Of a DNA stretch of 64,000 bases, positions 1 through 64,000 are shown piece after piece. Position 1 is the stretch's first letter. Each line of letters begins with the position of its first letter. The stretch comes from Salinibacterium sp. G-O1 (lineage in GTDB: Bacteria > Actinomycetota > Actinomycetes > Actinomycetales > Microbacteriaceae): NCBI RefSeq assembly GCF_030063305.1, contig NZ_JASISV010000002.1, positions 558,001 to 622,000 on the forward strand, given 5' to 3'. The notes beneath the pieces were generated by a model. The model was not told the DNA's origin and made no database searches. It saw nothing but the letters and a program-made list of their open reading frames with translations. Made by a program: the position numbers and the translations under genes.

Positions 1-3000
1 GGGGTCATCACACCCGCAGCGCATGCCGCGAACGCGCCGGCGACCGCCGTCTTCACCGGCGGAAGCGGAACTGTTCTCGTCAGTGGCGAGCTTTACGCCA
101 CCACTGGGGCTGTATTGACGCTCACCGTGACCGCGCCAAGCGACACGATATGCCTTGACGTGAGCGGATCATTCACCACGCACGCCACCTCAACTTCACC
201 CAGATCCGTCTGGACGATGACCACGATCGCCGGCAGCGGCAGCGGGATTCGATCCATAACTGCCTCCGCGTCTCCCAGTGTCAACCCGAACGACAAGTGC
301 ACCGGTCAAGCTGCACTGGCAAACGCTTCATATATTCTCGACAACACCGGGCCGGTCGTAGCCGCTTCTCTGACCCCGGCGCCCAACGCGGCTGGCTGGA
401 ACAAAACGGCCACGACTGTTACGTGGATCGCGACCGACTCCGGCTCCGGAATCGGCAGCGGCCCGACTCCGGCATCGTCCATCGAGACGGCCAACGGCAT
501 CGTCGTCCGCCAAGCGACCGCGACCGACCGGCTCGGCAACGTCGGCAGCGGCTCTGTGACAGTGCGCATTGACAAGATCGCCCCGACCATTTCTGCGGCG
601 GAGACGAAGAACCCCGACGGCACGACGACCGTCTCCTTCACGTGCGACGACCCTGGCTCAAGCGGGTCGGTCTCCGGCATCACGAGCTGCCGCGCGGGAG
701 GGTCATCCACCAATTCCGTGACCGTGCCGCCAGGCACAACAGTGAGCGGGACCGCGACCGATGCGGCCGGAAACAGCACGAGCACATCGGTGACCGTCGC
801 CGCCGGAGACATCACCCCGCCGACGCTCACCGGCTCGCCGACGACCTCCCCCAACGGCGCAGGTTGGTATGCCGGCGACGTCACGATTCGCTGGAGCGCG
901 TCAGACAACGAATCGGGCGTTCCCGTCGCCCCCGCTGACACGACGATCTCCGGAGAGGGCGCGGGCTTGGCGAGCACGACCACGGTGACCAACGGCGCCG
1001 GACTCTCCACGACGGCGACGAGTTCGCCGCTGGTCAATATCGACCGCACTGCTCCGACAACAAACATCAGTGGAGGCTCCAACCTCTGGACCAACAACGC
1101 GGTGACGATACGCCTCACCGCGAGCGACAACCTCTCGTCGGTGGCGACCACCGAATACACCGTGGACGCCGGCGAGGTTCACACGGGCACGGTCTTCACT
1201 CTTTCGACCGAGGGCGATCACGTCATCACGTTCCGCAGCATCGACGGGGCTGGCAATACCGAAGCCGTCCAGACCGCGCGAGTGCGAATCGACACGACCG
1301 CTCCGACGATTAGCCACGGGTTCACACCTCTCACGTACGCCGAAGGCTCGTGGAGCAATTCAGCAATCACCGTCACCTTCACGTGTGAGGACCAGGGCGG
1401 ATCCGGGGTATCCGCCTGCACCGCCCCCGTCACCACCAGCGCCGAGGGCACCGTCAGCGTCGACGGTGTCGCGGTTGACGGGGCGGGCAATTCCGCAAGT
1501 GACACTGCCACCGTCAGGATCGACCTGACCGCCCCGGCAATCGCCGCCGCTTCGAGCGGAATCAAGAATGCTGCGGGCTGGTACAAGGAAAGTGTCACCG
1601 TCCGCTACGAGGTGAGCGATGCGCTGTCAGGGGTGTTAATTGCCCCCTCCGAGCACGTGTTGGGCGAAGGCGCTGGTCAGAGCACGCACGCCACCGCCGT
1701 CGACATGGCGGGCAACAGCAATAGCGCGGGCGTGTCAGACATCAACATCGACCTGACGCCGCCGCTGGTGGAGGGCACATTTGCCGGCGGATGGCACACC
1801 GATGACGTGACCGTCGACTGGTCTTGCACGGATGCCCTTTCCGGGCCCAGCGCGCAGCCGGACCAAACCGTTGTCACGGGTGAGGGCGGCAACCTATCCT
1901 CCACCGCCAGTTGCACCGACCTGGCCGGAAACATCTCTATCGCGACCGTCTCCGGCATCATGATCGACCGGTCGAAGCCCACCACTCAGGCGGTTGTCCC
2001 CGCGCCGCTGGAGAGCGGCTGGTACGGGCAGCCGATTTCGGTCACTTTCGTCGGAAGCGACAACCTGTCGGGAATCGCAGGAACCTACTACACGGTCGAC
2101 GGAGGTCCAGTCTCACGTTACGAGGGCGCGTTTGATTTCGCCGAGGAAGGCGAGCACACAATCGCATTCTGGAGCGTAGACGGCGCTGGCAACCGCGAAA
2201 GCGCTGCTGCGCCGCTGACGGTCAAGCTCGACACCAGGCCGCCGACGACAACGGTGATCAACCCGATCTCCCCCGCCCTCGGATGGTTCGTGACGAGCGG
2301 CATCCCGGTCGCGTTCCGCGCCGAAGATGACAGATCGGGCATCGCAGCGACCTACTTCTCGATCGATGGAGGGGAAGCCCTCGAGTATGGCGAGCCGTTC
2401 ACGGCCCAGCTGTCGACCGGCGTTCACTCTTTGGTCTATTGGAGCGTCGACCTCGCCGGCAACATAGAGGCACACACAGAAACCAATCTCGTCATCATTC
2501 AGGTTGACACAGACTCGCCCACGATCTCAGGGTCGGCCAGCCCGGCGGCGAATGGGTTCGGCTGGAATAACACCCCCGTTGATGTCGCATTCACCTGCGA
2601 TGACATTGGCTCGGGTGTCGTCGGATGCGCTGGAGGCACGACGCTCGCTAACGACACCGACGGACAGACGATTCGCGGCGAGGCCACGGATGCGGCAGGC
2701 AACAGGAGCCACGCTCTCGTAGGGCCCATCAAGATCGACCAGACGAGGCCGACGCTGACGGGCGTGCCGACGACAGATCCCAACGCCGCCCGGTGGTACA
2801 ACCGCGACGTCACTGTCCGGTGGGTAGGAGATGACGCGCTCTCTGGGATCGACCCCGGATCCCAACCAGAGCCCTCGATCGTGACGGGTGAAGGTCGGAA
2901 CCTTGGCGCTGGGCCGGTGACCATCCTGGACAAGGCTGGCAACGCGAGCGACGACGCGACGATCGCTGGAATCAACATCGACCGGACCGCGCCAGGCATC

Positions 3001-4569
3001 TCGGGGAGGCCAACCACGAACGCCAATGCCGCAGGTTGGCACTCGGGTGAGGTGACGGTCGACTTCCAGTGCACAGACGCACTCTCCGGCGTCGCCTCCT
3101 GCCCGACAAGCAAACTGCTCAGGGGTGATGGGCTGAATCAAAGTGTGACGAGCGACCCGGCCACCGACCTCGCCGGCAACGTGAGAACGGGAAACACCGT
3201 CGGCGGCATCAACATCGACGGGACAGCGCCGAGCACGACAAGCAACAACACGTGTACCGCGGTCAATGACTACTGCACAGGCCCTTTTGCGGATGTCGTG
3301 CTCACCGCGATCGATCAGATCGGGCTGTCCGGAGTGAAGGAGATCCGCTACAGCATCCATGACGACGTCGAGCAGGTCGTTCCCGGATCGAGCGCGACCG
3401 TGAGAGTTCCGCTGACCGATAGCGGAGCCGGAACTGTGCGCTACTACGCGGTCGATAACGCGGGCAACTCAGAGCAGGTGAACGCCGTTTCGCTGAAGTG
3501 GGACAACATCGCTCCCGCCGTCAGCCACAAGCTCGTTCCCGCGCCCAACGCCGCCGAGTGGAACAACGCGGATGTCACTGTCACGTTCACGGCGAAGGAT
3601 GACGACAAGGGATCAGGTGTCCACAGCGTCACCTCCCCGGTCACCGTGTCCACGGAAACCGGCGGGCTGGTGGTCACAGGCGTTGCACGAGACACAGCTG
3701 GAAATGTCGGCAGTGACTCCGTGACGGTCAAACTCGACAAGACCGCGCCGACCATCGCCGCGGCCATCACGCATGGCACGAGGACAGCAAGCGGGTGGTA
3801 CAACGGGCCAGTGACCGTCAGGTTCACCTGCGCGGACAGCCTGTCTGGCGTGGCGCTCTGCCCTGACGCGATCATTCTGGCCACCAACGGCGTGAACCAT
3901 GCGAGAGGCACTGCCACCGACGCTGCCGGGAACAATGCCTCCGCGAGCGTAGAAGACGTCTACATCGACCAGGAGAAGCCGACCATGACTCCGGCAGATG
4001 TCAACGTCGCTGGCGCCGGCTACATCCTGGGCGGTGTGCCTGCCGCACGCTGCACGGCCACCGACAGCTTCTCGGGACTCGCCTCCTGCGTCGTGACGGT
4101 CACCGGCGGAAACGCCAACGGAGTAGGAACTCACTCATACTCCGCAGTCGCAACGGACAATGCCGGCAACACCACCACGATCACCGGGACCTTCACGGTG
4201 AGCTACCGATTCGACGGCTTCCTGCAGCCGATCAATGACACGGCACACCAGATCGGCACCTCGACGAGCGTGTTCAAAGCGGGAAGCACCGTCCCGGTGA
4301 AGTTCCGTCTCAAGGACGCCGATGGCACCATCGTGGAGTCGGCGACGGCGCCGGTATGGCTTGCCCCGACCAAGGGCGGTGCGATGACAGCTCCCGTCGA
4401 TGAGACCGCGTACGCAATGGCCTCCGACAGCGGCAGCAGCTACAAATATGACTCGAGCGGGCGTCAGTTCAGTTACAACTGGAAGACGGGCTCGGGCGGC
4501 AACTACTGGCGCATCGGTGTCAAGCTCGATGACGGCCGGATCTATTACGTCAACATTGCGCTTCGGTAA
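1..4569 (+). CDS. Exported multi-Ig-repeat protein with C-terminal PxKF domain (5' partial)
   Basis: The frame is open to the first base, so the start lies upstream of the window. The first residues (GVITPAAHAANA) look like the end of a Sec signal peptide, so the protein is probably exported. About sixteen divergent Ig-like units of roughly 80-95 residues follow. Most carry a GWY/GWN..VTV..D..SG core and a D.AGN turn, as in bacterial Ig-like and OmpL47-type repeats. The last 120 or so residues (from about nt 4204) form a PxKF domain (core GSTVPVKFRL). No sorting motif or C-terminal membrane helix is seen; the protein ends VNIALR. A secreted or wall-associated stalk or adhesin-like role is inferred; the ligand is unknown. 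A TTG at 115 is only an internal codon. Confidence 0.85.
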   Translation, partial: GVITPAAHAANAPATAVFTGGSGTVLVSGELYATTGAVLTLTVTAPSDTICLDVSGSFTTHATSTSPRSVWTMTTIAGSGSGIRSITASASPSVNPNDKCTGQAALANASYILDNTGPVVAASLTPAPNAAGWNKTATTVTWIATDSGSGIGSGPTPASSIETANGIVVRQATATDRLGNVGSGSVTVRIDKIAPTISAAETKNPDGTTTVSFTCDDPGSSGSVSGITSCRAGGSSTNSVTVPPGTTVSGTATDAAGNSTSTSVTVAAGDITPPTLTGSPTTSPNGAGWYAGDVTIRWSASDNESGVPVAPADTTISGEGAGLASTTTVTNGAGLSTTATSSPLVNIDRTAPTTNISGGSNLWTNNAVTIRLTASDNLSSVATTEYTVDAGEVHTGTVFTLSTEGDHVITFRSIDGAGNTEAVQTARVRIDTTAPTISHGFTPLTYAEGSWSNSAITVTFTCEDQGGSGVSACTAPVTTSAEGTVSVDGVAVDGAGNSASDTATVRIDLTAPAIAAASSGIKNAAGWYKESVTVRYEVSDALSGVLIAPSEHVLGEGAGQSTHATAVDMAGNSNSAGVSDINIDLTPPLVEGTFAGGWHTDDVTVDWSCTDALSGPSAQPDQTVVTGEGGNLSSTASCTDLAGNISIATVSGIMIDRSKPTTQAVVPAPLESGWYGQPISVTFVGSDNLSGIAGTYYTVDGGPVSRYEGAFDFAEEGEHTIAFWSVDGAGNRESAAAPLTVKLDTRPPTTTVINPISPALGWFVTSGIPVAFRAEDDRSGIAATYFSIDGGEALEYGEPFTAQLSTGVHSLVYWSVDLAGNIEAHTETNLVIIQVDTDSPTISGSASPAANGFGWNNTPVDVAFTCDDIGSGVVGCAGGTTLANDTDGQTIRGEATDAAGNRSHALVGPIKIDQTRPTLTGVPTTDPNAARWYNRDVTVRWVGDDALSGIDPGSQPEPSIVTGEGRNLGAGPVTILDKAGNASDDATIAGINIDRTAPGISGRPTTNANAAGWHSGEVTVDFQCTDALSGVASCPTSKLLRGDGLNQSVTSDPATDLAGNVRTGNTVGGINIDGTAPSTTSNNTCTAVNDYCTGPFADVVLTAIDQIGLSGVKEIRYSIHDDVEQVVPGSSATVRVPLTDSGAGTVRYYAVDNAGNSEQVNAVSLKWDNIAPAVSHKLVPAPNAAEWNNADVTVTFTAKDDDKGSGVHSVTSPVTVSTETGGLVVTGVARDTAGNVGSDSVTVKLDKTAPTIAAAITHGTRTASGWYNGPVTVRFTCADSLSGVALCPDAIILATNGVNHARGTATDAAGNNASASVEDVYIDQEKPTMTPADVNVAGAGYILGGVPAARCTATDSFSGLASCVVTVTGGNANGVGTHSYSAVATDNAGNTTTITGTFTVSYRFDGFLQPINDTAHQIGTSTSVFKAGSTVPVKFRLKDADGTIVESATAPVWLAPTKGGAMTAPVDETAYAMASDSGSSYKYDSSGRQFSYNWKTGSGGNYWRIGVKLDDGRIYYVNIALR

Positions 4570-4657
4570 GGACGCGATGACAGGAACGCTGCCCGGCGCG
4601 ACCGGCAAGTGGAACCCGGCCGAGCCGGGCGGCCCGCACCAGGAAGGGGTCAGTGAC

Positions 4658-5023
4658 ATGCACGAAGCGCAATCCCCTGGGGGAATCGGCCGAGAAGCCC
4701 GCCCACGATGCGAGAGCATCGAATGGTGCGTCTCAGAACACGGCAGTACAGCGGGAGAGGAGGACTGGGTTCACGAGAGCGAGCCGTTTTCCGTCGCGGC
4801 CGGCGTGACCGCTCGATTGTGCATGTCGATCGATCCCGTCGTGGGAGCCCAGGACGGCCCCTACGTGGTTATCGATGTGGCCGTGGACTCGCCCGAGTAC
4901 ACCCTGGCCGAGGCCGAGGCCTTCGCTGCGTCGATGACAGCACTCGCCCGCCGAGGTGCCGTCGCTGTTGGATCGGGTGCTACACATCCCGTAACAGTGC
5001 AAATGCGCCGTCACGGTCTTTGA
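4658..5023 (+). CDS. DUF6907-like small protein
   Basis: This 121-residue protein has an N-terminal Cys/His cluster (CESIEWCVSEH, then a His about 14 residues on). A beta-rich segment and the helix YTLAEAEAFAASMTALA follow. That layout resembles the actinobacterial DUF6907 family, whose function is unknown. The start at 4658 is chosen because AGGAAGG at 4641-4647 gives a good ribosome binding site; an in-frame ATG at 4577 has none. The gene follows the PxKF gene closely and its 3' end runs 44 nt into the 3' end of the opposite-strand response regulator. Family assignment rests on pattern only. Confidence 0.6.
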   Translation: MHEAQSPGGIGREARPRCESIEWCVSEHGSTAGEEDWVHESEPFSVAAGVTARLCMSIDPVVGAQDGPYVVIDVAVDSPEYTLAEAEAFAASMTALARRGAVAVGSGATHPVTVQMRRHGL

Positions 5024-5627
5024 CGGCGAGTTTTCGGAGTACCGCGGATACGTGCACCCTGACGGTCGTCGGCGACACAAAGAGTCTTTTGGCGACTTCG
5101 TCGGTAGAGATCCCCTGACTGAGCATCTCCATGACTTCCCATTCCCGCGGACTGAGCCTGCTGGCCGCCGAGGACTTGCGGGCGAATCGCTGGTGCGAAG
5201 GCCCGCGAAATTCCTCGAGAACGCGCGTGACGAGCGCGGGCGGCATGGCAGCCTCACCCGCGATGACGGATCGCAGTGACGCCGGGATCGCCTCCGGATC
5301 GGACGTTTTGAGAAGGTAGCCGGAGGCACCTGCGCGCAAAGCATCGAATAGGTCGTCGTCCTGATCCGACTGCGTCAGCATGACGATCGCGACTTCTGGC
5401 AACTTCCTGCTGATGTGCTGGGCGGCATGGATTCCATTGCCGGGCATGTGGATATCGAGCAGCACGACGTCTGGCTCGTGCTCGACAGCGAGCCGGATCG
5501 CATCGGCGGCGCTCGCGCCTTCCCCACAGACCACGCATCCGTCCGCTTCCAGCACGCGGCGGATGAGCGAGCGAATGGGCGCGTGATCGTCGGCCAGAAC
5601 CACCCGGATGCTGCCAGCGCTCACCAC
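4980..5627 (-). CDS. NarL/FixJ-type response regulator
   Basis: The 215-residue protein has an N-terminal receiver domain with acidic pocket (ADD near residue 13), phospho-acceptor Asp58 in DVVLLDIHMPG and the conserved Lys in LLKTSD near 108. A C-terminal LuxR-type helix-turn-helix begins LSPREWEVMEMLSQG. It is the DNA-binding output partner of the kinase just upstream: the kinase stop and the start here overlap (GTGGTGA; start GTG at 5627 or 5624). Target genes cannot be read from the sequence; the neighbouring exported Ig-repeat gene is a candidate only by position. Confidence 0.9.
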   Translation of the reverse strand: MVSAGSIRVVLADDHAPIRSLIRRVLEADGCVVCGEGASAADAIRLAVEHEPDVVLLDIHMPGNGIHAAQHISRKLPEVAIVMLTQSDQDDDLFDALRAGASGYLLKTSDPEAIPASLRSVIAGEAAMPPALVTRVLEEFRGPSHQRFARKSSAASRLSPREWEVMEMLSQGISTDEVAKRLFVSPTTVRVHVSAVLRKLAVKDRDGAFALLRDV

Positions 5628-7177
5628 TGCACCGCCACCCGGCTCCCGACGCCCGCTTCAGAGGTGATACGCACTGCGCCCGGCAACGCGCGGCCACGCT
5701 CTCGCATGCTGACGAGACCGTACCCGAGTCCGGCCGCACTCGCCGACTGAACGTCGAAGCCGGTTCCGTCATCCGCGATGGTTAGCTCTCGTTGGCCGTC
5801 AGACTGGCTGAGTGTGACCTGCACTCGGGTCGCGTTCCCATGATGGATCGCGTTTGAGACGGCCTCGCGGGTTATTCGAGTCAGCGCGTGCTGCTTTTCT
5901 GAGTCGACGACGATCGAGTCATCGAGGTCGACGACGAGCTGGAAATGGTATCTCTGGGCCAGCTCCGCCAGCGCGCGGTGCAAGTTCGAGCTCAGCGATT
6001 CCTCGCTTGTGCAACCAAGGGTCTGAACGGCGGATCGCGCTTCGTCGAGCGCGCGATCGCACGCCCCGACGATGTGCTTGCGGCACTCCTGGTCCCCGTG
6101 GATGGACTGGCCTTCCATCCTGATGTACGACAGTTCCTGGATGACCCCGTCGTGTATCTCGCGGGCGAGACGCAGACGATCATTGTGCAAGGCAGCCTCG
6201 ATGTGCGAGGTCGACGCTCTCCGGAATTCGCCGACCGCTCCCACCAGAAGCAGCAAAGACGATCCCAGGCCCAAAATGTTTCCGACGTGGAACCAGTCGG
6301 AGTACACGGTCGGGACGATGGCGTAGGTAACCTGCGCGAACGCCCCCAGCGCACAAGCCGGAGCGAGCCATCGTAGGAGTTCGTTTCCGTGGCGCGCGGC
6401 CTGCACGGCAAGAGCGACAGACGCAGCCGCAAGCCCTACCGCCCCCACGATGTGCGCAGTGACGAGTATTCCCAGCGCTGCGGTCGGCTGAGAGGCATCC
6501 GCGCCCGTGACCCCGTTGGGCACAGCTGGCAGCTGCGGGCCCACTAGCAGCACGAGCGAGCCCACGCCCACCATCACTGCCACGGGCAATCCCCCGACGA
6601 GGTACCACGGCAACGCTCGCGTGGCGAGCCGTCTACCTAACACCACTGCGGCGGCGATTGTGATTATCCCAACGACTCGCAGGCTCACACCGAACCACAC
6701 ATCGAAAGATTCGACGGGCAGTGCGGCTACTGGCTGCTCTGCGACCATGACGAACTTGCCTGCCGCGATGAGAATGAGCCCCTGGGCGAACCAGAAGTCG
6801 CGAAGTACGCGTCTGCGCATAAAGCGACCGTGAATGACACCCGCCGCAGCGAGTGCGATGCACCCTTGCACCGAGCCCATTGCTGGATGCAAGGAAGGGT
6901 TGTAATAGCTGATTGCGCCGAAGGGTGCCCAGAGCATGAGTATTGTCGCGGCGAGGCCGAGAGCCCAGGATGCGATGACGGACCGCCATCCGGCTAACCG
7001 CGCAATGAGCGCGCGGGAGCGGGTCGCGATGCGCTCGTGCGCCGCAGTCGATGGCTGCGTGTGGGCGTGCCTTGGCGACCGCGGACGGGCGAAACCGGAG
7101 AGACTGAACCTCACGGGTGAGTCCAGCACCGAGTCGAATACCTGCGGGAAAAACTTCGTTGTTCTCACTACGGCCAT
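5621..7177 (-). CDS. Membrane histidine kinase, HisKA_3 (DesK/NarX type)
   Basis: The 518-residue sensor has about eight hydrophobic helices between residues 60 and 335 (for example VIASWALGLAATILMLWAPF and ILGLGSSLLLLVGAVGEF) with little extracellular sequence, so it may sense membrane state or a small lipophilic signal. A HisKA_3 dimerisation domain follows, with the phospho-acceptor His in AREIHDGVIQELS near residue 340. The HATPase_c domain has the N box NAIHHGN, then IADDGTGFD and GYGLVSMRERG. Start ATG 7177 is preceded by a weak AAGG. It is translationally coupled to the response regulator. Confidence 0.9.
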   Translation of the reverse strand: MAVVRTTKFFPQVFDSVLDSPVRFSLSGFARPRSPRHAHTQPSTAAHERIATRSRALIARLAGWRSVIASWALGLAATILMLWAPFGAISYYNPSLHPAMGSVQGCIALAAAGVIHGRFMRRRVLRDFWFAQGLILIAAGKFVMVAEQPVAALPVESFDVWFGVSLRVVGIITIAAAVVLGRRLATRALPWYLVGGLPVAVMVGVGSLVLLVGPQLPAVPNGVTGADASQPTAALGILVTAHIVGAVGLAAASVALAVQAARHGNELLRWLAPACALGAFAQVTYAIVPTVYSDWFHVGNILGLGSSLLLLVGAVGEFRRASTSHIEAALHNDRLRLAREIHDGVIQELSYIRMEGQSIHGDQECRKHIVGACDRALDEARSAVQTLGCTSEESLSSNLHRALAELAQRYHFQLVVDLDDSIVVDSEKQHALTRITREAVSNAIHHGNATRVQVTLSQSDGQRELTIADDGTGFDVQSASAAGLGYGLVSMRERGRALPGAVRITSEAGVGSRVAVQW

Positions 7178-7258
7178 GGAGAGCCTTGGTTCGGGTCATC
7201 GTGGCGTTCGGTTAGCCACGTCGGGTGAAGAGAGTCTAATGAGAATATGACAGCTCCA

Positions 7259-7280
7259 TTGTCCCCCTTTCGGGGGACAA
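7259..7280 (-). other. Stable hairpin with GAAA loop upstream of the kinase gene
   Basis: A 9-bp perfect stem (TTGTCCCCC with GGGGGACAA) closes a 4-nt loop that reads GAAA (GNRA type) on the minus strand. It lies about 80 nt upstream of the kinase start in the 256-base gap between that gene and tRNA-Asn. There is no U-run, so it is not a convincing terminator. It may lie in the kinase 5' leader or mark an upstream regulatory site. The rest of the gap shows no gene. Confidence 0.4.
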
Positions 7281-7394
7281 AACTCGCTTTCCTGCGATCG
7301 ACGCGACGGAAGCAGCCAGTATCGGCCTGCGGCGAGACGCCGCTCGAGTGTGTCCACTCCGGCGGCAATTGGCTAAAACGTGGCCTCCGATGAC

Positions 7395-7430
7395 AAAAAA
7401 TCCCCGTACTTCCGGGGAAGTACGGGGATT
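7395..7430 (-). terminator. Intrinsic terminator of tRNA-Asn
   Basis: A perfect 15-bp inverted repeat (AATCCCCGTACTTCC at 7399-7413, complement at 7416-7430) is followed on the minus strand by a run of six T (A-run at 7395-7400). It starts four bases beyond the 3' end of tRNA-Asn, so it most likely ends that transcript. Confidence 0.85.
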
Positions 7431-7433
7431 AAG

Positions 7434-7506
7434 CTCCTCGACTTGGACTCGAACCAAGAACCTGCCGATTAACAGTCGGCTGCTCTGCCAATTGAGCTAT
7501 CGAGGA
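7434..7506 (-). tRNA. tRNA-Asn (GTT)
   Basis: The minus-strand sequence folds as a 73-nt cloverleaf: acceptor stem TCCTCGA/TCGAGGA with discriminator G, D arm TAGCTCAATTGGCAGAGCA, anticodon loop CTGTTAA with anticodon GTT, and T arm with GGTTCGAGTCC. No CCA is encoded. It is transcribed alone, with its own promoter-like sequence and a terminator directly downstream. Confidence 0.97.
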
Positions 7507-7524
7507 TTGGCATTTAGCTTGGCT

Positions 7525-7552
7525 ACTTTACCAAAGGTTGCGGGTTCACCAA
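7525..7552 (-). promoter_or_regulatory. Putative promoter of tRNA-Asn
   Basis: Minus-strand TTGGTG (7547-7552) and TAAAGT (7525-7530) are separated by 16 bases and lie 18 bases before the mature tRNA 5' end, which fits a sigma-A-type -35/-10 pair. Evidence is by consensus only. Confidence 0.45.
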
Positions 7553-7590
7553 ATCGAGGTACAAAATGACGCCATTTCCCCGTGCCGCCG

Positions 7591-8607
7591 TCAGTATCCG
7601 GCGATGGGATCGACGACCCCAACGAAGGCGCCATCGCCCAGCAGTGCTGCGACATTTGTCCGGATTCGCTCCGCAAGCAGCGGTTCCGTCATCTCCGGCG
7701 TGTCTGCGGTGTGAGAGGTGATGACGATCCGCGGGGCGGTCCACAACCGATGCTCGTCCGGTAATGGTTCGGGCGAGGTGACGTCCAGACCTGCGCCGAC
7801 CAGGTGTCCGGCATTGAGAGCGTCCACCAGTGCATCCTGATCGATGAGTCGACCTCTCGCGATGTTCACCAATGCGGCGCTGGGCTTCATGGCCGCGAGC
7901 TGTTCGGCTCCGATGAGATGCTCGGTCTCCCCCGTCGCCGCCGCGGCAAGGATCACGACATCGGCCTCCGGAAGCACGTCCATGAGCCTGGATGCCGCAA
8001 CCGTGCGCCGCGCTCCGGGAACCTCGCCCGACGTGCGTCTCACAATCGTCACTGAGACCTCGAACGGGGCGAGCAGGCGCATGATCTCGATCGCGATGCC
8101 GCCAGCGCCCACAATGACCACCTCGCGGCCGTACAGCGAGATGCCTGTCTTCGGCCTGGCCCAGCTGTTCGACCTCGACTTGCTGGGCAGGCTCCTCATC
8201 ACGGCCAGCGTCAGGGCGACAGCGTGCTCGGCGACGGGCTCGGCAAACGAACCCTTTGCGCTCGTCCACAACGGAAGCTCCCGATCGCCCTGCGCCTCGA
8301 ACAGCCCGGCAAAGCGTTCGACGCCGGCCATGGGCACCTGCACCCATTCGATCGAGGGATGCGCCGCCAGCACGGCACCGAGAGCCTCTCCATCGATGTT
8401 GAGCCAGACCACACCCCGCGTGTTGGCATCGAGCGGACCAACCTCACCACCACCCTCGCGAACCGCCGCAGCGAATCCGTCGTGGTCGAAGGGAAGCACC
8501 GCGATCGGGCCAACTGTGGGGCGCGTGCCGCCGATCGGTCGCGCGTCGGCGGCGACCGGGTCTCGGTGCTGTCCGGGCTCGCGAAAAGTCAGTTCAGCCT
8601 CGCGCAC
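7591..8607 (-). CDS. D-isomer-specific 2-hydroxyacid dehydrogenase
   Basis: This 338-residue NAD(P)-dependent oxidoreductase is of the phosphoglycerate/glyoxylate reductase superfamily, which interconverts 2-oxoacids and D-2-hydroxyacids. The Rossmann motif is VGAGGIAIEIMRLL; catalytic candidates are Arg in NIARGRLID, Glu in SPEPLPDEH and His in ITSHTADTPE. The substrate cannot be predicted. The GTG start lies 4 bases after the stop of the upstream ABC ATPase gene, so it is the last gene of the oligopeptide transporter operon and may act on imported material. The first 25 or so residues are not family-typical, so a later start is possible. Confidence 0.85.
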   Translation of the reverse strand: MREAELTFREPGQHRDPVAADARPIGGTRPTVGPIAVLPFDHDGFAAAVREGGGEVGPLDANTRGVVWLNIDGEALGAVLAAHPSIEWVQVPMAGVERFAGLFEAQGDRELPLWTSAKGSFAEPVAEHAVALTLAVMRSLPSKSRSNSWARPKTGISLYGREVVIVGAGGIAIEIMRLLAPFEVSVTIVRRTSGEVPGARRTVAASRLMDVLPEADVVILAAAATGETEHLIGAEQLAAMKPSAALVNIARGRLIDQDALVDALNAGHLVGAGLDVTSPEPLPDEHRLWTAPRIVITSHTADTPEMTEPLLAERIRTNVAALLGDGAFVGVVDPIAGY

Positions 8608-8611
8608 AGTG

Positions 8612-9460
8612 CTAATCCTTGCCAGAGCTGAGGGTGGGCGTGCCGCGCTCCAACGACCGGGCGAGACCCTTCACGTACGGATGCTCGGCGTTCGCGAGCA
8701 CCTCATCAAGCTGGCCGCTCGCCACGATCACCCCGCGGTGCATGATCGCGACCTTCGTGCTGACGCGGCGAACCTCGGCGAGGTCCGCGGTCACGATCAG
8801 CGCCGAGAAGCCGCGCTGCCTCTGCAGCGAGACGATGATGTCGAGGATGGCACGGCGGGCGGTCACGTCGATGCCGGCCGTCGGGTCATCCGCCACCAGC
8901 AGCTTTGGATCGAGGATCATGGCCCTAGCGATGGCTACCCGCTGCCGCTGGCCCTTGCTCAGCTCGTGCGGATACTTGTTCATGCTCGTCAGCGGCAGGC
9001 GCACGGCATCGATGACCGTTGCCACGGCTTCGCCCGCGTCATCCTGGTTGAACCTGCGATCGCGCGCATAGATGGGTTCCGCCACGTTCTCACCGGCGGT
9101 CAGGCGGGGCTGAAGCCGGTCTCCCGCCTCCTGCCGAACATAGCCAACGTGTAGCCCGACACGGCTGCGTTGACGCCGGGTAATTCCGCGCACACTCGTG
9201 CCGAATACGCTCAGCTCGCCACCGCTGATCCGGGGCGACGAATCATCCAAGCGATCGATATCGAGCGCGACAGCGCGCGCGAGGGTGCTCTTGCCCGAAC
9301 CTGTTTCGCCCACCACCGCCAGCACTTCGCCCGGAGCGATGTCGAAGGTGACCCCGTCGAGTGCGACGGCCCGGGTTTCGGGGCTGCTAGAGCTGTAGCG
9401 CACCGAGAGATCCCAGGCACTCACCGCCGCCGCCTGCGGATCGATGTGGTGATACGTCAT
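8612..9460 (-). CDS. ABC transporter ATP-binding protein (third NBD of the oligopeptide system)
   Basis: The 282-residue single nucleotide-binding domain has Walker A GETGSGKST, signature LSKGQRQRVAIA and Walker B LLVADDPTAGID. The residue after the Walker B Asp is Asp, where active ABC ATPases usually have the catalytic Glu; both domains of the neighbouring fused ATPase keep ADEPT. This suggests a slow or regulatory NBD. It starts 3 bases after the fused ATPase stop. Family resemblance is to DppD/OppD-type proteins. A functional role as an accessory domain is inference. Confidence 0.88.
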   Translation of the reverse strand: MTYHHIDPQAAAVSAWDLSVRYSSSSPETRAVALDGVTFDIAPGEVLAVVGETGSGKSTLARAVALDIDRLDDSSPRISGGELSVFGTSVRGITRRQRSRVGLHVGYVRQEAGDRLQPRLTAGENVAEPIYARDRRFNQDDAGEAVATVIDAVRLPLTSMNKYPHELSKGQRQRVAIARAMILDPKLLVADDPTAGIDVTARRAILDIIVSLQRQRGFSALIVTADLAEVRRVSTKVAIMHRGVIVASGQLDEVLANAEHPYVKGLARSLERGTPTLSSGKD

Positions 9461-9463
9461 GCC

Positions 9464-11140
9464 CTAGTCCGCCGCCTTCAGTGCGTTGAGTGCCGTTCTG
9501 CGCGTGGCCTGCTCGACCGGGTCCGGCACCGGCAGCGATGCGAGAAGACGCTGAGTGTATGGATGCTGCGGAGCACCGAGCACGTCGTTGCCGCTGCCCT
9601 CCTCCACGAGTTTGCCCTTGTACAGCACCGCGATGCGGTCAGACAGCATGTCGACCACGGCAAGGTCGTGGCTGATGAAGAGCGCCGCGAAACCCAGCTC
9701 CTTCTGCAGTTCGGCGAACAGCTCGAGCACCCGCGCCTGCACCGACACGTCGAGCGCGCTGGTGGGCTCGTCGGCGATCAGCAGTGACGGGTTGAGCGCG
9801 AGGGAGCGTGCGAGGCTGGCCCGCTGGCGCTGACCGCCGCTGAGCTCGTGCGGGAAGCGATCGGCGAACGATCGCGGCAGTTGCACGGCCTCGAGCAGCT
9901 CGTTGACGCGCGGGCGTGCTGCCGCCGCATCCCGCGCCTTCCCATGCACGATGAGGGGTTCTGCCACGCACTGGGCGATCGTCAGCAGCGGGTTGAAGCT
10001 CGACGCCGGATCCTGGAAGACGAAACCGATGTCGCTGCGGACCGGCCGGAACGCCCTCTCGCGAATGCCCAGCATCTCGTGACCGAGCACCTCGAGTGAT
10101 CCTCCGGTGATCTTCGTCAGACCGCCGATGGCGCGACCGATCGTGGTCTTGCCTGAACCGCTCTCGCCGACAAGACCGAGCACCTCGCCCGGCGAGATCG
10201 TGAAACTGACCCCGTCGACCGCGCGGAAATTGTGCCTGCCGAACCGGCCGCCGTATTCGATCACCAGATCGCGGGCGACCACCACGGGAGGTGCGGTGTT
10301 GACGGTTCCTGAGGCGACCCGCTCCGTGGCGCGCGCCGTGGCCCTCGCCCCGCCGCTGCCGATGCGAGGCACAGCGGCGAGCAGCTTCTGGGTGTACGGA
10401 TGTTGCGGCGCGGAGAACAGCTGTTCGACACCGGCCTCCTCGACGACGTTGCCCTGATACATCACAGCGACACGATCCGCGAGGTCGGCAACGATCCCCA
10501 TGTTGTGGGTGATCAGGATGATCGCTGTGCCGAACTCGTCGCGGCACTGTCGCAGCAGGTCCAGTATCTCGGCCTGCACCGTCACATCCAGCGCCGTCGT
10601 CGGCTCATCGGCGACGATCAGCTCAGGATCGAGCACGAGCGCCATCGCGATGACAATGCGCTGCTTCTGGCCTCCCGAGAACTGGTGCGGGTAGTAGTCG
10701 ATGCGCTCCTCGGGGCTGGGGATTCCCACCTTGCCGAGCATCTCGATCGCCTGGGCCCTGGCCTGCTTGGCGTCGTAACCCTTGTGTGCGCGCAGGCCCT
10801 CGATGATCTGCCAACCGACGGTGAACACCGGGTTCAGGGCGAGGGACGGCTCCTGGAACACCATGGCGACGTCGGTGCCACGGATTTCCCGCAGCTGCGC
10901 GCCGGTCATGCCCACGACCTCGCGATCGTTCAGCAGGATCGCACCACGGGTCACGGCAGTCTCGGGAAGCAAACCGAGGATCGTCTTCGCGGTCACACTC
11001 TTGCCGCTGCCGCTCTCGCCGACGATGGCCAGCACCTCGCCGGCCTCGACCGACAGCGTGACGTTGTTGACGGCGACCACGTCTCCCCCGTCGGTCGCGA
11101 ACGTGACCTCGAGTTCTTTGATGTCTACTACGCGGGTCAT
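9464..11140 (-). CDS. Dipeptide/oligopeptide ABC transporter, fused DppD-DppF ATPase
   Basis: The 558-residue protein contains two complete NBDs. Domain 1 has Walker A GESGSGKSVTAKT near residue 40, signature SGGQKQRIVIA and Walker B LIVADEPTTALDV. Domain 2 has GESGSGKTTIGRA near 325, signature SGGQRQRASLARS and LLIADEPTSALDV. Each domain ends with the HPYTQ(K/R)LL segment typical of the oligopeptide/nickel importer group. The fused pair alone can power one transporter. Its start overlaps the DppC-like permease stop by 4 nt. Confidence 0.93.
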   Translation of the reverse strand: MTRVVDIKELEVTFATDGGDVVAVNNVTLSVEAGEVLAIVGESGSGKSVTAKTILGLLPETAVTRGAILLNDREVVGMTGAQLREIRGTDVAMVFQEPSLALNPVFTVGWQIIEGLRAHKGYDAKQARAQAIEMLGKVGIPSPEERIDYYPHQFSGGQKQRIVIAMALVLDPELIVADEPTTALDVTVQAEILDLLRQCRDEFGTAIILITHNMGIVADLADRVAVMYQGNVVEEAGVEQLFSAPQHPYTQKLLAAVPRIGSGGARATARATERVASGTVNTAPPVVVARDLVIEYGGRFGRHNFRAVDGVSFTISPGEVLGLVGESGSGKTTIGRAIGGLTKITGGSLEVLGHEMLGIRERAFRPVRSDIGFVFQDPASSFNPLLTIAQCVAEPLIVHGKARDAAAARPRVNELLEAVQLPRSFADRFPHELSGGQRQRASLARSLALNPSLLIADEPTSALDVSVQARVLELFAELQKELGFAALFISHDLAVVDMLSDRIAVLYKGKLVEEGSGNDVLGAPQHPYTQRLLASLPVPDPVEQATRRTALNALKAAD

Positions 11141-12177
11141 GCCGGCGCTCCCGTCGAGTCGGTCGCCGAGGTGGCGGCGGTCACCGGTGCGGCGTCGTCA
11201 GCCGTTGCGACACCTGATGTTGGAGAATCTGCCTTACGTCTCGTCCTGAGACGAGGGTCAGCCAGGTCATTCAGGCTCTCCCCCACGAGCGTGATGCCGA
11301 GCACCACCAGCACGATCGCAAGCCCGGGGAACACCGAGGTCCACCAGATTCCGCTGGTGACATCCGAGATCGAGCGGTTGAGGTCGTAGCCCCACTCGGC
11401 GGCAGACGTCGGTTCGATGCCGAAGCCGAGGAATCCCAGCCCGGCGAGGGTCAGGATGGCCTCTGAACTGTTGAGCGTGAAGATCAACGGCAGCGTGCGG
11501 GTGGCGTTGCGCAGCACGTGGCGGAACATGATGCGGGAGGTACTCGAGCCGATGACCTTGGCCGACTCCACATACGCCTCTGACTTGATGCGCACAGTCT
11601 CGGCTCTGATCACGCGGAAGTACTGCGGGATGTAGACCACGGTGATCGAGACCGCCGCGGCGAGAACACCGCCGAACAGCGTCGACTGTCCGCCGCTGAT
11701 CACGATGGCGGCGACAATCGCCAGCAGCAGGGTCGGGAACGCGAAGACCGCATCCGCGATGACGACGAGCACCCTGTCGAGCCAGCCGCCGATGTAGCCG
11801 GAGATCAGGCCTAGGAAAACCCCGGCGAAGATCGACAGCATCACCGCGACCACGATGACAGCGAGTGCGGTCTGGGTGCCCCAGATCACCCGCGACAGCA
11901 CGTCATAGCCGCCGACGGTCGTGCCGAGCAGGTGGGCACCGCCGGGGGCCTGCTGCGCTCCGAAGAAGCCGTTGTCATCTCTCAGCTGCGCGAAACCGTA
12001 CGGCGCCAGAACCGGCGCGAAGATCGCGGTCAGCAGGAAAATGCCGGTGAGAGTCAGTCCGGCGATCAGCATTCCGCGCTGCAGGCCCACGCTCTGCCGC
12101 AGTTGGTGCACGATCGGCAGGCGGTGCCACAGCGGCGCGCGACGCGGTGGGGCGGATGTCACAACCGGATCAGTCAT
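11137..12177 (-). CDS. Oligopeptide ABC transporter permease (DppC/OppC type)
   Basis: The 346-residue inner-membrane permease has an N-terminal helix (GMLIAGLTLTGIFLLTAIFA), a periplasmic segment, and then the BPD_transp_1 domain with five further helices and an EAA-type loop near SAKVIGSSTSRIMFRHVLRN. The C-terminal 35 residues form a polar, Ala/Thr-rich tail. It pairs with the DppB-like subunit upstream (one base between genes) and overlaps the fused ATPase gene, so the whole set is one operon. Confidence 0.93.
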   Translation of the reverse strand: MTDPVVTSAPPRRAPLWHRLPIVHQLRQSVGLQRGMLIAGLTLTGIFLLTAIFAPVLAPYGFAQLRDDNGFFGAQQAPGGAHLLGTTVGGYDVLSRVIWGTQTALAVIVVAVMLSIFAGVFLGLISGYIGGWLDRVLVVIADAVFAFPTLLLAIVAAIVISGGQSTLFGGVLAAAVSITVVYIPQYFRVIRAETVRIKSEAYVESAKVIGSSTSRIMFRHVLRNATRTLPLIFTLNSSEAILTLAGLGFLGFGIEPTSAAEWGYDLNRSISDVTSGIWWTSVFPGLAIVLVVLGITLVGESLNDLADPRLRTRRKADSPTSGVATADDAAPVTAATSATDSTGAPA

Positions 12178-12178
12178 T

Positions 12179-13273
12179 TCAGTACCTCACCCTCGGGTCG
12201 ATGACCGCCGCGAGTATGTCGACGATGAAGTTGCTCAGGGCAACGATCACCGCCAGCAGCGCCACGATTCCCTGCACGGCCACGAAGTCGCGGGCGCTCA
12301 GGTACTCGGCCAGCTTGAAACCGAGACCCTTCCACTCGAAGGTTGTCTCTGTGAGCACCGCGCCGCCCAGCAGGACCGCGATCTGCAACCCGATGACCGT
12401 GATGATCGGGATGAGCGCTGGCTTGTACGCGTGCTTCCGCACGAGCCGGAACTCGCTGACACCGCGGGAACGCGCCGCATCGACGTAGTCCATCGACAGC
12501 GTGCCGATGACGTTCGTGCGCACCAGGCGGAGAAATACGCCGGCGGTCAGCAGACCGAGTGCGAGCCCGGGCAAAACGGCATGCTGCAAAACGTCGGAGA
12601 TCGCGGCAGGGCTGCCCAGCTGAATCGCATCAATCAGATAGATGCCGGTGCGATTTTCGAGTTTCCCCATCTGCAACTCGGTGCGGGTACTCGCGCGCCC
12701 GGCGACCGGCAGCACCTTGAGCCAGACCGAGAACACGAGCTTGAGCAGCAGTCCGGCAAAGAACACCGGGGTGGCGTAGAAGAGGATGGCAACCACGCGC
12801 AGCACCGCGTCCGGCCAGCGATCGCGCAGGTACGCTGCGACCATCCCCAGGGGAATCCCCACGACGAATGCGACGAGAAGCGCGTAGAAGGCCAGCTCCA
12901 GCGTCGCGCCACCGTAGGTCAGCAGCAGCTGCGAGACGGGGCGGCCGTCGCTGATAGCCGTGCCGAAGTTGCCGGTCGCCACCTGCCCGATGTACTCGAA
13001 GTACTGCACGATCAGCGGTCGGTTGTACCCGGCAGCCTCAATACGTTCGGCGAGCTGCTGCGCGCTGAGCCGGCCGCCGAGCGCCGCGGTGATGGGATCG
13101 CCGATGCTGCGCATCAACAGGAACACCATCGTCACCAGGATGAAGATGGTCGGGAAAATCAGCAAGAACCGCACGATGATGAAACGCACCAACGGGCTTC
13201 CACCACCGAAGGAACGTCGAGGAGCCTGTGATGGATCCTTGGATGCCGGTGGGGCCTGGACGGTCGTCGTCAT
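12179..13273 (-). CDS. Oligopeptide ABC transporter permease (DppB/OppB type)
   Basis: The 364-residue permease begins with a short cytoplasmic tail and a helix (RFIIVRFLLIFPTIFILVTM), then the DppB-type N-terminal domain and BPD_transp_1 domain. The EAA loop includes YVDAARSRGVSEFRLVRKHA. It forms the translocation pore with the DppC-like subunit. ATG 13273 is preferred to the upstream TTG at 13282, though neither has a clear ribosome binding site. It is separated from the binding-protein gene by about 110 bases holding two hairpins. Confidence 0.92.
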   Translation of the reverse strand: MTTTVQAPPASKDPSQAPRRSFGGGSPLVRFIIVRFLLIFPTIFILVTMVFLLMRSIGDPITAALGGRLSAQQLAERIEAAGYNRPLIVQYFEYIGQVATGNFGTAISDGRPVSQLLLTYGGATLELAFYALLVAFVVGIPLGMVAAYLRDRWPDAVLRVVAILFYATPVFFAGLLLKLVFSVWLKVLPVAGRASTRTELQMGKLENRTGIYLIDAIQLGSPAAISDVLQHAVLPGLALGLLTAGVFLRLVRTNVIGTLSMDYVDAARSRGVSEFRLVRKHAYKPALIPIITVIGLQIAVLLGGAVLTETTFEWKGLGFKLAEYLSARDFVAVQGIVALLAVIVALSNFIVDILAAVIDPRVRY

Positions 13274-13301
13274 GTTTACCAATCATGCTGGAGCGAAAGA
13301 A

Positions 13302-13353
13302 GGCGACCCGCTTGACGCGGGTCGCCCCCTCACTGCGCTAGAGAAACTCTAGC
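13302..13353 (-). terminator. Two hairpins between binding-protein and permease genes (partial terminator)
   Basis: GGCGACCCGC/GCGGGTCGCC (13302-13311 and 13317-13326) forms a 10-bp stem followed on the minus strand by TTCTTTC. A second perfect hairpin, GCTAGAG-AAA-CTCTAGC, sits at 13337-13353. In ABC importer operons such structures commonly let the binding protein be made in excess by partial termination or by protecting the 3' end of its mRNA; that role is inferred here. Confidence 0.55.
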
Positions 13354-13381
13354 TGTCGTTCATTCGAGTCGCAGGTGTCTG

Positions 13382-15013
13382 CTAGCCCTTCGCGAGGCTG
13401 CCGTAGCGGAACTTGAACGAACCGTCGAGAACTGCGCCGGTCACATCCTTGCCCGTGACGGCAATCTGCGAACCCTGCAGGAACGGCACCGTCGACAGGT
13501 CGGCGGCAACCTTCGCCTGAATTTCCTCGATCAGCGCCTGGCGCTTGTTAGCATCCCCTTCGACAGCCTGATCCTGGATCAACTGGTTGACCTCGGGGTT
13601 GTCGTAGTGGTTGCCGAGGAAGTTGTCCGTCGAGAAGAACGGCGTCAGGTAGTTGTCTGCGTCCGAGTAGTCCGGGAACCAGCCAAGCTGGTACGCCGGG
13701 TACAGGTCCTTGGTGCGGTCCTTGGCGTAGGTGACCCACTCGGTCGACTGCAGGTTGACCGTGAACAGTCCGGTTGCCTCGAGTTGGCTCTTCACCAATG
13801 CGTACTCGTCACCCGACGACTCGCCATAGTGATCCGGGTTGTACTGGAGGTTGAGCGAAACCGGAGTAGCGACTCCAGCGTCGGCAAGAACCTTGGCTGC
13901 GGCGTCGGCGTCAGGGCCGCCATCCTTGCCGTACAGGTCCTTGAGCACCTCAGTGGCGCCGGTCAGACCAGCAGGAACGTAGGAGTACAGCGGCAGGTAG
14001 GTGCCCTTGTAGACCTGCTCCGAGATCTGCTGGCGGTCGAGGAGATCGGCAACTGCCGCACGAACGGCCAGCGCCTTGGCCGGGTCGGCCTCGGCAGTGG
14101 TGGCACCGAACGGCTGGGTGTCGAAGTTGAAGACGATGTACCGGATCTCGCCACCGGGGCCAACGATCACGTTGACAGCGTCATTGCCTTCGAGGTCAGC
14201 AACGTCGGTCGCAGACAGGCTGCGGTGTGCGACATCGATGTTGCCCTCCTGCACGTCGAGCTTCAGGTTCGAAGCGTCCGTGTAGTACTTCAGGTCGATG
14301 TTGCTCGTGGCGGCTGCGCCAAGAACGCCCTGGTAGTCAGGGTTGGCCTCGAACGACACCAGGTTGTTGAAGTCGTAGCTGGTGATCACGTACTGGCCGG
14401 CAAAAGCGTTGCCTGCCACGATGTCAGCGTCGGAAGTGATCGCGTCAGCGGAGAAGACATCCTCGTCGACGATCGGACCGGCCGGGCTCGACAGGATCTG
14501 GGCGAAGGTCTGGTCGTTGCCGTTCTTCAGCGTGAAGACGACGGTCGTGTCATCCGGTGTGTCGATGCTGTCGATGTTGCCCAGCAGAACGGACGGGCCA
14601 TTCTGGTCAGCAATGGTCAGCTGGCGCTCGAACGAGAACTTCACGTCTGACGAGGTGAGGTCGTTGCCGTTGGCGAACTTCAGGCCGTCCTTCAGCACGA
14701 CGGTGTACTCGTTGTCGCTCGTGTACTCGGCTGACACCGCGATGTCAGGCTCAACATCAGACGTACCCAGCTTCGAGTTCAACAGGAACGGGAAGACCTG
14801 GTTCATGATCGCGAACGAACCGTTGTCGTACGAACCGGCCGGGTCGATGAAGGTCACCTTGTCGGTGGTGCCGACAATCAGTGACTCGCCCGAACCGCCA
14901 CCGGTACCACCGGTGCCTCCGTCGCCTGCGGCGCAACCGGCCAGTGCCAGTGCGAACACGGCCGAGCCTGCGACCGCTGCGAGAGCGCGCTTCTTTTTGG
15001 ATGCGGATGTCAT
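13382..15013 (-). CDS. Oligopeptide-type ABC transporter substrate-binding lipoprotein
   Basis: The 543-residue protein starts with a lipoprotein signal peptide (MTSASKKKRALAAV..ALALAGC) whose lipobox LAGC would be cleaved before Cys and lipidated. The mature part is an SBP_bac_5 (DppA/OppA) fold, with DGLKFANGNDLTSSDVKFSFER as its recognisable early segment and a Gly/Ser-rich linker after the Cys. It captures ligand outside the membrane for the two permeases downstream. The ligand is unknown; cluster type suggests peptides. It heads the operon. Confidence 0.93.
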   Translation of the reverse strand: MTSASKKKRALAAVAGSAVFALALAGCAAGDGGTGGTGGGSGESLIVGTTDKVTFIDPAGSYDNGSFAIMNQVFPFLLNSKLGTSDVEPDIAVSAEYTSDNEYTVVLKDGLKFANGNDLTSSDVKFSFERQLTIADQNGPSVLLGNIDSIDTPDDTTVVFTLKNGNDQTFAQILSSPAGPIVDEDVFSADAITSDADIVAGNAFAGQYVITSYDFNNLVSFEANPDYQGVLGAAATSNIDLKYYTDASNLKLDVQEGNIDVAHRSLSATDVADLEGNDAVNVIVGPGGEIRYIVFNFDTQPFGATTAEADPAKALAVRAAVADLLDRQQISEQVYKGTYLPLYSYVPAGLTGATEVLKDLYGKDGGPDADAAAKVLADAGVATPVSLNLQYNPDHYGESSGDEYALVKSQLEATGLFTVNLQSTEWVTYAKDRTKDLYPAYQLGWFPDYSDADNYLTPFFSTDNFLGNHYDNPEVNQLIQDQAVEGDANKRQALIEEIQAKVAADLSTVPFLQGSQIAVTGKDVTGAVLDGSFKFRYGSLAKG

Positions 15014-15196
15014 ATCCGTCTACCTCTTCCTCAATGTGAGTGCCTCGTGGGCACTGCGTGGCAAGGAACGCGACGGAGCGCTAGGCGACTCCGGCGTTGC
15101 TGTATCCCCAGTAGTAACACAGACACTGTGCGGATCAGCGTCCATGAGGCTGAAAATGAACGATCTTTACTGAAAAGCAATGCAGTGCTCCAGGGC

Positions 15197-17092
15197 CTAC
15201 TCGTTGCGTAAAACCCGTCGCTCGGTCTCGATTCGCACAAGCTCACGCTGCACCTCGGCATACCGCTCGGGATCTGCCGCGGCATCCAATCGCTGCATCA
15301 TGCCCATCACCGACCTCTTCTCGCGAAGCAGATCCCTGTCGATGAAGTCAGACACGATGCTGGTGCAGTACACCGCCAGTTTGTCTTCGCGCGCCGGAAT
15401 CGGGGCAACAGCCAGCTGGTTGACCAGTGTCGCGTACCGCTGAGGCACCTCCGCGGTCACTCGGGCGACCCAGTCTGGGCTCTCCGCGTGCGCGATGCTC
15501 ACGGCCACGGCATCCCGCACAATCTCGAGGGAAGCGTCGCCAAACCCGACCGCCGCGGCCTTCGACATGAGGGCAGACCCGACGAGCTCCGGATGCTGCA
15601 GGATCGCCATCAGCACGTCGCGTTCGGTTCGGGTCGTGGTGTCGGTCGCGAGGCGCGTGATGGATGGCTCGTCGGCGACCGGGGTCGGGGCTGCCTGCTG
15701 GTCGCGAGACGCACGGTTCTGGCCCTCGTGGGAATCGCCGCGGGGTGCGTGGTGGTCGAGGGATGAACGAGCCGTGGACACCGCACGCTGCACCTCGGTG
15801 GGCTCAAGACCCAGCCATCCGGCGAGATTTCGGACGTAGCCGACGCTCATCGACTGGTCCCGGATGCCCGCGACCACCGGTGCCGCCGCCCTCAGGGCAG
15901 ACACCCGGCCCTCGACAGTCTCGAGATCGAAACCGGTCAGCACACGGCGCACCATGAACTCGAACATCGGCTTGCGCGTCTTGATCAGGCGCCGAACCGC
16001 ATCGTCGCCCCGGTTCAGGCGCAGGTCACACGGGTCGAGCCCGTCCGGGGCCACGGCGACGAAGGTCTGGGCGGCGAAACGCTGCTCTTCCGCGAACGCG
16101 CGGCTGGCGGCCTTCTGGCCGGCGTCATCCGGATCGAAGGTGAAGATGACCTCGCCGGTGCCGGTCGTGTCCGGGTTGTCGGTGTCGCCGATGATCCTGC
16201 GGACAATCTTGATGTGGTCGACACCGAATGCCGTGCCGCAGGTCGCGACCGCCGTCGTGACGCCGGCAAGGTGACAGGCCATCACGTCGGTGTAGCCCTC
16301 GACCACGACCACCTGCTTGCCGCGCGCGATGTCACGCTTGGCCAGGTCCAGACCGTAGAGCACCTGGCTCTTGTGGTACACCGGCGTTTCCGGGGTGTTG
16401 AGGTACTTCGGTCCGTTGTCGTCGTCGAGCAGCTTTCGTGCACCGAAGCCAAGAGTTGCGCCCGTGACATCCCGAATCGGCCACACGAGGCGGCCCCGGA
16501 ACCTGTCGTACACGTCGCCGCGTTCGCCGCGACCGAGCAGGCCAGCGATGACCAGCTCGTCGACGGTGAACCCCTTCGCGGTGAGGTGCTTGTTCAGCGC
16601 CTGACCGCGCGGTGCGAAGCCGATCCCGAAACGCTCCGCGGCGGATGCGTCGAAGCCGCGCTCCCCCAGGAACTTGCGCCCCGGCTCTGCATCGGGAGTC
16701 GTCAGCTGCTCCACGTAGAAGTTCGCGGCGGCCTGGTTGGCTGCGAGGATGCGAGCACGGTTGCCGTGATCCGTCGCCGCCCCGCCGTCCTCGTAGTGCA
16801 GCTCGTAGCCGATCCGGCCCGCCATGCGCTCCACGGCCTCGGAGAAGCTGACGTGATCCATTTTCTGCAGGAACGTGAAGACGTCCCCGCCCTCACCGCA
16901 GCCGAAGCAGTGGTAGAAACCGACCTGCGGGCGCACGTGGAAGCTGGGGCTGCGTTCTTCGTGGAAGGGGCACAGGCCCTTCATCGACCCGACGCCGGCG
17001 TTCTTCAGCGTCACGTAGTCGCCGACGATGTCGGCCAGATTGGTGCGCGACCTCACCTCGTCGATATCGCTACGTCGGATCAGTCCAGCCAC
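15197..17092 (-). CDS. dnaG: DNA primase
   Basis: The 631-residue protein makes RNA primers at the replication fork. It has an N-terminal CHC2-type zinc finger (CPFHEERSPSFH, then CFGCGEGGD, residues about 40-65), the primase catalytic core, a TOPRIM domain with VVVEGYTDVMA and FDPDDAGQKA, and a C-terminal DnaB-interacting region rich in charged residues. Length is normal for actinobacteria. The dusB-dgt-dnaG order upstream is a common actinobacterial arrangement. The 294-base gap to dgt holds a GC-rich tract and an inverted-repeat element instead of a simple leader. Confidence 0.97.
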   Translation of the reverse strand: MAGLIRRSDIDEVRSRTNLADIVGDYVTLKNAGVGSMKGLCPFHEERSPSFHVRPQVGFYHCFGCGEGGDVFTFLQKMDHVSFSEAVERMAGRIGYELHYEDGGAATDHGNRARILAANQAAANFYVEQLTTPDAEPGRKFLGERGFDASAAERFGIGFAPRGQALNKHLTAKGFTVDELVIAGLLGRGERGDVYDRFRGRLVWPIRDVTGATLGFGARKLLDDDNGPKYLNTPETPVYHKSQVLYGLDLAKRDIARGKQVVVVEGYTDVMACHLAGVTTAVATCGTAFGVDHIKIVRRIIGDTDNPDTTGTGEVIFTFDPDDAGQKAASRAFAEEQRFAAQTFVAVAPDGLDPCDLRLNRGDDAVRRLIKTRKPMFEFMVRRVLTGFDLETVEGRVSALRAAAPVVAGIRDQSMSVGYVRNLAGWLGLEPTEVQRAVSTARSSLDHHAPRGDSHEGQNRASRDQQAAPTPVADEPSITRLATDTTTRTERDVLMAILQHPELVGSALMSKAAAVGFGDASLEIVRDAVAVSIAHAESPDWVARVTAEVPQRYATLVNQLAVAPIPAREDKLAVYCTSIVSDFIDRDLLREKRSVMGMMQRLDAAADPERYAEVQRELVRIETERRVLRNE

Positions 17093-17151
17093 ACCCCGAT
17101 TCTACGGTTGCGCGCGCAGACCCCGCTGCCGCTGTCCCCCGCTCGCGCGCA

Positions 17152-17205
17152 GCCCCGCCTCCGCCGCTGCCGCTGCCGCCCCTGCCGCCCCCGCCGCCGC
17201 CCCGG
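17152..17205. repeat. GCC-type trinucleotide tract
   Basis: An imperfect run of CCG/GCC/GCT trinucleotides directly abuts the left end of the inverted-repeat element at 17206. A similar but longer tract abuts the element at 22733. No protein is convincingly encoded here. Confidence 0.6.
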
Positions 17206-17309
17206 CCCCTTCGGAAATTCAGGAAATCAGCAGCGCTCCGAGATGTGTCGCCCGCGTGTGCTGCGGAATCGGCGGATGCCACACCGGATTTCCTGAATTT
17301 CCGAAGGGG
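17206..17309. repeat. REPIN-like inverted-repeat element, copy A
   Basis: Perfect 23-bp inverted repeats (CCCCTTCGGAAATTCAGGAA plus ATC at 17206-17228; complement at 17287-17309) enclose 58 bases. Measured from TCGG to CCGA the unit is 94 bp (17211-17304), the same as copies B and C. It lies between dgt and dnaG, both on the minus strand. Transcribed RNA would form a long stem. The ends are shared with three other copies; the interior is not. Confidence 0.85.
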
Positions 17310-17386
17310 GGTGGAAGAGGACGGGGTGGCGGGGTGGCGGAGGTGGCCGCGCGGGCTGCGAGGGCGCCGCGTGCGGCCGCGGAAGG

Positions 17387-18625
17387 TCAGCCGACGAGGC
17401 GAGCGTGCCAGACCATGGCCGACTGGTCAGTCAGCGACGCCACCTGGTCGACGACAGCCCGCTTGCGCTGCGTGTCTGACTGCGCCTGGTGCCAGTCGGC
17501 CGTGAATCCGGCGTCGAGGTTGGTCGGCGCCGTCCACAACAGCACGTCGGCAAGTTCCGACAGGATGTCACGCTGCTGGGCGTAGATCGGACGGCGGGCA
17601 TTCGTCGACATCACAAAAGCCGCCACGATGCCCTTCAGTACCGCGATCTCGGCCTGAATCTCGCGCGGAACAACGAGGTCGGCCCCGAAACGGGCGAGAC
17701 TTCCGGAGTGCGACTCCCTCGTGGCGTGCACCGCGGCTCCGGCAAAACGTCCGATGAGCTGGCTCGTCAGGTTCTTCAGCCGACCGTGGGCCTGTCGGCT
17801 TCCGTCCCACCGGTCGATCCAGACGTCGAGGTTGTCCAGCCGGTCGAACGCGGCGATGAGCTCGTCGTGGTCGACCTCTCCCCCGATCCACGCGAACATC
17901 GAGTTGACGAGTTCGTCGTGGTCGACGCGCGCGCCGAGGGCCGTGACATCCACATAGCCGTTGACGATCGCATCCTCGAAATCGTGCACCGAGTAGCCGA
18001 TGTCGTCGGAGAGATCCATGACCTGCGCCTCGATGCAGCGCTGGCGGTCGGGAGCGTCGGCGCGCAGCCACTCGAACGCGGCGGTGTCGTCGTCGTAGAA
18101 CCCGTACTTGCTGCGGCCGCTGGGATCCGGAATGCCCTGGGCGCTCGGCCACGGGTACTTGCAGCTCGCGTCGAGCGTCGCTCGCGTCAGGTTGAGCCCG
18201 TACGACTCCCCATCCGGCCCGAAAACCTTCGGTTCGATGCGGGTGAGCAGGCGGAGCGTCTGCGCGTTGCCCTCGAAGCCGCCGATGTCGGCCGCCCAGT
18301 CGTTGAGGGCGCGCTCGCCGTTATGGCCGAAGGGCGGATGCCCCAGGTCGTGAGCCAGACACGCCGTGTCGACAACGTCGGGGTCGAGTCCGAGGCTGTC
18401 TGCCAGCTCGCGCCCAACCTGCGCAACCTCGAGGGAGTGGGTCAGCCTGTTTCGCGCGAAGTCGAGCGCGGTCGTCGGGCTGAGCACCTGCGTCTTCGCC
18501 GCGAGTCTGCGCAGCGCGCTCGAGTGCAGCACCCGCGCTCGATCTCGCGCAAAGTCGCTGCGGCGGCTGTAATGCTCTTCGGGAAACCAGCGCTCGGCAT
18601 CGACGGCCGAGTAGTCGTCAACCAC
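17387..18625 (-). CDS. dgt: Deoxyguanosinetriphosphate triphosphohydrolase-like protein
   Basis: The 412-residue HD-domain enzyme of the dGTPase family hydrolyses dNTPs to nucleosides and triphosphate. The first metal-binding His is in RNRLTHSLEVAQ, and the core HD motif is CLAHDLGHPPFGHNGE; later family motifs include MDLSDDIGYSVHDFEDA. The GTG start overlaps the dusB stop by 8 nt, so the two are translationally coupled. The region after the stop contains repeat element copy A before dnaG. Confidence 0.93.
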   Translation of the reverse strand: MVDDYSAVDAERWFPEEHYSRRSDFARDRARVLHSSALRRLAAKTQVLSPTTALDFARNRLTHSLEVAQVGRELADSLGLDPDVVDTACLAHDLGHPPFGHNGERALNDWAADIGGFEGNAQTLRLLTRIEPKVFGPDGESYGLNLTRATLDASCKYPWPSAQGIPDPSGRSKYGFYDDDTAAFEWLRADAPDRQRCIEAQVMDLSDDIGYSVHDFEDAIVNGYVDVTALGARVDHDELVNSMFAWIGGEVDHDELIAAFDRLDNLDVWIDRWDGSRQAHGRLKNLTSQLIGRFAGAAVHATRESHSGSLARFGADLVVPREIQAEIAVLKGIVAAFVMSTNARRPIYAQQRDILSELADVLLWTAPTNLDAGFTADWHQAQSDTQRKRAVVDQVASLTDQSAMVWHARLVG

Positions 18626-19796
18626 CGCTGGTGTTCAGTTCGGCTGCGGCAAGCTCAACGCGGTGCGTCTCCTGCAGTTCGCGGCTGTCGAGCCACCCCT
18701 GCGGCAGGCTGGGGCTCTTGGGGGTGCCGGCACGGCCACGCTGGCCTTCGGCGTCGGCGCCCGGGTACGGCTGATCCCAGTCGAGCTGGGCGAGAAGCTC
18801 GTCGAGCTGCGCGAGATCCTGCACCGTCGCGAGTGAGGCGCGAAGCTCTCCACCGACCGCGTATCCCTTGAAATACCAGGCGACATGCTTGCGGATGTCG
18901 CGGCAGGCGCGGTCCTCCTCCTCGAAGAACTCGGTCAGCAGTTCGGCGTGCCGCCTGAACGCCCGCGCAACCTCGCCGAGACCCGGCTCAGCCTTGAGCT
19001 GCTCGCCGCGGAACGCTGCGGCGAGGTCACCGAACAGCCACGGCCGTCCGAGGCATCCACGGCCGACGACGACTCCGTCGCAGCCCGTCTCGTCGACCAT
19101 TCGCAGGGCATCCTGTGCGCTCCAGATGTCGCCGTTGCCGAGGATCGGCGTGCCGGTGATGGTGTTTTTGAGCTTCTCGATGGCCGACCAGTCTGCGGTT
19201 CCCGAGTAGAACTCGGCCGCGGTTCTGGCGTGAAGCGCGATGCTGGCGACGCCAGCGCCCTCCGCCGCCTTCGCTGCCTCGAGGTAGGTCAGGTGGTCTG
19301 AGTCGATGCCTTTACGCATCTTGATGGTGAGCGGAACGGCGCCGGCAGCCTTCACCGCGCCCTCCACAATGTTGCGGAACAGGTCGCGCTTCCACGGCAG
19401 CGCAGCGCCGCCGCCCTTGCGGGTGACCTTCGGCACGGGGCATCCAAAATTCAGGTCGATGTGGTCTGCACGATCTTCGGCGACCAGCATCGTGACCGCC
19501 TCGGCGACGGTCTTCGGGTCGACGCCGTAGAGCTGGATGCTGCGCGTGGTCTCAGACTCGTGGTGCCGAATCAGCCGCATGCTTTCGGGGGTTCGCTCGA
19601 CCAGCGCGCGGCTGGTGATCATCTCGCTGACGTAGAGCCCTGCGCCGTATTCGCGGCACAGGCGCCGGAACGCGGTGTTCGTGATGCCCGCCATCGGCGC
19701 GAGCACGACCGGCACGTCGAGCGCGATCGGCCCGATCTTGAGCGCGGGCGTCGACGCTGGTGCCGCAGCAACGCGCGGGTCAGCAACAATGGTCAT
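18618..19796 (-). CDS. dusB: tRNA-dihydrouridine synthase (DusB type)
   Basis: This 392-residue FMN enzyme reduces uridine to dihydrouridine in the tRNA D loop. Seen: TIM-barrel start VLAPMAGITNTAFRRLCREY, catalytic Cys in NFGCPVPKVTRKGGGAAL, and the FMN-binding segment GNGDIWSAQDALRM..GVVVGRGCLGRPW. ATG 19796 is chosen because GGGAG lies nine bases upstream; a longer frame reaching 19994 would run antisense through the YbaK gene. Coupled to dgt by an 8-nt overlap. Confidence 0.94.
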   Translation of the reverse strand: MTIVADPRVAAAPASTPALKIGPIALDVPVVLAPMAGITNTAFRRLCREYGAGLYVSEMITSRALVERTPESMRLIRHHESETTRSIQLYGVDPKTVAEAVTMLVAEDRADHIDLNFGCPVPKVTRKGGGAALPWKRDLFRNIVEGAVKAAGAVPLTIKMRKGIDSDHLTYLEAAKAAEGAGVASIALHARTAAEFYSGTADWSAIEKLKNTITGTPILGNGDIWSAQDALRMVDETGCDGVVVGRGCLGRPWLFGDLAAAFRGEQLKAEPGLGEVARAFRRHAELLTEFFEEEDRACRDIRKHVAWYFKGYAVGGELRASLATVQDLAQLDELLAQLDWDQPYPGADAEGQRGRAGTPKSPSLPQGWLDSRELQETHRVELAAAELNTSGG

Positions 19797-19832
19797 GTGG
19801 CAATTCTCCCAGAGATTTCGGACGAGCTCGGC

Positions 19833-20315
19833 ATGGTCCACGCTGGCACCCAGCGAATGCTGCAGGATGCCGCCAGCCGAGGCATCCCCATCGAGGTCGT
19901 TTCGCACCCCGAAGCCGGCTCGCTGGCCGAGGCCGCGGCGCTGCTCGGCGTCTCCCCCCGCGAGGTGGTGAAGTCGCTCGTCGTGAAGCGCCACGACGGC
20001 GCCTTCCTGTTCGCGTTGGTGCCGGGCGACCGCCAGCTCTCATGGCCGAAGCTGCGTGCGGTCGTCGGCGTCAACAAGTTGAAGCTGTCGACCCCAGAAC
20101 TTGCGCTGGAGGCAACGGGGTTCGAGCGCGGCACCATCACACCGCTGGGCAGCACCACCGCCTGGCCGGTGTTCGTGGATGCGCGGATCACAGCTCAGCG
20201 GATCGCCATGGGCTCCGGCGCTCATGGGACGAGCGCGTGGGTCTCGACCGAGCAGCTGATCTCGGGTTTCGACGCGACAGTGGCCGACATCACCACAGAA
20301 CTGGCGGCGGACTAG
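19833..20315 (+). CDS. YbaK/EbsC-family aminoacyl-tRNA deacylase
   Basis: A protein of about 160 residues with the YbaK fold: substrate-loop Lys in REVVKSLVVKRHDG, then FLFALVPGDRQLSW and the GxxxP-type segment ITPLG. Members deacylate mischarged tRNAs such as Cys-tRNA(Pro). ATG 19833 fits family N-termini; an in-frame GTG at 19797 would abut the first base of the opposite dusB start. No clear ribosome binding site precedes either. The TAG stop overlaps the GTG start of the next gene (TAGTG). Confidence 0.85.
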   Translation: MVHAGTQRMLQDAASRGIPIEVVSHPEAGSLAEAAALLGVSPREVVKSLVVKRHDGAFLFALVPGDRQLSWPKLRAVVGVNKLKLSTPELALEATGFERGTITPLGSTTAWPVFVDARITAQRIAMGSGAHGTSAWVSTEQLISGFDATVADITTELAAD

Positions 20316-20755
20316 TGGCCCTCGACGATCATCCGAACGTCTTCCGGTTTGACGGCCGCATCTGGGTCAGCACAGCTCCTCGCGAGGACGCCGTTGCGCA
20401 ACTCCGCGCGCAACGGGCCTGGGATGCCCAGAACGCCAAACTCCAGCGCTGGTGGGTGGCCATCGCGATCGGCGCAGCCGGTGGCGTCGCGGCGACGCTC
20501 ATGTTCGGCTCCGCGGCGGAACTCGCGCCCGCGGTCTACCTGCTGCTTCTACCCATCGGATTCGGCGTCGGGGCGGTGCTCGGCGCCCTGCTGAACAAGC
20601 GCTTCAACGCACCGGACGCGCAGCACTCATCGCTGCCGCCGCGGCCCGCGACCGTTCCCCTCACCCAGGTGCCTCCCCGGGTCGCTCGTGCCGCACCGGC
20701 TGACGCGGGTGTGACCGACCTCATCGAGTGGTCGAAGCGGGGCTTCGTCAGCTAG
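20315..20755 (+). CDS. Small membrane protein, unknown function
   Basis: The 146-residue protein begins at a GTG overlapping the upstream YbaK stop. It has a polar N-terminal region with FRFDGRIWVSTAPRE, a charged helix ending NAKLQRWW, two transmembrane helices (WWVAIAIGAAGGVAATLMFG and VYLLLLPIGFGVGAVLGALL), and a basic, Pro-rich cytoplasmic tail ending DLIEWSKRGFVS. No catalytic motif is recognised. Tandem coupling with the deacylase suggests shared expression only. Confidence 0.75.
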   Translation: MALDDHPNVFRFDGRIWVSTAPREDAVAQLRAQRAWDAQNAKLQRWWVAIAIGAAGGVAATLMFGSAAELAPAVYLLLLPIGFGVGAVLGALLNKRFNAPDAQHSSLPPRPATVPLTQVPPRVARAAPADAGVTDLIEWSKRGFVS

Positions 20756-20892
20756 ACGTTGTCGTCGTCGAGCCGACGATTCACGATGGCCTGCGTGTGG
20801 TGCTCGGGGACAGCACAGAAGTCGCCATCACAGGATGCAGCGCTCGGGTCACCCAACGGGGTCAACCCGATGATGGGCAGGGAGTTCGTCAT
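20752..20892 (-). CDS. Short Cys-containing protein (46 aa)
   Basis: An open frame codes for 46 residues starting MTNSLPIIGLTPLGD, followed by SAASCDGDFCAVPEHH and a basic/acidic tail. ATG 20892 lies 8 bases after the stop of the FrnE-like oxidoreductase, so they would share one mRNA. Two Cys four residues apart (CDGDFC) followed by PEHH could be a thiol pair or a metal site. Its stop overlaps the convergent membrane-protein stop by two bases. Supported by position, spacing and composition; homologues were not checked. Confidence 0.55.
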   Translation of the reverse strand: MTNSLPIIGLTPLGDPSAASCDGDFCAVPEHHTQAIVNRRLDDDNV

Positions 20893-20900
20893 GGCATCCA

Positions 20901-21560
20901 CTATTCACTCTTTTCGATTGACCGCTCGGTCTGTACCTGTGTGAGCACGTTAGCGAAAGTAGCAGCATCCTGCGCGCCGGACACCCCGTAGGTGCCGTCG
21001 ATCACGAAGAACGGCACGCCCTGAATGCCGTATTCCTGGGCGAGCGCCACGTCGGCCTTCACATCGGCGAGGAACCTGTGGCTCTCCAACGCCTCCGTGA
21101 CCTCGGCGGCATCGAAGCCCAGCTCCTCGGCGATCGCGACGAGATTCGGGATGCGCCCGACGTGCTCGCCGCGCACGAAGTACGCGTCGAGCAGCCGCTC
21201 CTTCATCTCGATCTGGCGACCCTTGCTCTTGGCGAAGTGAAGCAGCTCGTGGCTGATGATGGTGTTCGTCTGGTGGACGTGGTCGTAGTCGTAGTCCAGC
21301 CCGACGCTCTTGGCAATGTCCGTGACATTCGCGAGCATTTGGGTGACCTGCTCGGCGGGAATGCCCTTGCGCTGGCTGAGGTAGTCGGTGGGCGTGCCGT
21401 CGAAGTCGACCGGAGTGTCTGGAGCGAGTTCGAAGGAGTGGTACTCCACCTCGACCTCACCGCCGAACTGGGCAGCGCCCGCCTCGAACTTTCGCTTGCC
21501 GATGTAGCACCAGGGGCACTGCACGTCTGACCAGATATCGACCTTAATGGGATTACTCAC
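20901..21560 (-). CDS. DsbA-family (FrnE-like) thiol oxidoreductase
   Basis: This 219-residue protein has a thioredoxin fold with a helical insert. The active site CPWC is in VDIWSDVQCPWCYIGKRKFE and the cis-Pro segment is QGVPFFVIDG. The family includes cytosolic FrnE, linked to oxidative stress and polyketide maturation; no signal peptide is present. GTG 21560 gives the usual short lead before the first strand; in-frame GTGs at 21569 and 21581 are alternatives with no better ribosome binding site. A 46-residue Cys-containing gene follows 8 bases downstream. Confidence 0.88.
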   Translation of the reverse strand: MSNPIKVDIWSDVQCPWCYIGKRKFEAGAAQFGGEVEVEYHSFELAPDTPVDFDGTPTDYLSQRKGIPAEQVTQMLANVTDIAKSVGLDYDYDHVHQTNTIISHELLHFAKSKGRQIEMKERLLDAYFVRGEHVGRIPNLVAIAEELGFDAAEVTEALESHRFLADVKADVALAQEYGIQGVPFFVIDGTYGVSGAQDAATFANVLTQVQTERSIEKSE

Positions 21561-21697
21561 CCCCAGCACAACGACCTGCACCTTCAGGTATTCCCGCGCC
21601 GATGGGAGATGTCCTCATTAATGCCTATTGCCACCCGAACGGGGGTAGGGGCATGCTCAGAAGATCGAAACCCTTTCGAGACTTGAGGAGTTCTTCC

Positions 21698-22549
21698 ATG
21701 AGAAAACGAACAATCGCCGCCGCTATCCTGCTGGCGACACTGTCAGGACTGGCGCTCGGCACACCCGCCGTGGCCAGCACCGGCGGAACCGAAGACGGAA
21801 ATCTGCACCCGGATGTCGGGCTCATCCTGTTCTACGACGCCGACGGGCGTTTCCGCTGTTCAGCGACATTGGTGTCGCCGACCGTGGTGCTCACCGCCGC
21901 GCACTGCACCCAGGGCACTGTGGGCAAGACGCTCGTCACCTTCGACACGGTAATCGCAAGGACTCCCCCGTCGCTGTTCCCGGTCGCCGCAGATCCGTCC
22001 GTGGGATTCACGCAGGCCGAGATCGAGGCTGCCGGCTACCTGTCGGGTACGGCGTACACGCATCCGGACTACTCGAACTTCACCGACATGAACAACTGGA
22101 ATGACGTTGGGCTCATCCAACTTGACCACCCCGTTGCGTCGTTTGGTGGCGGATACCCGGCAATTGCACCCGTTGGCACCCTGAGCGCGATCAAGACGAG
22201 CAACTTGTCGAAGACGCTCTTCACCGCGGTCGGCTACGGCACCGAGGTGCGCAAGCCCGACTCGGGACCGCAGAAGCCTCAGCCGATGAGCTACCCGCTG
22301 CTGCGGCGCTACGTGGACATGCCCGGTCAGAAGCTGACCCCGCAGATCCTGCAGACCAACGGAAACCCTAATGACAATAAGGGAACCGGCGGCACCTGCT
22401 TCGGTGACTCGGGTGGTCCGGTCTTCCTCGACGGCAAACTGGTCGCGGTGACCAGCTACGGCTACACCAGCAACTGCCGCTATCTTGGTGGCTACCAGCG
22501 GGTCGACATCCCCGTGGTCGCCAACTGGCTGTCAGGCTTCGGGCTCTGA
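21698..22549 (+). CDS. Secreted trypsin-like serine protease
   Basis: The 283-residue protein starts with a Sec signal peptide (MRKRTIAAAILLATLSGLAL..VAS). A chymotrypsin-fold domain follows: catalytic His in VLTAAHC, Asp in DVGLIQLD and Ser in CFGDSGGPVF. ATG 21698 is chosen over upstream ATGs because GAGGAG lies eight bases before it and it gives a canonical signal peptide. Cys pairs near His and Ser suggest disulphides. Likely an extracellular protease active soon after export, as no obvious pro-region is seen. It reads away from the FrnE-like gene. Confidence 0.92.
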   Translation: MRKRTIAAAILLATLSGLALGTPAVASTGGTEDGNLHPDVGLILFYDADGRFRCSATLVSPTVVLTAAHCTQGTVGKTLVTFDTVIARTPPSLFPVAADPSVGFTQAEIEAAGYLSGTAYTHPDYSNFTDMNNWNDVGLIQLDHPVASFGGGYPAIAPVGTLSAIKTSNLSKTLFTAVGYGTEVRKPDSGPQKPQPMSYPLLRRYVDMPGQKLTPQILQTNGNPNDNKGTGGTCFGDSGGPVFLDGKLVAVTSYGYTSNCRYLGGYQRVDIPVVANWLSGFGL

Positions 22550-22550
22550 T

Positions 22551-23687
22551 TCAGTGAGTGGCGGGCCGTTCGCGGCCCGCCACTTCGCTGTGCCCGCTGG
22601 CGCCGCCCCCGCTCCCGCCGCCTCCGCCGCCTCTGCCGCCGCCCTTCCCGCTGCCGCCGCCTCCGCCGCCGCCGCCGCGGCCGCCGCCCCCGCTCCCGCC
22701 GCCTCCGCCGCCTCTGCCGCCGCCCTTCATTCTCGGAAATTCAGGAAATCTCGACCGGGCCGCGTGCGCTCTCCCGCCATTACTGTCCTTAGCCCCAAGG
22801 CGCGTCGCCGTTTCCTGAATTTCCGAAGTGGGCGGAGCGTGCGACGCCAGTGCGACGTCGACCGCCCGGAGGAAATGGGCCCAGTTGCCAAAAATCATCT
22901 TCGCGCTCACGCTCATTGCGTGAAATCCCGCGATCGTCATGTCGACGCATTTAAGTCGGTCCTCCTCAAACGTGTCTGCGTGAAATTTTTTGCCGTCGAT
23001 CTCAATCCCCATGATGTCGTCAACGACCAAGTCGATTCGCTGGGTTCCCAGAGCTACCTGAATCTCTACCGTGTGACCCGCCAGCCTGAGCCTCGTGCGA
23101 GCGAGGCTCTCCGGCAGGCTCTCGCACCTGCCGTCCACCCAGGATCTGATCCACCGCTTGCGTCGCGGCAAATTCAGGATCAGCCGTTCGAAGTCGAATT
23201 CGTCGAGCCGCCCGGTGTGCAGCGCCCAGTCGATCGCAGCAACGGCCGTCTCAAGATCCTCATCCATGACCACTCGCACCAACGCCTCGATCAGGCCGAC
23301 GTGCGACGCACTTCCTTGCTCGCCGATGATCAGCGAGTCCCAGTGGAGTCGCACGCCGCGACGGACTCCGAGCGGCCGCCGTCTGTTCCATTGGCTGCGC
23401 AGTCGCGCGGCATTCTGCGGAATGGAGACGTGCAATGGATGCTCGCCCAACACCCATCCGCCCCACTCGCGAATGGCGGAGATCCCCGTCAGGCGCCCAC
23501 CAACCCGCACGGCCCTCACCCGCGCGTCCGCGTAGTCCAACGTGGTGTACCAACCCTGCCTGGCGCGAATCACCGTCCCGTCTCGCACAGCGTTGGTCAG
23601 GTCGACGTCTCGCGCTCCCCGCGCGACAAGTTGCCGTTTTTGCGCGAATCCGCCCAGCTCATGGACCACTCTCGAGATATCCACCAT
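22551..23687 (-). CDS. AbiEi-antitoxin-domain / DUF559-like protein with repeat-derived Gly-rich tail
   Basis: The 378-residue product has an N-terminal winged-helix AbiEi-like region (GGFAQKRQLVARGARDVDLT..RQGWY) and a C-terminal DUF559/Vsr-like nuclease-fold region with D..GIEIDGKKFHADTFEEDR, where Asp and Glu-x-Asp resemble a PD-(D/E)XK site. DNA binding or cleavage is inferred. Residues from about 288 to the end are encoded by repeat element copy B and a GCC tract and read as a Gly/Ser/Arg-rich tail unlike the family, so the original stop was probably lost. ATG 23687 precedes MVDISRVV. No partner toxin gene is adjacent. Confidence 0.75.
   Translation of the reverse strand: MVDISRVVHELGGFAQKRQLVARGARDVDLTNAVRDGTVIRARQGWYTTLDYADARVRAVRVGGRLTGISAIREWGGWVLGEHPLHVSIPQNAARLRSQWNRRRPLGVRRGVRLHWDSLIIGEQGSASHVGLIEALVRVVMDEDLETAVAAIDWALHTGRLDEFDFERLILNLPRRKRWIRSWVDGRCESLPESLARTRLRLAGHTVEIQVALGTQRIDLVVDDIMGIEIDGKKFHADTFEEDRLKCVDMTIAGFHAMSVSAKMIFGNWAHFLRAVDVALASHAPPTSEIQETATRLGAKDSNGGRAHAARSRFPEFPRMKGGGRGGGGGGSGGGGRGGGGGGGGSGKGGGRGGGGGGSGGGASGHSEVAGRERPATH
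22557..22584 (+). terminator. Terminator-like hairpin after the protease gene
   Basis: A perfect 12-bp stem (AGTGGCGGGCCG/CGGCCCGCCACT) with a TTCG loop begins 7 bases after the protease stop. No T-run follows, so efficiency is uncertain. It lies inside the last codons of the opposite-strand gene, which supports that gene having been extended into former intergenic DNA. Confidence 0.6.
22601..22728. repeat. GCC-type tract with an 81-bp-period direct repeat
   Basis: A trinucleotide-rich tract contains two identical 47-bp segments (22601-22647 and 22682-22728), offset by 81 bp, a multiple of three. It encodes the Gly/Ser/Arg-rich end of the minus-strand gene and abuts repeat element copy B. 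The pattern fits replication slippage. Confidence 0.85.
22733..22826. repeat. REPIN-like inverted-repeat element, copy B
   Basis: Perfect 16-bp inverted ends (TCGGAAATTCAGGAAA at 22733-22748; complement at 22811-22826) enclose 62 bases; total 94 bp. The element is read through in frame by the minus-strand AbiEi/DUF559-like gene. Confidence 0.85.
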
Positions 23688-23780
23688 GCGCAGAGCATCG
23701 CGAAGTGCGCCCTCGGCCGGGACGCGTGCGGCCCAATCGGTGGACTCTCGGCGCGCGCAGCCCGTGTGGAGTAGCTGTCT

Positions 23781-23880
23781 CCTTCGGAAATTCAGGAAAC
23801 GGCGCGCGGACGACCGCAGAGTCCCCGCCACGAGTGGAGGACACCGCTCAGCGCGACCGGATCTCCTGAATTTCCGAAGG
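23781..23880. repeat. REPIN-like inverted-repeat element, copy C
   Basis: Inverted ends CCTTCGGAAATTCAGGA (23781-23797) and its complement (23864-23880) match over 17 bp. Measured from TCGG to CCGA the unit is again 94 bp (23784-23877). It fills most of the gap between the glyS stop and the start of the AbiEi/DUF559-like gene. Confidence 0.85.
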
Positions 23881-23932
23881 CGGTGGGGGCTGGAAAGGCG
23901 GCCTGCGGCAGCCGCCGCAGCGGCCCGGGCCG

Positions 23933-25318
23933 CTACGCGCCGATGAGCCGCTCGGCGAGGTAGCTGCGCAGGCCCTCGAGCGGGATGCGCTCCTGCGCCA
24001 TCGTGTCGCGCTCGCGCACGGTCACCGCGTTGTCGTCGAGCGAGTCGAAGTCGATCGTGACGCAGAACGGGGTTCCGATCTCGTCCTGGCGGCGGTAGCG
24101 GCGGCCGATCGCGCCAGCGTCGTCGAAGTCGACGTTCCACAGCTTGCGGAGGTCGGCGGCGACACTGCGGGCCAGCGGCGACAGCTGCTCGTTGCGGGAC
24201 AGCGGCAGCACTGCCACCTTCACGGGCGAAAGCCGGCGGTCGAGGCGCAGCACGGTGCGCTTGTCGACGCCTCCCTTAGCGTTGGGCGCCTCATCTTCGG
24301 CGTACGCGTCGATGAGGAAGGCCATGAGGGCGCGGGTGAGGCCGAACGCGGGCTCAATCACGAACGGCGTCCACCGCTCGTCCTTGGCCTGGTCGAAGTA
24401 CGACAGGTCGGCACCGGATGCCTCGGAGTGCGTGCGCAGGTCGAAGTCGGTGCGGTTTGCGACGCCCATGAGCTCGCCCCACTCGCTGCCGGCGAAACGG
24501 AAGCGGTACTCGACATCCACGGTGCGCTTGGAGTAGTGCGAGAGCTTCTCCTGCGCGTGCTCGTAGAAGCGCAGGTTCTCCGGGTTGATTCCGAGGTCGG
24601 TGTACCAGTTCATCGACTCGTCGATCCAGTACTGGTGCCACTCTTCGTCCGTGCCGGGCTCGACGAAGAATTCCATCTCCATCTGCTCGAACTCGCGGGT
24701 GCGGAAGATGAAGTTTCCGGGGGTGATCTCGTTGCGGAACGACTTGCCCACCTGCCCGATGCCGAACGGCGGCTTCATGCGTGCGGCGCCCATGACGTTG
24801 GCGAAGTTGGTGAAGATTCCCTGGGCCGTTTCGGGGCGCAGGTAGTGCATGCCCTCTTCGTTGTCGACCGGGCCGAGGAACGTCTTCAGCAGTCCGGAGA
24901 AGTTTTGCGGTTCGGTCCACGAGCCGGGCTGCCCTGTGTCGGGGTCGCGGATGTCGGCAAGCCCGTTCACGGGTGGATGACCGTGCTTCTCCTCGTACGC
25001 CTCGAGGAGGTGGTCGGCGCGGTAGCGCTTGTGGGTGTGCAGCGATTCGACGAGCGGGTCGGAGAACACCTCGACGTGACCGGAGGCCTCCCACACCTTG
25101 CGGGGCAGGATGACGGCGGAGTCGATGCCGACGACGTCGTCGCGGCCCTGCACCATGGTCTGCCACCACTGCTTCTTGATGTTCTCTTTGAGTGCAGTGC
25201 CGAGGGGTCCGTAGTCCCACGCGGAGCGCGAGCCACCGTAGATCTCTCCGGACTGGAAGACGAATCCCCTGCGCTTGGCGAGGTTGATGACGGCGTCGAT
25301 TTTGCTGGGCGTGGCCAC
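23933..25318 (-). CDS. glyS: Glycyl-tRNA synthetase, dimeric class II type
   Basis: The 461-residue enzyme charges tRNA-Gly. It has class II motifs: [12 protein letters not shown] near residue 25, [16 protein letters not shown], the motif 2 region [15 protein letters not shown] and motif 3 [15 protein letters not shown]; an anticodon-binding domain ends the protein. Length and order fit the single-chain alpha2 type of actinobacteria. ATG 25318 is preceded by GGAGA. Gene symbol usage varies between glyS and glyQS. No T-box leader is visible in the short upstream gap. Confidence 0.96.
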
Positions 25319-25417
25319 GGTGTGTCTCCTTCGGTGCGTCCATTGTCGCGGCGCGCACCATCAGTCAGCCGAGCTGGATGCCCGGTCGGCGAAGTGTCCA
25401 GCCTACCGGCAGCGCCG

Positions 25418-26461
25418 CTACCGAAGCGTCGTCAGAACCGCCTCGACATCGGCCTCGGTGTTCCACAGGTGGAACGAGGCGCGCAGTCGTCCCGCCCGGC
25501 CGGACGCCCTGATCCCGGCGTCGATGAGCTTGGTGAGGTCGGCGCCGTCCGGGTCGGGCCAGCTCACGATCGCCTGGTGCTGCTGGGGTATTCCGAGGCC
25601 ATCACACAGGGCATCACCCAGCCCGCTGGTGCGCGCCCATACCTCCCCAATGTCGAGGCCGGCGAACAGGGCGATGGACTGTTCGGCGCCGATCCACGCC
25701 TGCCAGGCGGGTGACACGTCGAATCGCCTGGCGGCCGGTGCGAGGTTCATGTTCGGCCCGTAACAGCTCTGCCAGATGTCGCCGCCGGCGTACCACCCCG
25801 CGTAGAGCGGGGTCAGCAGAGCGTCGAACCGCTCGGCCACGGTCAAAAACGCGACGCCCCTGGGTGCGCACAGCCACTTGTAGGTGTGGCAGACGGTCAC
25901 GTCGAAGATGGATGCATCGACCGGCAGCACTCCGGCCGCCTGGGTCGTGTCGCACATCGTGTAGGTGTTGTGGCGGGCCGCCGCCGCGCGGATCGACTCG
26001 ACGTCGGCGACTTTTCCGCTGGATGACTGCACCAGCGAGAACACGACCAGCCACGTGTCATCCGTGATCGAGTCGGCGAGAGCCTCGAGGGGCGCCTGCC
26101 GAACCCGGATGCCCTGCCGCTGGAGGAACGGGAACACGATCGACGAGAAGTCACCGTCGACGCACAGCACTTCGGCGCCGTCCGGCACGGCGGAGGCGAC
26201 GAGCGCGGCGAGCACCGAGGTCTGTGACCCCTGCGCGACCCGGTCCGGATGCACGCCCACGAGTGCGGCATACGATGCCCGGGTGCGGTCGATGACCTCG
26301 TCGTAGCCGCGCGGGTCGCGGTTGGCGTGCCACCACGCGTCGAGGTCAGCTGTCAGCGCCTCGACGGCCTGCCGCGGGGGCAGCCCAATGGATGCCACGG
26401 CCAGGTAGCCGCGCGGGTCACCGAAGCTGTCGATCGCAGACTGGAGCGGTGCAGAGGTCAT
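25418..26461 (-). CDS. Class V aminotransferase-fold PLP enzyme
   Basis: This 347-residue PLP protein resembles cysteine desulfurase and kynureninase relatives. The cofactor Lys is probably in CHTYKWLCAPRGVAFL and the PLP-binding Asp/Gln region is TMCDTTQAAGVLPVD. It lacks an obvious catalytic Cys loop, so desulfurase activity is not implied; the substrate is unknown. ATG 26461 gives the family-like start MTSAPLQSAIDSFGD. It is downstream of, and in the same direction as, the oxidoreductase and the NAD operon. Confidence 0.85.
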   Translation of the reverse strand: MTSAPLQSAIDSFGDPRGYLAVASIGLPPRQAVEALTADLDAWWHANRDPRGYDEVIDRTRASYAALVGVHPDRVAQGSQTSVLAALVASAVPDGAEVLCVDGDFSSIVFPFLQRQGIRVRQAPLEALADSITDDTWLVVFSLVQSSSGKVADVESIRAAAARHNTYTMCDTTQAAGVLPVDASIFDVTVCHTYKWLCAPRGVAFLTVAERFDALLTPLYAGWYAGGDIWQSCYGPNMNLAPAARRFDVSPAWQAWIGAEQSIALFAGLDIGEVWARTSGLGDALCDGLGIPQQHQAIVSWPDPDGADLTKLIDAGIRASGRAGRLRASFHLWNTEADVEAVLTTLR

Positions 26462-26528
26462 ACCCAAGCATCCCGCTCCCACCCACAGGCGGCAAGAGCC
26501 GCATCGGCGACTGCGGACCGGGCGCTGC

Positions 26529-27587
26529 CTAGGCCGACACCGCTGCGGACAGGTGGTGTGCGCGCTCGATGATGCGCACCACAGCGAGGGCGTCCTTCGG
26601 GTCGACCGGTGAGGGCGCTCCATCGAGGATGCTGGCGGCGACTCCCGCGTAGAACTCCGGGTACGCGCCATCCTCGGTGCGCACCGGCGTGAGCTCCTCG
26701 CCGACTCCGACCAGACCCCACCCGGCCTTCGGGGTGAGGCCGTAGCCCTTGGATCCGGGCCATTGCTGCTGCTTCAGCATCGGCTCCTGGTTGTCGAGCC
26801 CGTTCACCGAGTACGCCGACTCAGAGCCGAGCACCCTAAAGCGTGGGCCGATCTGGCCGGCAACACGGCTCATGGTGAGGTGTGAGCGCACGCCGCTGTC
26901 GTGCAGCAGCGAGATGAACGCGTCGTCGTCGCTGACTCCCCCGTCGCGCACGACGGTGAGTTCGGCGGTGTCAACGGTGGCCGGTCCGAACAGCTGCAGG
27001 GCCTGGTCGATGAGGTGGCTGCCCAGGTCGTAGGTGATGCCCGCGCCCTGCTCGGCCGTGGTGGAGTCCTGCCAGCGGTCGCGCAGCGCGCCTCCCCAGC
27101 GTTCGAAGGTGGACTCGAAGCGGTGGATGTCACCAAGCGCACCCTCGGCGAGCAACTTCTTGATCGTCAGGAAGTCACCATCCCAGCGGCGGTTCTGGAA
27201 CACGGCAAGCAGCTTGCCGGCATCCTCTGACGCCTCGATGAGTTGCTTGGCGTCGGTGACGGTCGGCACGAACGGCTTGTCGATGACGACGTGCAGGCCG
27301 GCCTCGAAGGCGGCGAGACCTTGGGCGAGGTGCACGTGCGCTGGCGAGGCGAGGATGACCAGGTCGAGGTCGGCGGCGCGCGCGAGCAGCTCTTCCGGGC
27401 TGCCGACGATCTCGGCGCCCGGGTGCTGGGCCGCGGCCTCTGCCGCGCGTTCCGGGCTTCCCGTGGAGATCAGGTCGAGGCTGAACGCGGGGTTCGTGGC
27501 GATGAAGGGCGCATGGAACACCCGGCCCGAGAGGCCGAAGCCAATGATTCCGGTGCGGATAGGGGATGACTTCTGCGTTGAGGGCAT
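26529..27587 (-). CDS. Gfo/Idh/MocA-family oxidoreductase
   Basis: The 352-residue NAD(P)-dependent oxidoreductase has a Rossmann domain (GIIGFGLSGRVFHAPFI), the DKP variant of the usual EKP motif (HVVIDKPFVPT) and the catalytic-region His in YDLGSHLIDQAL. Substrates of this family are sugars, inositols and related polyols; the specific one cannot be named. It begins 13 bases after the stop of the IscS-like gene and is probably transcribed with the NAD operon. Confidence 0.9.
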   Translation of the reverse strand: MPSTQKSSPIRTGIIGFGLSGRVFHAPFIATNPAFSLDLISTGSPERAAEAAAQHPGAEIVGSPEELLARAADLDLVILASPAHVHLAQGLAAFEAGLHVVIDKPFVPTVTDAKQLIEASEDAGKLLAVFQNRRWDGDFLTIKKLLAEGALGDIHRFESTFERWGGALRDRWQDSTTAEQGAGITYDLGSHLIDQALQLFGPATVDTAELTVVRDGGVSDDDAFISLLHDSGVRSHLTMSRVAGQIGPRFRVLGSESAYSVNGLDNQEPMLKQQQWPGSKGYGLTPKAGWGLVGVGEELTPVRTEDGAYPEFYAGVAASILDGAPSPVDPKDALAVVRIIERAHHLSAAVSA

Positions 27588-27600
27588 TCGGCCAGCCTAG

Positions 27601-28764
27601 CTAAGGTGCGGCTGTCGCGGTGGTGGTGGATGCGCCCAGTGCGTGCACCGTCTGCGAGGCGTCGACGAGGTGACGCACAACCTGCTGCAACTGCTCGGCG
27701 GTGATCGTGGCATCCATGCTGAAACGCACGGCGGTCTGGGCGACTTCGGGCTCGATGCCCATCGCGACGAGCACGTGCGAGGGCTCGTCGCTGCCCACGG
27801 CGCAGGCGGATCCGGCCGAGCACACCACCCCGCGCTGGCCGAGCTCGAGCAGGATGGATTCGCCGCTCGTTCCCGGGAAGCAGAACGACGCATTCGACGG
27901 CAGCCGGGGCTCCGTCGGCCCGGTGAGCGTCGCGCCGGGCACTGCGCTCACCACGTCGGCGATGAAGGTATCCCGCAGCGCCGTCACGCGGTCGGCGTGG
28001 TCGACCCGCGCGAGTTCGCTGAGACGCACGGCCGTGGCGAGCCCGACGGCGCCGGCCACGTTCTCGGTTCCGGACCGCCTGCCGCGCTCCTGACCGCCGC
28101 CGTGCACGAGCGGTTCCAGCGGGATCCTGCGCCGCAGGTAGAGCGCACCGATGCCTTTGGGCGCCCCGAGCTTGTGCCCGGAGACGCTGATCGCGTCAGC
28201 TCCGAGGTCTTTCAGGTCGATCCAGCCGGCCGCCTGCACGGCATCGGTGTGCATCACGGCCCCAACGGCATGCGCGAGCTCCGCGATCGCGCGGATCGGC
28301 TGCACCGCGCCCACCTCGTTGTTGGTCAGGATGATGCTCACGAGCGTCGTGTCGGGGCGCAGCAGCTTCGCCACCTCGTCCGGGTCGACGAGCCCGTGCC
28401 GGTCGACGCCGACAATGCTGATCTCAAAACCGTGGATGCGACGCAGGTAGTCGCACGATTCCAGCACGGCCTCGTGCTCGACCGCGGAGGTCACGATGTG
28501 CCGGCCGCGCGGGTTGGCCAGCGCGATTCCCTTCACCGCGAGGTTGTCGGATTCGGTGCCGCCGGCCGTGAAGATGACCTCGGAAGGACGAGCCCCGAAC
28601 AGCGCGGCGACGGTGGCCCTGGCATCCGCCAGTGCGAGCGCCGCCGACTCCCCCAGCTCGTGGTGGCTCGACGGGTTGCCGAACGAGCCCGTGAGGTACG
28701 GCCACATGGCCTCGAGCACCTCGCCGCGCACCGCGCTCGTCGCTGCGGCATCCAGATAGATCAT
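27601..28764 (-). CDS. Cysteine desulfurase (IscS/NifS type) of the NAD operon
   Basis: The 387-residue PLP enzyme has YLDAAATSAV at the N-terminus, the TGGTESDN-like segment FTAGGTESDNLA, PLP Lys in SVSGHKLGAPKG and active-site Cys in GVVCSAGSACAVG. Placed after nadC with an ATGA overlap, it may supply sulfur for the [4Fe-4S] cluster of NadA, as proposed for NifS-like genes in other nad operons. ATG 28764 is used; the frame extends further upstream but antisense-like into nadC. Confidence 0.92.
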   Translation of the reverse strand: MIYLDAAATSAVRGEVLEAMWPYLTGSFGNPSSHHELGESAALALADARATVAALFGARPSEVIFTAGGTESDNLAVKGIALANPRGRHIVTSAVEHEAVLESCDYLRRIHGFEISIVGVDRHGLVDPDEVAKLLRPDTTLVSIILTNNEVGAVQPIRAIAELAHAVGAVMHTDAVQAAGWIDLKDLGADAISVSGHKLGAPKGIGALYLRRRIPLEPLVHGGGQERGRRSGTENVAGAVGLATAVRLSELARVDHADRVTALRDTFIADVVSAVPGATLTGPTEPRLPSNASFCFPGTSGESILLELGQRGVVCSAGSACAVGSDEPSHVLVAMGIEPEVAQTAVRFSMDATITAEQLQQVVRHLVDASQTVHALGASTTTATAAP

Positions 28765-29609
28765 GAGATGGCCATGTCGAGCCCCAGGTCGAGGGCGCGC
28801 ACGCTGTGGGTGAGCGCTCCGACCGAGATGATGCCGACGCCACAGCGTGCGATCTCGCCGACGGTGTCGAGGTTCACGCCGCCGCTGGCCTCGACGAGGC
28901 AACGACCGGCGACGATCGCGACGCCCTCGCGCAGCTGCGCCGGCGAGAAGTTGTCGAGCATGATCGTGTTGACTCCGGCCGCCACGACGGGCTCGATCTG
29001 GTCGATGCGATCGACCTCCACCTCGATGTGGGTGGTGTGTCCGAGCCTGAGGCGGGCGTCGCGGATGGCGTCGCCGATCGGGATGCCCGCCCGCTGCAGC
29101 ACCGCGAGGTGGTTGTCTTTGGCGAGCACGGCATCCGAGAGGGAGTAGCGGTGGTTGTGGGCGCCGCCGTCGCGCACGGCCTGGCGTTCGAGCATCCGGA
29201 GCCCCGGTGTGGTCTTGCGGGTGTCGACGATGCGCGCCGAGGTGCCGGCCACGGCCTGCACGTAGCGTGCGGTCATCGTGGCGATGCCCGACATGCGCTG
29301 GCTGAGGTTGAGGGCGATGCGCTCAGCGCGCAGCATGGCGCGGGCGTTCCCGTCGACCGTGGCGAGCACGTCGCCGACGGCGAAGGCCGCGCCATCCTCC
29401 ACGAAGAGTTCGACCTTGGCGTCGGCATCCACAAGCGCGAAGACCCGCGCAAACACGTGGATGCCGCTCATCACGCCCGCCTCGCGGGCGACCAGGCTCG
29501 ACTGCGCGCGTGCGGTCGCGGGCAGGAAGGTCTCCGAGGTGATGTCGCCCCAGGGGGCATCCTCGGCGAGAGCGCGGCGGATGATGTCGTCAACGGCATC
29601 GGAGTTCAC
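28761..29609 (-). CDS. nadC: Nicotinate-nucleotide pyrophosphorylase (carboxylating)
   Basis: The 282-residue enzyme converts quinolinate and PRPP to nicotinate mononucleotide in de novo NAD synthesis. Family segments: ALNLSQRMSGIAT, VDTRKTTPGLR, DNHLAVLQRAG, MLDNFSPAQL and EASGGVNLDTV. Overlaps nadB and the IscS-like gene by 4 nt on each side, so translation of the set is coupled. Confidence 0.96.
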   Translation of the reverse strand: MNSDAVDDIIRRALAEDAPWGDITSETFLPATARAQSSLVAREAGVMSGIHVFARVFALVDADAKVELFVEDGAAFAVGDVLATVDGNARAMLRAERIALNLSQRMSGIATMTARYVQAVAGTSARIVDTRKTTPGLRMLERQAVRDGGAHNHRYSLSDAVLAKDNHLAVLQRAGIPIGDAIRDARLRLGHTTHIEVEVDRIDQIEPVVAAGVNTIMLDNFSPAQLREGVAIVAGRCLVEASGGVNLDTVGEIARCGVGIISVGALTHSVRALDLGLDMAIS

Positions 29610-31144
29610 AGGGTCGCCTCTTCTTTTACACGTAAGGATGCCGGCACGACGCAGTCGAATGATTGCGCGAACAGTGCGGAGCTTTCGGGAAAATCGGTGC
29701 GCCAGTGGGCGCCCCTCGACTCCTCACGGCACAGGGCTGCGGTCACCGTCAGCCGGGCGAGGTCGAGCAGGTTGCGGGTTTCGAGGTCGCTGACGGAATC
29801 GCCGACGACCGTCCACTCTTCGAGCTGGGCCGCGGCGGCACGAAGCCCCGCGGCGGAACGTTCGATGCCGACGAGATCCCACATCAGTCGCTGCACCTGA
29901 GCGCGATCCACCGGAACGTCGCCCGCGGCAGCAGCGCCCAGCGTGGTCGCCGTCGAGGCGAACTGCGGCCACGCGTCGGTGAGCACATCCGTGGCGCGCC
30001 AGGCGAAGGCGAGAGACTCGAGCAGCGAATTGGATGCGAGCCTGTTTGCGCCGTGAACGCCCGTGCACGCGACCTCGCCGACCGCGAACAGCCCGCGCAG
30101 CGAGGTGCGGCCGTGCGCGTCTGTGCGGATTCCGCCCATCCAGTAGTGCGCCGCGGGCGTCACGGGGATCGGTGTGGTCGCCCAGTCGAAACCGTGGGCG
30201 GCGCATGACCGGTCGATGCCCGGGAAGCGCTGCTCGAGGTAGTCGCGGCCGAGAGCCGTGGCATCCAGCAGCACGGGCCGACCGCCCTGCGCAGCCATCG
30301 CGTTGGCGATGCCGCGGGCGACGACGTCTCGCGGGGCGAGCTCGCCATCCGGGTGCACGTCGAACATGAACCGGCGTCCGTGCTCGTCGAGCAGCACGGC
30401 GCCCTCTCCGCGCACGGCCTCGGAGATCAGCGGGGTGCCGGCGACGGCGAGGGCCGTGGGGTGGAACTGGTAGAACTCCAGGTCGGCGAGCACCACGCCT
30501 GCCCTGAGGGCTGCGGCCGTGCCGTCACCGGTGGCCACTAGCGGGTTCGTGGTGTGGGTGTAGAGCTGACCGGCGCCGCCGCTGGCCAGGATCACGATGT
30601 CGGCGTCGATCACGCGCACGACACCGGCGGTGTCGACGACCTCGATGCCGCTCACGCGACGGTCGGGCCCGCTGTCATCGATCACCAGATCGCGCATGAA
30701 GGTGTGCTCGTGCACCTCGAGCGCGAGGGTGCGCACGGCCGCGACGAGGGCGGTCTCGATGGCGAGCCCGGTCGCGTCGCCGCCAGCGTGGATCACGCGG
30801 CGGGCCGAGTGGGCGGCCTCGTGGCCCCGCTCCAGCTCCCCGTTGATGCGGTCGAACTCCACGCCGAGCGCGATCAGGTCGCGAACCCGGCCGGGACCTT
30901 CCGTGCACAGCACGTCGACAGTCGCCGGGTCACACAGCCCGTCGCCGGCGCGCACGGTGTCTGCCGCGTGGGCCTCGGCGCTGTCATCCGGAAACAACGC
31001 AGCCGCAATGCCGCCCTGCGCGTATTTCGTGTTGCTTTCGCCCAGGTCGGCCTTGGTCACCAGCACGACGTCATGCTCAGCGCTGGCCCGGTACGCGGCA
31101 ATCAGCCCCGCGATCCCGGTGCCGACGACGACGACGCGTGCCAT
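29606..31144 (-). CDS. nadB: L-aspartate oxidase
   Basis: The 512-residue flavoenzyme oxidises aspartate to iminoaspartate, the substrate of NadA. FAD-binding motif VVVGTGIAGLIAAYRAS is at the N-terminus; KYAQGGIAAAL and the catalytic region HPDGELAPRDVVARGIA match the succinate dehydrogenase/aspartate oxidase family; the C-terminal helical domain is shorter than in fumarate reductases. Its ATG shares one base with the nadA stop (TGATG). Confidence 0.95.
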   Translation of the reverse strand: MARVVVVGTGIAGLIAAYRASAEHDVVLVTKADLGESNTKYAQGGIAAALFPDDSAEAHAADTVRAGDGLCDPATVDVLCTEGPGRVRDLIALGVEFDRINGELERGHEAAHSARRVIHAGGDATGLAIETALVAAVRTLALEVHEHTFMRDLVIDDSGPDRRVSGIEVVDTAGVVRVIDADIVILASGGAGQLYTHTTNPLVATGDGTAAALRAGVVLADLEFYQFHPTALAVAGTPLISEAVRGEGAVLLDEHGRRFMFDVHPDGELAPRDVVARGIANAMAAQGGRPVLLDATALGRDYLEQRFPGIDRSCAAHGFDWATTPIPVTPAAHYWMGGIRTDAHGRTSLRGLFAVGEVACTGVHGANRLASNSLLESLAFAWRATDVLTDAWPQFASTATTLGAAAAGDVPVDRAQVQRLMWDLVGIERSAAGLRAAAAQLEEWTVVGDSVSDLETRNLLDLARLTVTAALCREESRGAHWRTDFPESSALFAQSFDCVVPASLRVKEEATL

Positions 31145-32421
31145 CAGACCGTCTCCTGCGCCGGGATCGGCTTAGCGGCGAGCATGCGCTCGAGCGCGAC
31201 GCGGGCGTCGGCCGCGACATCCATTGGCACAGTGATCTGGTTGATGACTTCGCCGCGCACGAGCCCCTCCAGCACCCAGGCGAGGTAGCCGGGGTGGATG
31301 CGGTACATGGTGGAGCACGGGCAGATCACCGGGTCGAGGCAGAAGATCTTGTGCTGCGGAAACTCAGCTGCGAGCCGGTTGACCATGTTGATCTCGGTGC
31401 CGATCGCGAAGGTGGTGGGCTCGGTCGCGGCCGCCACCGCCTTACGGATGTAGTCGGTAGACCCTGCCTCGTCTGCGGCGTCGACGACGGCCATCGGGCA
31501 TTCGGGATGCACGATCACGCGCACCCCCGGATGCTCCACCCTGGCCGCGTCGATCTGGGCGACGTTGAAGCGCTTGTGCACGCTGCAGAAGCCGTGCCAG
31601 AGGATGACCTTCGCGTCGAGCACCTCGGCCTCGGCGTTGCCGCCGAGCGGCTTGTGCGGGTTCCACATCGGCATCAGTTCGAGCGGGATGCCCATCGCCT
31701 TCGCCGTGTTGCGACCGAGGTGCTGGTCGGGGAAGAACAGCACGCGCTGGCCGCGCTCGAACGCCCACTCCAGCACCGTTGCGGCGTTGGAGCTGGTGCA
31801 CACGATGCCACCGTTGCGACCGCAGAATGCCTTCAGCGCGGCAGACGAGTTCATGTAGGTGACCGGGATGACCGGAACCCTGCCCGCGGAATCGGGCTGG
31901 GTGCCGTACAGCTCGGTGAGCTGCTCCCAGCACTCCTCCACGGAGTCGATGTCGGCCATGTCGGCCATCGAGCACCCGGCGGCGAGGTTCGGCAGGATGA
32001 CGGCCTGGCCCGGACGCGCGAGGATGTCTGCCGTCTCGGCCATGAAGTGCACACCGCAGAACACGATCGCCTCGGCATCCGGAACGGTCTGGGCGGCATT
32101 GGCGAGTTGGAACGAGTCCCCGAGGAAGTCGGCGTGCTGCACGACCTCGTCGCGCTGGTAGAAGTGACCCAGGATCACGGCACGGTCGCCGAGCACCTCT
32201 TTCGCCGCACGGATTCGATCGTGCAGCTCGGCGTTGGAGGCATCCTGATACTCGGTGGGCAGCTGGCCCTGGCGCGGCGACCCTGTCGGGATCACGTCGC
32301 CCATCGACGATCCGGGGCCGTAGCCGGGGGTGCCGAGGTCGAAGGTCCAGGGGCCGTCGGCCAGCTCGGGCGCACAGCTTTCGCCGGGCGCGGTCTGGAT
32401 GAGTGCATCAACTGATGACAC
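31144..32421 (-). CDS. nadA: Quinolinate synthase
   Basis: This 425-residue [4Fe-4S] enzyme condenses iminoaspartate with DHAP to form quinolinate. Cluster ligands are likely the Cys in VFCGVHF, IVCTSSNA and DPVICPCSTM. ILGHFYQRDEVVQ and HPECPMAVVDAAD are family segments. GTG 32421 is chosen since AGGGAG sits just upstream; an ATG at 32442 is in frame without a site. Either start lies inside the 3' end of nrtR, giving coupling to the regulator. Confidence 0.95.
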   Translation of the reverse strand: MSSVDALIQTAPGESCAPELADGPWTFDLGTPGYGPGSSMGDVIPTGSPRQGQLPTEYQDASNAELHDRIRAAKEVLGDRAVILGHFYQRDEVVQHADFLGDSFQLANAAQTVPDAEAIVFCGVHFMAETADILARPGQAVILPNLAAGCSMADMADIDSVEECWEQLTELYGTQPDSAGRVPVIPVTYMNSSAALKAFCGRNGGIVCTSSNAATVLEWAFERGQRVLFFPDQHLGRNTAKAMGIPLELMPMWNPHKPLGGNAEAEVLDAKVILWHGFCSVHKRFNVAQIDAARVEHPGVRVIVHPECPMAVVDAADEAGSTDYIRKAVAAATEPTTFAIGTEINMVNRLAAEFPQHKIFCLDPVICPCSTMYRIHPGYLAWVLEGLVRGEVINQITVPMDVAADARVALERMLAAKPIPAQETV

Positions 32422-33121
32422 GGGTACTCCCTGTTTTCTCATGACTGAGCGGGCCGTTGTCGACGAGCTCGGTGTTGGCGTTGTAGCGGTAGAGCCGCGG
32501 CGGGCGGTGCCTGCCACCGCTGACGACGGCATCGGTGGGCTGAAGCGAGCCCTCGACCTGCCGGCGGAAGTTGGCGGGGTCCAGCGGCTTGCGCAGGATC
32601 GCCTCGTGCACGTTGCGCAGCTCGGTGAGCGTGAAGGTCTCACCCAGCAGCGCGTGAGCGATGCGGCTGTACTCGACCTTGGTGCGCAGCCGCCACAGCG
32701 CGTACTCGATGATGACGTTGTGATCGAAGGCCAGCTCCGGCAGGTGGTCGGCGGGGAACCAGCGCACGTTGTCGCCGTCGGTGGCCTGCTCCGCCTGGTC
32801 GGCCCGCACGAGTGCCCAGTACACGATCGACACGACGCGGCTGGAGGTGGAGCGCTCGACGTCCCCGAAGGCGTACAGCTGCTCGAGGTAGCTGGGCTGC
32901 ACTCCGGTGGTCTCGAGCAGGTTGCGTGCCGCGGCATCCGCGAGGCTCTCGGGCTCGGTCACCCAGCCGCCCGGCAGCGCCCAGCGGTCGAGGAACGGCT
33001 CTTTGATGCGGCGCACCAGCGGGATCCACACCGCGCTCAGCCCGGTGTCTGGGTGCTCGCGCAGGGCGAAGATCACGGTGGATACGGCGAGTTGGATGCC
33101 GTCGCGCGGTGAGTCTGCCAT
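32408..33121 (-). CDS. nrtR: NrtR-type Nudix-related transcriptional regulator
   Basis: The 237-residue protein has an N-terminal Nudix-like domain and a C-terminal winged helix (residues about 150-225, LTELRNVHEAILRKPLDPAN). The Nudix box is degenerate: RN where the catalytic RE is expected, and ET for EE, which fits a ligand-sensing, non-hydrolytic protein. NrtR proteins repress NAD synthesis genes and release DNA on binding ADP-ribose or related ligands. As first gene of nrtR-nadABC-iscS, with palindromes directly upstream, autoregulation is likely. GGAAG precedes ATG 33121. Confidence 0.9.
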   Translation of the reverse strand: MADSPRDGIQLAVSTVIFALREHPDTGLSAVWIPLVRRIKEPFLDRWALPGGWVTEPESLADAAARNLLETTGVQPSYLEQLYAFGDVERSTSSRVVSIVYWALVRADQAEQATDGDNVRWFPADHLPELAFDHNVIIEYALWRLRTKVEYSRIAHALLGETFTLTELRNVHEAILRKPLDPANFRRQVEGSLQPTDAVVSGGRHRPPRLYRYNANTELVDNGPLSHEKTGSTRVIS

Positions 33122-33139
33122 GGGGCTTCCGATCAGTAA

Positions 33140-33177
33140 AGGTCACTATGACCTGAAGAGAGTGTAACACTTCAGGT
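33140..33177 (-). promoter_or_regulatory. Nested palindromes upstream of nrtR (candidate NrtR operator)
   Basis: Three overlapping inverted repeats occur 19 to 56 bases upstream of the nrtR start: AGGTCA-CTA-TGACCT (33140-33154), ACCTGAAG-N11-CTTCAGGT (33151-33158 and 33170-33177), and AGTGT-A-ACACT (33161-33171) at the centre of the second. Their position before the first gene fits an operator for NrtR; the match to any published NrtR motif was not checked. Confidence 0.5.
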
Positions 33178-33210
33178 CGAACTGACCAAAACGCTCCCGG
33201 CGCCCTCCCC

Positions 33211-33308
33211 CCTTCGGAAATTCAGGAGATGAGCGTCGCGGCGGTGGCACGTGCCGCGCGGCTCCGGTGTTCCGGGTTCGGCGCGCACGCCGTTTCCTGA
33301 ATTTCCAA
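33211..33308. repeat. REPIN-like inverted-repeat element, copy D
   Basis: Inverted ends share the core GGAAATTCAGGA (33216-33227) and its complement (33295-33306). The right outer end has diverged (CCAACGG in place of CCGAAGG). From TCGG to the end of the right core the unit is 95 bp. It lies between the uppS stop and the nrtR operator region. Confidence 0.8.
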
Positions 33309-33344
33309 CGGTGGGGGGCAGTGGGGCAACTGTGGGGCCCGCGG

Positions 33345-34148
33345 TCAGGCGCCGGGCGCGTCCACGGCCCCGCCGAAGCGGCGGTTGCGGGAGGCGTAGA
33401 TAGAGACGGCCTCCCAGAGCTGCTCGCGGGTGAAGTCTGGCCACAGGGTGTCGAGAAACACCATCTCGGCGTATGCGCTCTGCCACGGCATGAAGTTGGA
33501 CATCCGCTGCTCCCCCGAGCTGCGCACGAACAGGTCGACGTCCGGCAGGTCGGGCGTGTACAGGTGCTTCTGGATCGTCTTCTCGCTGATGCCGGAGGGC
33601 TTGAGCCGGCCGGCGGCGACGTCCTCGGCGATGACGCGCACCGCATCCGTGATCTCGTTGCGTCCGCCGTAGTTGACGCACATCGTGAGGGTGAGCACGT
33701 CGTTGTCGCGGGTCAGCTGCTCGGCGAACTGCAGCTCTTTGATGACGGATGCCCAGAGCCGGGGTTTGCGGCCCGCCCAGCGCACCCGCACTCCCCACGC
33801 GTTGAGCTGGTCGCGCCGCCGGTGCAGCACGTCCCGGTTGAAGCCCATGAGGAATCTGACCTCGTCGGGTGAGCGGCTCCAGTTCTCGGTCGAGAACGCG
33901 TACACGCTGATGTGTTTCACGCCGATCTGGATGGCGCCGGCCACCACGTCGAGCAGGCTCGCCTCCCCCGCCTTGTGGCCCTCAACCCTGGTGAGGCCGC
34001 GGGCGTTGGCCCAGCGGCCGTTGCCATCCATCACGATGGCGATGTGCTCGGGCACGGCTTTGCGCGGTATCTCGGGAGGGTAGATGCCCGTCCAGTCGAC
34101 GGGCTTGTAGTCGACGGCGTCTTTGTGGGTGCGCTTGAACGGCCTCAT
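33345..34148 (-). CDS. uppS: Isoprenyl transferase (undecaprenyl diphosphate synthase type)
   Basis: The 267-residue cis-prenyltransferase makes the polyprenyl diphosphate carrier for wall and surface glycan assembly. Mg/substrate Asp41 is in [13 protein letters not shown]; other conserved segments are [10 protein letters not shown] and the C-terminal [18 protein letters not shown]. Chain length (C50 or C55) cannot be read from sequence. Its ATG overlaps the recO stop by 4 nt. Confidence 0.94.
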
Positions 34149-34879
34149 GCGCTGCGGTCCACGTGCTGCAGTGATCGGAGTGATCGTTCCAAGTGGAACT
34201 GCGTGTAGGCGGCAACCACTCCGCTGGCCTGGCTTCGCGAGCGCTCGTCTGCCGCCTCGGCGACCTCCCAGCGGCCTTCGATCAGCGCGCCCAGCAGGTG
34301 CAGGGTGTCTGGGTCGAGCCGCGGCGAGCCGGGGGGTGCGACCTCGTCGGCGACCACGCCACCGAGTTGTGCGACGAAGACGGTGTGCGGGCCTGGGGCG
34401 CCGGTGATGGCGCAGTCCTCGAAGCTGGGTGCCCAGCCGGCGATCGACAGTGATCGCAGCAGGTACGAGTCGAGGGTGAGGCTTGGATGATGCTCCCGCC
34501 GCGACAGGGAACGCAGGGCGCCCACCAGCAGGAGGTATTGCTGCAGGCTGCCGTCGTCATCCGTGATCTTGTCGGCTGTTTCGATCATGGCGCTGGCCGC
34601 GGTGTAGCTGGCGTAGTCGTCGGCGATCTCGGCACCGTACGACCCGAGCGATTCGGCCTGCTGGATGATGTCGAGGCTGCGGCCGACGTAGCACTGCACG
34701 TCGGCGACCATCATCGGCTCGAGTCTGGCGCCGAACTTCGACGCCGTGCGACGCACGCCTTTGGCCACGGCCCGGATCTTTCCGTGCTGGCGCGAGAGCA
34801 TCGTCACAATACGGTCGGCTTCACCCAGCTTGTGGGTGCGCAGCACAACGACTTCGTCACGGTAGGTCGGCACACTCAC
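34145..34879 (-). CDS. recO: DNA repair protein RecO
   Basis: The 244-residue recombination mediator has an N-terminal OB fold ([20 protein letters not shown]) followed by a helical domain ([15 protein letters not shown]). RecO loads RecA on SSB-coated DNA. GTG 34879 is chosen because AGAGG lies seven bases upstream and it fits the family start; the frame continues to 35119 but would overlap the opposite gene. Zinc-finger Cys residues present in some RecO proteins are not seen. Coupled to uppS, a common actinobacterial pair. Confidence 0.93.
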
Positions 34880-34946
34880 GATTATCCTCTGCTGCACCGT
34901 CACGCGCTGGCACAACCGGCCGTGGCGGGTGTAGACCTGAGCCACC

Positions 34947-35687
34947 ATGACAATACTTGTGACCGGCGGCACGGGAAGCCTCGGCCGTCCCACGGTCGAA
35001 CTGCTACGTGCAGCCGGGAACGATGTGCGGGTGTTCAGCCGCACGCGCGGCCCGGGGCGGGTCACGGGCAACCTCACCTCGGGAGAGGGGCTCGCCGAAG
35101 CACTCGACGGTGTGCACACGGTGCTGCACCTGGCGACCAGTGCGGCCAGCGGTAAGGATGCCGCCCAAACCAGGCGACTCCTCGACGCGTCGCTCGCGGC
35201 TGGCGTTGCCCACTTCGTCTACATCTCGATTGTCGGAGTCGACGTGAACCCGTATCCGTATTACCGCATCAAGTTCGCCTGCGAACGAGCGATTTCGGAG
35301 TCGGGGATCCCCCACACCATTCTGCGCGCGACACAGTTCCACAGCTTTCTGGCGATGCTGGTGTCGGCGCAGCGGCGGTTTCCGTTCATCCTCGCGGCCG
35401 ACATCCCGGTGCAGCCGATCGCGGGCGAGGAGGTCGCGGCCCGCCTGGTCGAGCTGGTCGGGGCCGCTCCCGCCGGAGCGGTGCCCGACATCGGTGGGCC
35501 GGAACAACTCAGGCTGCTGGACGCGATCGCGACACTGCAGGCGGCGGCGGGCACCCACAAGCGTGTGTGGGCGCTGCCGCTGGCGGGGCGCACCATCCGC
35601 GCTTTCAGGAGCGGAACCCACATGCCCGGGCTGCCCGGCTTCGGGCGCGAGACGTTCGCGGAGTACGTGCAGCGGGTGGTGCGGTGA
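34947..35687 (+). CDS. NmrA-like NAD(P)-binding protein
   Basis: The 246-residue atypical short-chain dehydrogenase-type protein has the N-terminal glycine motif [17 protein letters not shown]. The segment [19 protein letters not shown] holds Tyr and Lys residues near the usual SDR active site, followed by LRATQFHSF. Members act as redox sensors or NAD(P)H oxidoreductases. It is divergent from recO with a 67-base gap. The specific role is unknown. Confidence 0.85.
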
Positions 35688-35751
35688 CCGCGCGGCCCGG
35701 CTCGCGGCATCCGGGGCTGGTTTCTCGCGCCAGCCGTGGTACGAATAGGGC

Positions 35752-36408
35752 GTGAACGAAGCCTTCGTTATCCCGCTCTGGGCTGACCTTCTTGCCGTCG
35801 GCATCGGCGCAGCTCAGGGAGCGCTGTTCGCCGCCCAGTTCCGTGACCGCCGGCTCGACCTGCTCGGCGTGGCGATCATCGGCGTCGCGTCTGGCTTCGG
35901 CGGCGGTATTTTGCGCGACGTGCTGCTCGCGCAGGTGCCCGCGGCCCTCAGCAGCAACTGGTACCTCGTCGTCGCCACCGCCGCCGCCCTCACCGGCATG
36001 TTGCTCGAACGCCTGATCGCACGGCTCGGCCCCCTCATCACGGTGCTCGACGCGCTGACGATCGGGCTATTCGGCGCGATCGGCACCACTAAGGCCCTGG
36101 CGATGGGTCTGCCGGAGGTTCCCGCGATCTTCGTTGGCGTGCTTTCTGCCGTGGGCGGATCCATACTGCGCGACGTGCTGCTCAACCGTCCCATCGCCCT
36201 GATGCACGTCGGCTCGCTGTACGCGCTGGCTGCCGTGGCGGGCACCACGCTGCTCGCGGTGTTGGTGCGAGTGGACGTGAATGTGTTCGTGGCCGCGTCG
36301 GCGTGTGTCGCGATGACGTTCGGCGTTCGCATTCTCGCCGTGCTGTTCAACTGGACGCTTCCCGAGCAGCGAGCCATCGAGAAAATGCCGCGCATCCGCC
36401 GCCGCTAG
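35752..36408 (+). CDS. TRIC/UPF0126 family membrane protein
   Basis: The 218-residue protein has seven hydrophobic helices arranged as two UPF0126 repeats. Each repeat carries the GGxxRDVLL motif: GGGILRDVLLAQVP and GGSILRDVLLNRP. Prokaryotic members form trimeric monovalent-cation channels; a glycine-related role has been proposed for some relatives. Start GTG 35752 follows the NmrA-like gene by 64 bases. It is the last gene before the low-GC glycan cluster on the opposite strand. Confidence 0.9.
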   Translation: MNEAFVIPLWADLLAVGIGAAQGALFAAQFRDRRLDLLGVAIIGVASGFGGGILRDVLLAQVPAALSSNWYLVVATAAALTGMLLERLIARLGPLITVLDALTIGLFGAIGTTKALAMGLPEVPAIFVGVLSAVGGSILRDVLLNRPIALMHVGSLYALAAVAGTTLLAVLVRVDVNVFVAASACVAMTFGVRILAVLFNWTLPEQRAIEKMPRIRRR

Positions 36409-36859
36409 GCCCGGAGCGCAGGCACAACCAAGACCGTACGTTGTTTAGAGATGGCCCTGCAAACCCGGCTTTGCACGCGGCAAAAGGGACTCAAATTTGA
36501 GACACGGGGCCCATTCGCTGCAGAGGATGATGATCGGCAGTACGGCCGCTACGAGTGTGCCCACTTACCTATATTGCCGCGCATCGATCTGCACCATCTC
36601 TCGGGACACGCTCGACTCGTCCCACCACTACGGTCAGTGGTGAGTACTTGCCGGCCAGGGCATTCTCCAGGTCAGATTCTCAGGTCACGCACGCCGCTAT
36701 CGTTTCGTCGCGGTGTCGCGAGAGTCTTTGGTGGATAGACACGGGCCCCTATGTGCTTCGTGTCTTTGGGGGTCGAACTAGAAAACGCCCAGAACTCCCC
36801 CGCGGAGATGTCCGAGGGGCCACTCGGCTTCGCATTCACCGAGAGCACGATCGATTGGT
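36409..36859. other. Gene-poor junction before the glycan cluster
   Basis: These 451 bases lie between the TRIC gene stop and the stop of the convergent DUF2264 gene. Short frames on the plus strand (for example 36451-36738) show no recognisable motif or ribosome binding site. No clear terminator, tRNA or insertion-sequence end is seen. The base composition shifts here from the GC-rich core to a more A+T-rich segment, so it may be an old junction of acquired DNA. Confidence 0.5.
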
Positions 36860-38689
36860 CTAGTTCGCACGCCGGGTCATACGCAAGTCTCCCCGGACCA
36901 TCGTCACTTCAATTTTCGAGCCGTCTCCCTGGAGCAGCGCAGATCGAGAGTCTTCAGATACTTCGATGACGCGTGCGCAAGGACCACTTGCGCCCATTGG
37001 GTAGACAGAGACTTCGCACACCATCAGGTTCCAACCAGGTCGAAGATCTGCGTAAAGTAGCGGCTCGGCGCCAAACCTGCCAAACGCCGACGGTCTCACC
37101 TTCGATATTCCGGCCTGTTTGAATCCAAGAATGCCGACGGCGCTCGATGAGACGCCCAGCCTGTCAGCAACTACGGTCGCACGAATGCCGTCCTTTGAGG
37201 CGTATCTTTCACAGCCAGATTTTGTCCCGGATGCAAGCGCTAGCCCCGTGTATACGAGCCTGGCCCGACGGGGGGACCTAACAGCCAATACGACTAGAAC
37301 AGAGCTTTCAAGCTCCACGGTGAGTTTCCGCACCTGGAGGGACTTGATTCTGATAGCGGGCCGCCCGAATTTGTAGGCAAGCCTTCGCGGGATCGAAATA
37401 CTCGTTCCCATTGCCACGTGCAGAACGCCGCCTTCCGCCAGCCTGGAAACCTCTGCGGCCCGAATGAATGGCGACATTCTGATCCGGACTCGACCTGTCC
37501 TGACATTTGGGGCGGTGTGAGTTGTGTAGATCTCGCTTTCGTAGAGCGGGTCATCGACGCGTAAAGGTCTCCCGAGGGTTAGGGGGTGCGCGGTAATTAT
37601 CGAAACTCCGGGCGATTCTCTGACAGCAGGCTCCTCGAGTCGAGACACTCGCACCGGGGAGTTCCCGAGCTTCGGTGACGCTTGCCACGGCGCCGCGTCG
37701 CTGGTTAGCAACAGCCCCACAAAACCTTTAGACGCCCAGAGGGGGGAGGAAGGACCGGAATATGGTTGTCGGTCAACTTTCCCGTTTTCATTCCAGCGGT
37801 ACGTAAAATTGCCACCTTCCCAACCACCATCAGCGACTATCCGACTCATCACTCGGCTGGATAGATCTAGGGCGCGCTCACCTCCAAAAGGCACCACGCC
37901 CAACATCTCGGCTAGCCAAAATGGGGCAGTGCTACCAAATCGGTAGACCAAAGATCGACCCCGATACAAAATCCGGCCGTCAGAAGCAACCCAGCCGTCG
38001 GCGGATTCGACGAATTTCTCTAGGCGAGCGGTTACCTGGCCACGATCCATGATATCCAAGCCCAGATGGGCCATTAGTGGTGGGTAGAAATGAAACGCGA
38101 AATGGTTGTAATAGTCAATGCGGTGCGACTCTCCATCTGTGTACCATCCGCCAGACCTGTAGAGGCTGTCGATTTCGCCTGTTCGAGTGAGCACAGATGC
38201 TCCTGCGGCCGATGGGAAACCTAGTGAGTCTAGGACTTTAGCTATCACCAAGGGGAAAAGACCCCAGTTGTTGGCGTACACGCTCGCTCGGGTTGCAATC
38301 GATAGGTACTCGACTACAGCATGTTTCTCCTGCTCCGAGAGAGGATCCCAGAAAAGCGCCGGAGCGATTGCCAAAGACAACGCAATCGAGGTCGATTCCA
38401 CGATCGATTGAGCGAAGTCAGTTGGAACTGGCCATATTTTCACCCCGGCAACCAATCCACGGCGATATCGCGCCGAGTAATCAAGGTCGGCCTCGATAAG
38501 GTCGTTTTTCAGAAAAGCCAGCAGCAGCATCGACCGCGCAAAGCCCTCCTGCCCGTCAGATAGACGGCCATTTCGACTCGCTTTGCCTGGAAGGAATATC
38601 AGAGACTCATCCGCTGTCCGATACTGATCAAGATGCTGAATCGAGCGCTTAGCGACCTGCACAAAGTCCCCCCGCTGGGAAAGGATCAT
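36860..38689 (-). CDS. DUF2264-family glycan-processing protein
   Basis: The 609-residue protein has a DUF2264-type (alpha/alpha)-barrel: RLSDGQEGFARSMLLLAFL, then STSIALSLAIAPALFW, YANNWGLFPLVIAKVLDSLG and GGWYTDGESHRIDYYNHFAF. A beta-rich C-terminal half follows, as in polysaccharide hydrolases and lyases; some DUF2264 proteins are now classed as glycoside hydrolases, possibly family GH154. No signal peptide is visible, which is odd for a polymer-degrading enzyme. It is the last gene of the glycan cluster and overlaps the polymerase gene by 4 nt. Confidence 0.8.
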   Translation of the reverse strand: MILSQRGDFVQVAKRSIQHLDQYRTADESLIFLPGKASRNGRLSDGQEGFARSMLLLAFLKNDLIEADLDYSARYRRGLVAGVKIWPVPTDFAQSIVESTSIALSLAIAPALFWDPLSEQEKHAVVEYLSIATRASVYANNWGLFPLVIAKVLDSLGFPSAAGASVLTRTGEIDSLYRSGGWYTDGESHRIDYYNHFAFHFYPPLMAHLGLDIMDRGQVTARLEKFVESADGWVASDGRILYRGRSLVYRFGSTAPFWLAEMLGVVPFGGERALDLSSRVMSRIVADGGWEGGNFTYRWNENGKVDRQPYSGPSSPLWASKGFVGLLLTSDAAPWQASPKLGNSPVRVSRLEEPAVRESPGVSIITAHPLTLGRPLRVDDPLYESEIYTTHTAPNVRTGRVRIRMSPFIRAAEVSRLAEGGVLHVAMGTSISIPRRLAYKFGRPAIRIKSLQVRKLTVELESSVLVVLAVRSPRRARLVYTGLALASGTKSGCERYASKDGIRATVVADRLGVSSSAVGILGFKQAGISKVRPSAFGRFGAEPLLYADLRPGWNLMVCEVSVYPMGASGPCARVIEVSEDSRSALLQGDGSKIEVTMVRGDLRMTRRAN

Positions 38690-39990
38690 GGCAATCTTCC
38701 ACGCTTGGAACTGACGAGATCAATGTTCGCCGCCCTCAGCCTTTGATATCTTCCTGCGTCCGGGCCTTCTTGGTTTGGTAGCACCAAGGTCATGCACAGC
38801 CACGGGAAGAGCATCCAATACGAGTTCGTGAGGGTCGCGCAGATGAGCAATGCAGCGAAGACAGGGATGGCATCGAACCGTTTCGCGGAGGCGAGAAACA
38901 CCACGACCAGAAGCCCGCAAAAAATCACTAGACCGACAATGCCCGCGTCGTACAGCCATCCAATCCAGAGGTTGCTCAGGTAGCCTTCCGTGGCCTGGGT
39001 GAGATCGAGCGGATGGCGTTGGCTGTACGAATTAACACCCAGGCCAAATTGGTGGGCACTGCTGGTAGCGATGTCATTGAATGCAATATCCCAAGTGCGT
39101 ACTCGATAGAGGCCCGTGCCTGTGTCGCTAGCCAGTAGGTTGCCAATTTTCCAAGCAAAAGTCCCTCGTTCTGCGCTTTGCGTGATCGGAGCCAAAATCG
39201 CTAACACCACCATGAATAGCGCGGCGCCGATGGGGATGAAAACTCCGATTTTAGATCGCAGATCCCAGAGCACAAAGATCGCAAGCAAAACCAGCGCTAG
39301 CCAAGCAGCACGAGTATTCGTGAGGACACAGGCGACGGCTATCACGCTGGCGATTAACCCGTACCTTCGCGAGAGCGAGCGGCGCCAGTAGTACATCACA
39401 GCTAGCCACCCCACACACGTAGCCCCCATGAGGTTTGGCTCTAGCGAAAGACCACGGACCCGAAACGAATTTCCGCCTTGTGGTGCAGCGGAGAGAGTTG
39501 AGGTGCCAGGGAATGCGAGCAACTCAAGGAGACTCAGCGCACAGATTACAAACAAAACCCAAGTCCCGACGCGCACAATCTTCGCCCAGTCAAGGTGCAG
39601 GCCCCAGAGAGCAAACAGCACCAACCCGCCGACGGCAAAGTTAGCGAGCATGAAATAGCTTCGAACAGGCGCAAGCGCATTTGCTGTGCTAGACCAAAAC
39701 GCGACTACTCCGAGCGAAAAAAGGAGTGCGAAATATGCCCACCTCATTCGGGCGGCTCGCCCATGTTCGCGCTCATCACGACGGACGGCGATCACGAGTA
39801 AAACAACCAACGCGACGATCGCGTCGATTCGTACTAGCGCTGGACCAAGAGGAAAGCTCACTACTGTCAAGAAGGAACTCGAGATTAAGACGATCACCAG
39901 CGCATCGAGATTGGCGAGGGACCACAGGGCTAAGAACAACAGCGGGACTGCGGCGACGCCTAGGACAAGTTCAAGCATTTCCCACCCCAC
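38686..39990 (-). CDS. O-antigen polymerase/ligase-like membrane protein (Wzy type)
   Basis: The 434-residue protein has about ten transmembrane helices and one longer outer loop around residues 270-330 (TGTGLYRVRTWDIAFNDIA..GLGVNSYSQRHPLD), the pattern of Wzy/WaaL proteins. It would polymerise lipid-linked repeat units exported by the flippase. The start overlaps the flippase stop by 20 nt. Sequence conservation in this family is low, so the assignment rests on topology and context. Confidence 0.82.
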   Translation of the reverse strand: MGWEMLELVLGVAAVPLLFLALWSLANLDALVIVLISSSFLTVVSFPLGPALVRIDAIVALVVLLVIAVRRDEREHGRAARMRWAYFALLFSLGVVAFWSSTANALAPVRSYFMLANFAVGGLVLFALWGLHLDWAKIVRVGTWVLFVICALSLLELLAFPGTSTLSAAPQGGNSFRVRGLSLEPNLMGATCVGWLAVMYYWRRSLSRRYGLIASVIAVACVLTNTRAAWLALVLLAIFVLWDLRSKIGVFIPIGAALFMVVLAILAPITQSAERGTFAWKIGNLLASDTGTGLYRVRTWDIAFNDIATSSAHQFGLGVNSYSQRHPLDLTQATEGYLSNLWIGWLYDAGIVGLVIFCGLLVVVFLASAKRFDAIPVFAALLICATLTNSYWMLFPWLCMTLVLPNQEGPDAGRYQRLRAANIDLVSSKRGRLP

Positions 39991-41260
39991 CCCGACCTAG
40001 CAATTTCGTTAACTGTCGCCGAAGTTCCCCGAAATCTGACGAGCGGGGCAACGCAAACTGCCACGGGGAATATCCGAAAAACCGATACAACTGGATGAGA
40101 TTGGTATTGCTAATCACCATAGTCGTCACAACGGCGGCTATGGCCGCACCCCACGCACCAAGACTGGGCACGAGAGAAATCAGAAGCACCACGTTAAACA
40201 CTAGTCCGACAGCTAGCGAGCCCGATCTGAGCTCCGGTCTGCCTCGCGCCCCCAAACCCATTCCGGCGACGGAGCCAGGCACACCGAGCACAATACCGAG
40301 GCAAAGCACGATGGTTAGTGGAATCGACTCCCCAAATTCTGGGCCGAACATCAGCGGAATTAGAATTGGGCTCACACCGGCGATAAATACTGCGGAGACA
40401 ATCGCGATGATTGTGGAAACGCGCGATGCGGTAGCGAGCCTGGCTACATCGGAATCCTTGCTTTCCGCCGCATAAATCACATCCCGGAACGCTTGATTGG
40501 AAATGAGCATGACCTCTGAGAGGTTTACAGCTACGGCGAAAAGTCCAAGCTGGTGTGCATCGCTCAGGGGCAACAGAATCGCCTGACTAAGGCGGGCCGT
40601 GAGCATTCCCGCCAGTGTGCCGGCCCAACTTTTGGCCGCGTAGCTCATAAAAGGCACATCAGTCACCTGCCGCCCGGGAGTTGCAACGCGGCGGTACGGC
40701 AGGTACGCGATCGCTCCGAGCAGGGGTGCGCCGACGAGCGCTAACGAAGCATTCAAGATCGAAAAGTTGCCCAGTGCAACAGGTATCAATATGCCCGCAA
40801 CTCGCGCAATCGCAGCGATCGTCCGCTCCGCTGCGATTGTCCCCCACCGTTGGTGCCCGGCCGCAGAAGCTCTGAGCAGGGAAACGAGCATCGAGGGTAG
40901 AACAGTGATACTCGCAATGGTTATGACCTGAGCTAAGTAATCGTTCCCACCGCTTAGGGTCGGCGCCAGCAGCGCAACGACCCCCGATGAAGTGATCCCC
41001 GCAAGCAAAGTCACCCATATCGCGCGCCGGTTGGCGAACCCCCCGCGACCACTTCCATTCCGCGCCACGAAATACGTCAACGCTTCGGGAAGACCGAATG
41101 CGGCGAATGCGGCTATCAGCACAATTACCGCGTTTACTGCGGCAACTTCTCCTCGCCCGGCTGGTCCAGCCTGCTGGGCAACAACCGACGAAGCGACGAG
41201 TATGGACGCAGGTCCGACGAGGTTGCCAAAGGTCGAAATTACGAGGCTACGGGCCAACAT
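39971..41260 (-). CDS. Polysaccharide flippase (Wzx/MATE-like)
   Basis: The 429-residue integral membrane protein has about 12-14 helices, beginning LARSLVISTFGNLVGPASIL, with the polysaccharide-transporter arrangement (AVNLSEVMLISNQAFRDVIY in the second half). It would move undecaprenyl-linked repeat units outward. It begins 2 bases after the GT2 gene stop. Base composition is lower in GC than the housekeeping genes around the cluster. Confidence 0.85.
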   Translation of the reverse strand: MLARSLVISTFGNLVGPASILVASSVVAQQAGPAGRGEVAAVNAVIVLIAAFAAFGLPEALTYFVARNGSGRGGFANRRAIWVTLLAGITSSGVVALLAPTLSGGNDYLAQVITIASITVLPSMLVSLLRASAAGHQRWGTIAAERTIAAIARVAGILIPVALGNFSILNASLALVGAPLLGAIAYLPYRRVATPGRQVTDVPFMSYAAKSWAGTLAGMLTARLSQAILLPLSDAHQLGLFAVAVNLSEVMLISNQAFRDVIYAAESKDSDVARLATASRVSTIIAIVSAVFIAGVSPILIPLMFGPEFGESIPLTIVLCLGIVLGVPGSVAGMGLGARGRPELRSGSLAVGLVFNVVLLISLVPSLGAWGAAIAAVVTTMVISNTNLIQLYRFFGYSPWQFALPRSSDFGELRRQLTKLLGRGGVGNA

Positions 41261-41262
41261 CG

Positions 41263-42132
41263 CTACGCGCGGGAATCACGAAGACGGCGCGCCAGTGGCC
41301 CCAGGACGAGACGAGAGTCCAACGTCGCGCTCCTGAAGACCAAAACAATTCTTCCGATCAGGCTCCGTGCTTCCTTCGATTGACGCAAGAGGACACGAGC
41401 ACGAATATTGCGTTCCGACCATTCGGCAACCTCAAGATCTAGAAACTTCGAATAGTGAGAGCGAATTTCGGATGACGCTCGAATGCTGCGATCGGGAGCG
41501 ACAGTGGACTTTCCGCCAGCAAGGGAGTAGCGGGCGCTCACCTCGGAGTGAACAAGAATCGGCCCTCCGCTCATGCTCGCTCGAACTGCAAGCTCGAAGT
41601 CTTCGGCATACTTCGGACTGAGCTGGGGCACACCGTATGTGGACATCGCAAATTTCAAGCCTGTTGTCCTCCACACGAAACAGGCGGGCGGGACCGGCGA
41701 ATAACCTTTTCGAACTAGGTCCGCGGCTGAAGCGATGCCGCGCTCAGGCCGAATAGCGACATCTGCCCGGCCTTCCACGAAGCCTATAGCTGCTCCCGCC
41801 GCTCCTGAGAATTCTGATCCGCGCATCAGCTCACGCAGCGAGCGTTCGACCCCTTTCCGGACCAACTGATCATCGGCATCGAGGAGGACAACGAACGGCG
41901 CGGTGACGAGTTCGATGCCTCCGCGACGCGAGGCAGCAGCGCCCTGATTGGGTTGGGAATGAACTGTTGCTCCGGCCTCCCTAGCACGCTGAGCTGTTTC
42001 GTCGCTTGAGCCGTCGTCGATAACGTAAACCACCGCAGCTCCAGCTGTAAACGCGCTAGCTATTGCAGTCCGCACGGTCGTTTCTGAATTGAACGCTGGT
42101 ATCACTACGTCGAAACGCGCTGCCTCAGTCAC
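41263..42132 (-). CDS. Glycosyltransferase family 2
   Basis: The 289-residue GT-A fold enzyme has the N-terminal strand FDVVIPAFNSETTVRTAI, nucleotide-binding VYVIDDGSSDET and the metal-binding DxD equivalent VVLLDADDQLVRKG; an acceptor-side acidic residue may be in PKYAEDFELAVRA. It adds one sugar to a growing lipid-linked repeat unit; donor and acceptor are not predictable. No membrane helix is seen. The start overlaps the GT4 stop by 8 nt. Confidence 0.9.
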   Translation of the reverse strand: MTEAARFDVVIPAFNSETTVRTAIASAFTAGAAVVYVIDDGSSDETAQRAREAGATVHSQPNQGAAASRRGGIELVTAPFVVLLDADDQLVRKGVERSLRELMRGSEFSGAAGAAIGFVEGRADVAIRPERGIASAADLVRKGYSPVPPACFVWRTTGLKFAMSTYGVPQLSPKYAEDFELAVRASMSGGPILVHSEVSARYSLAGGKSTVAPDRSIRASSEIRSHYSKFLDLEVAEWSERNIRARVLLRQSKEARSLIGRIVLVFRSATLDSRLVLGPLARRLRDSRA

Positions 42133-43240
42133 CGTTTATCTTCCCCCATGCTTTTAAGATCACTGACTCGAACGCGCTCGGCGAATAGGTAGCGAGATAC
42201 TTCGCACGCGCGTCCGCGCTCTTGGCCACCGCATCATCTATTGACAATGACCGGAGGACTTCCGCCAGTGCACGATAATCCTTGTTCGGATACTTGTATC
42301 CGTTGACGCGGTGATCGATGATGCCACCGAGCCCGCCTGCTTCGCTGCCCACAACCGGACGGCCTCTAGCAAACGCCTCTATCGCAACCAAACCGAAAGG
42401 CTCTGGTTCATCGGAGGGCACTATGAGGTAGTGCGAGCGGTCAATGATCGCGCCCAATTCTGAGGTCTCACCAATGATTTCAATGCTGTCGATAATGTTC
42501 AGCTCGCGCGCCATCTCTGGCACGTCAATTCCTTTCCCGCCAGGAGGTGGGCCACCCGCTACGAGAAGGCGACCCTCAATTTTAGCCTCCTTCCAGGCCA
42601 GGAGTAGCGTGCGGTGGCCTTTCCAAGAATTCCAACGACTTGCAACCAAAAGGGAGAGCGGCTTCTCTATTGGAATCGGGGCGACTCGTGCAACGTCCGC
42701 GGTAGCGTTTGTGACGATTGTCGAACGCCTACGGAGCCATCCAGGGAGGGAGCCCTCGGCTGCCGACGAGACCGAGACGACATGACTGACGCTCATTGAG
42801 AGCACGCCGAGAACATGTCGTTCCATCCCCGACCAGATTTCTTGATTGTGCAAGATGACGGTTCGAACCCCGGCGACCCGCGCTATAACCGCTGCGAGAA
42901 CTGCGGCGCTGGTCCCGCACCACACAGCGCTCGGCCTTTCCTTCCGGAACATCTGATAAAGCGCAATGGAACGCTTCGCCAACTTCATCGCACCAAATGG
43001 AGTCAAGTAGGAGCGACGCAAGATCGGCAAGTCCATAAAGACAACGTCTGTCAACGTTGCGTCGAGTTCCGCGGCAAGTGAGTCGGGCGAGTTGGGCACA
43101 TCGGTAGGCAGTAGCACGGTATGGGGGCCAATCACGGGCCCCAGTGCGCCTAACACACGTAGCAACATACGGTCCGCACCATACATGTCATTTGATGAGT
43201 GAACAAAAATCACCGCAGGGCCATCACCGGGCGGCATCAT
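42125..43240 (-). CDS. Glycosyltransferase family 4
   Basis: The 371-residue GT-B fold protein has an N-terminal acceptor domain (VIFVHSSNDMYGADRMLLRV, a GT4-like start) and a C-terminal donor-binding domain with the E-x7-E type motif region PSDEPEPFGLVAIEAFARGRPVV. It likely adds a sugar from an NDP donor to the polyprenyl-linked glycan. The start ATG overlaps the acyltransferase stop by 4 nt, showing one operon. Confidence 0.9.
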   Translation of the reverse strand: MMPPGDGPAVIFVHSSNDMYGADRMLLRVLGALGPVIGPHTVLLPTDVPNSPDSLAAELDATLTDVVFMDLPILRRSYLTPFGAMKLAKRSIALYQMFRKERPSAVWCGTSAAVLAAVIARVAGVRTVILHNQEIWSGMERHVLGVLSMSVSHVVSVSSAAEGSLPGWLRRRSTIVTNATADVARVAPIPIEKPLSLLVASRWNSWKGHRTLLLAWKEAKIEGRLLVAGGPPPGGKGIDVPEMARELNIIDSIEIIGETSELGAIIDRSHYLIVPSDEPEPFGLVAIEAFARGRPVVGSEAGGLGGIIDHRVNGYKYPNKDYRALAEVLRSLSIDDAVAKSADARAKYLATYSPSAFESVILKAWGKINGD

Positions 43241-43902
43241 GACCTCTCACGGGAGCGGATTACTCGACCTGGTACGCCGGCTACCACGCTGTAGGGCGGG
43301 ACGTCCTTAGTAACGACACACCCAGCAGCGATCACCGAGCCGCGACCCACCCTCACATTGGAAAGAATGGTTGCACCACTACCTATCCAACAATCGTCCT
43401 CGATAATGAGCGCTCCCCGCGTCACCCCTTGAGATTTTATCGATTTGACCGTGTCGGTTATTGTGTGGTTCTCGGAAAACAGGCGTACTCCTGGGCCGAC
43501 CAGCACGTCGTCCCCGATCTCGATCCAACCGGAGCAACCGATGAAGCTACCCGCGCCGACGCTCGATCGACTTCCGATACGCATCCCGAGCCCTGCATCG
43601 CCCCCGTAATAGCTGCTGGGTCTGATCATTGCACCGCGACCGATCGAAACGCTGTCGCCAAACTGGATCCCGTTCTCAGAGACACCTTGCAACTCGACAT
43701 AGTCCTCAAGTACGAGCCGGCCGCTGTATGAGATGAAACGAGCGTTGTACAACGAGACACCCCGGCCACGATATAGAGGCCCGCCTGAGTGCCCGAACCA
43801 CGGCCTCGACAGGATTCCTCGCAGGTACATCAGACCCGTCCGAGTAAAAATTCGTGAGGAGGCGAGAACCGCATTGCCTCCGCGTACTCCTTTAAAACGC
43901 AT
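43237..43902 (-). CDS. Left-handed beta-helix (hexapeptide) acyltransferase
   Basis: This 221-residue protein has many hexapeptide turns (IGRGAMIRPSSY, IGDDVLVGPGVRL, IEDDCWIGSGATIL, VGRGSVIAAGCVVT) typical of serine/sugar O-acetyltransferases; VPPYSVVAGVPGRVI is the usual C-terminal loop. Candidate catalytic His is in LFSENHTITD. It probably O-acetylates a sugar of the surface glycan using acetyl-CoA. It lies between two glycosyltransferase genes. Confidence 0.9.
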   Translation of the reverse strand: MRFKGVRGGNAVLASSRIFTRTGLMYLRGILSRPWFGHSGGPLYRGRGVSLYNARFISYSGRLVLEDYVELQGVSENGIQFGDSVSIGRGAMIRPSSYYGGDAGLGMRIGSRSSVGAGSFIGCSGWIEIGDDVLVGPGVRLFSENHTITDTVKSIKSQGVTRGALIIEDDCWIGSGATILSNVRVGRGSVIAAGCVVTKDVPPYSVVAGVPGRVIRSRERS

Positions 43903-43988
43903 CCCGATGCCTCCCGACTCTAATTACGGCAACCGGCGCATGGAGTCTCCGCAGTACCAGATTCCCGCAGCGGATCACGGGGTCGTAG

Positions 43989-45146
43989 TCAACTGCCACT
44001 TGGCACTCGTCTCGACTTGACTTCTCTTGTGGACAACGTCGCGAGCGAATTTTCATAGCCCGCCAAGACCGAGCCCCATGAATAGATATCTGCTGCGCGA
44101 GCTTTTGCGAGTTCAGAATATCTCGCTTGCTCCACACCATCTGACAGTATGTGGTTCAAAGCGTCGATGATTGATTTTCTTTTCACCGCGGCAATGATTC
44201 CGCTCTCACCAAGCACCTCGGTGTTGTACACCGTATCGCGCGCCACGATCGGAGCCCCCAGCGCCATAGCTTGCACCAACGCTGGGTTAGTACCTCCCAC
44301 ACTGTGCCCGTGGAAGTAGACACCAGCGTGTTGCCAAAGAGAAAAGAGCCGCTTGTCATCGCTGACGTGGCCGAGCCATTTGACTCGTGGGTAGTCGGCC
44401 GCAAGCTTGGCGGCTGCTTCATCCAATTCTCCGCCATAGCCGCTGGAGCCCACAATCACGATGTCATGCCGTTGAGCCAAGTCTTTGCATGCCTCGAAAA
44501 ACTCGGGAATCGTATTCTCGGGGACGAATCGCGCAACAACAAGGATGTACCCGCGATGCACCAGCCCAGGCTCGATCGGCAGTTCGGGCTGAGGGTCTCC
44601 GCCGTACGGAATGAAAACACCATCACGGCCGAAGTCACGCCGCCAGCGCGCGCCAATGGCTTCGGCGTCGAAGACGAGTTGGGTTGCGAATCTCGCTGTC
44701 GCCTTTGCACCGCGGAAGAACACCGCTTTCGCCAGACGACCCCATTTGGCGCGATCCCATTCGATGCCGTCCACATTTACCAGCGTGGGTATTCCGCGCA
44801 TACGCAGGAACGGGATCCAGAACCCGTTTGCAACATTCATGATCAGCGCCACGTCAGGTTTGCGACGGGCGGCATCAAGCGTTGATGTGAACCCGTAGGA
44901 AAGCGTGCTTAGCGACTTGGTCTCGAAACCACGAGTGACGCGGGTCGTGACTCGTGAATCGCGCGTCGGGTCATCGACGCGTGTTGACCCAGGGCGGCCG
45001 TACACCGTGACATCCCAGCCAGCGTCGACGAGGTGCGGCGCCAATCGACGCACCGCCGTTTCAAAACCACCGTAATAGCTCGGGTATCCCCTGGTACCGA
45101 TAATCGCCACCGAGGGCTTGCGGGTATCCGGGCTGGAGACTTTCAC
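43989..45146 (-). CDS. Glycosyltransferase with DUF1972 (rhamnosyltransferase-like)
   Basis: The 385-residue GT-B enzyme begins with a DUF1972 domain (VAIIGTRGYPSYYGGFETAV) typical of rhamnosyltransferases that add an early sugar in exopolysaccharide synthesis; the donor domain has SVGGTNPALVQAMALGAPIVA. GTG 45146 is chosen because it overlaps the TGA of a short upstream ORF as GTGA, while the longer frame to 45290 has no ribosome binding site. First large gene of the cluster; the specific sugar is inferred only from family habit. Confidence 0.87.
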   Translation of the reverse strand: MKVSSPDTRKPSVAIIGTRGYPSYYGGFETAVRRLAPHLVDAGWDVTVYGRPGSTRVDDPTRDSRVTTRVTRGFETKSLSTLSYGFTSTLDAARRKPDVALIMNVANGFWIPFLRMRGIPTLVNVDGIEWDRAKWGRLAKAVFFRGAKATARFATQLVFDAEAIGARWRRDFGRDGVFIPYGGDPQPELPIEPGLVHRGYILVVARFVPENTIPEFFEACKDLAQRHDIVIVGSSGYGGELDEAAAKLAADYPRVKWLGHVSDDKRLFSLWQHAGVYFHGHSVGGTNPALVQAMALGAPIVARDTVYNTEVLGESGIIAAVKRKSIIDALNHILSDGVEQARYSELAKARAADIYSWGSVLAGYENSLATLSTREVKSRRVPSGS

Positions 45147-45247
45147 TTCTGACCACACGCGGTCGCGACAGCGATTGACGCGAACCTGGGTCGTTCGCGA
45201 GGGGCAGCCGCCGTGGCTGCAGGGAAGGCGGTTTCGAATACCGTCAT
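45143..45247 (-). CDS. Short leader ORF (34 aa) coupled to the DUF1972 glycosyltransferase
   Basis: A 34-residue frame (MTVFETAFPAATAAAPRERP, then RFASIAVATACGQK) starts at ATG 45247, eight bases after AAGGAG, one of the best ribosome binding sites in the window. Its TGA overlaps the GTG of the glycosyltransferase. It may be a leader peptide that drives coupled translation, or the residual N-terminus of a deleted gene such as an initiating sugar-phosphate transferase. No homologue is recognised. Confidence 0.5.
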   Translation of the reverse strand: MTVFETAFPAATAAAPRERPRFASIAVATACGQK

Positions 45248-45362
45248 GTCGGCTGCTCCTTAGTGCAGCTTCGACTATATGGACGAACACTCATGAACAT
45301 CGAACCCGAGGGCCCAACTGAGCGTCGCGGCAACCCGGCCGCTCGCCCAACCGGCACCGCGC

Positions 45363-47129
<1,767 letters not shown>

Positions 47130-47169
47130 TTACTCTTTCGTCTCAGATGTGGTCAGCCAATGACGGACT

Positions 47170-47207
47170 CCGCGACGAGTGAGGCCTGAAGTTAGGACTC
47201 GTCGCGG
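47170..47207 (-). promoter_or_regulatory. Leucine attenuator hairpin before leuA
   Basis: An 11-bp perfect stem (CCGCGACGAGT/ACTCGTCGCGG; 47197-47207 with 47170-47180) overlaps the last codons of the Leu-rich leader peptide. Ribosome position on the leader would decide whether the stem forms. No U-run follows, so control may act through another fold, Rho, or access to leuA, as in the leucine leader elements predicted for other actinobacteria. Confidence 0.65.
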
Positions 47208-47236
47208 CAGCTAAGAAGGAGCAGACCGGTAAGCAC
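47192..47236 (-). CDS. leuA leader peptide (14 aa)
   Basis: The frame GTG..TAA reads MLTGLLLLSCRDES, with five Leu codons (CTT, CTG, CTC, CTT, CTT) in the first eight positions. It lies about 70 bases upstream of leuA, and its 3' end forms one arm of an 11-bp hairpin. This is the arrangement of a leucine attenuation leader. The GTG sits seven bases after a TATTCT -10-like hexamer, so the transcript may be leaderless. Confidence 0.8.
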   Translation of the reverse strand: MLTGLLLLSCRDES

Positions 47237-47242
47237 GCGTTC

Positions 47243-47248
47243 AGAATA
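47243..47248 (-). promoter_or_regulatory. Candidate -10 element of the leu leader
   Basis: TATTCT on the minus strand ends six bases before the leader GTG; the expected transcription start would fall on the GTG itself. No good -35 hexamer is visible at 16-18 bases. Confidence 0.4.
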
Positions 47249-47326
47249 ACACGGCACCCGAGCCGACGTTCGAGACGTCGGGAACGTTGGGTGGTGGATG
47301 CCGCGGCAGCAGGCCACCATGGAACC

Positions 47327-47941
47327 ATGTCTCCTCGAACCGCCCGCGCACTGCTGCCACTCATGCTCGCGGCCGCCCTCGGCCTGAGCGCCTGCGCGAC
47401 CCTATCGCCCTCCCCCGCCGACGGCGGACCAAGCCCTGCCGGCCCCATCGATGTCGTCGGACAGGGCACCGTCATCCAGGTCGGCGATGCCGCCCCCGAG
47501 TTCTGCCTGGGTGGCGTGGCCGAGTCGTACCCGCCCCAGTGCTCCGGCCCCGAGCTCAGCGGCTGGGACTGGGCCGCGTATGAGGGGTCCGAGACGGCGA
47601 GCAACGTGACGTGGGGCACCTATGCGGTCTTCGGAAACTGGGACGGCAACGTGCTCAGCGTCGACAGCGCGATCATGCTCGCCCTGTATGACACGGTGGC
47701 CGAGGTCGATCCACTCCTCGACGAGGCCAACGCAGGCTCATCGAGCGAACAGCAGCTGCTCACCATTCAGGACGGGATCTTCGACGCCGCTCCCGTCGAG
47801 GTGCTCTCGAGCTGGCCAGACAACGGCTACCTGTTCGTGTGGGTGGTGTACGACGACGGCTCCGTGCAGGCCTGGGCCGACACCACCTACGGCCCCGACG
47901 TCGTGGCGGTGCGCTCAGCCCTGAAGCCCCTCGACGGGTAG
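47327..47941 (+). CDS. Predicted lipoprotein, unknown function
   Basis: The 204-residue protein has a lipoprotein signal (MSPRTARALLPLMLAAALGL, lipobox LSAC) and a Ser/Pro-rich linker. The mature domain has CLGGVAESYPPQCSGPEL and GWDWAAYEG segments followed by VTWGTYAVFGNWDGNVLSV, suggesting a small beta-rich extracytoplasmic domain. ATG 47327 is chosen over an upstream GTG at 47291 because it gives a proper signal peptide. Divergent from leuA and convergent with the next gene (12 bases between stops). Confidence 0.85.
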   Translation: MSPRTARALLPLMLAAALGLSACATLSPSPADGGPSPAGPIDVVGQGTVIQVGDAAPEFCLGGVAESYPPQCSGPELSGWDWAAYEGSETASNVTWGTYAVFGNWDGNVLSVDSAIMLALYDTVAEVDPLLDEANAGSSSEQQLLTIQDGIFDAAPVEVLSSWPDNGYLFVWVVYDDGSVQAWADTTYGPDVVAVRSALKPLDG

Positions 47942-47953
47942 AGCCGCGGCGAG

Positions 47954-49078
47954 CTAGTTCTTCACCTGGCTCGTGGTCACGACCGTCAGCCACGGCCCTG
48001 CAGGCACGTCGGCCCGGTCGACGAAACGCCAGCTGACCTTGTCGCTGTCGCCGTCGAGTGACGCGAAGCCGAGGCATCCATTCAGCGCCGGCGACACATC
48101 CATGCCCGCGCCCTGCGTCTTGTCACCGCTGAACTTCTTGTTCTCGGGGCGGGCGTCGGTCGTGCCGAACACGTAGTTGGCGTCGTGGTACAGCGTGCCG
48201 CTCGAGGGGCCAGCATCCTGCACCTGGCCGTAGCAGGTTGCGCCATTGGGCCCCTTGATCTCCACCCAGGCGTTCTTCATGTACGAATGGTTCTTATCGT
48301 TGCAGCGGTTGATTCCGGATGCCGCGTTGTCTGCCGCGGCCCACGGAATAGTCGTGCAGCGCTGCGCGAAACCTATCTTGTCGTTGAGGTCATCGAACGG
48401 CAGGTCGAGGTAGAAGGGATTCTGCTTCGGGGTGATGCTCGTCGGGAAGAACCCGTTGGATGCCCGGCGCGTCTCGGTGCGGCACGTGCCCGACGAGGCG
48501 ACACCATCGCAGCCGCCATAGTTGGCGAACCACTTGGCGTCGTAGGTGGAGAACATCTGGCTGCCATCGGGCAGGGAGGCATCGAAAATCTCGCCCACCC
48601 AGAAAGTGGTCGACACGATGTTGGTGTGCAGCGGGTACTTCGCCACCACCGGGATCGGCGCCACAAACGCGATCGGAGCCGGGACGTGCACGAGCGTCGG
48701 AGCCGTGACAACAGCGACGGGAGCGGCCATCGGGGTCAAGGTTGGGGCCGCAACCGGGGTTGGCTCGGGGCTGGGCGCGAGGGTTGGCGCGTTCGTGGGC
48801 GCGGGCGCTGCGGTCGACGCTGGCGGCTGGTCCTGAAGGGCGACCTCGGCCAGTGCAGGCTCAGCCGTGCTGGGCACGCTAAGTGGGACGTCGCTGTGCT
48901 TGTGCTCGGCGTAACCACGAGGAGCGGAGGTGGCGTCGCCAGCGCCGGCCCAGGCCGCCGACGTTCCAATAGTTACGAGCGCGACCACGGCGATGGCGGC
49001 TGCAACCGCGAGGCCGGCGCGCCGGTTCACCTGCGTGCGCGTCGACAGGACAGACGCGCGTTCAAGATGCTGATTCAT
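47954..49078 (-). CDS. Secreted protein with DPBB-like C-terminal domain (paralogue 1)
   Basis: The 374-residue protein has a long signal region with helix AVAAAIAVVALVTIGTSAAWAG, a Pro/Ala/Thr-rich linker (about residues 50-150) and a C-terminal domain of about 220 residues with six or more Cys. The segments CYGQVQDAGPSSG and GMDVSPALNGCLGF resemble the D-x-GP and DLSP signatures of double-psi beta-barrel (RlpA/expansin-like) domains, so wall or polysaccharide binding is possible; this fold call is inference. Closely similar to the next gene over the C-terminal domain, a clear tandem duplication. Confidence 0.8.
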   Translation of the reverse strand: MNQHLERASVLSTRTQVNRRAGLAVAAAIAVVALVTIGTSAAWAGAGDATSAPRGYAEHKHSDVPLSVPSTAEPALAEVALQDQPPASTAAPAPTNAPTLAPSPEPTPVAAPTLTPMAAPVAVVTAPTLVHVPAPIAFVAPIPVVAKYPLHTNIVSTTFWVGEIFDASLPDGSQMFSTYDAKWFANYGGCDGVASSGTCRTETRRASNGFFPTSITPKQNPFYLDLPFDDLNDKIGFAQRCTTIPWAAADNAASGINRCNDKNHSYMKNAWVEIKGPNGATCYGQVQDAGPSSGTLYHDANYVFGTTDARPENKKFSGDKTQGAGMDVSPALNGCLGFASLDGDSDKVSWRFVDRADVPAGPWLTVVTTSQVKN

Positions 49079-49173
49079 CGTGGAAATCCCCCAAAGCTGC
49101 GACGCCTCGATCTCAAATCCCCCCACGAGATCTGCGACACGCCATGTTCCAACGCGATGAATATAACCCAAGA

Positions 49174-49230
49174 AGGGTGGAATCCCTAGCGCAGGAGCGA
49201 ATTAGCTTCTGGATGCCGGGATTCCACCCT
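49174..49230. other. Inverted repeat between the two paralogous secreted-protein genes
   Basis: Perfect 13-bp arms (AGGGTGGAATCCC at 49174-49186; complement at 49218-49230) flank 31 bases. It starts 18 bases beyond the stop of the upstream paralogue (49248, minus strand). No U-run follows, so it may be a weak terminator, an mRNA-stabilising hairpin or a protein site upstream of the second paralogue. Confidence 0.55.
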
Positions 49231-49247
49231 CGTGGAAGCAGCTGACG

Positions 49248-50378
49248 TTAGTTGGTCACCTGGCTCGTGGTTACGGTCTTCAGCCACGGTCCGGCGGGCA
49301 CATCGGCCTCGTCGATGAAGCGCCAGTCGACGTGGTCGCTGTCGCCGTCGAGGGAAGCGAAGCCGAGGCATCCGTTCAGGGCCGGTGAGACATCCATGCC
49401 GGCGCCCTGTGAGGAGTCGCCACTGAACTTCTTGTTCTCCGGACGAGCATCGTTCTTTCCGAAGACGTAGTTAGCGTCGTGGTAGAGCGATCCGCTGGAT
49501 GGGCCAGCATCCTGCACCTGGCCGTAGCAGGTAGCCCCGTTCGGACCGGTGAGCTGCACCCAGCTGTTCTTCATGTACGAGTAGTTCTGGTCGCCACAGT
49601 GGTTGACTCCCGAGGCGGCGTTGTCTGCCAGTGCCCACGGAATAGTCGTGCAGCGCTGCGCAAAGCCGGCCTTGTCGTTGAGGTCATCGAACGGCAGGTC
49701 GAGGTAGAACGGGTTCTGCTTCGGGGTCATCGAAGTGGGGAAGTAACCGTTAGCCGCGGTTCGCTTCTCGGTGCTGCACTTCCCCGACGATGCGACGCCG
49801 TCGCAGCCGCCGTAGTTGGCGAACCACTTGGCGTCATACGTGGAGAACATCTGGCTGCCGTCCGGCAGTGAGGCGTCAAAGATCTCGCCGACCCAGAACG
49901 ACGTCGCCACAACGTTGGTGTGCAGCGGGTAGCTCGTGCTCACGGGCTCGACCGGAGCCGGGGCGGGAGCGGGAGCGGGAGCGGGAGCGGGAGTCACCGG
50001 CAATGCCGATGGGGGCGATACCGGCTCTATCGGGATCGACGTCGGGGTGGCGGTAGGCACTGCCGACGGCGTTGCACTCGGCGTCGCGGTCGGGTTGGGA
50101 GTCGACGTCGAGGCCTGGTCGCGTGAGCCAGAACGCTTTCGGTCGCTGCGACCGTCGTGCCGGTGCCCGCGGTAGTCAGACTGGCTGGCCGACGAATCGC
50201 GCGAACCCCACTTGTTCTTTCCACCGTTACCGTAGTCGCCGTTTCCCGCCCAGGCGGCCGTTGCGCCGACGGAAAGGAAAGCGAAGGCGGTGATCGCCGC
50301 AGCAACCCCCATCGTCTTGCGTCGTTTGACCTGCTTGCGTGCTGCGAGTCTGGTGGCGCGTTCGTTCAACAAGTTCAT
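49248..50378 (-). CDS. Secreted protein with DPBB-like C-terminal domain (paralogue 2)
   Basis: The 376-residue paralogue of the neighbouring gene has a signal region (MGVAAAITAFAFLSVGATAA, WAG cleavage area), a charged Gly/Ser/Arg segment (residues about 50-95), a Thr/Pro then Ala-Pro linker, and the same 220-residue C-terminal domain with WVGEIFDASLPDGSQMFSTY, CYGQVQDAGPSSG and GMDVSPALNGCLGF. C-terminal domains are near-identical over long runs while linkers differ. Role unknown; location outside the membrane is supported. Transcribed before paralogue 1, possibly separately. Confidence 0.8.
   Translation of the reverse strand: MNLLNERATRLAARKQVKRRKTMGVAAAITAFAFLSVGATAAWAGNGDYGNGGKNKWGSRDSSASQSDYRGHRHDGRSDRKRSGSRDQASTSTPNPTATPSATPSAVPTATPTSIPIEPVSPPSALPVTPAPAPAPAPAPAPVEPVSTSYPLHTNVVATSFWVGEIFDASLPDGSQMFSTYDAKWFANYGGCDGVASSGKCSTEKRTAANGYFPTSMTPKQNPFYLDLPFDDLNDKAGFAQRCTTIPWALADNAASGVNHCGDQNYSYMKNSWVQLTGPNGATCYGQVQDAGPSSGSLYHDANYVFGKNDARPENKKFSGDSSQGAGMDVSPALNGCLGFASLDGDSDHVDWRFIDEADVPAGPWLKTVTTSQVTN
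49963..49992. repeat. Hexanucleotide repeat (GCGGGA x5)
   Basis: Five perfect copies of GCGGGA encode the Ala-Pro run in the linker of paralogue 2. Changes by one unit would lengthen or shorten the linker by two residues without shifting frame. Confidence 0.85.
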
Positions 50379-50539
50379 TCAGAGGAGCTTTCGTGAGTCG
50401 GTGACGCACCGATCACAAATCCATCCACAGAATCTACGGCACGCATTTTCTAACGCGGCCACCGTAACCCGCTCACAGGTTTAAGTCACAATTCAGCAAC
50501 GATTAACCGCCAACACTCAGAAAGCCCTGCCTACATGGG

Positions 50540-51445
50540 CTAGAATCCCAGGCGGCCCAGCTGCTTCGCGTCACGCTGCCACTCTTTGGCGACCTTCACG
50601 CGCATCGACAGGAACACCTGGCGACCCAGCAGTTTCTCGATCTGCGTACGAGCGCGAGCTCCCACCTCCTGCAGTCGCTGCCCCTGGTGGCCGATGATGA
50701 TGCCCTTTTGGCTGTCACGTTCGACAAAAAGGTTGGCGTAGATCTCGAGCAGGTCTTTCGACTCGCTCTCGATCATGTCGTCAATGGTGACCGCGATGGA
50801 GTGCGGCAATTCGTCAGTGACGCCCTCGAGAGCGGCCTCGCGAATGAGCTCGCTGATGCGCGATTCCGTCGTTTCGTCGGTGACCGCGCCCTCCGGATAC
50901 AGGGCCTCTGACGTCGGCATGAGCTTGACCAGTTCGGTCGCCAGAATGTCGAGCTGAATCTTGTCGAACGACGAGATCGGGATGATCGCATCCCAGTCGC
51001 GCAGCGCGCTGACGGCCTGCAGCTGTTCGGCTACGCCCGGGCGCGATGACGCATCGATCTTGGTGACGATCGCCACTTTCTTAGCCCTGGGGAACGAGTC
51101 GAGCTGCTCGTTGATGTAACGATCGCCCGGACCGATCTTCTCGTTCGCGGGGAGGCACAGCCCGATCACGTCAACCTCGCCGAGCGTTTCCTGCACAATA
51201 CTGTTCAGTCGCTCACCGAGCAGAGTGCGTGGTCTGTGCATGCCGGGGGTGTCAACAATGACGAGCTGGCCGTTGCTGTGATGCACAATGCCCCGGATGG
51301 CACGACGCGTGGTTTGCGGCTTCGAGGAGGTGATCGCCACCTTCTCCCCCACCAGCGCGTTGGTCAGAGTCGACTTTCCCACGTTGGGTCGCCCGACAAA
51401 CGAGACGAATCCCGCTCGGTATGGTGCTTCATCAGAATGGGCCAC
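50540..51445 (-). CDS. era: GTPase Era
   Basis: This 301-residue ribosome-assembly GTPase has G1 GRPNVGKST, G3 DTPGM, a G4 variant TKIDAS, and a C-terminal KH domain (EKLLGRQVFLSMRVKVAKEW) that binds the 3' end of 16S rRNA. It starts 2 bases after the stop of the CBS-domain gene and ends the hrcA-to-era gene run. Length is normal. Confidence 0.96.
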   Translation of the reverse strand: MAHSDEAPYRAGFVSFVGRPNVGKSTLTNALVGEKVAITSSKPQTTRRAIRGIVHHSNGQLVIVDTPGMHRPRTLLGERLNSIVQETLGEVDVIGLCLPANEKIGPGDRYINEQLDSFPRAKKVAIVTKIDASSRPGVAEQLQAVSALRDWDAIIPISSFDKIQLDILATELVKLMPTSEALYPEGAVTDETTESRISELIREAALEGVTDELPHSIAVTIDDMIESESKDLLEIYANLFVERDSQKGIIIGHQGQRLQEVGARARTQIEKLLGRQVFLSMRVKVAKEWQRDAKQLGRLGF

Positions 51446-51447
51446 GG

Positions 51448-52746
51448 TTAGTCCGCCTTTTCAGTGTTGAACGCCGTTTCGGCGTCGATAAGGGCCGCAT
51501 CGCGCTCGACCAGCACCGTGCTGAGTCGCTTGCGGCGACCCTCCGTGCGGTCGGCCGTGAGCACGAGCCCCGAGTATTCTGCGCTTGAACCGGCGGTGGG
51601 AAGCCGTCCGAGCACCTTGGTGATGAGCCCACCCACGGAGTCGACCTCGTCGTCTTCGAGTTCGAGCCCGAACAGGTCGCCCAGTTCGTCGATGGCGAGC
51701 CTCGCGCTGACGCGATATCGGCCGTTGCCCAGGTCTTCCACCTCGGCGATGTCGTTGTCGTACTCGTCTGAGATGTCGCCGACGAGCTCTTCGATGAGGT
51801 CTTCGAGCGTCACCAGTCCCGCGATGCCGCCGTACTCATCGACGACCATCGCCAGGTGGTTGGATTCGAGCTGCATCTGGCGCAGCAGGCTGTCGGCCTT
51901 CTGCGATTCGGGCACGAAGAGTGCTGGGCGTGCCAGCTCCGCTGCGGTCAGGGTCTCGGCATCCAGCGTCTGCTCGTAAACCACCCGAGAGACGTCGCGC
52001 AGGTAGATGATGCCCAGCACCTGGTCGATGTCGCCGCCGATGACCGGCATGCGAGAGACACCCTTGCTCAGGAACAGCCCCATGGCGGCGCCCATCGTCG
52101 CATCATCATCGATGGTGATCATGTCGGTTCGCGGCAGCATCACCTCGCGCACGACGGTGTCGTTGAATTCGAAGATCGAGTGGATGAGCTCGCGGTCGTC
52201 CTCCTCGAGCACCTCGAGCTCAGTCGCCTCGTCCACCATGCTCAGCAGCTGTTCTTCGCTGGAGAAGGTGGCGCTGGGTGGCCGACCGGGCGTGACCTTG
52301 TTGCCCAGCGCGACGAGCGCGGCCGCGACCGGGCCGAGCACCACGCGGATGGCGTGCACTATCGGGGCCGAAAACTTCATGATCGGCCTCGCGTTGGCTC
52401 GACCCACGCTGCGGGGGCTCGAGCCCACCAGCACGAATGACGCTCCGGTCATGATCAGCGCCGCCAGCAGCAGCGTGATCCACCATTCCTCGATCGAGTA
52501 CGCGAACGCGAGCGTGACGAGCACAGCGGCCGTGGTCTCGGTGACAATCCTCATGAAGTTGAGCGCGTTGATGTGGGTGCCGGGGTCGCGGGCGATGGCG
52601 AGCAGCGACGGACCCGAGCGGCTCTGCGCCGCCAGATCTGACAGGTCGCTGCGGCTGAGGACGCCGAGCGCTGCGTCTGCCGCCGCGAGCAGTCCGCCGA
52701 AGACGACCAGGACAACCGCGACGCTGATGAAGATCCCGATCAGCAT
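51448..52746 (-). CDS. CNNM/CorC-type membrane protein with CBS domains
   Basis: The 432-residue protein has an N-terminal DUF21 (CNNM) transmembrane domain, with helices near residues 1-25, 65-110 and 130-155. A CBS pair follows (MLPRTDMITIDDDATMGAAM and FVPESQKADSLLRQMQLESN with DEYGGIAGLVTLEDLIEELV), then a C-terminal CorC/HlyC domain. Relatives take part in Mg export. The gene lies between ybeY and era, its usual actinobacterial place. Confidence 0.92.
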   Translation of the reverse strand: MLIGIFISVAVVLVVFGGLLAAADAALGVLSRSDLSDLAAQSRSGPSLLAIARDPGTHINALNFMRIVTETTAAVLVTLAFAYSIEEWWITLLLAALIMTGASFVLVGSSPRSVGRANARPIMKFSAPIVHAIRVVLGPVAAALVALGNKVTPGRPPSATFSSEEQLLSMVDEATELEVLEEDDRELIHSIFEFNDTVVREVMLPRTDMITIDDDATMGAAMGLFLSKGVSRMPVIGGDIDQVLGIIYLRDVSRVVYEQTLDAETLTAAELARPALFVPESQKADSLLRQMQLESNHLAMVVDEYGGIAGLVTLEDLIEELVGDISDEYDNDIAEVEDLGNGRYRVSARLAIDELGDLFGLELEDDEVDSVGGLITKVLGRLPTAGSSAEYSGLVLTADRTEGRRKRLSTVLVERDAALIDAETAFNTEKAD

Positions 52747-52752
52747 TCGTGG

Positions 52753-53214
52753 CTACTTTCGTTGTTCAGCGAGGGCGAAGCCGACGAGGATGTCGCGCTG
52801 AAGGCCGAACATCTCCTTCTCTTCGTCGGGCTCGGCGTGGTCGAACCCGAGTAGGTGCAGGATGCCGTGGGTGGTGAGCAGCAGCATCTCTTCGATGGGG
52901 CTGTGACCAGCAGTTTCGGCTTGCTCGATCGCCACCTGCGGGCACACCACAATGTCTCCCAGCAGGCCGGCGGGGGTGAGCGCGTCTTCGCTGCCCGGCC
53001 GCAGTTCATCCATCGGGAAGCTCAGCACGTCGGTGGGGCCCGGCTCGTCCATCCACTGCACGTGAAGCTGCTCCATGGCCGCTTCGTCGACGAAAACTAT
53101 CGCGAGCTCCGCGTCTGGATGCACGTGCATCTGGTCGAGCGCGAACACCGAGAGGCGCTGAATGGCCTGCTCGTCGACGGCGACCCCCGACTCGTTGTTG
53201 ATCTCGATGCTCAC
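52753..53214 (-). CDS. ybeY: Endoribonuclease YbeY (rRNA maturation)
   Basis: The 153-residue metalloprotein has the zinc-binding signature [17 protein letters not shown] near the C-terminus. It acts in 16S rRNA 3' processing and ribosome quality control. Its start overlaps the PhoH-like stop by 4 nt, the usual coupling of these two genes. Confidence 0.95.
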
Positions 53215-54263
53215 GGGGTGGCCTTCCTGTTGCGCCGGCCATCCCGCTCGAATTTCTCGAGCTGCTGTTCGGCGTCATATTGCGTGTAAGCGTCGACGAT
53301 CTGCCCGACGAGGCTGTGCCGAACAACGTCGGCGCTGGTCAGCCTCGCGAAGTGGATGTCGTCGACGTCATCGAGAATGGATGTCACCAGCTGCAGCCCC
53401 GACGCTCCCGCGGGTAGGTCCACCTGCGTGATGTCGCCCGTGACGACCATCTTCGAGCCGAAACCAAGTCGGGTGAGGAACATCTTCATCTGCTCGGGGG
53501 TGGTGTTCTGCGCCTCGTCGAGCACGACGAAGGCATTGTTGAGCGTGCGTCCACGCATATAAGCGAGCGGGGCGACCTCGACGGTTCCCGCTGCGAGCAG
53601 CTTGGGCACGAGCTCGGGATCCATCATCTCGTTGAGCGCGTCATAGAGCGGGCGAAGATAAGGGTCGATCTTGTCGGTGAGCGAGCCCGGCAGGAAGCCG
53701 AGCCGCTCCCCCGCCTCGATGGCGGGACGGCTCAGGATGATGCGCTCCACCTCTTTGCGCTGCAGGGCCTGCACCGCCTTCGCCATCGCCAGGTAGGTCT
53801 TGCCCGTTCCGGCCGGTCCGATTCCGAAGACGATCGTGTTGTCGTCGATCGCGTCGACGTATTCCTTCTGGCCCAGAGTCTTGGGGCGCACACTCTTGCC
53901 GCGCGAGGTCAGGATCGCCTGGCTGAGCAGCTCTGCCGGGCTGCCCGACTTCGATTCGAGGATGCGCGCCGACGATCTCACCTCGACGGGGCCGAGGTCA
54001 ACGCCATCCCGAACCAAGTGCACGAGCTCGTCTACGAGCACTCGTGCCGCATGCACCTGGTCTGCGTCGCCGCTGAGGGTGATCTTGTTGCCCCTGACGA
54101 GCACCTCGACGAGCGGGTACTGCTTCTCGATGGTGTGCAGCAGGCGATCCTGCGGACCGAGCAGCCTCACCATGGCCACGCCATCCACCTCCAGGTCGAC
54201 CCGGTTCTCGAGCTGACCGGCGTCGGCACGGTCGCGTGCGGTGGATTTGTCGCTAGAAACCAA
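53211..54263 (-). CDS. PhoH-like ATPase
   Basis: The 350-residue protein has a short KH-like N-terminal region ([20 protein letters not shown]) and a PhoH P-loop domain with Walker [16 protein letters not shown] and Walker [17 protein letters not shown]. It is thought to be an RNA-linked helicase-type ATPase working with YbeY. TTG 54263 is preferred because GGAAGG lies five bases upstream; it overlaps the HIT gene end by 11 nt. A longer frame to 54329 would overlap HIT more. Confidence 0.92.
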
Positions 54264-54603
54264 GGGAGCCTTCCGTGAGGGTTCCGCCGAGTACGTGAGC
54301 ATGCACGTGGAAGACGGTTTGTCCGGCATTTTCGCCGGTGTTGAAGATCAGACGAAACTGGCCGCCGCACTGTTCGTCGGCAAGCTGTTGTGCGGTGGCG
54401 ACGAGTTCGGCGAGCAGCGCGGGGTCGCCGGCGGCAAGCTCCGTGACGTTGCTGTACTGCTCGGTCTTGGGAACCACGAGCACGTGCACCGGTGCCTTCG
54501 GGGCGATGTCGCGGAACGCGATGATCGTGTCGCTTTCGAAGACGATGTCTGCCGGGATTTCGCGCGCAACGATGCGGGAGAAGATGCTCGGCGAATTCGA
54601 CAT
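54253..54603 (-). CDS. HIT-family hydrolase
   Basis: The 116-residue histidine-triad protein has the active motif FHVHAHVLGG and the nucleotide-binding segment FESDTIIAFRDIAPKAPVHV. Such proteins hydrolyse adenosine phosphoramidates or dinucleoside polyphosphates. It is placed between rsmE and the PhoH gene. Confidence 0.94.
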   Translation of the reverse strand: MSNSPSIFSRIVAREIPADIVFESDTIIAFRDIAPKAPVHVLVVPKTEQYSNVTELAAGDPALLAELVATAQQLADEQCGGQFRLIFNTGENAGQTVFHVHAHVLGGTLTEGSLGF

Positions 54604-54638
54604 GATTACAGCTTAAGGCGCTTCGGGCGGCGGCGTGC

Positions 54639-55367
54639 CTACCAGCGTCCCAGCTTCGCATTCAGCACTGCGAGGGCCGCGGGGCCGGCGGTGGATGTGC
54701 GCAGCACCTCGGAACCGAGGCGCACCACAGAGGCTCCGGCCGCGGCCAGCGCGTCGAGCTCGTGGGAGGCGATTCCGCCCTCCGGTCCGACGACCAGGAT
54801 GAGGTCGCGGTCGTCGACCTCGAGCTCGCTCAGCGTCGCTTCTGCGGTCGGCTCGAGCACGAGAATCCGGGCGCCCTCGGCCAACTTCACCAACTGGCGG
54901 GTGGTAACCAAATCGAGCACATCGGGAATCCACGATCGAAGAGACTGCTTGGATGCCTCGCGCACGACGGCCATCCAGCGGTCACGACCCTTGGCAACCT
55001 TCGCGCCCTCCCAGCGGGAGATGCTGCGCGCTGCCGTCCACGGGATCACACCATCGATCCCCAGCTCGGTGGCCGCCTGGACCGCGAGCTCGTCGCGGTC
55101 GCCCTTGGCCAGCGCCTGGGCGAGGAAGACCGCCGGCGTGCGACGCTCCTCAATCTCGACTGTCGCAACCTCGATGGCAAGCTCGGTGTGCTCCGCGGTC
55201 ACGATGACACCGGTCGCCACGAGCCCCGCACCATTACCGATGGCGATGGTCTCCCCCACCGCCAGGCGCGACACCGTGACGGCATGACGAGCCTCGGAGC
55301 CCACAATGGCGATCCTGTCGCCGATGGCAGCAGACTCCAGAGTCTCGTCGATGTAGAAGTGGGCCAC
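54639..55367 (-). CDS. rsmE: 16S rRNA (uracil(1498)-N(3))-methyltransferase
   Basis: The 242-residue SPOUT-class enzyme has an N-terminal PUA-like domain (IVGSEARHAVTVSRLAVGE) and the trefoil-knot SAM site with LILVVGPEGGIASHELDAL and VRLGSEVLRTSTAGPAALAV. It methylates U1498 of 16S rRNA. It sits 2 bases after the dnaJ stop, its usual actinobacterial place. Confidence 0.95.
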   Translation of the reverse strand: MAHFYIDETLESAAIGDRIAIVGSEARHAVTVSRLAVGETIAIGNGAGLVATGVIVTAEHTELAIEVATVEIEERRTPAVFLAQALAKGDRDELAVQAATELGIDGVIPWTAARSISRWEGAKVAKGRDRWMAVVREASKQSLRSWIPDVLDLVTTRQLVKLAEGARILVLEPTAEATLSELEVDDRDLILVVGPEGGIASHELDALAAAGASVVRLGSEVLRTSTAGPAALAVLNAKLGRW

Positions 55368-55369
55368 GG

Positions 55370-56473
55370 TTACAGGTTCAGAAACCGATCGCGCAGCTTC
55401 GTGAACAGTCCCTGCTGGAAGTGCGCGAAGTGCGGTGGCGTGGCCTTGCGGGCGCCCGCCAGCTGCTTGATGAGCTCCTGCTCCTTGTGGTTGAGCTTGG
55501 TGGGCGTCATGACCTGCACGCCGATCTTCAGGTCACCACGACCGGCGCCACGCAGGTGCGTGATTCCCCGGTCGCGGATGGTGATGACCTCTGCGCTCTG
55601 GACACCGGGCTTGATCTCGATGGAGATGTCGCCGTCGAGCCCCTTCACCGTGGTGCGCGTGCCGAGGATGGCATCCGTCATCGCCACCTCGATCGTCGCC
55701 AGCAGGTCGTCGCCGTTTCGGCTGAAGGTTTCGTGGTGTCGCACCTTGATCTCGAGGAACAGGTCGCCATTCGGTCCGCCAGCGGGTCCGACCTCGCCCT
55801 GCTCGGGCATCTGGAGGCGCAGACCGGTCTCGACGCCGGCCGGGATGTCGACGGGGATGGTGCGGGATGCCCGAACGCGACCCTGGCCCGCGCAGGTGGC
55901 GCACGGGTTGACGATGATGGTGCCGTAGCCGCGGCACGTGCCACAGGGGTTAGATGTGAGCACGTTGCCAAGCAGGCTGCGCATGGTGCGCTGGATCTGG
56001 CCCGAGCCGTGGCAGATGTCGCACGTGATGGGCGAGGTGCCCGGCGCTGTGCACGAGCCGTGGCAGGTTTCGCACAGCACTGCCGTGTTCACCTCGAGGT
56101 CACGCTTGGTGCCGAAGATCACCTCGTCGAGGTCGATTTCGACGCGCACGAGCGCATCCTGTCCGCGTTCCCTGCGCGAGCGCGGACCGGTCGTGCGGCC
56201 GCCACCACCGCCGAAGAAGGTTTCGAAGATGTCGCCGAAGCCGAAGTTGGCGCCGCCGCCGAACCCGGCCTGCGGGCCGATGTCGTATTGCTGGCGTTGC
56301 TGCGGGTCACTCAACACGTCGTAGGCGTGGGTTACCGACTTGAACCGCTCCGAGGCGTCAGCGCTCGGGTTCACGTCGGGGTGCAGCTCGCGCGCCAGGC
56401 GGCGGTAAGCCTTCTTGATTTCTTCAGGAGTGGCACTGCGGTCAACGCCGAGTACCTCGTAGTGGTCTGCCAA
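55370..56473 (-). CDS. dnaJ: Chaperone DnaJ (DnaJ2 type)
   Basis: The 367-residue Hsp40 has a J domain with RELHPDVNP, a Gly/Phe region ([20 protein letters not shown]), a zinc domain and C-terminal substrate-binding domains. Zinc motifs 2-4 read [24 protein letters not shown]; the first reads CETCHGSC, with Cys in place of the last Gly. It stimulates DnaK ATPase. Co-directional with hrcA, 17 bases apart, so likely under HrcA control. Confidence 0.96.
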
Positions 56474-56490
56474 AAGTTGATGTTCCTCAG

Positions 56491-57513
56491 TTATTCCGTG
56501 CCGAGCAGCCGCGAGAGATAGCGAGCTACTGCTCGCACCGCGGCCATGTTGTTCGAATAGTCCATGCGCGTAGGGCCTAACACCCCGAGTCGCGCCACAC
56601 TTCCCCCAGACGAGGAATATCCGCTGCTCACAACGGATGTCTCGCCCAGGCCGTATCCCGCATTCTCGCGACCGATGCGCGCCAGCACCCCACCGGGCTC
56701 GATTTCCATCTCGCCGAAAAGCTTGAGCAGCGTCACCTGCTCTTCGATGGCTTCGAGCACGGGATAGATGCTGCCGCTGAAATCTTCCTCGGTGCGAGCA
56801 AGGTTTGCCGTGCCGGCCATCAGCAGCCGGTCCTGCTTGTTGGCGAGAACCTGCTCAGACAGGCTCGCCACGATCTGCTTCACCATGTGGTGACGTTCTG
56901 GCGCGAAACTCTCCACAAACGTGGTCAGTTTTGTCGCGGCATCCGCCAGCCCAAGCCCACCGAGCGAGGAGTTCAGTTTCGCGCGCAGCTCGCCGATGAG
57001 AATCTCGTCGATGGGGGTGGCAATGTCGAGCACTCGCTGCTCGACCCGACCCGAGTCGGTGATGAACACCGTCATCAGGCGCGTGTCCGTGAGCGGCACA
57101 AGTTCGACGTGACGCACGCGCGCCGTCGACAAAGAGGGGTACTGCACGAGCGCCACCTGGCTGGTGAGCTGCGACAGGAGCCGAACTGTGCGTGCGAGAA
57201 CGTCGTCGAGGTCGACGGACTGGCCGAGGAATGCCTCGATAGCCCCGCGCTGGGCCGGCGTGAGCGGCCGCACGTCGCTGAGCTGGTCGACGAAAACGCG
57301 GTAGCCCTTGTCGGTGGGCACCCGGCCGGAAGACGTGTGCGGCGCGGTGATGAGCTCCTCGTCTTCGAGGAGGGCCATGTCGTTGCGAATCGTGGCTGCA
57401 GACACACCGAAAGAGTGGCGTTCGACAATCGATTTTGAGCCGACCGGCTCGCGGGATGCGACGTAGTCCTGCACGATGACGCGCAGAACTTCGAGTCCGC
57501 GATCCGAAACCAT
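56491..57513 (-). CDS. hrcA: Heat-inducible transcription repressor HrcA
   Basis: The 340-residue repressor has an N-terminal winged helix ([20 protein letters not shown], then [17 protein letters not shown]) and GAF-like core. It binds CIRCE and blocks heat-shock transcription until titrated by GroEL. ATG 57513 is chosen for the family start [12 protein letters not shown]; the frame continues upstream to 57561, into the CIRCE-like site. Confidence 0.96.
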
Positions 57514-57534
57514 GCCGTCACCCGCCTCTCGCTG

Positions 57535-57561
57535 CTGGCACTCAATCGTGTGGACTGCCAA
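57535..57561 (-). promoter_or_regulatory. Degenerate CIRCE element (HrcA operator)
   Basis: CTGGCACTC-N9-GACTGCCAA keeps the 9-9-9 spacing of CIRCE and matches the TTAGCACTC/GAGTGCTAA consensus at 7 of 9 positions in each arm. It lies 21 bases upstream of hrcA and directly next to a TACAAT -10 hexamer, where a bound repressor would block transcription. Confidence 0.7.
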
Positions 57562-57589
57562 TTGTATCGTGACACGCCGCGTCGCAACC
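57561..57589 (-). promoter_or_regulatory. Putative hrcA promoter
   Basis: Minus-strand TACAAT (57561-57566) is a good -10; GGTTGC lies 17 bases upstream (57584-57589) as a weak -35. The CIRCE-like operator begins at the last base of the -10. Confidence 0.5.
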
Positions 57590-57727
57590 GTTGCACGTGC
57601 TGCACGGGAGGCGATACCTTGTTGCGTGTGCCCGATACTAAGGCGGCACGCCGAACCGACGCCCTAGTTCCTCACCCGCACCGACCGAGGCAATCAGCCA
57701 AAGTCACCCTTCGAAAGGCAGACCACC

Positions 57728-58087
57728 ATGACCGATCCAACTCCGCAGGCAGCCCCGTCAGCACCGCTCACCGAGACCGAAGACCGCCAGTGGGCATCGT
57801 TCGCTCATCTCGGCGGCATCGTCGGCTTCCTTCCATCCCTCATCATCTGGCTCGTCTTCAAGGACCGCGGCGCGTTCACCAACACCGAGGCTAAAGAGGC
57901 TCTGAACTTCCAGATCACCGTCGGCATCGTGTACATCATCGGCTCGATCCTGACGGTCATCGTCATCGGCCCACTGATCTCGCTCGCAGCGGCAATCATC
58001 TCCGTGATCTTCTCGATCATGGGATTCCTCAAGGCAAAGGACGGCATCGCGTACCGCTACCCGTTCGCCCTGCGTCTCATCAAGTAG
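57728..58087 (+). CDS. DUF4870 membrane protein (copy 1)
   Basis: The 119-residue protein has a short acidic, Pro/Thr-rich N-terminus, then DRQWASFAHLGGIVGFLPSL and three hydrophobic helices, with FTNTEAKEALNFQITVGI between them and KDGIAYRYPFALRLIK at the end. This is the DUF4870 (Tic20-like) layout; function unknown. GAAAGG lies about ten bases before ATG 57728. A paralogue follows directly. Confidence 0.9.
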   Translation: MTDPTPQAAPSAPLTETEDRQWASFAHLGGIVGFLPSLIIWLVFKDRGAFTNTEAKEALNFQITVGIVYIIGSILTVIVIGPLISLAAAIISVIFSIMGFLKAKDGIAYRYPFALRLIK

Positions 58088-58102
58088 TCCACCGATTTAC
58101 CT

Positions 58103-58139
58103 CAGTCAGGCCCGCGAGCACCGCTCGCGGGCCTGACTG
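58103..58139 (+). terminator. Hairpin terminator between DUF4870 genes
   Basis: A perfect 17-bp stem (arms 58103-58119 and 58123-58139, CAGTCAGGCCCGCGAGC) with loop ACC is followed by CTTTAAT. It starts 16 bases after the first DUF4870 stop and ends 13 bases before the next start, so it could end transcription or attenuate the second gene. Confidence 0.7.
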
Positions 58140-58152
58140 CTTTAATGGAGCC

Positions 58153-58524
58153 ATGTCAGAATCCACGCCTCCCACCAGCCCGTACGCGACAGTTCAGCCG
58201 TTGAGCCCCAGCGACGAGAAGCTTTGGGCAACACTCATCCACGTTGGCGGGATCATCATGTCGTTCCTGCCTGCGCTGATCGGCTACATCGTGCTCAAAG
58301 ACCGCGGCCCCTTCATCCGGGCACATTCTGCAACAGCGTTGAACTTCCAGATCACGCTCATGATCGCGTACGTCGCCGGAACCATCACCTCGTGGATCGG
58401 CATCGGCCTGCTCATCCTGCTCGCCGCCTGGGTGCTCTCGATCGTGTTCGGCATCATGGCCGCCATCGCCGCCAACAATGGTCAGGCGTACCAGTACCCG
58501 CTCGCGATTAAGTTCGTCAACTAG
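58153..58524 (+). CDS. DUF4870 membrane protein (copy 2)
   Basis: The 123-residue paralogue of the preceding gene has the same order: polar N-terminus, EKLWATLIHVGGIIMSFLPA, FIRAHSATALNFQITLMIAY, two further helices and NNGQAYQYPLAIKFVN. Tandem duplication with divergence of the soluble segments is clear. Start ATG 58153 has GGAG only 2 bases before it, an unusually short spacing. Convergent with hemW (18 bases between stops). Confidence 0.9.
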   Translation: MSESTPPTSPYATVQPLSPSDEKLWATLIHVGGIIMSFLPALIGYIVLKDRGPFIRAHSATALNFQITLMIAYVAGTITSWIGIGLLILLAAWVLSIVFGIMAAIAANNGQAYQYPLAIKFVN

Positions 58525-58542
58525 CGCATTCGCGCCGAACCG

Positions 58543-59769
58543 TCACTCGTCGAGCAGGCGTCGCACGACGGCGTCGGCCATCAGCCGGCCGCGCATGGTC
58601 AGTTCCACGCGCCCGGCGAATGCTGCGCGGGCATCCACCAGCTCGTCGGCGATGAGGCCGGCGACGGCGGTGCGCCCGGATGCCGCCAGCCGAGTGACCG
58701 GGAGTCCCTCACGAACGCGGGTCTGCAGCAGAACCGCTTCGACCCTTCTCGTCTCGTCGTCGAGGGTCTCCCGCCCGGCGGCCGGTGAGACCCCGGCAGA
58801 AATTCGGTCGGCATAGGCGGCAGGGTGCTTGACGTTCCACCAGCGAACCCCGCCAACGTGGCTGTGCGCGCCAGGGCCGACGCCCCACCAGTCGTGCCCC
58901 ACCCAATAGCCGAGGTTGTGAGCGGACCGGAACGCGTCATCCCTCGCCCAGTTCGACACCTCGTACCACTGGTATCCGGCAGCAGAAAATCTCTTCTCGG
59001 CCAACTCGTACATGTCTGCCTGCACGTCGTCGTCGGGCATCGCGACCTGGCCGCGACGAATCTGGCCCGCAAGTTTCGTGCCCTCCTCGATGATGAGGGC
59101 GTAGGCGGAGATGTGATCGGGATGCTGCGCGAGGGCCTGCGAGACCGACGCTTCCCAGTCTTCGAGGCTCTCACCGGGGGTTCCGTAAATTAGGTCGAGG
59201 CTCACCTGCAGCCCAGCCTCCCGCGCCCACTGCACGACGAGTGGGATGCGGGCAGGATCGTGGGTGCGCTCGAGGGTCGCGAGAACGTGCGGAACCGCTG
59301 ACTGCATCCCGAACGACACCCTGGTGAAACCCGCCTCACGAAGGGCGAAGAGGTAGTCGCGGTCAACGGAGTCTGGATTCGCCTCAGTGGTGACCTCTGC
59401 GCCATCGGCGAGACCCCAGGCATCGACGACCGCACCGAGCATGTCGGCGAGGTCGGTCACCGGGAGGATGGTGGGAGTACCTCCCCCGAAAAACACCGTG
59501 GAGGCGGCCCGGGCTGGCAGCGACGACTCGCGCATCACAGAATGCGCGAGTGCGATCTCGGTGATCGCCTGGCTCGCGAAGTCACTGCGCTTCGCACCCC
59601 GAAGCTCATCACTCGTGTACGTGTTGAAATCGCAGTATCCGCACCGCACCCGACAGAACGGCACGTGAAGATAAACGCCGAAGTTCCTCGATGACGCGCC
59701 GGCGACCACGGTCGACGGCAACAACCCGTCCGCTGGTGCTGGATCGGCTATCGGCAGGGCGCTAGGCAC
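58543..59769 (-). CDS. hemW: HemW-like radical SAM protein
   Basis: The 408-residue radical SAM enzyme binds a [4Fe-4S] cluster through VPFCRVRCGYCDFNTY and SAM through the GGGTPT segment (FFGGGTPTILP). The C-terminal HemN_C domain includes YEVSNWA. HemW proteins are heme chaperones, often misnamed coproporphyrinogen III dehydrogenases; the Cys spacing CxxxCxxC without the extra HemN Cys fits HemW. It usually lies near hrcA/lepA, as here. Confidence 0.93.
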   Translation of the reverse strand: MPSALPIADPAPADGLLPSTVVAGASSRNFGVYLHVPFCRVRCGYCDFNTYTSDELRGAKRSDFASQAITEIALAHSVMRESSLPARAASTVFFGGGTPTILPVTDLADMLGAVVDAWGLADGAEVTTEANPDSVDRDYLFALREAGFTRVSFGMQSAVPHVLATLERTHDPARIPLVVQWAREAGLQVSLDLIYGTPGESLEDWEASVSQALAQHPDHISAYALIIEEGTKLAGQIRRGQVAMPDDDVQADMYELAEKRFSAAGYQWYEVSNWARDDAFRSAHNLGYWVGHDWWGVGPGAHSHVGGVRWWNVKHPAAYADRISAGVSPAAGRETLDDETRRVEAVLLQTRVREGLPVTRLAASGRTAVAGLIADELVDARAAFAGRVELTMRGRLMADAVVRRLLDE

Positions 59770-59826
59770 GCCGTCTGTTCCGTGTCATCCCTCAATTCTC
59801 GCAGGTCTGTTCGAGCCGGGGTTGCG

Positions 59827-61578
59827 TCACGACGCGAGCTGCTCGCCCCCGAGGGCGAACAGGTCACTGCTTCCGGCCGTCGCGGCGCCACGCAGGCCGG
59901 TGGCCTGCGGCAGAATCTGCTCGGCGTAGAACCTCGCGAGCACGAGCTGGGTCTCGGCCAGGTCGGCGTCATCCGTGCCTGCTGCGGCGATCGCGGAGCG
60001 GGCCATCAGCCAGCCACCGACGCACAGACCCCACATCCGCAGATATGGGCTGGAGCCGGCCAGGGCCGCATCCATGTCTGACGGAGCCGTGGCGAGCATC
60101 CACTCGGTCACCTCAGACAGCTCGGCGAGGTGGGTCGTCAGGTGCGAGGCGATGGTCGCGAAATCCTCGCCAGCCTCGGTCAGCTCCGGGATGATCTCAC
60201 CCATGGTCGCGAGGAATTCTGTCACCGATGCACCGCCGCGCACCCCCAGCTTCCGGACCACGAGATCGGCGGCCTGGATACCATTCGTGCCCTCGTAGAT
60301 CGCCGCGATCCGGACATCGCGAACGTGCTGGGCGGCACCGGTCTCCTCGATGAAGCCCATGCCGCCGTGGATTTGCAGCGCGAGAGAGCTGAGCTCGTTG
60401 CCGAGGTCGGTGCCGAACGATTTGCAGATCGGTGTGAGCAGGCCGACGATCTCGGCCGCCCTGGCCCTGGCATCCGCGTCGGGTTCGTTGGTGCTCTTAT
60501 CCATGGTGACCGCGTTCAGCAGCATGATCCTGCGCAGGGCAGCGATCGACGCCTTCTGGGTCAGGAGCATGCGCCGAACATCCGGGAAGTCGATGATCGC
60601 GGAACCGCTCTGGGTGCGTTCCTTCGCGTAGTCAAGCGACTGCTGGTAGGCCCGCTCGGCGATGGCGAGCCCCTGGGTTCCCACCGAAAGGCGCGCGACG
60701 TTCATCATCACGAACATGATGCGCATGCCGAGGTTCTCCTCGCCGATGAGGTAGCCGGTCGCGTTCTCGTACGACATCACGCAGGTGGGCGAACCGTGGA
60801 TGCCGAGCTTGTGCTCGATGGAGAGCGCCGAGACGGTGTTGCGCTCCCCCAGCGACTCGTCATCGTTCACGATGAACTTGGGAACGATGAAGCAGGAGAT
60901 GCCGCGGGTGCCGGCGGGAGCGCCCGGTGTTCGAGCCAGCACAAGGTGCACAATCTGCTCGGCCGCGTCGTGCTCGCCGAAGGTGATGAAGATCTTCTGG
61001 CCGGTGATCGCGTACGAACCGTCGTCGTTGGCCACCGCCCGCGTGGTGAGAGCGCCAACGTCAGAGCCCGCCTGCGGCTCGGTGAGGTTCATGGTGCCCG
61101 TCCACTCGCCGGTGATCATCTTCGGCAGGTACCGGCGCTTTTGCTCGTCACTGCCGTAGTGAAGCAGGGCGTCGATCGCGCCCTGCGTGAGCAGCGGGCC
61201 GAGCGAGAACGCGAGGTTGGCCGACTGCATCATCTCCTGGATGGCGACACCGACCGCGTGCGGGAATCCCCCGCCACCGAACTCCTCGGGGAAAGGGATG
61301 GAACCCCACCCGGATGCAACGTACTTGCGATAGGCCGCCACAAAACCGGGCGGCAACGTGACCGTGCCATCGGCATTGCGCACGGCCCCTACGGTGTCGC
61401 CGGCACGGTTGGTGGGGGCGATGATCTTCGCGATGAAATCACCGCACTCATCCAGCAGGTCTGTGACGGTTTCGAGGTCTGCGTGTTCAAAGCCCGGCAG
61501 CGCTGCGATCGACTGATAGTCGACAACGTGCTCGAGGACGAAGGAAAGATCGGACACTGGGGGTCGGTAGTCGCTCAC
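59827..61578 (-). CDS. Acyl-CoA dehydrogenase (long type with N- and C-terminal extension domains)
   Basis: This 583-residue FAD enzyme oxidises acyl-CoA thioesters in the first step of beta-oxidation. N-terminal extension starts [18 protein letters not shown]; the core has [29 protein letters not shown] and the catalytic Glu candidate in [13 protein letters not shown]; a C-terminal DUF-type domain follows. GTG 61578 fits the family start although no good ribosome site is seen. Chain-length preference cannot be predicted. Confidence 0.92.
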
Positions 61579-61654
61579 CTTCGTCAGCGTATCCGCGGAC
61601 GCCCGCGTGAGGTAAGGATTAGAGCAACAGGCCAAAGGTTGGCGTGCTTACGCC

Positions 61655-63508
61655 CTATTTCTTGTCCTTCTTCTCGACATCACCGGTGAGCGCCGCAACG
61701 AACGCCTCCTGAGGCACCTCCACGCGTCCGACCATCTTCATGCGCTTCTTGCCCTCTTTCTGCTTCTCGAGGAGCTTGCGCTTGCGGGTGATGTCACCGC
61801 CGTAGCACTTGGCGAGAACATCTTTTCGGATGGCGCTGATCGACTCACGCGCGATGATGCGGGCGCCGATAGCCGCCTGGATGGGCACCTCGAACTGCTG
61901 GCGCGGAATGAGCTTCTTGAGACGCTCCGTCATGAGCACGCCGTAAGCGTAGGCCTTCTCGCGATGCACGATGGCGCTGAATGCGTCGACGGCCTCGCCC
62001 TGCAGGAGGATGTCGACCTTCACGAGGTCGGCTTCCGCTTCGCCGCTGGGCTCATAGTCGAGACTTGCGTAGCCGGCCGTCTTGCTCTTCAACTGGTCGA
62101 AGAAGTCGAAGACGATCTCGCCGAGCGGGATCGTGTACTTGATCTCGACGCGGTCTTCACCGAGGTAGTCCATGCCGATGAGGGTTCCGCGGCGGGACTG
62201 GCACAGCTCCATGATGGTGCCGACGTAGTCCTTCGGAGCGAGGATGGCGGCGCGCACCATCGGCTCGCTGACGTGCGCGATCTTCGTGCCGGACGGGAAC
62301 TCGCTGGGGTTGGTGACGGTGAAGTGCTTCTTGTCTTCGGTCATCACCTCGTAGGTCACGCTCGGGGCCGTTGAGATGAGGTCGAGCCCGAACTCGCGCT
62401 CGAGCCGCTCGGTGACGATCTCAAGGTGGAGCAACCCGAGGAACCCGCAGCGGAAACCGAAACCGAGAGCTACGGAGGTCTCCGGCTCGTAGTTGAGCGA
62501 AGCATCCGACAGTTTCAGCTTGTCGAGAGCCTCGCGCAGCACCGGGTAGTCGCTGCCGTCGATCGGGTACAGGCCCGAGAACACCATGGGCTTCGGGTCT
62601 GTGTACCCCGCGAGCGCCGTGGTGGACGGACGCTGAGCGTTGGTGACAGTATCGCCGACCTTCGACTGGCGCACGTCTTTCACACCGGTGATCAAGTAGC
62701 CGACCTCGCCAACACCGAGCCCCTTGGTCGGTGTCGGTTCCGGGCTCGAGACGCCGATTTCGAGAAGTTCGTGCACGGCACGGGTCGACATCATCTGGAT
62801 GCGCTCGCGCGGGCTGAGGGTTCCGTCGATCATGCGCACGTAGGTGATCACGCCGCGGTACGAGTCGTAGACGGAGTCGAAAATCATGGCTCGGCTCGGA
62901 GCGTTCGGGTCGCCCTGGGGCGGCGGGATCAGCTCAACCACCCGGTCGAGGAGTTCTTCGACGCCCATGCCGGTCTTGCCGCTGACACGCAGCACGTCTT
63001 CCGGCTTTCCGCCGATGAGGCTGGCGAGTTCCTTCGCGTACTTGTCAGGGTCGGCCGCCGGGAGGTCGATCTTGTTCAGCACCGGGATGATCGTGAGGTC
63101 GTTGTCGAGAGCCAGGTACAGGTTGGCGAGAGTCTGCGCCTCGATGCCCTGGGCGGCATCCACCAGCAGGATTGCACCCTCGCAGGCGGCAAGGCTGCGC
63201 GAAACCTCGTAGGTGAAGTCGACGTGGCCGGGAGTGTCGATCATGTTGAGCGCGTACGGCTTGCCGTCGAGGGCCCACGGCATACGCACGGCCTGGCTCT
63301 TGATCGTGATGCCGCGTTCGCGCTCGATGTCCATGCGGTCGAGGTACTGGGCGCGCATGTCGCGGTCGGAGACGACGCCGGTGATGCCAAGCATGCGGTC
63401 GGCGAGTGTCGATTTGCCGTGGTCGATGTGCGCGATGATGCAGAAGTTGCGGATGAACGCGGGGTCGGTGGAAGCCGGCTGCAACACCGTGGTGGCTTTG
63501 GGACTCAA
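61655..63508 (-). CDS. lepA: Elongation factor 4 (LepA)
   Basis: The 617-residue translational GTPase has G1 [15 protein letters not shown]3 DTPGHVDF, G4 [12 protein letters not shown]-like domains II, III and V, and the LepA-specific C-terminal domain ([20 protein letters not shown]). It promotes back-translocation or assembly of ribosomes under stress. Start is TTG 63508 with AGAGG six bases upstream; an ATG at 63513 opens a two-codon frame whose TGA overlaps the TTG. Confidence 0.97.
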
Positions 63509-63573
63509 CGCATACCTCTCGTGGACGGCCGGATGAGGCCGCCCACAAGTTTACGGACTCTGGCGGTGAACTC

Positions 63574-63876
63574 TCACCAGAAGAGGATTCCGGTGGCCGC
63601 GAACGGGATGAAGAGCAGCGCCAGCAGGCCTGTCCCGAGCAGTCCCGCCACGCTGAGCGATCCCGTGACGATGCCCCAGATCGCGAATTTTCCGCCCACT
63701 GCTTCCCTGCGCAGGGACAGGATGCCCAGCACCACCGCCGCGGCGCCCAGTACGACCTGGAAGCCCGTGAGGATCGATGAGAGGCCGAGGACGAAGCTGA
63801 CGATCGCCAGGGTGTTCGACTGGACGACCGGGGTGGGGGTGGTCGAGGTTTCCGGGGAGTTGGTGAGGGTTTCCAT
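63574..63876 (-). CDS. DUF4190 small membrane protein
   Basis: The 100-residue protein has a polar N-terminus (METLTNSPETSTTPTPVVQS), then two hydrophobic regions: NTLAIVSFVLGLSSILTG with VVLGAAAVVLGILSL, and FAIWGIVTGSLSVAGLLGTG. This is the DUF4190 pattern (LAI.SLVLG...L...G.IL). Function unknown. It lies 65 bases upstream of lepA. Confidence 0.85.
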   Translation of the reverse strand: METLTNSPETSTTPTPVVQSNTLAIVSFVLGLSSILTGFQVVLGAAAVVLGILSLRREAVGGKFAIWGIVTGSLSVAGLLGTGLLALLFIPFAATGILFW

Positions 63877-63916
63877 AGTTAGAGGCTAGGGAGACGGCTC
63901 TCGCGGAGGTATCCGG

Positions 63917-64000
63917 CTAACCCCCGGAAATGGGAGAGGGCAGCCGCCCCAACCCCTCGAGCAGCGGCGTCAGCTCGGAGGCCAGGCTCACCCTGATCCA
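63917..64000 (-). CDS. PLP-dependent aminotransferase, C-terminal end (partial)
   Basis: The last 27 codons of a minus-strand gene run off the window: WIRVSLASELTPLLEGLGRL, then PSPISGG and TAG. WIRVSLA resembles the end of class I/II aminotransferases, where the Arg binds the substrate carboxylate. The rest of the gene is outside the window, so specificity is unknown. Confidence 0.6.
   Translation of the reverse strand, partial: WIRVSLASELTPLLEGLGRLPSPISGG

Follow-up and report, generated by a model that had tools for sequence, protein, structure and literature searches.

Which system do four short repeats with shared inverted ends belong to, when they lie within 16 kb of an actinobacterial chromosome and two of them enclose a single gene? 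We addressed this question in a stretch of 64,000 nucleotides from Salinibacterium sp. G-O1 (the window), in its host genome (G000, a Salinibacterium relative) and in genomes of the same genus, family and class. An earlier note made from the sequence of the window had likened the repeats to REPINs, paired inverted REP sequences that are moved by a RAYT transposase.

Results

Four paired-core elements in the window

The four copies of about 94 bp reported in the earlier note are all present, and they measure 94, 94, 94 and 95 bp from the outer end of one 14-mer TCGGAAATTCAGGA to that of the other (Table 1). The shared end and its inverted complement were confirmed as well: the 12-mer core GGAAATTCAGGA has exactly 8 exact occurrences in the window, and these form four inverted pairs, one in each copy. 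The copies are also far above chance, as had been claimed. When up to 2 mismatches to GGAAATTCAGGA were allowed, 11 matches were found against 2.44 expected, and none of 100 shuffles reached 11. The description of all copies as lying at gene borders or 3' ends mostly holds, with copies 1, 3 and 4 between genes and copy 2 overlapping the 3' end of the nuclease open reading frame (ORF). The interiors of the four copies (approximately 60 bp) are mutually unrelated, yet the total length is fixed.

Table 1. Positions in the window of the paired-core elements and of the gene that two of them enclose
Feature	Coordinates	Strand	TCGGAAATTCAGGA-to-TCGGAAATTCAGGA span	Description
Paired-core element 1	17206..17309	no strand	17211-17304	perfect 23-bp inverted ends CCCCTTCGGAAATTCAGGAAATC; 94 bp; between dgt and dnaG
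Paired-core element 2	22733..22826	no strand	22733-22826	on the 3' side of the nuclease gene, whose ORF is still open where the two overlap
Predicted AbiEi-Vsr nuclease gene	22830-23687	-		286 aa up to element 2; flanked by elements 2 and 3
Paired-core element 3	23781..23880	no strand	23784-23877	between glyS and the nuclease gene; ~95 bp upstream of the start codon
Paired-core element 4	33213..33308	no strand	33214-33308	95 bp between the 14-mers; between uppS and a NUDIX/NrtR gene

Inverted pairs across the host genome

The elements are not confined to these four copies. The host genome contains 31 exact GGAAATTCAGGA cores, 30 of which form 15 exact inverted pairs, and a reversed-pattern control gave 0; the cores are therefore not scattered as unpaired sites. 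The 31st core (L051) has a mismatched partner and lies inside an ORF. While the 30 paired cores are exact, 0 of 12 one-mismatch cores lie at pair distance from an exact or a one-mismatch core, in a check that covered exact and one-mismatch sites and part of the two-mismatch sites. The intergenic placement considered in the earlier note applies to most elements but not to all: scored with a rough custom gene caller, 11 of 16 host elements examined overlap no predicted gene and 5 overlap one, two of these lying inside mutM and inside an FGGY kinase gene. A query made of ten interiors from this genome matched itself and gave nothing else better than E 0.02, and the idea that the interiors are captured copies of other parts of the genome was rejected on that basis.

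Pair length is quantised and interiors are mostly unrelated

All 75 elements collected from 14 genomes (a set that includes L051 and one second reading of an element in G012) are 79-81, 89-92 or 100-102 bp long; most were found with a pattern allowing 76-104 bp, and other lengths were tested in the host genome and the fetched loci. At 55 of 56 loci, the difference in length between the pair to the left of the gene and the pair to its right is 0-2, 10-12 or 22 bp, and the copies in mutM measure 102 bp in G000 and 81 bp in G017. By these measurements, pair length changes in steps of the helical turn, a pattern that suggests looping of double-stranded DNA.

Among interiors of the family with the window core (family 1), a BLAST match was obtained in 9 of 2775 interior pairs, comprising 7 between-species matches, 1 near-neighbour pair and 1 overlap, and mean scores equalled those of shuffles in 6 of the 8 genomes tested. 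We rejected the possibility that family 1 interiors are copies of each other, since, apart from near neighbours and copies in different species, their scores do not exceed those of shuffles. For family 2 interiors the scores are higher than for shuffles, but the means are inflated, as the set of 44 includes a near-identical pair of neighbours (L248) and a few overlapping readings of one element (L255, L269). The motif GCATCC/GGATGC occurs in 22 of these 44 interiors versus 9% of background 54-mers of the window. Family 3 interiors remain 2.5 sd above shuffles after near neighbours are dropped. An ungapped profile had presented near-neighbour copies as discrete jumps; this candidate was dropped, as gapped homology extends over 9-62 bp on the left and 0-33 bp on the right.

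The gene between elements 2 and 3 encodes a predicted AbiEi-Vsr fusion

The ORF between elements 2 and 3 has no stop codon before it enters element 2. Residues 1-188 of its product are AbiEi-like with an N-terminal winged helix, residues 186-286 have a Vsr/EDxHD nuclease fold, and the AlphaFold structure prediction has a pLDDT of 94. In an alignment of 58 sequences (A2; 57 of 80 loci plus the window protein, with 23 loci omitted, including L139, which has a stop in its translation), E193, D219 and E229 are invariant and H236 and D243 are nearly invariant. The name of the EDxHD motif is taken from PMC3943268, and its assignment to these residues is our own. On the basis of sequence and structural modelling, the product combines an AbiEi-type winged-helix protein with a Vsr/EDxHD nuclease in one chain. 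The family names returned by Pfam, NCBIfam and PADLOC were only AbiEi and DUF559/MTES_1575. A homing-endonuclease model and anti-phage proteins of greater length gave weak matches, and the PADLOC AbiEi matches were weak too. The scanned gene neighbours are glyS, a trypsin-like gene and a DsbA-like gene, and no AbiEii nucleotidyltransferase toxin is among them. Carriage by plasmids or phages was considered and rejected, as tblastn with the window protein itself as query (E 1e-5) matched none of 72,556 plasmid and 50,697 phage records.

Gene and pairs co-occur in relatives, and subfamilies have their own cores

In the genomes compared, pairs are found together with the gene and tend to flank it, and each subfamily has a core of its own. 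Within the genus, exact pairs are present in 14 of the 16 genomes with an AbiEi-Vsr orthologue and in 0 of the 11 without one (Fisher p 6e-6), the remaining 2 orthologue-bearing genomes having a variant core. Counting exact pairs only, the 14 pair-bearing genomes hold from 2 to 15 pairs each. Of 16 orthologues, 13 are flanked by pairs on both sides and 3 on one side. A scan of named genomes, scored at a total mismatch of at most 5, found the gene bracketed by inverted pairs of a single 13-mer core in 56 of 79 scorable loci (18/20 close relatives, L094-L113, and 38/59 other loci); the controls gave 0/79 with mismatched left and right sides and 0/70 with distal windows. The 80 loci of this set, and the 56, include both L118 and L125. 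Over 12,852 bp the two have the same sequence, which suggests a duplicate in the assembly, and their identity was not used as evidence. Across the class, where windows and spacing limits were slightly wider than in the named-genome scan, 16 of 29 loci were flanked versus 0/87 in the control (8/11 in the same family, 8/18 outside it; 30 loci were returned, and the window's own, L307, was left out). Of 296 class genomes sampled, 168 have a match to the AbiEi-Vsr profile at E <= 1e-10, though some matches are partial.

Cores differ between AbiEi-Vsr subfamilies, and the loci flanked on both sides have one core. Core distance tracks winged-helix distance best (Mantel r 0.54, versus 0.41 and 0.30 for the other two domains; 50 of 56 loci with scored arms). 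Alignment A1 comprised 27 of 30 loci, L070, L086 and L090 being left out.

Cores are kept at orthologous sites while interiors diverge

At four sites common to two species, cores are identical at 111 of 112 positions; at 3 of these sites the score of the interiors does not exceed the highest among 50 shuffles. The site of element 4 holds an orthologous element in G017, with identical 14-mer cores. In this comparison, cores are kept while interiors diverge. Elements are present in some species and absent from others at dgt-dnaG, at mutM and at a third site, the reading of which leaves out G021, G005 and G012, with G018 having other DNA there. The dgt-dnaG gap without an element measures 35-89 bp in 12 locus rows (10 genomes, two counted twice as L062/L102 and L059/L097). 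Clean target-site duplications were seen at none of the three sites, the flanks being too diverged between species.

Discussion

The REPIN-like layout proposed in the earlier note is borne out: the copies are dispersed inverted pairs whose ends are conserved and whose spacer varies strongly, and they flank a gene. REPINs have conserved inverted ends around a highly diverse spacer, and their gene is single-copy and vertically inherited (PMC8049555, PMC3116915), a layout that would suit a genuine REPIN/RAYT system here. In REPIN/RAYT systems (REPtrons), too, a short conserved repeat recurs as dispersed inverted pairs, and the associated gene often has the same repeats on either side (PMC3116915, PMC8049555, PMC3733652). 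A RAYT as the mover, however, did not survive the search: Y1_Tnp/RAYT (PF01797) had 0 matches in the host genome at E <= 0.001, and the same search was positive in 5 of 14 control genomes. The statement that the window has no RAYT-like gene is correct, but a partner gene of another kind stands between copies 2 and 3. Its enzyme is an AbiEi-Vsr protein with a Vsr-type nuclease fold and not an HUH/Y1 tyrosine transposase, neither the family 1 core nor the other flanking cores read carry a GTAG tag, and pair length is helically quantised. Family 1 has 2-15 exact pairs per genome versus the hundreds of REPIN doublets of P. fluorescens SBW25 (PMC3116915). We give a genuine REPIN/RAYT system practically no chance.

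We consider it probable that gene and pairs form a two-part chromosomal repeat system that resembles REPIN/RAYT on an unrelated enzyme, the pairs being cognate sites of AbiEi-Vsr. The winged helices of two protomers would each read one core, and the protomers would meet on the same face of the DNA, looping out the 55-78 bp between cores. This loop would bring two nuclease domains together, as in end synapsis. Transposition of short IS50 elements depends on helical phase. Less securely, nicking or cutting in the complex, followed by repair, might occasionally seed pairs elsewhere, and a small population of pairs might persist vertically along with the gene. Cleavage, mobility and host benefit are properties that we infer for this system. 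AbiEi proteins bind inverted repeats, bend DNA and autoregulate (PMC7319586), and by analogy the upstream pair probably also autoregulates the AbiEi-Vsr gene. I-Bth0305I, an EDxHD enzyme, forms a dimer on its target, which is just under 60 bp long (PMC3943268). With AbiE type IV toxin-antitoxin systems the protein shares the AbiEi fold and its N-terminal winged helix, but here AbiEi is fused to a nuclease, with no AbiEii toxin among the scanned neighbours, and the sites are cores of 12-17 bp, separated by 55-78 bp, on both sides of the gene and dispersed, unlike the 23-bp repeats placed 3 or 13 bp apart in the AbiE promoter. With EDxHD/Vsr nucleases (I-Bth0305I, Vsr, DUF559, MTES_1575 REase) it shares the catalytic fold and residues; it differs from them in being encoded by a stand-alone gene, which has a fixed place on the chromosome within the genus, and in having putative dispersed cognate pairs; as far as the window shows, it is not located in an intron or intein.

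Looping operators, too, are characteristically in helical phase, and the pairs could be immobile sites under purifying selection, either looping operators or chromosome-organising sites of the AbiEi-like protein, with the upstream pair repressing the gene and the dispersed pairs acting like nucleoid or domain-marking sites. Such a role would fit the identical cores at four orthologous sites with diverged interiors, the exactness of the 30 paired G000 cores without a one-mismatch core at pair distance from an exact or one-mismatch core, the unrelated interiors, and the autoregulation of AbiEi proteins via inverted repeats (PMC7319586). We nevertheless regard it as rather unlikely: copy number and sites vary between species (2 to 15 exact pairs; dgt-dnaG gaps occupied or empty), it would be odd for operators to lie within mutM and the kinase gene or, as a second pair does, immediately behind the nuclease gene, and the nuclease residues are conserved across the 58 sequences.

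A solitary defence or toxin-antitoxin-like nuclease, restrained by paired cores that serve as protected or decoy sites, would account for cores staying exact if mutated sites are selected against, and both the weak PADLOC AbiEi matches and the occurrence of AbiEi and Vsr/MTES_1575 domains in conflict systems (PMC3710099) are in line with it. The scanned neighbours include no partner toxin, however, the tblastn search of plasmids and phages with the window protein was negative, and the phasing of the pairs is unexplained by defence alone, making this proposal very unlikely. It is even harder to sustain that the elements are ordinary MITEs moved by a conventional IS transposase elsewhere in the genome, with the AbiEi-Vsr gene a passenger. 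MITEs are likewise short with terminal inverted repeats, but homologues across the class tend to be flanked by pairs of their own core, family 1 copies share ends and not interiors, lengths are phased, the diverged flanks revealed no target duplication, and no related conventional transposase was identified, the IS check between listed exact cores covering the fetched flanks. Structures acting at the RNA level, as terminators or mRNA hairpins, are similarly improbable. Most pairs do lie between genes, and single strands of the window copies fold better than shuffles (ViennaRNA, DNA parameters; z -4.0 to -6.8), folds that chiefly confirm the inverted arms. On the other hand, the copies share the core arms only, some lie inside ORFs, none of the four window copies has a T tract after its arms, no Rfam family matches in 14000-36000, and RNA is not expected to need spacing steps of 11 bp.

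Building on the two-part repeat system that we favour, we suggest tentatively, as a bolder proposal that could well prove wrong, that AbiEi-Vsr represents a new repeat-mobilising class, which would synapse inverted cores over a phased loop, cut, and copy little more than the ends, with new pairs thereby arising around whatever DNA lies inside. IS/MITE and REPIN/RAYT would then be joined by another type of bacterial repeat population, spread across actinobacteria, with a fast-evolving specificity that shifts together at the different sites of one genome. In the portions of the literature searched, we found no paper describing AbiEi or DUF559 genes with flanking repeats, and no earlier description of the link between the AbiEi-Vsr family and repeats. 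Where the rule holds, each gene has its own DNA code beside it, four times in its flanks, and from many such natural protein-site pairs the specificity of the winged helix could be read out. If the system is as proposed, the REPIN/RAYT way of life has more than one origin, a Vsr-type nuclease here taking the place of the HUH enzyme, and the question of why repeat populations persist would become testable in a second, independent system.

Core pairs in the window, the genome, and the genus

The four elements that the earlier note had placed in the window are present in its sequence (table below). The exact 12-mer core occurs 8 times there, always within an inverted pair, and with at most 2 mismatches it gives 11 matches against 2.44 expected, a number that 0 of 100 shuffles reach. 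Neither result that the earlier note named as refuting, only these four copies or unpaired cores, was seen genome-wide: in the strain's own assembly (G000; 3.14 Mb, 6 contigs, 99.95% complete), 30 of 31 exact cores form 15 inverted pairs and a reversed-pattern control forms 0, the 31st core having a mismatched partner inside an ORF. Exact pairs of this family (family 1) were found in 9 of 40 genomes, own included, all 9 in one genus, and in 0 of 15 genomes of other families.

Coordinates of the core pairs and associated genes (element lengths between outer ends of TCGGAAATTCAGGA)
Feature	Coordinates	Strand	Remark
Element 1	17206-17309		94 bp
Element 2	22733-22826		94 bp
Element 3	23781-23880		94 bp
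Element 4	33213-33308		95 bp
Partner ORF	22830-23687	-	flanked by elements 2 and 3
mutM with in-frame element	L056:1432-2451		open frame through element
FGGY kinase gene with in-frame element	L049:1299-2732		open frame through element
FGGY kinase gene with in-frame element	L206:1922-3310		open frame through element

The pairs flank an AbiEi-Vsr gene

The partner gene, an AbiEi-like part with an N-terminal winged helix joined to a Vsr/EDxHD nuclease, also lies between two pairs in G017, G011, G021, G008, and G016 (61-74% identity). All 27 genomes of the genus have a homologue of some kind. In 16 of them, G000 among these, it is an orthologue with 61% identity or more, and the homologues of the remaining 11 do not exceed 39%. 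Of the genomes with the orthologue, 14 contain exact GGAAAYTCAGGA pairs, vs 0 of the 11 without it (Fisher p 6e-6; 2e-7 leaving out the exceptions G004 and G013, where one GGCAAC-type core pair adjoins the gene). The orthologue has a pair on each side in 13 of these 16 genomes; in the other 3 (G004, G013, G041) a pair stands on one side only. The inner distance between flanking pairs is 961 bp in the window and 961-964 bp in seven loci (L094-L100), and therefore pair-gene-pair behaves as one unit. This unit lies between glyS and dsbA in Salinibacterium and likewise in loci labelled Glaciihabitans, Rhodoglobus, and Lacisediminihabitans; in other genomes the place is held by relatives of 33-38% identity (L080, L081, L119), and L081 and L119 have a different core on both sides of the gene. 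The partner ORF is stop-less up to element 2 and continues through it into low-complexity GC-rich sequence (window 22551-22830); the frame is open into the element also in 5 relatives translated.

Flanking by pairs extends to distant homologues with other cores

Among 14 homologues with 39% identity or less, 7 are enclosed by inverted pairs with other cores. We then searched the flanks of 80 named loci with the partner gene, whose titles point to Salinibacterium and other Microbacteriaceae, and scored for each locus the best 13-mer that forms an inverted pair on each side. No more than 5 mismatches across the four arms were needed by 56 of 79 scorable loci (18 of 20 close relatives, L094-L113, and 38 of 59 others). 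No control scored as well, whether mismatched left-right combinations (0 of 79) or windows 2.4 kb away (0 of 70). The loci are not independent, because many occupy a common chromosomal site. Left and right pairs of the 56 loci differ in length by 0-2 bp in 43, 10-12 bp in 9, 22 bp in 3, and 8 bp in 1. One site common to 20 loci, mostly Microbacterium, holds many different cores. Two loci of Lacisediminihabitans changchengi (L118, L125), taken from separate contigs of a single assembly, show no difference along their full 12,852 bp, the flanked gene lying mid-way, which reflects either an assembly duplicate or a recent large duplication.

A class-wide profile search gave matches, partial ones included, in 168 of 296 genomes, and the flanking test under nearly the same criteria was passed by 16 of 29 loci vs 0 of 87 controls (8 of 11 loci within the own family; 8 of the 18 others, from families f6, f12, f19, f24, f28, and f44). 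Core distance correlated with protein distance over 50 loci, most strongly for the winged helix (Mantel r 0.54, against 0.41 and 0.30 for the middle domain and the nuclease; raw values that still contain phylogeny); restricting the set to the 32 distant loci gave 0.34, 0.16, and 0.27.

Two further core families were found in G000. Family 2 (the CTTCC family, core CTTCCGAAATGACGGAG) has 11 pairs of 88-90 bp on contigs C1-C4 (L239-L248), with interiors rich in GCATCC/GGATGC. Its gene lies between family 2 pairs in G017, G008, and G009; in G004 and G014, single exact cores flank it; no cognate gene was found among the homologues of G000, the third of which is partial and without family 2 pairs. 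Family 3 (core AAATGAAGGAGA) has 20 exact pairs of 74-76 bp (L237, L341-L344), two of which enclose its gene at C1:635949. Four sets of neighbouring family 3 copies, 161-475 bp apart, have 33-48 of 51 interior bases in common, and between two copies in L344 (about 370-470) lies an extra inverted pair with arms GATAACTCCTGCAG, resembling the core that flanks the gene of L311. The start of contig C3 (L058:1-460) holds three elements from two families in a stretch of 370 bp, and therefore repeats may have caused the assembly to break there.

Constant ends and phased lengths

Among 75 family 1 elements from 14 genomes (at most 1 mismatch per core), lengths between 12-mer outer ends fall at 79-81 bp (18), 89-92 bp (44), and 100-102 bp (13) with none between these bins, most elements having been retrieved with a pattern permitting 76-104 bp; the listed exact cores of G000 show no other pair spacings. 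The bins differ by one helical turn. Interiors gave BLAST matches for 9 of 2775 interior pairs (7 cross-species, 1 between neighbouring copies on contig C3, 1 a double reading of one element), and mean pairwise scores equalled those of shuffles in 6 of 8 genomes tested, G016 being slightly above and G012 raised by the double reading. Ten G000 interiors, joined as one query, found nothing else in the genome better than E 0.02. On the + strand, the 60 bp left of elements are C-rich and the 60 bp right G-rich in all three families (61 of 74 in family 1, 38 of 41 in family 2, and 11 of 11 in a family 3 subset), a skew present at 205 of 400 random window positions.

Helical phasing is kept over a variable spacer, and therefore the two cores must lie on one face of the DNA. 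Most likely, a single protein assembly holds both ends of a loop whose length is below the persistence length of DNA. On the simplest reading, AbiEi-type DNA binding and the nuclease domain would form a synaptic complex; this could cut, and repair may then spread the pairs, by analogy with REPIN/RAYT.

Cores are kept while sites change

The main rival to such spreading is a non-mobile looping or architectural role of the pairs, which accounts equally well for the kept cores. At the four sites common to G000 and G017 (both gene flanks, uppS-nudix, and mutM), 111 of 112 core positions are identical, and interiors are not above the best of 50 shuffles at 3 of 4 (uppS-nudix gives 44/67, the best shuffle there 42). 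In G000, the 12 cores with one mismatch all lack an exact or one-mismatch neighbour at pair distance.

A non-mobile role accounts less well for the changing sites. The dgt-dnaG gap is empty (35-89 bp) in 12 of 22 locus rows, in which two genomes are counted twice, and holds an element (199-574 bp) in 10, one of them with two elements. The in-frame mutM element, 102 bp in G000 and 81 bp in G017, sits in a variable-length loop that looks permissive. G009, a genome without the orthologous gene, has a single intact core in mutM (L301) with no partner, either a relic or a scar; the other 24 of 27 genomes have no family 1 core in mutM. At a third site, G011, G040, G016, and G010 have an element and G006, G041, and G001 none, a count that omits four genomes with a state not assignable or other DNA there.

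Relation to REPIN/RAYT

REPIN/RAYT systems have conserved ends, a highly diverse spacer, and a single-copy vertically inherited gene (PMC8049555; PMC3116915). The REPIN-like layout of the earlier note stands, and the system works in a like manner; membership does not hold, because the defining enzyme is absent and the flanked gene comes from another superfamily, which places the AbiEi-Vsr system outside REPIN/RAYT. Literature searches on MTES_1575, DUF559 with inverted repeats, AbiEi together with DUF559, and actinobacterial REPINs, and on the core letters and REPINs in Microbacteriaceae, returned no description within a coverage mostly of non-subscription papers. There is a fair chance that AbiEi-Vsr genes and their pairs form a separate class of enzyme-repeat system.
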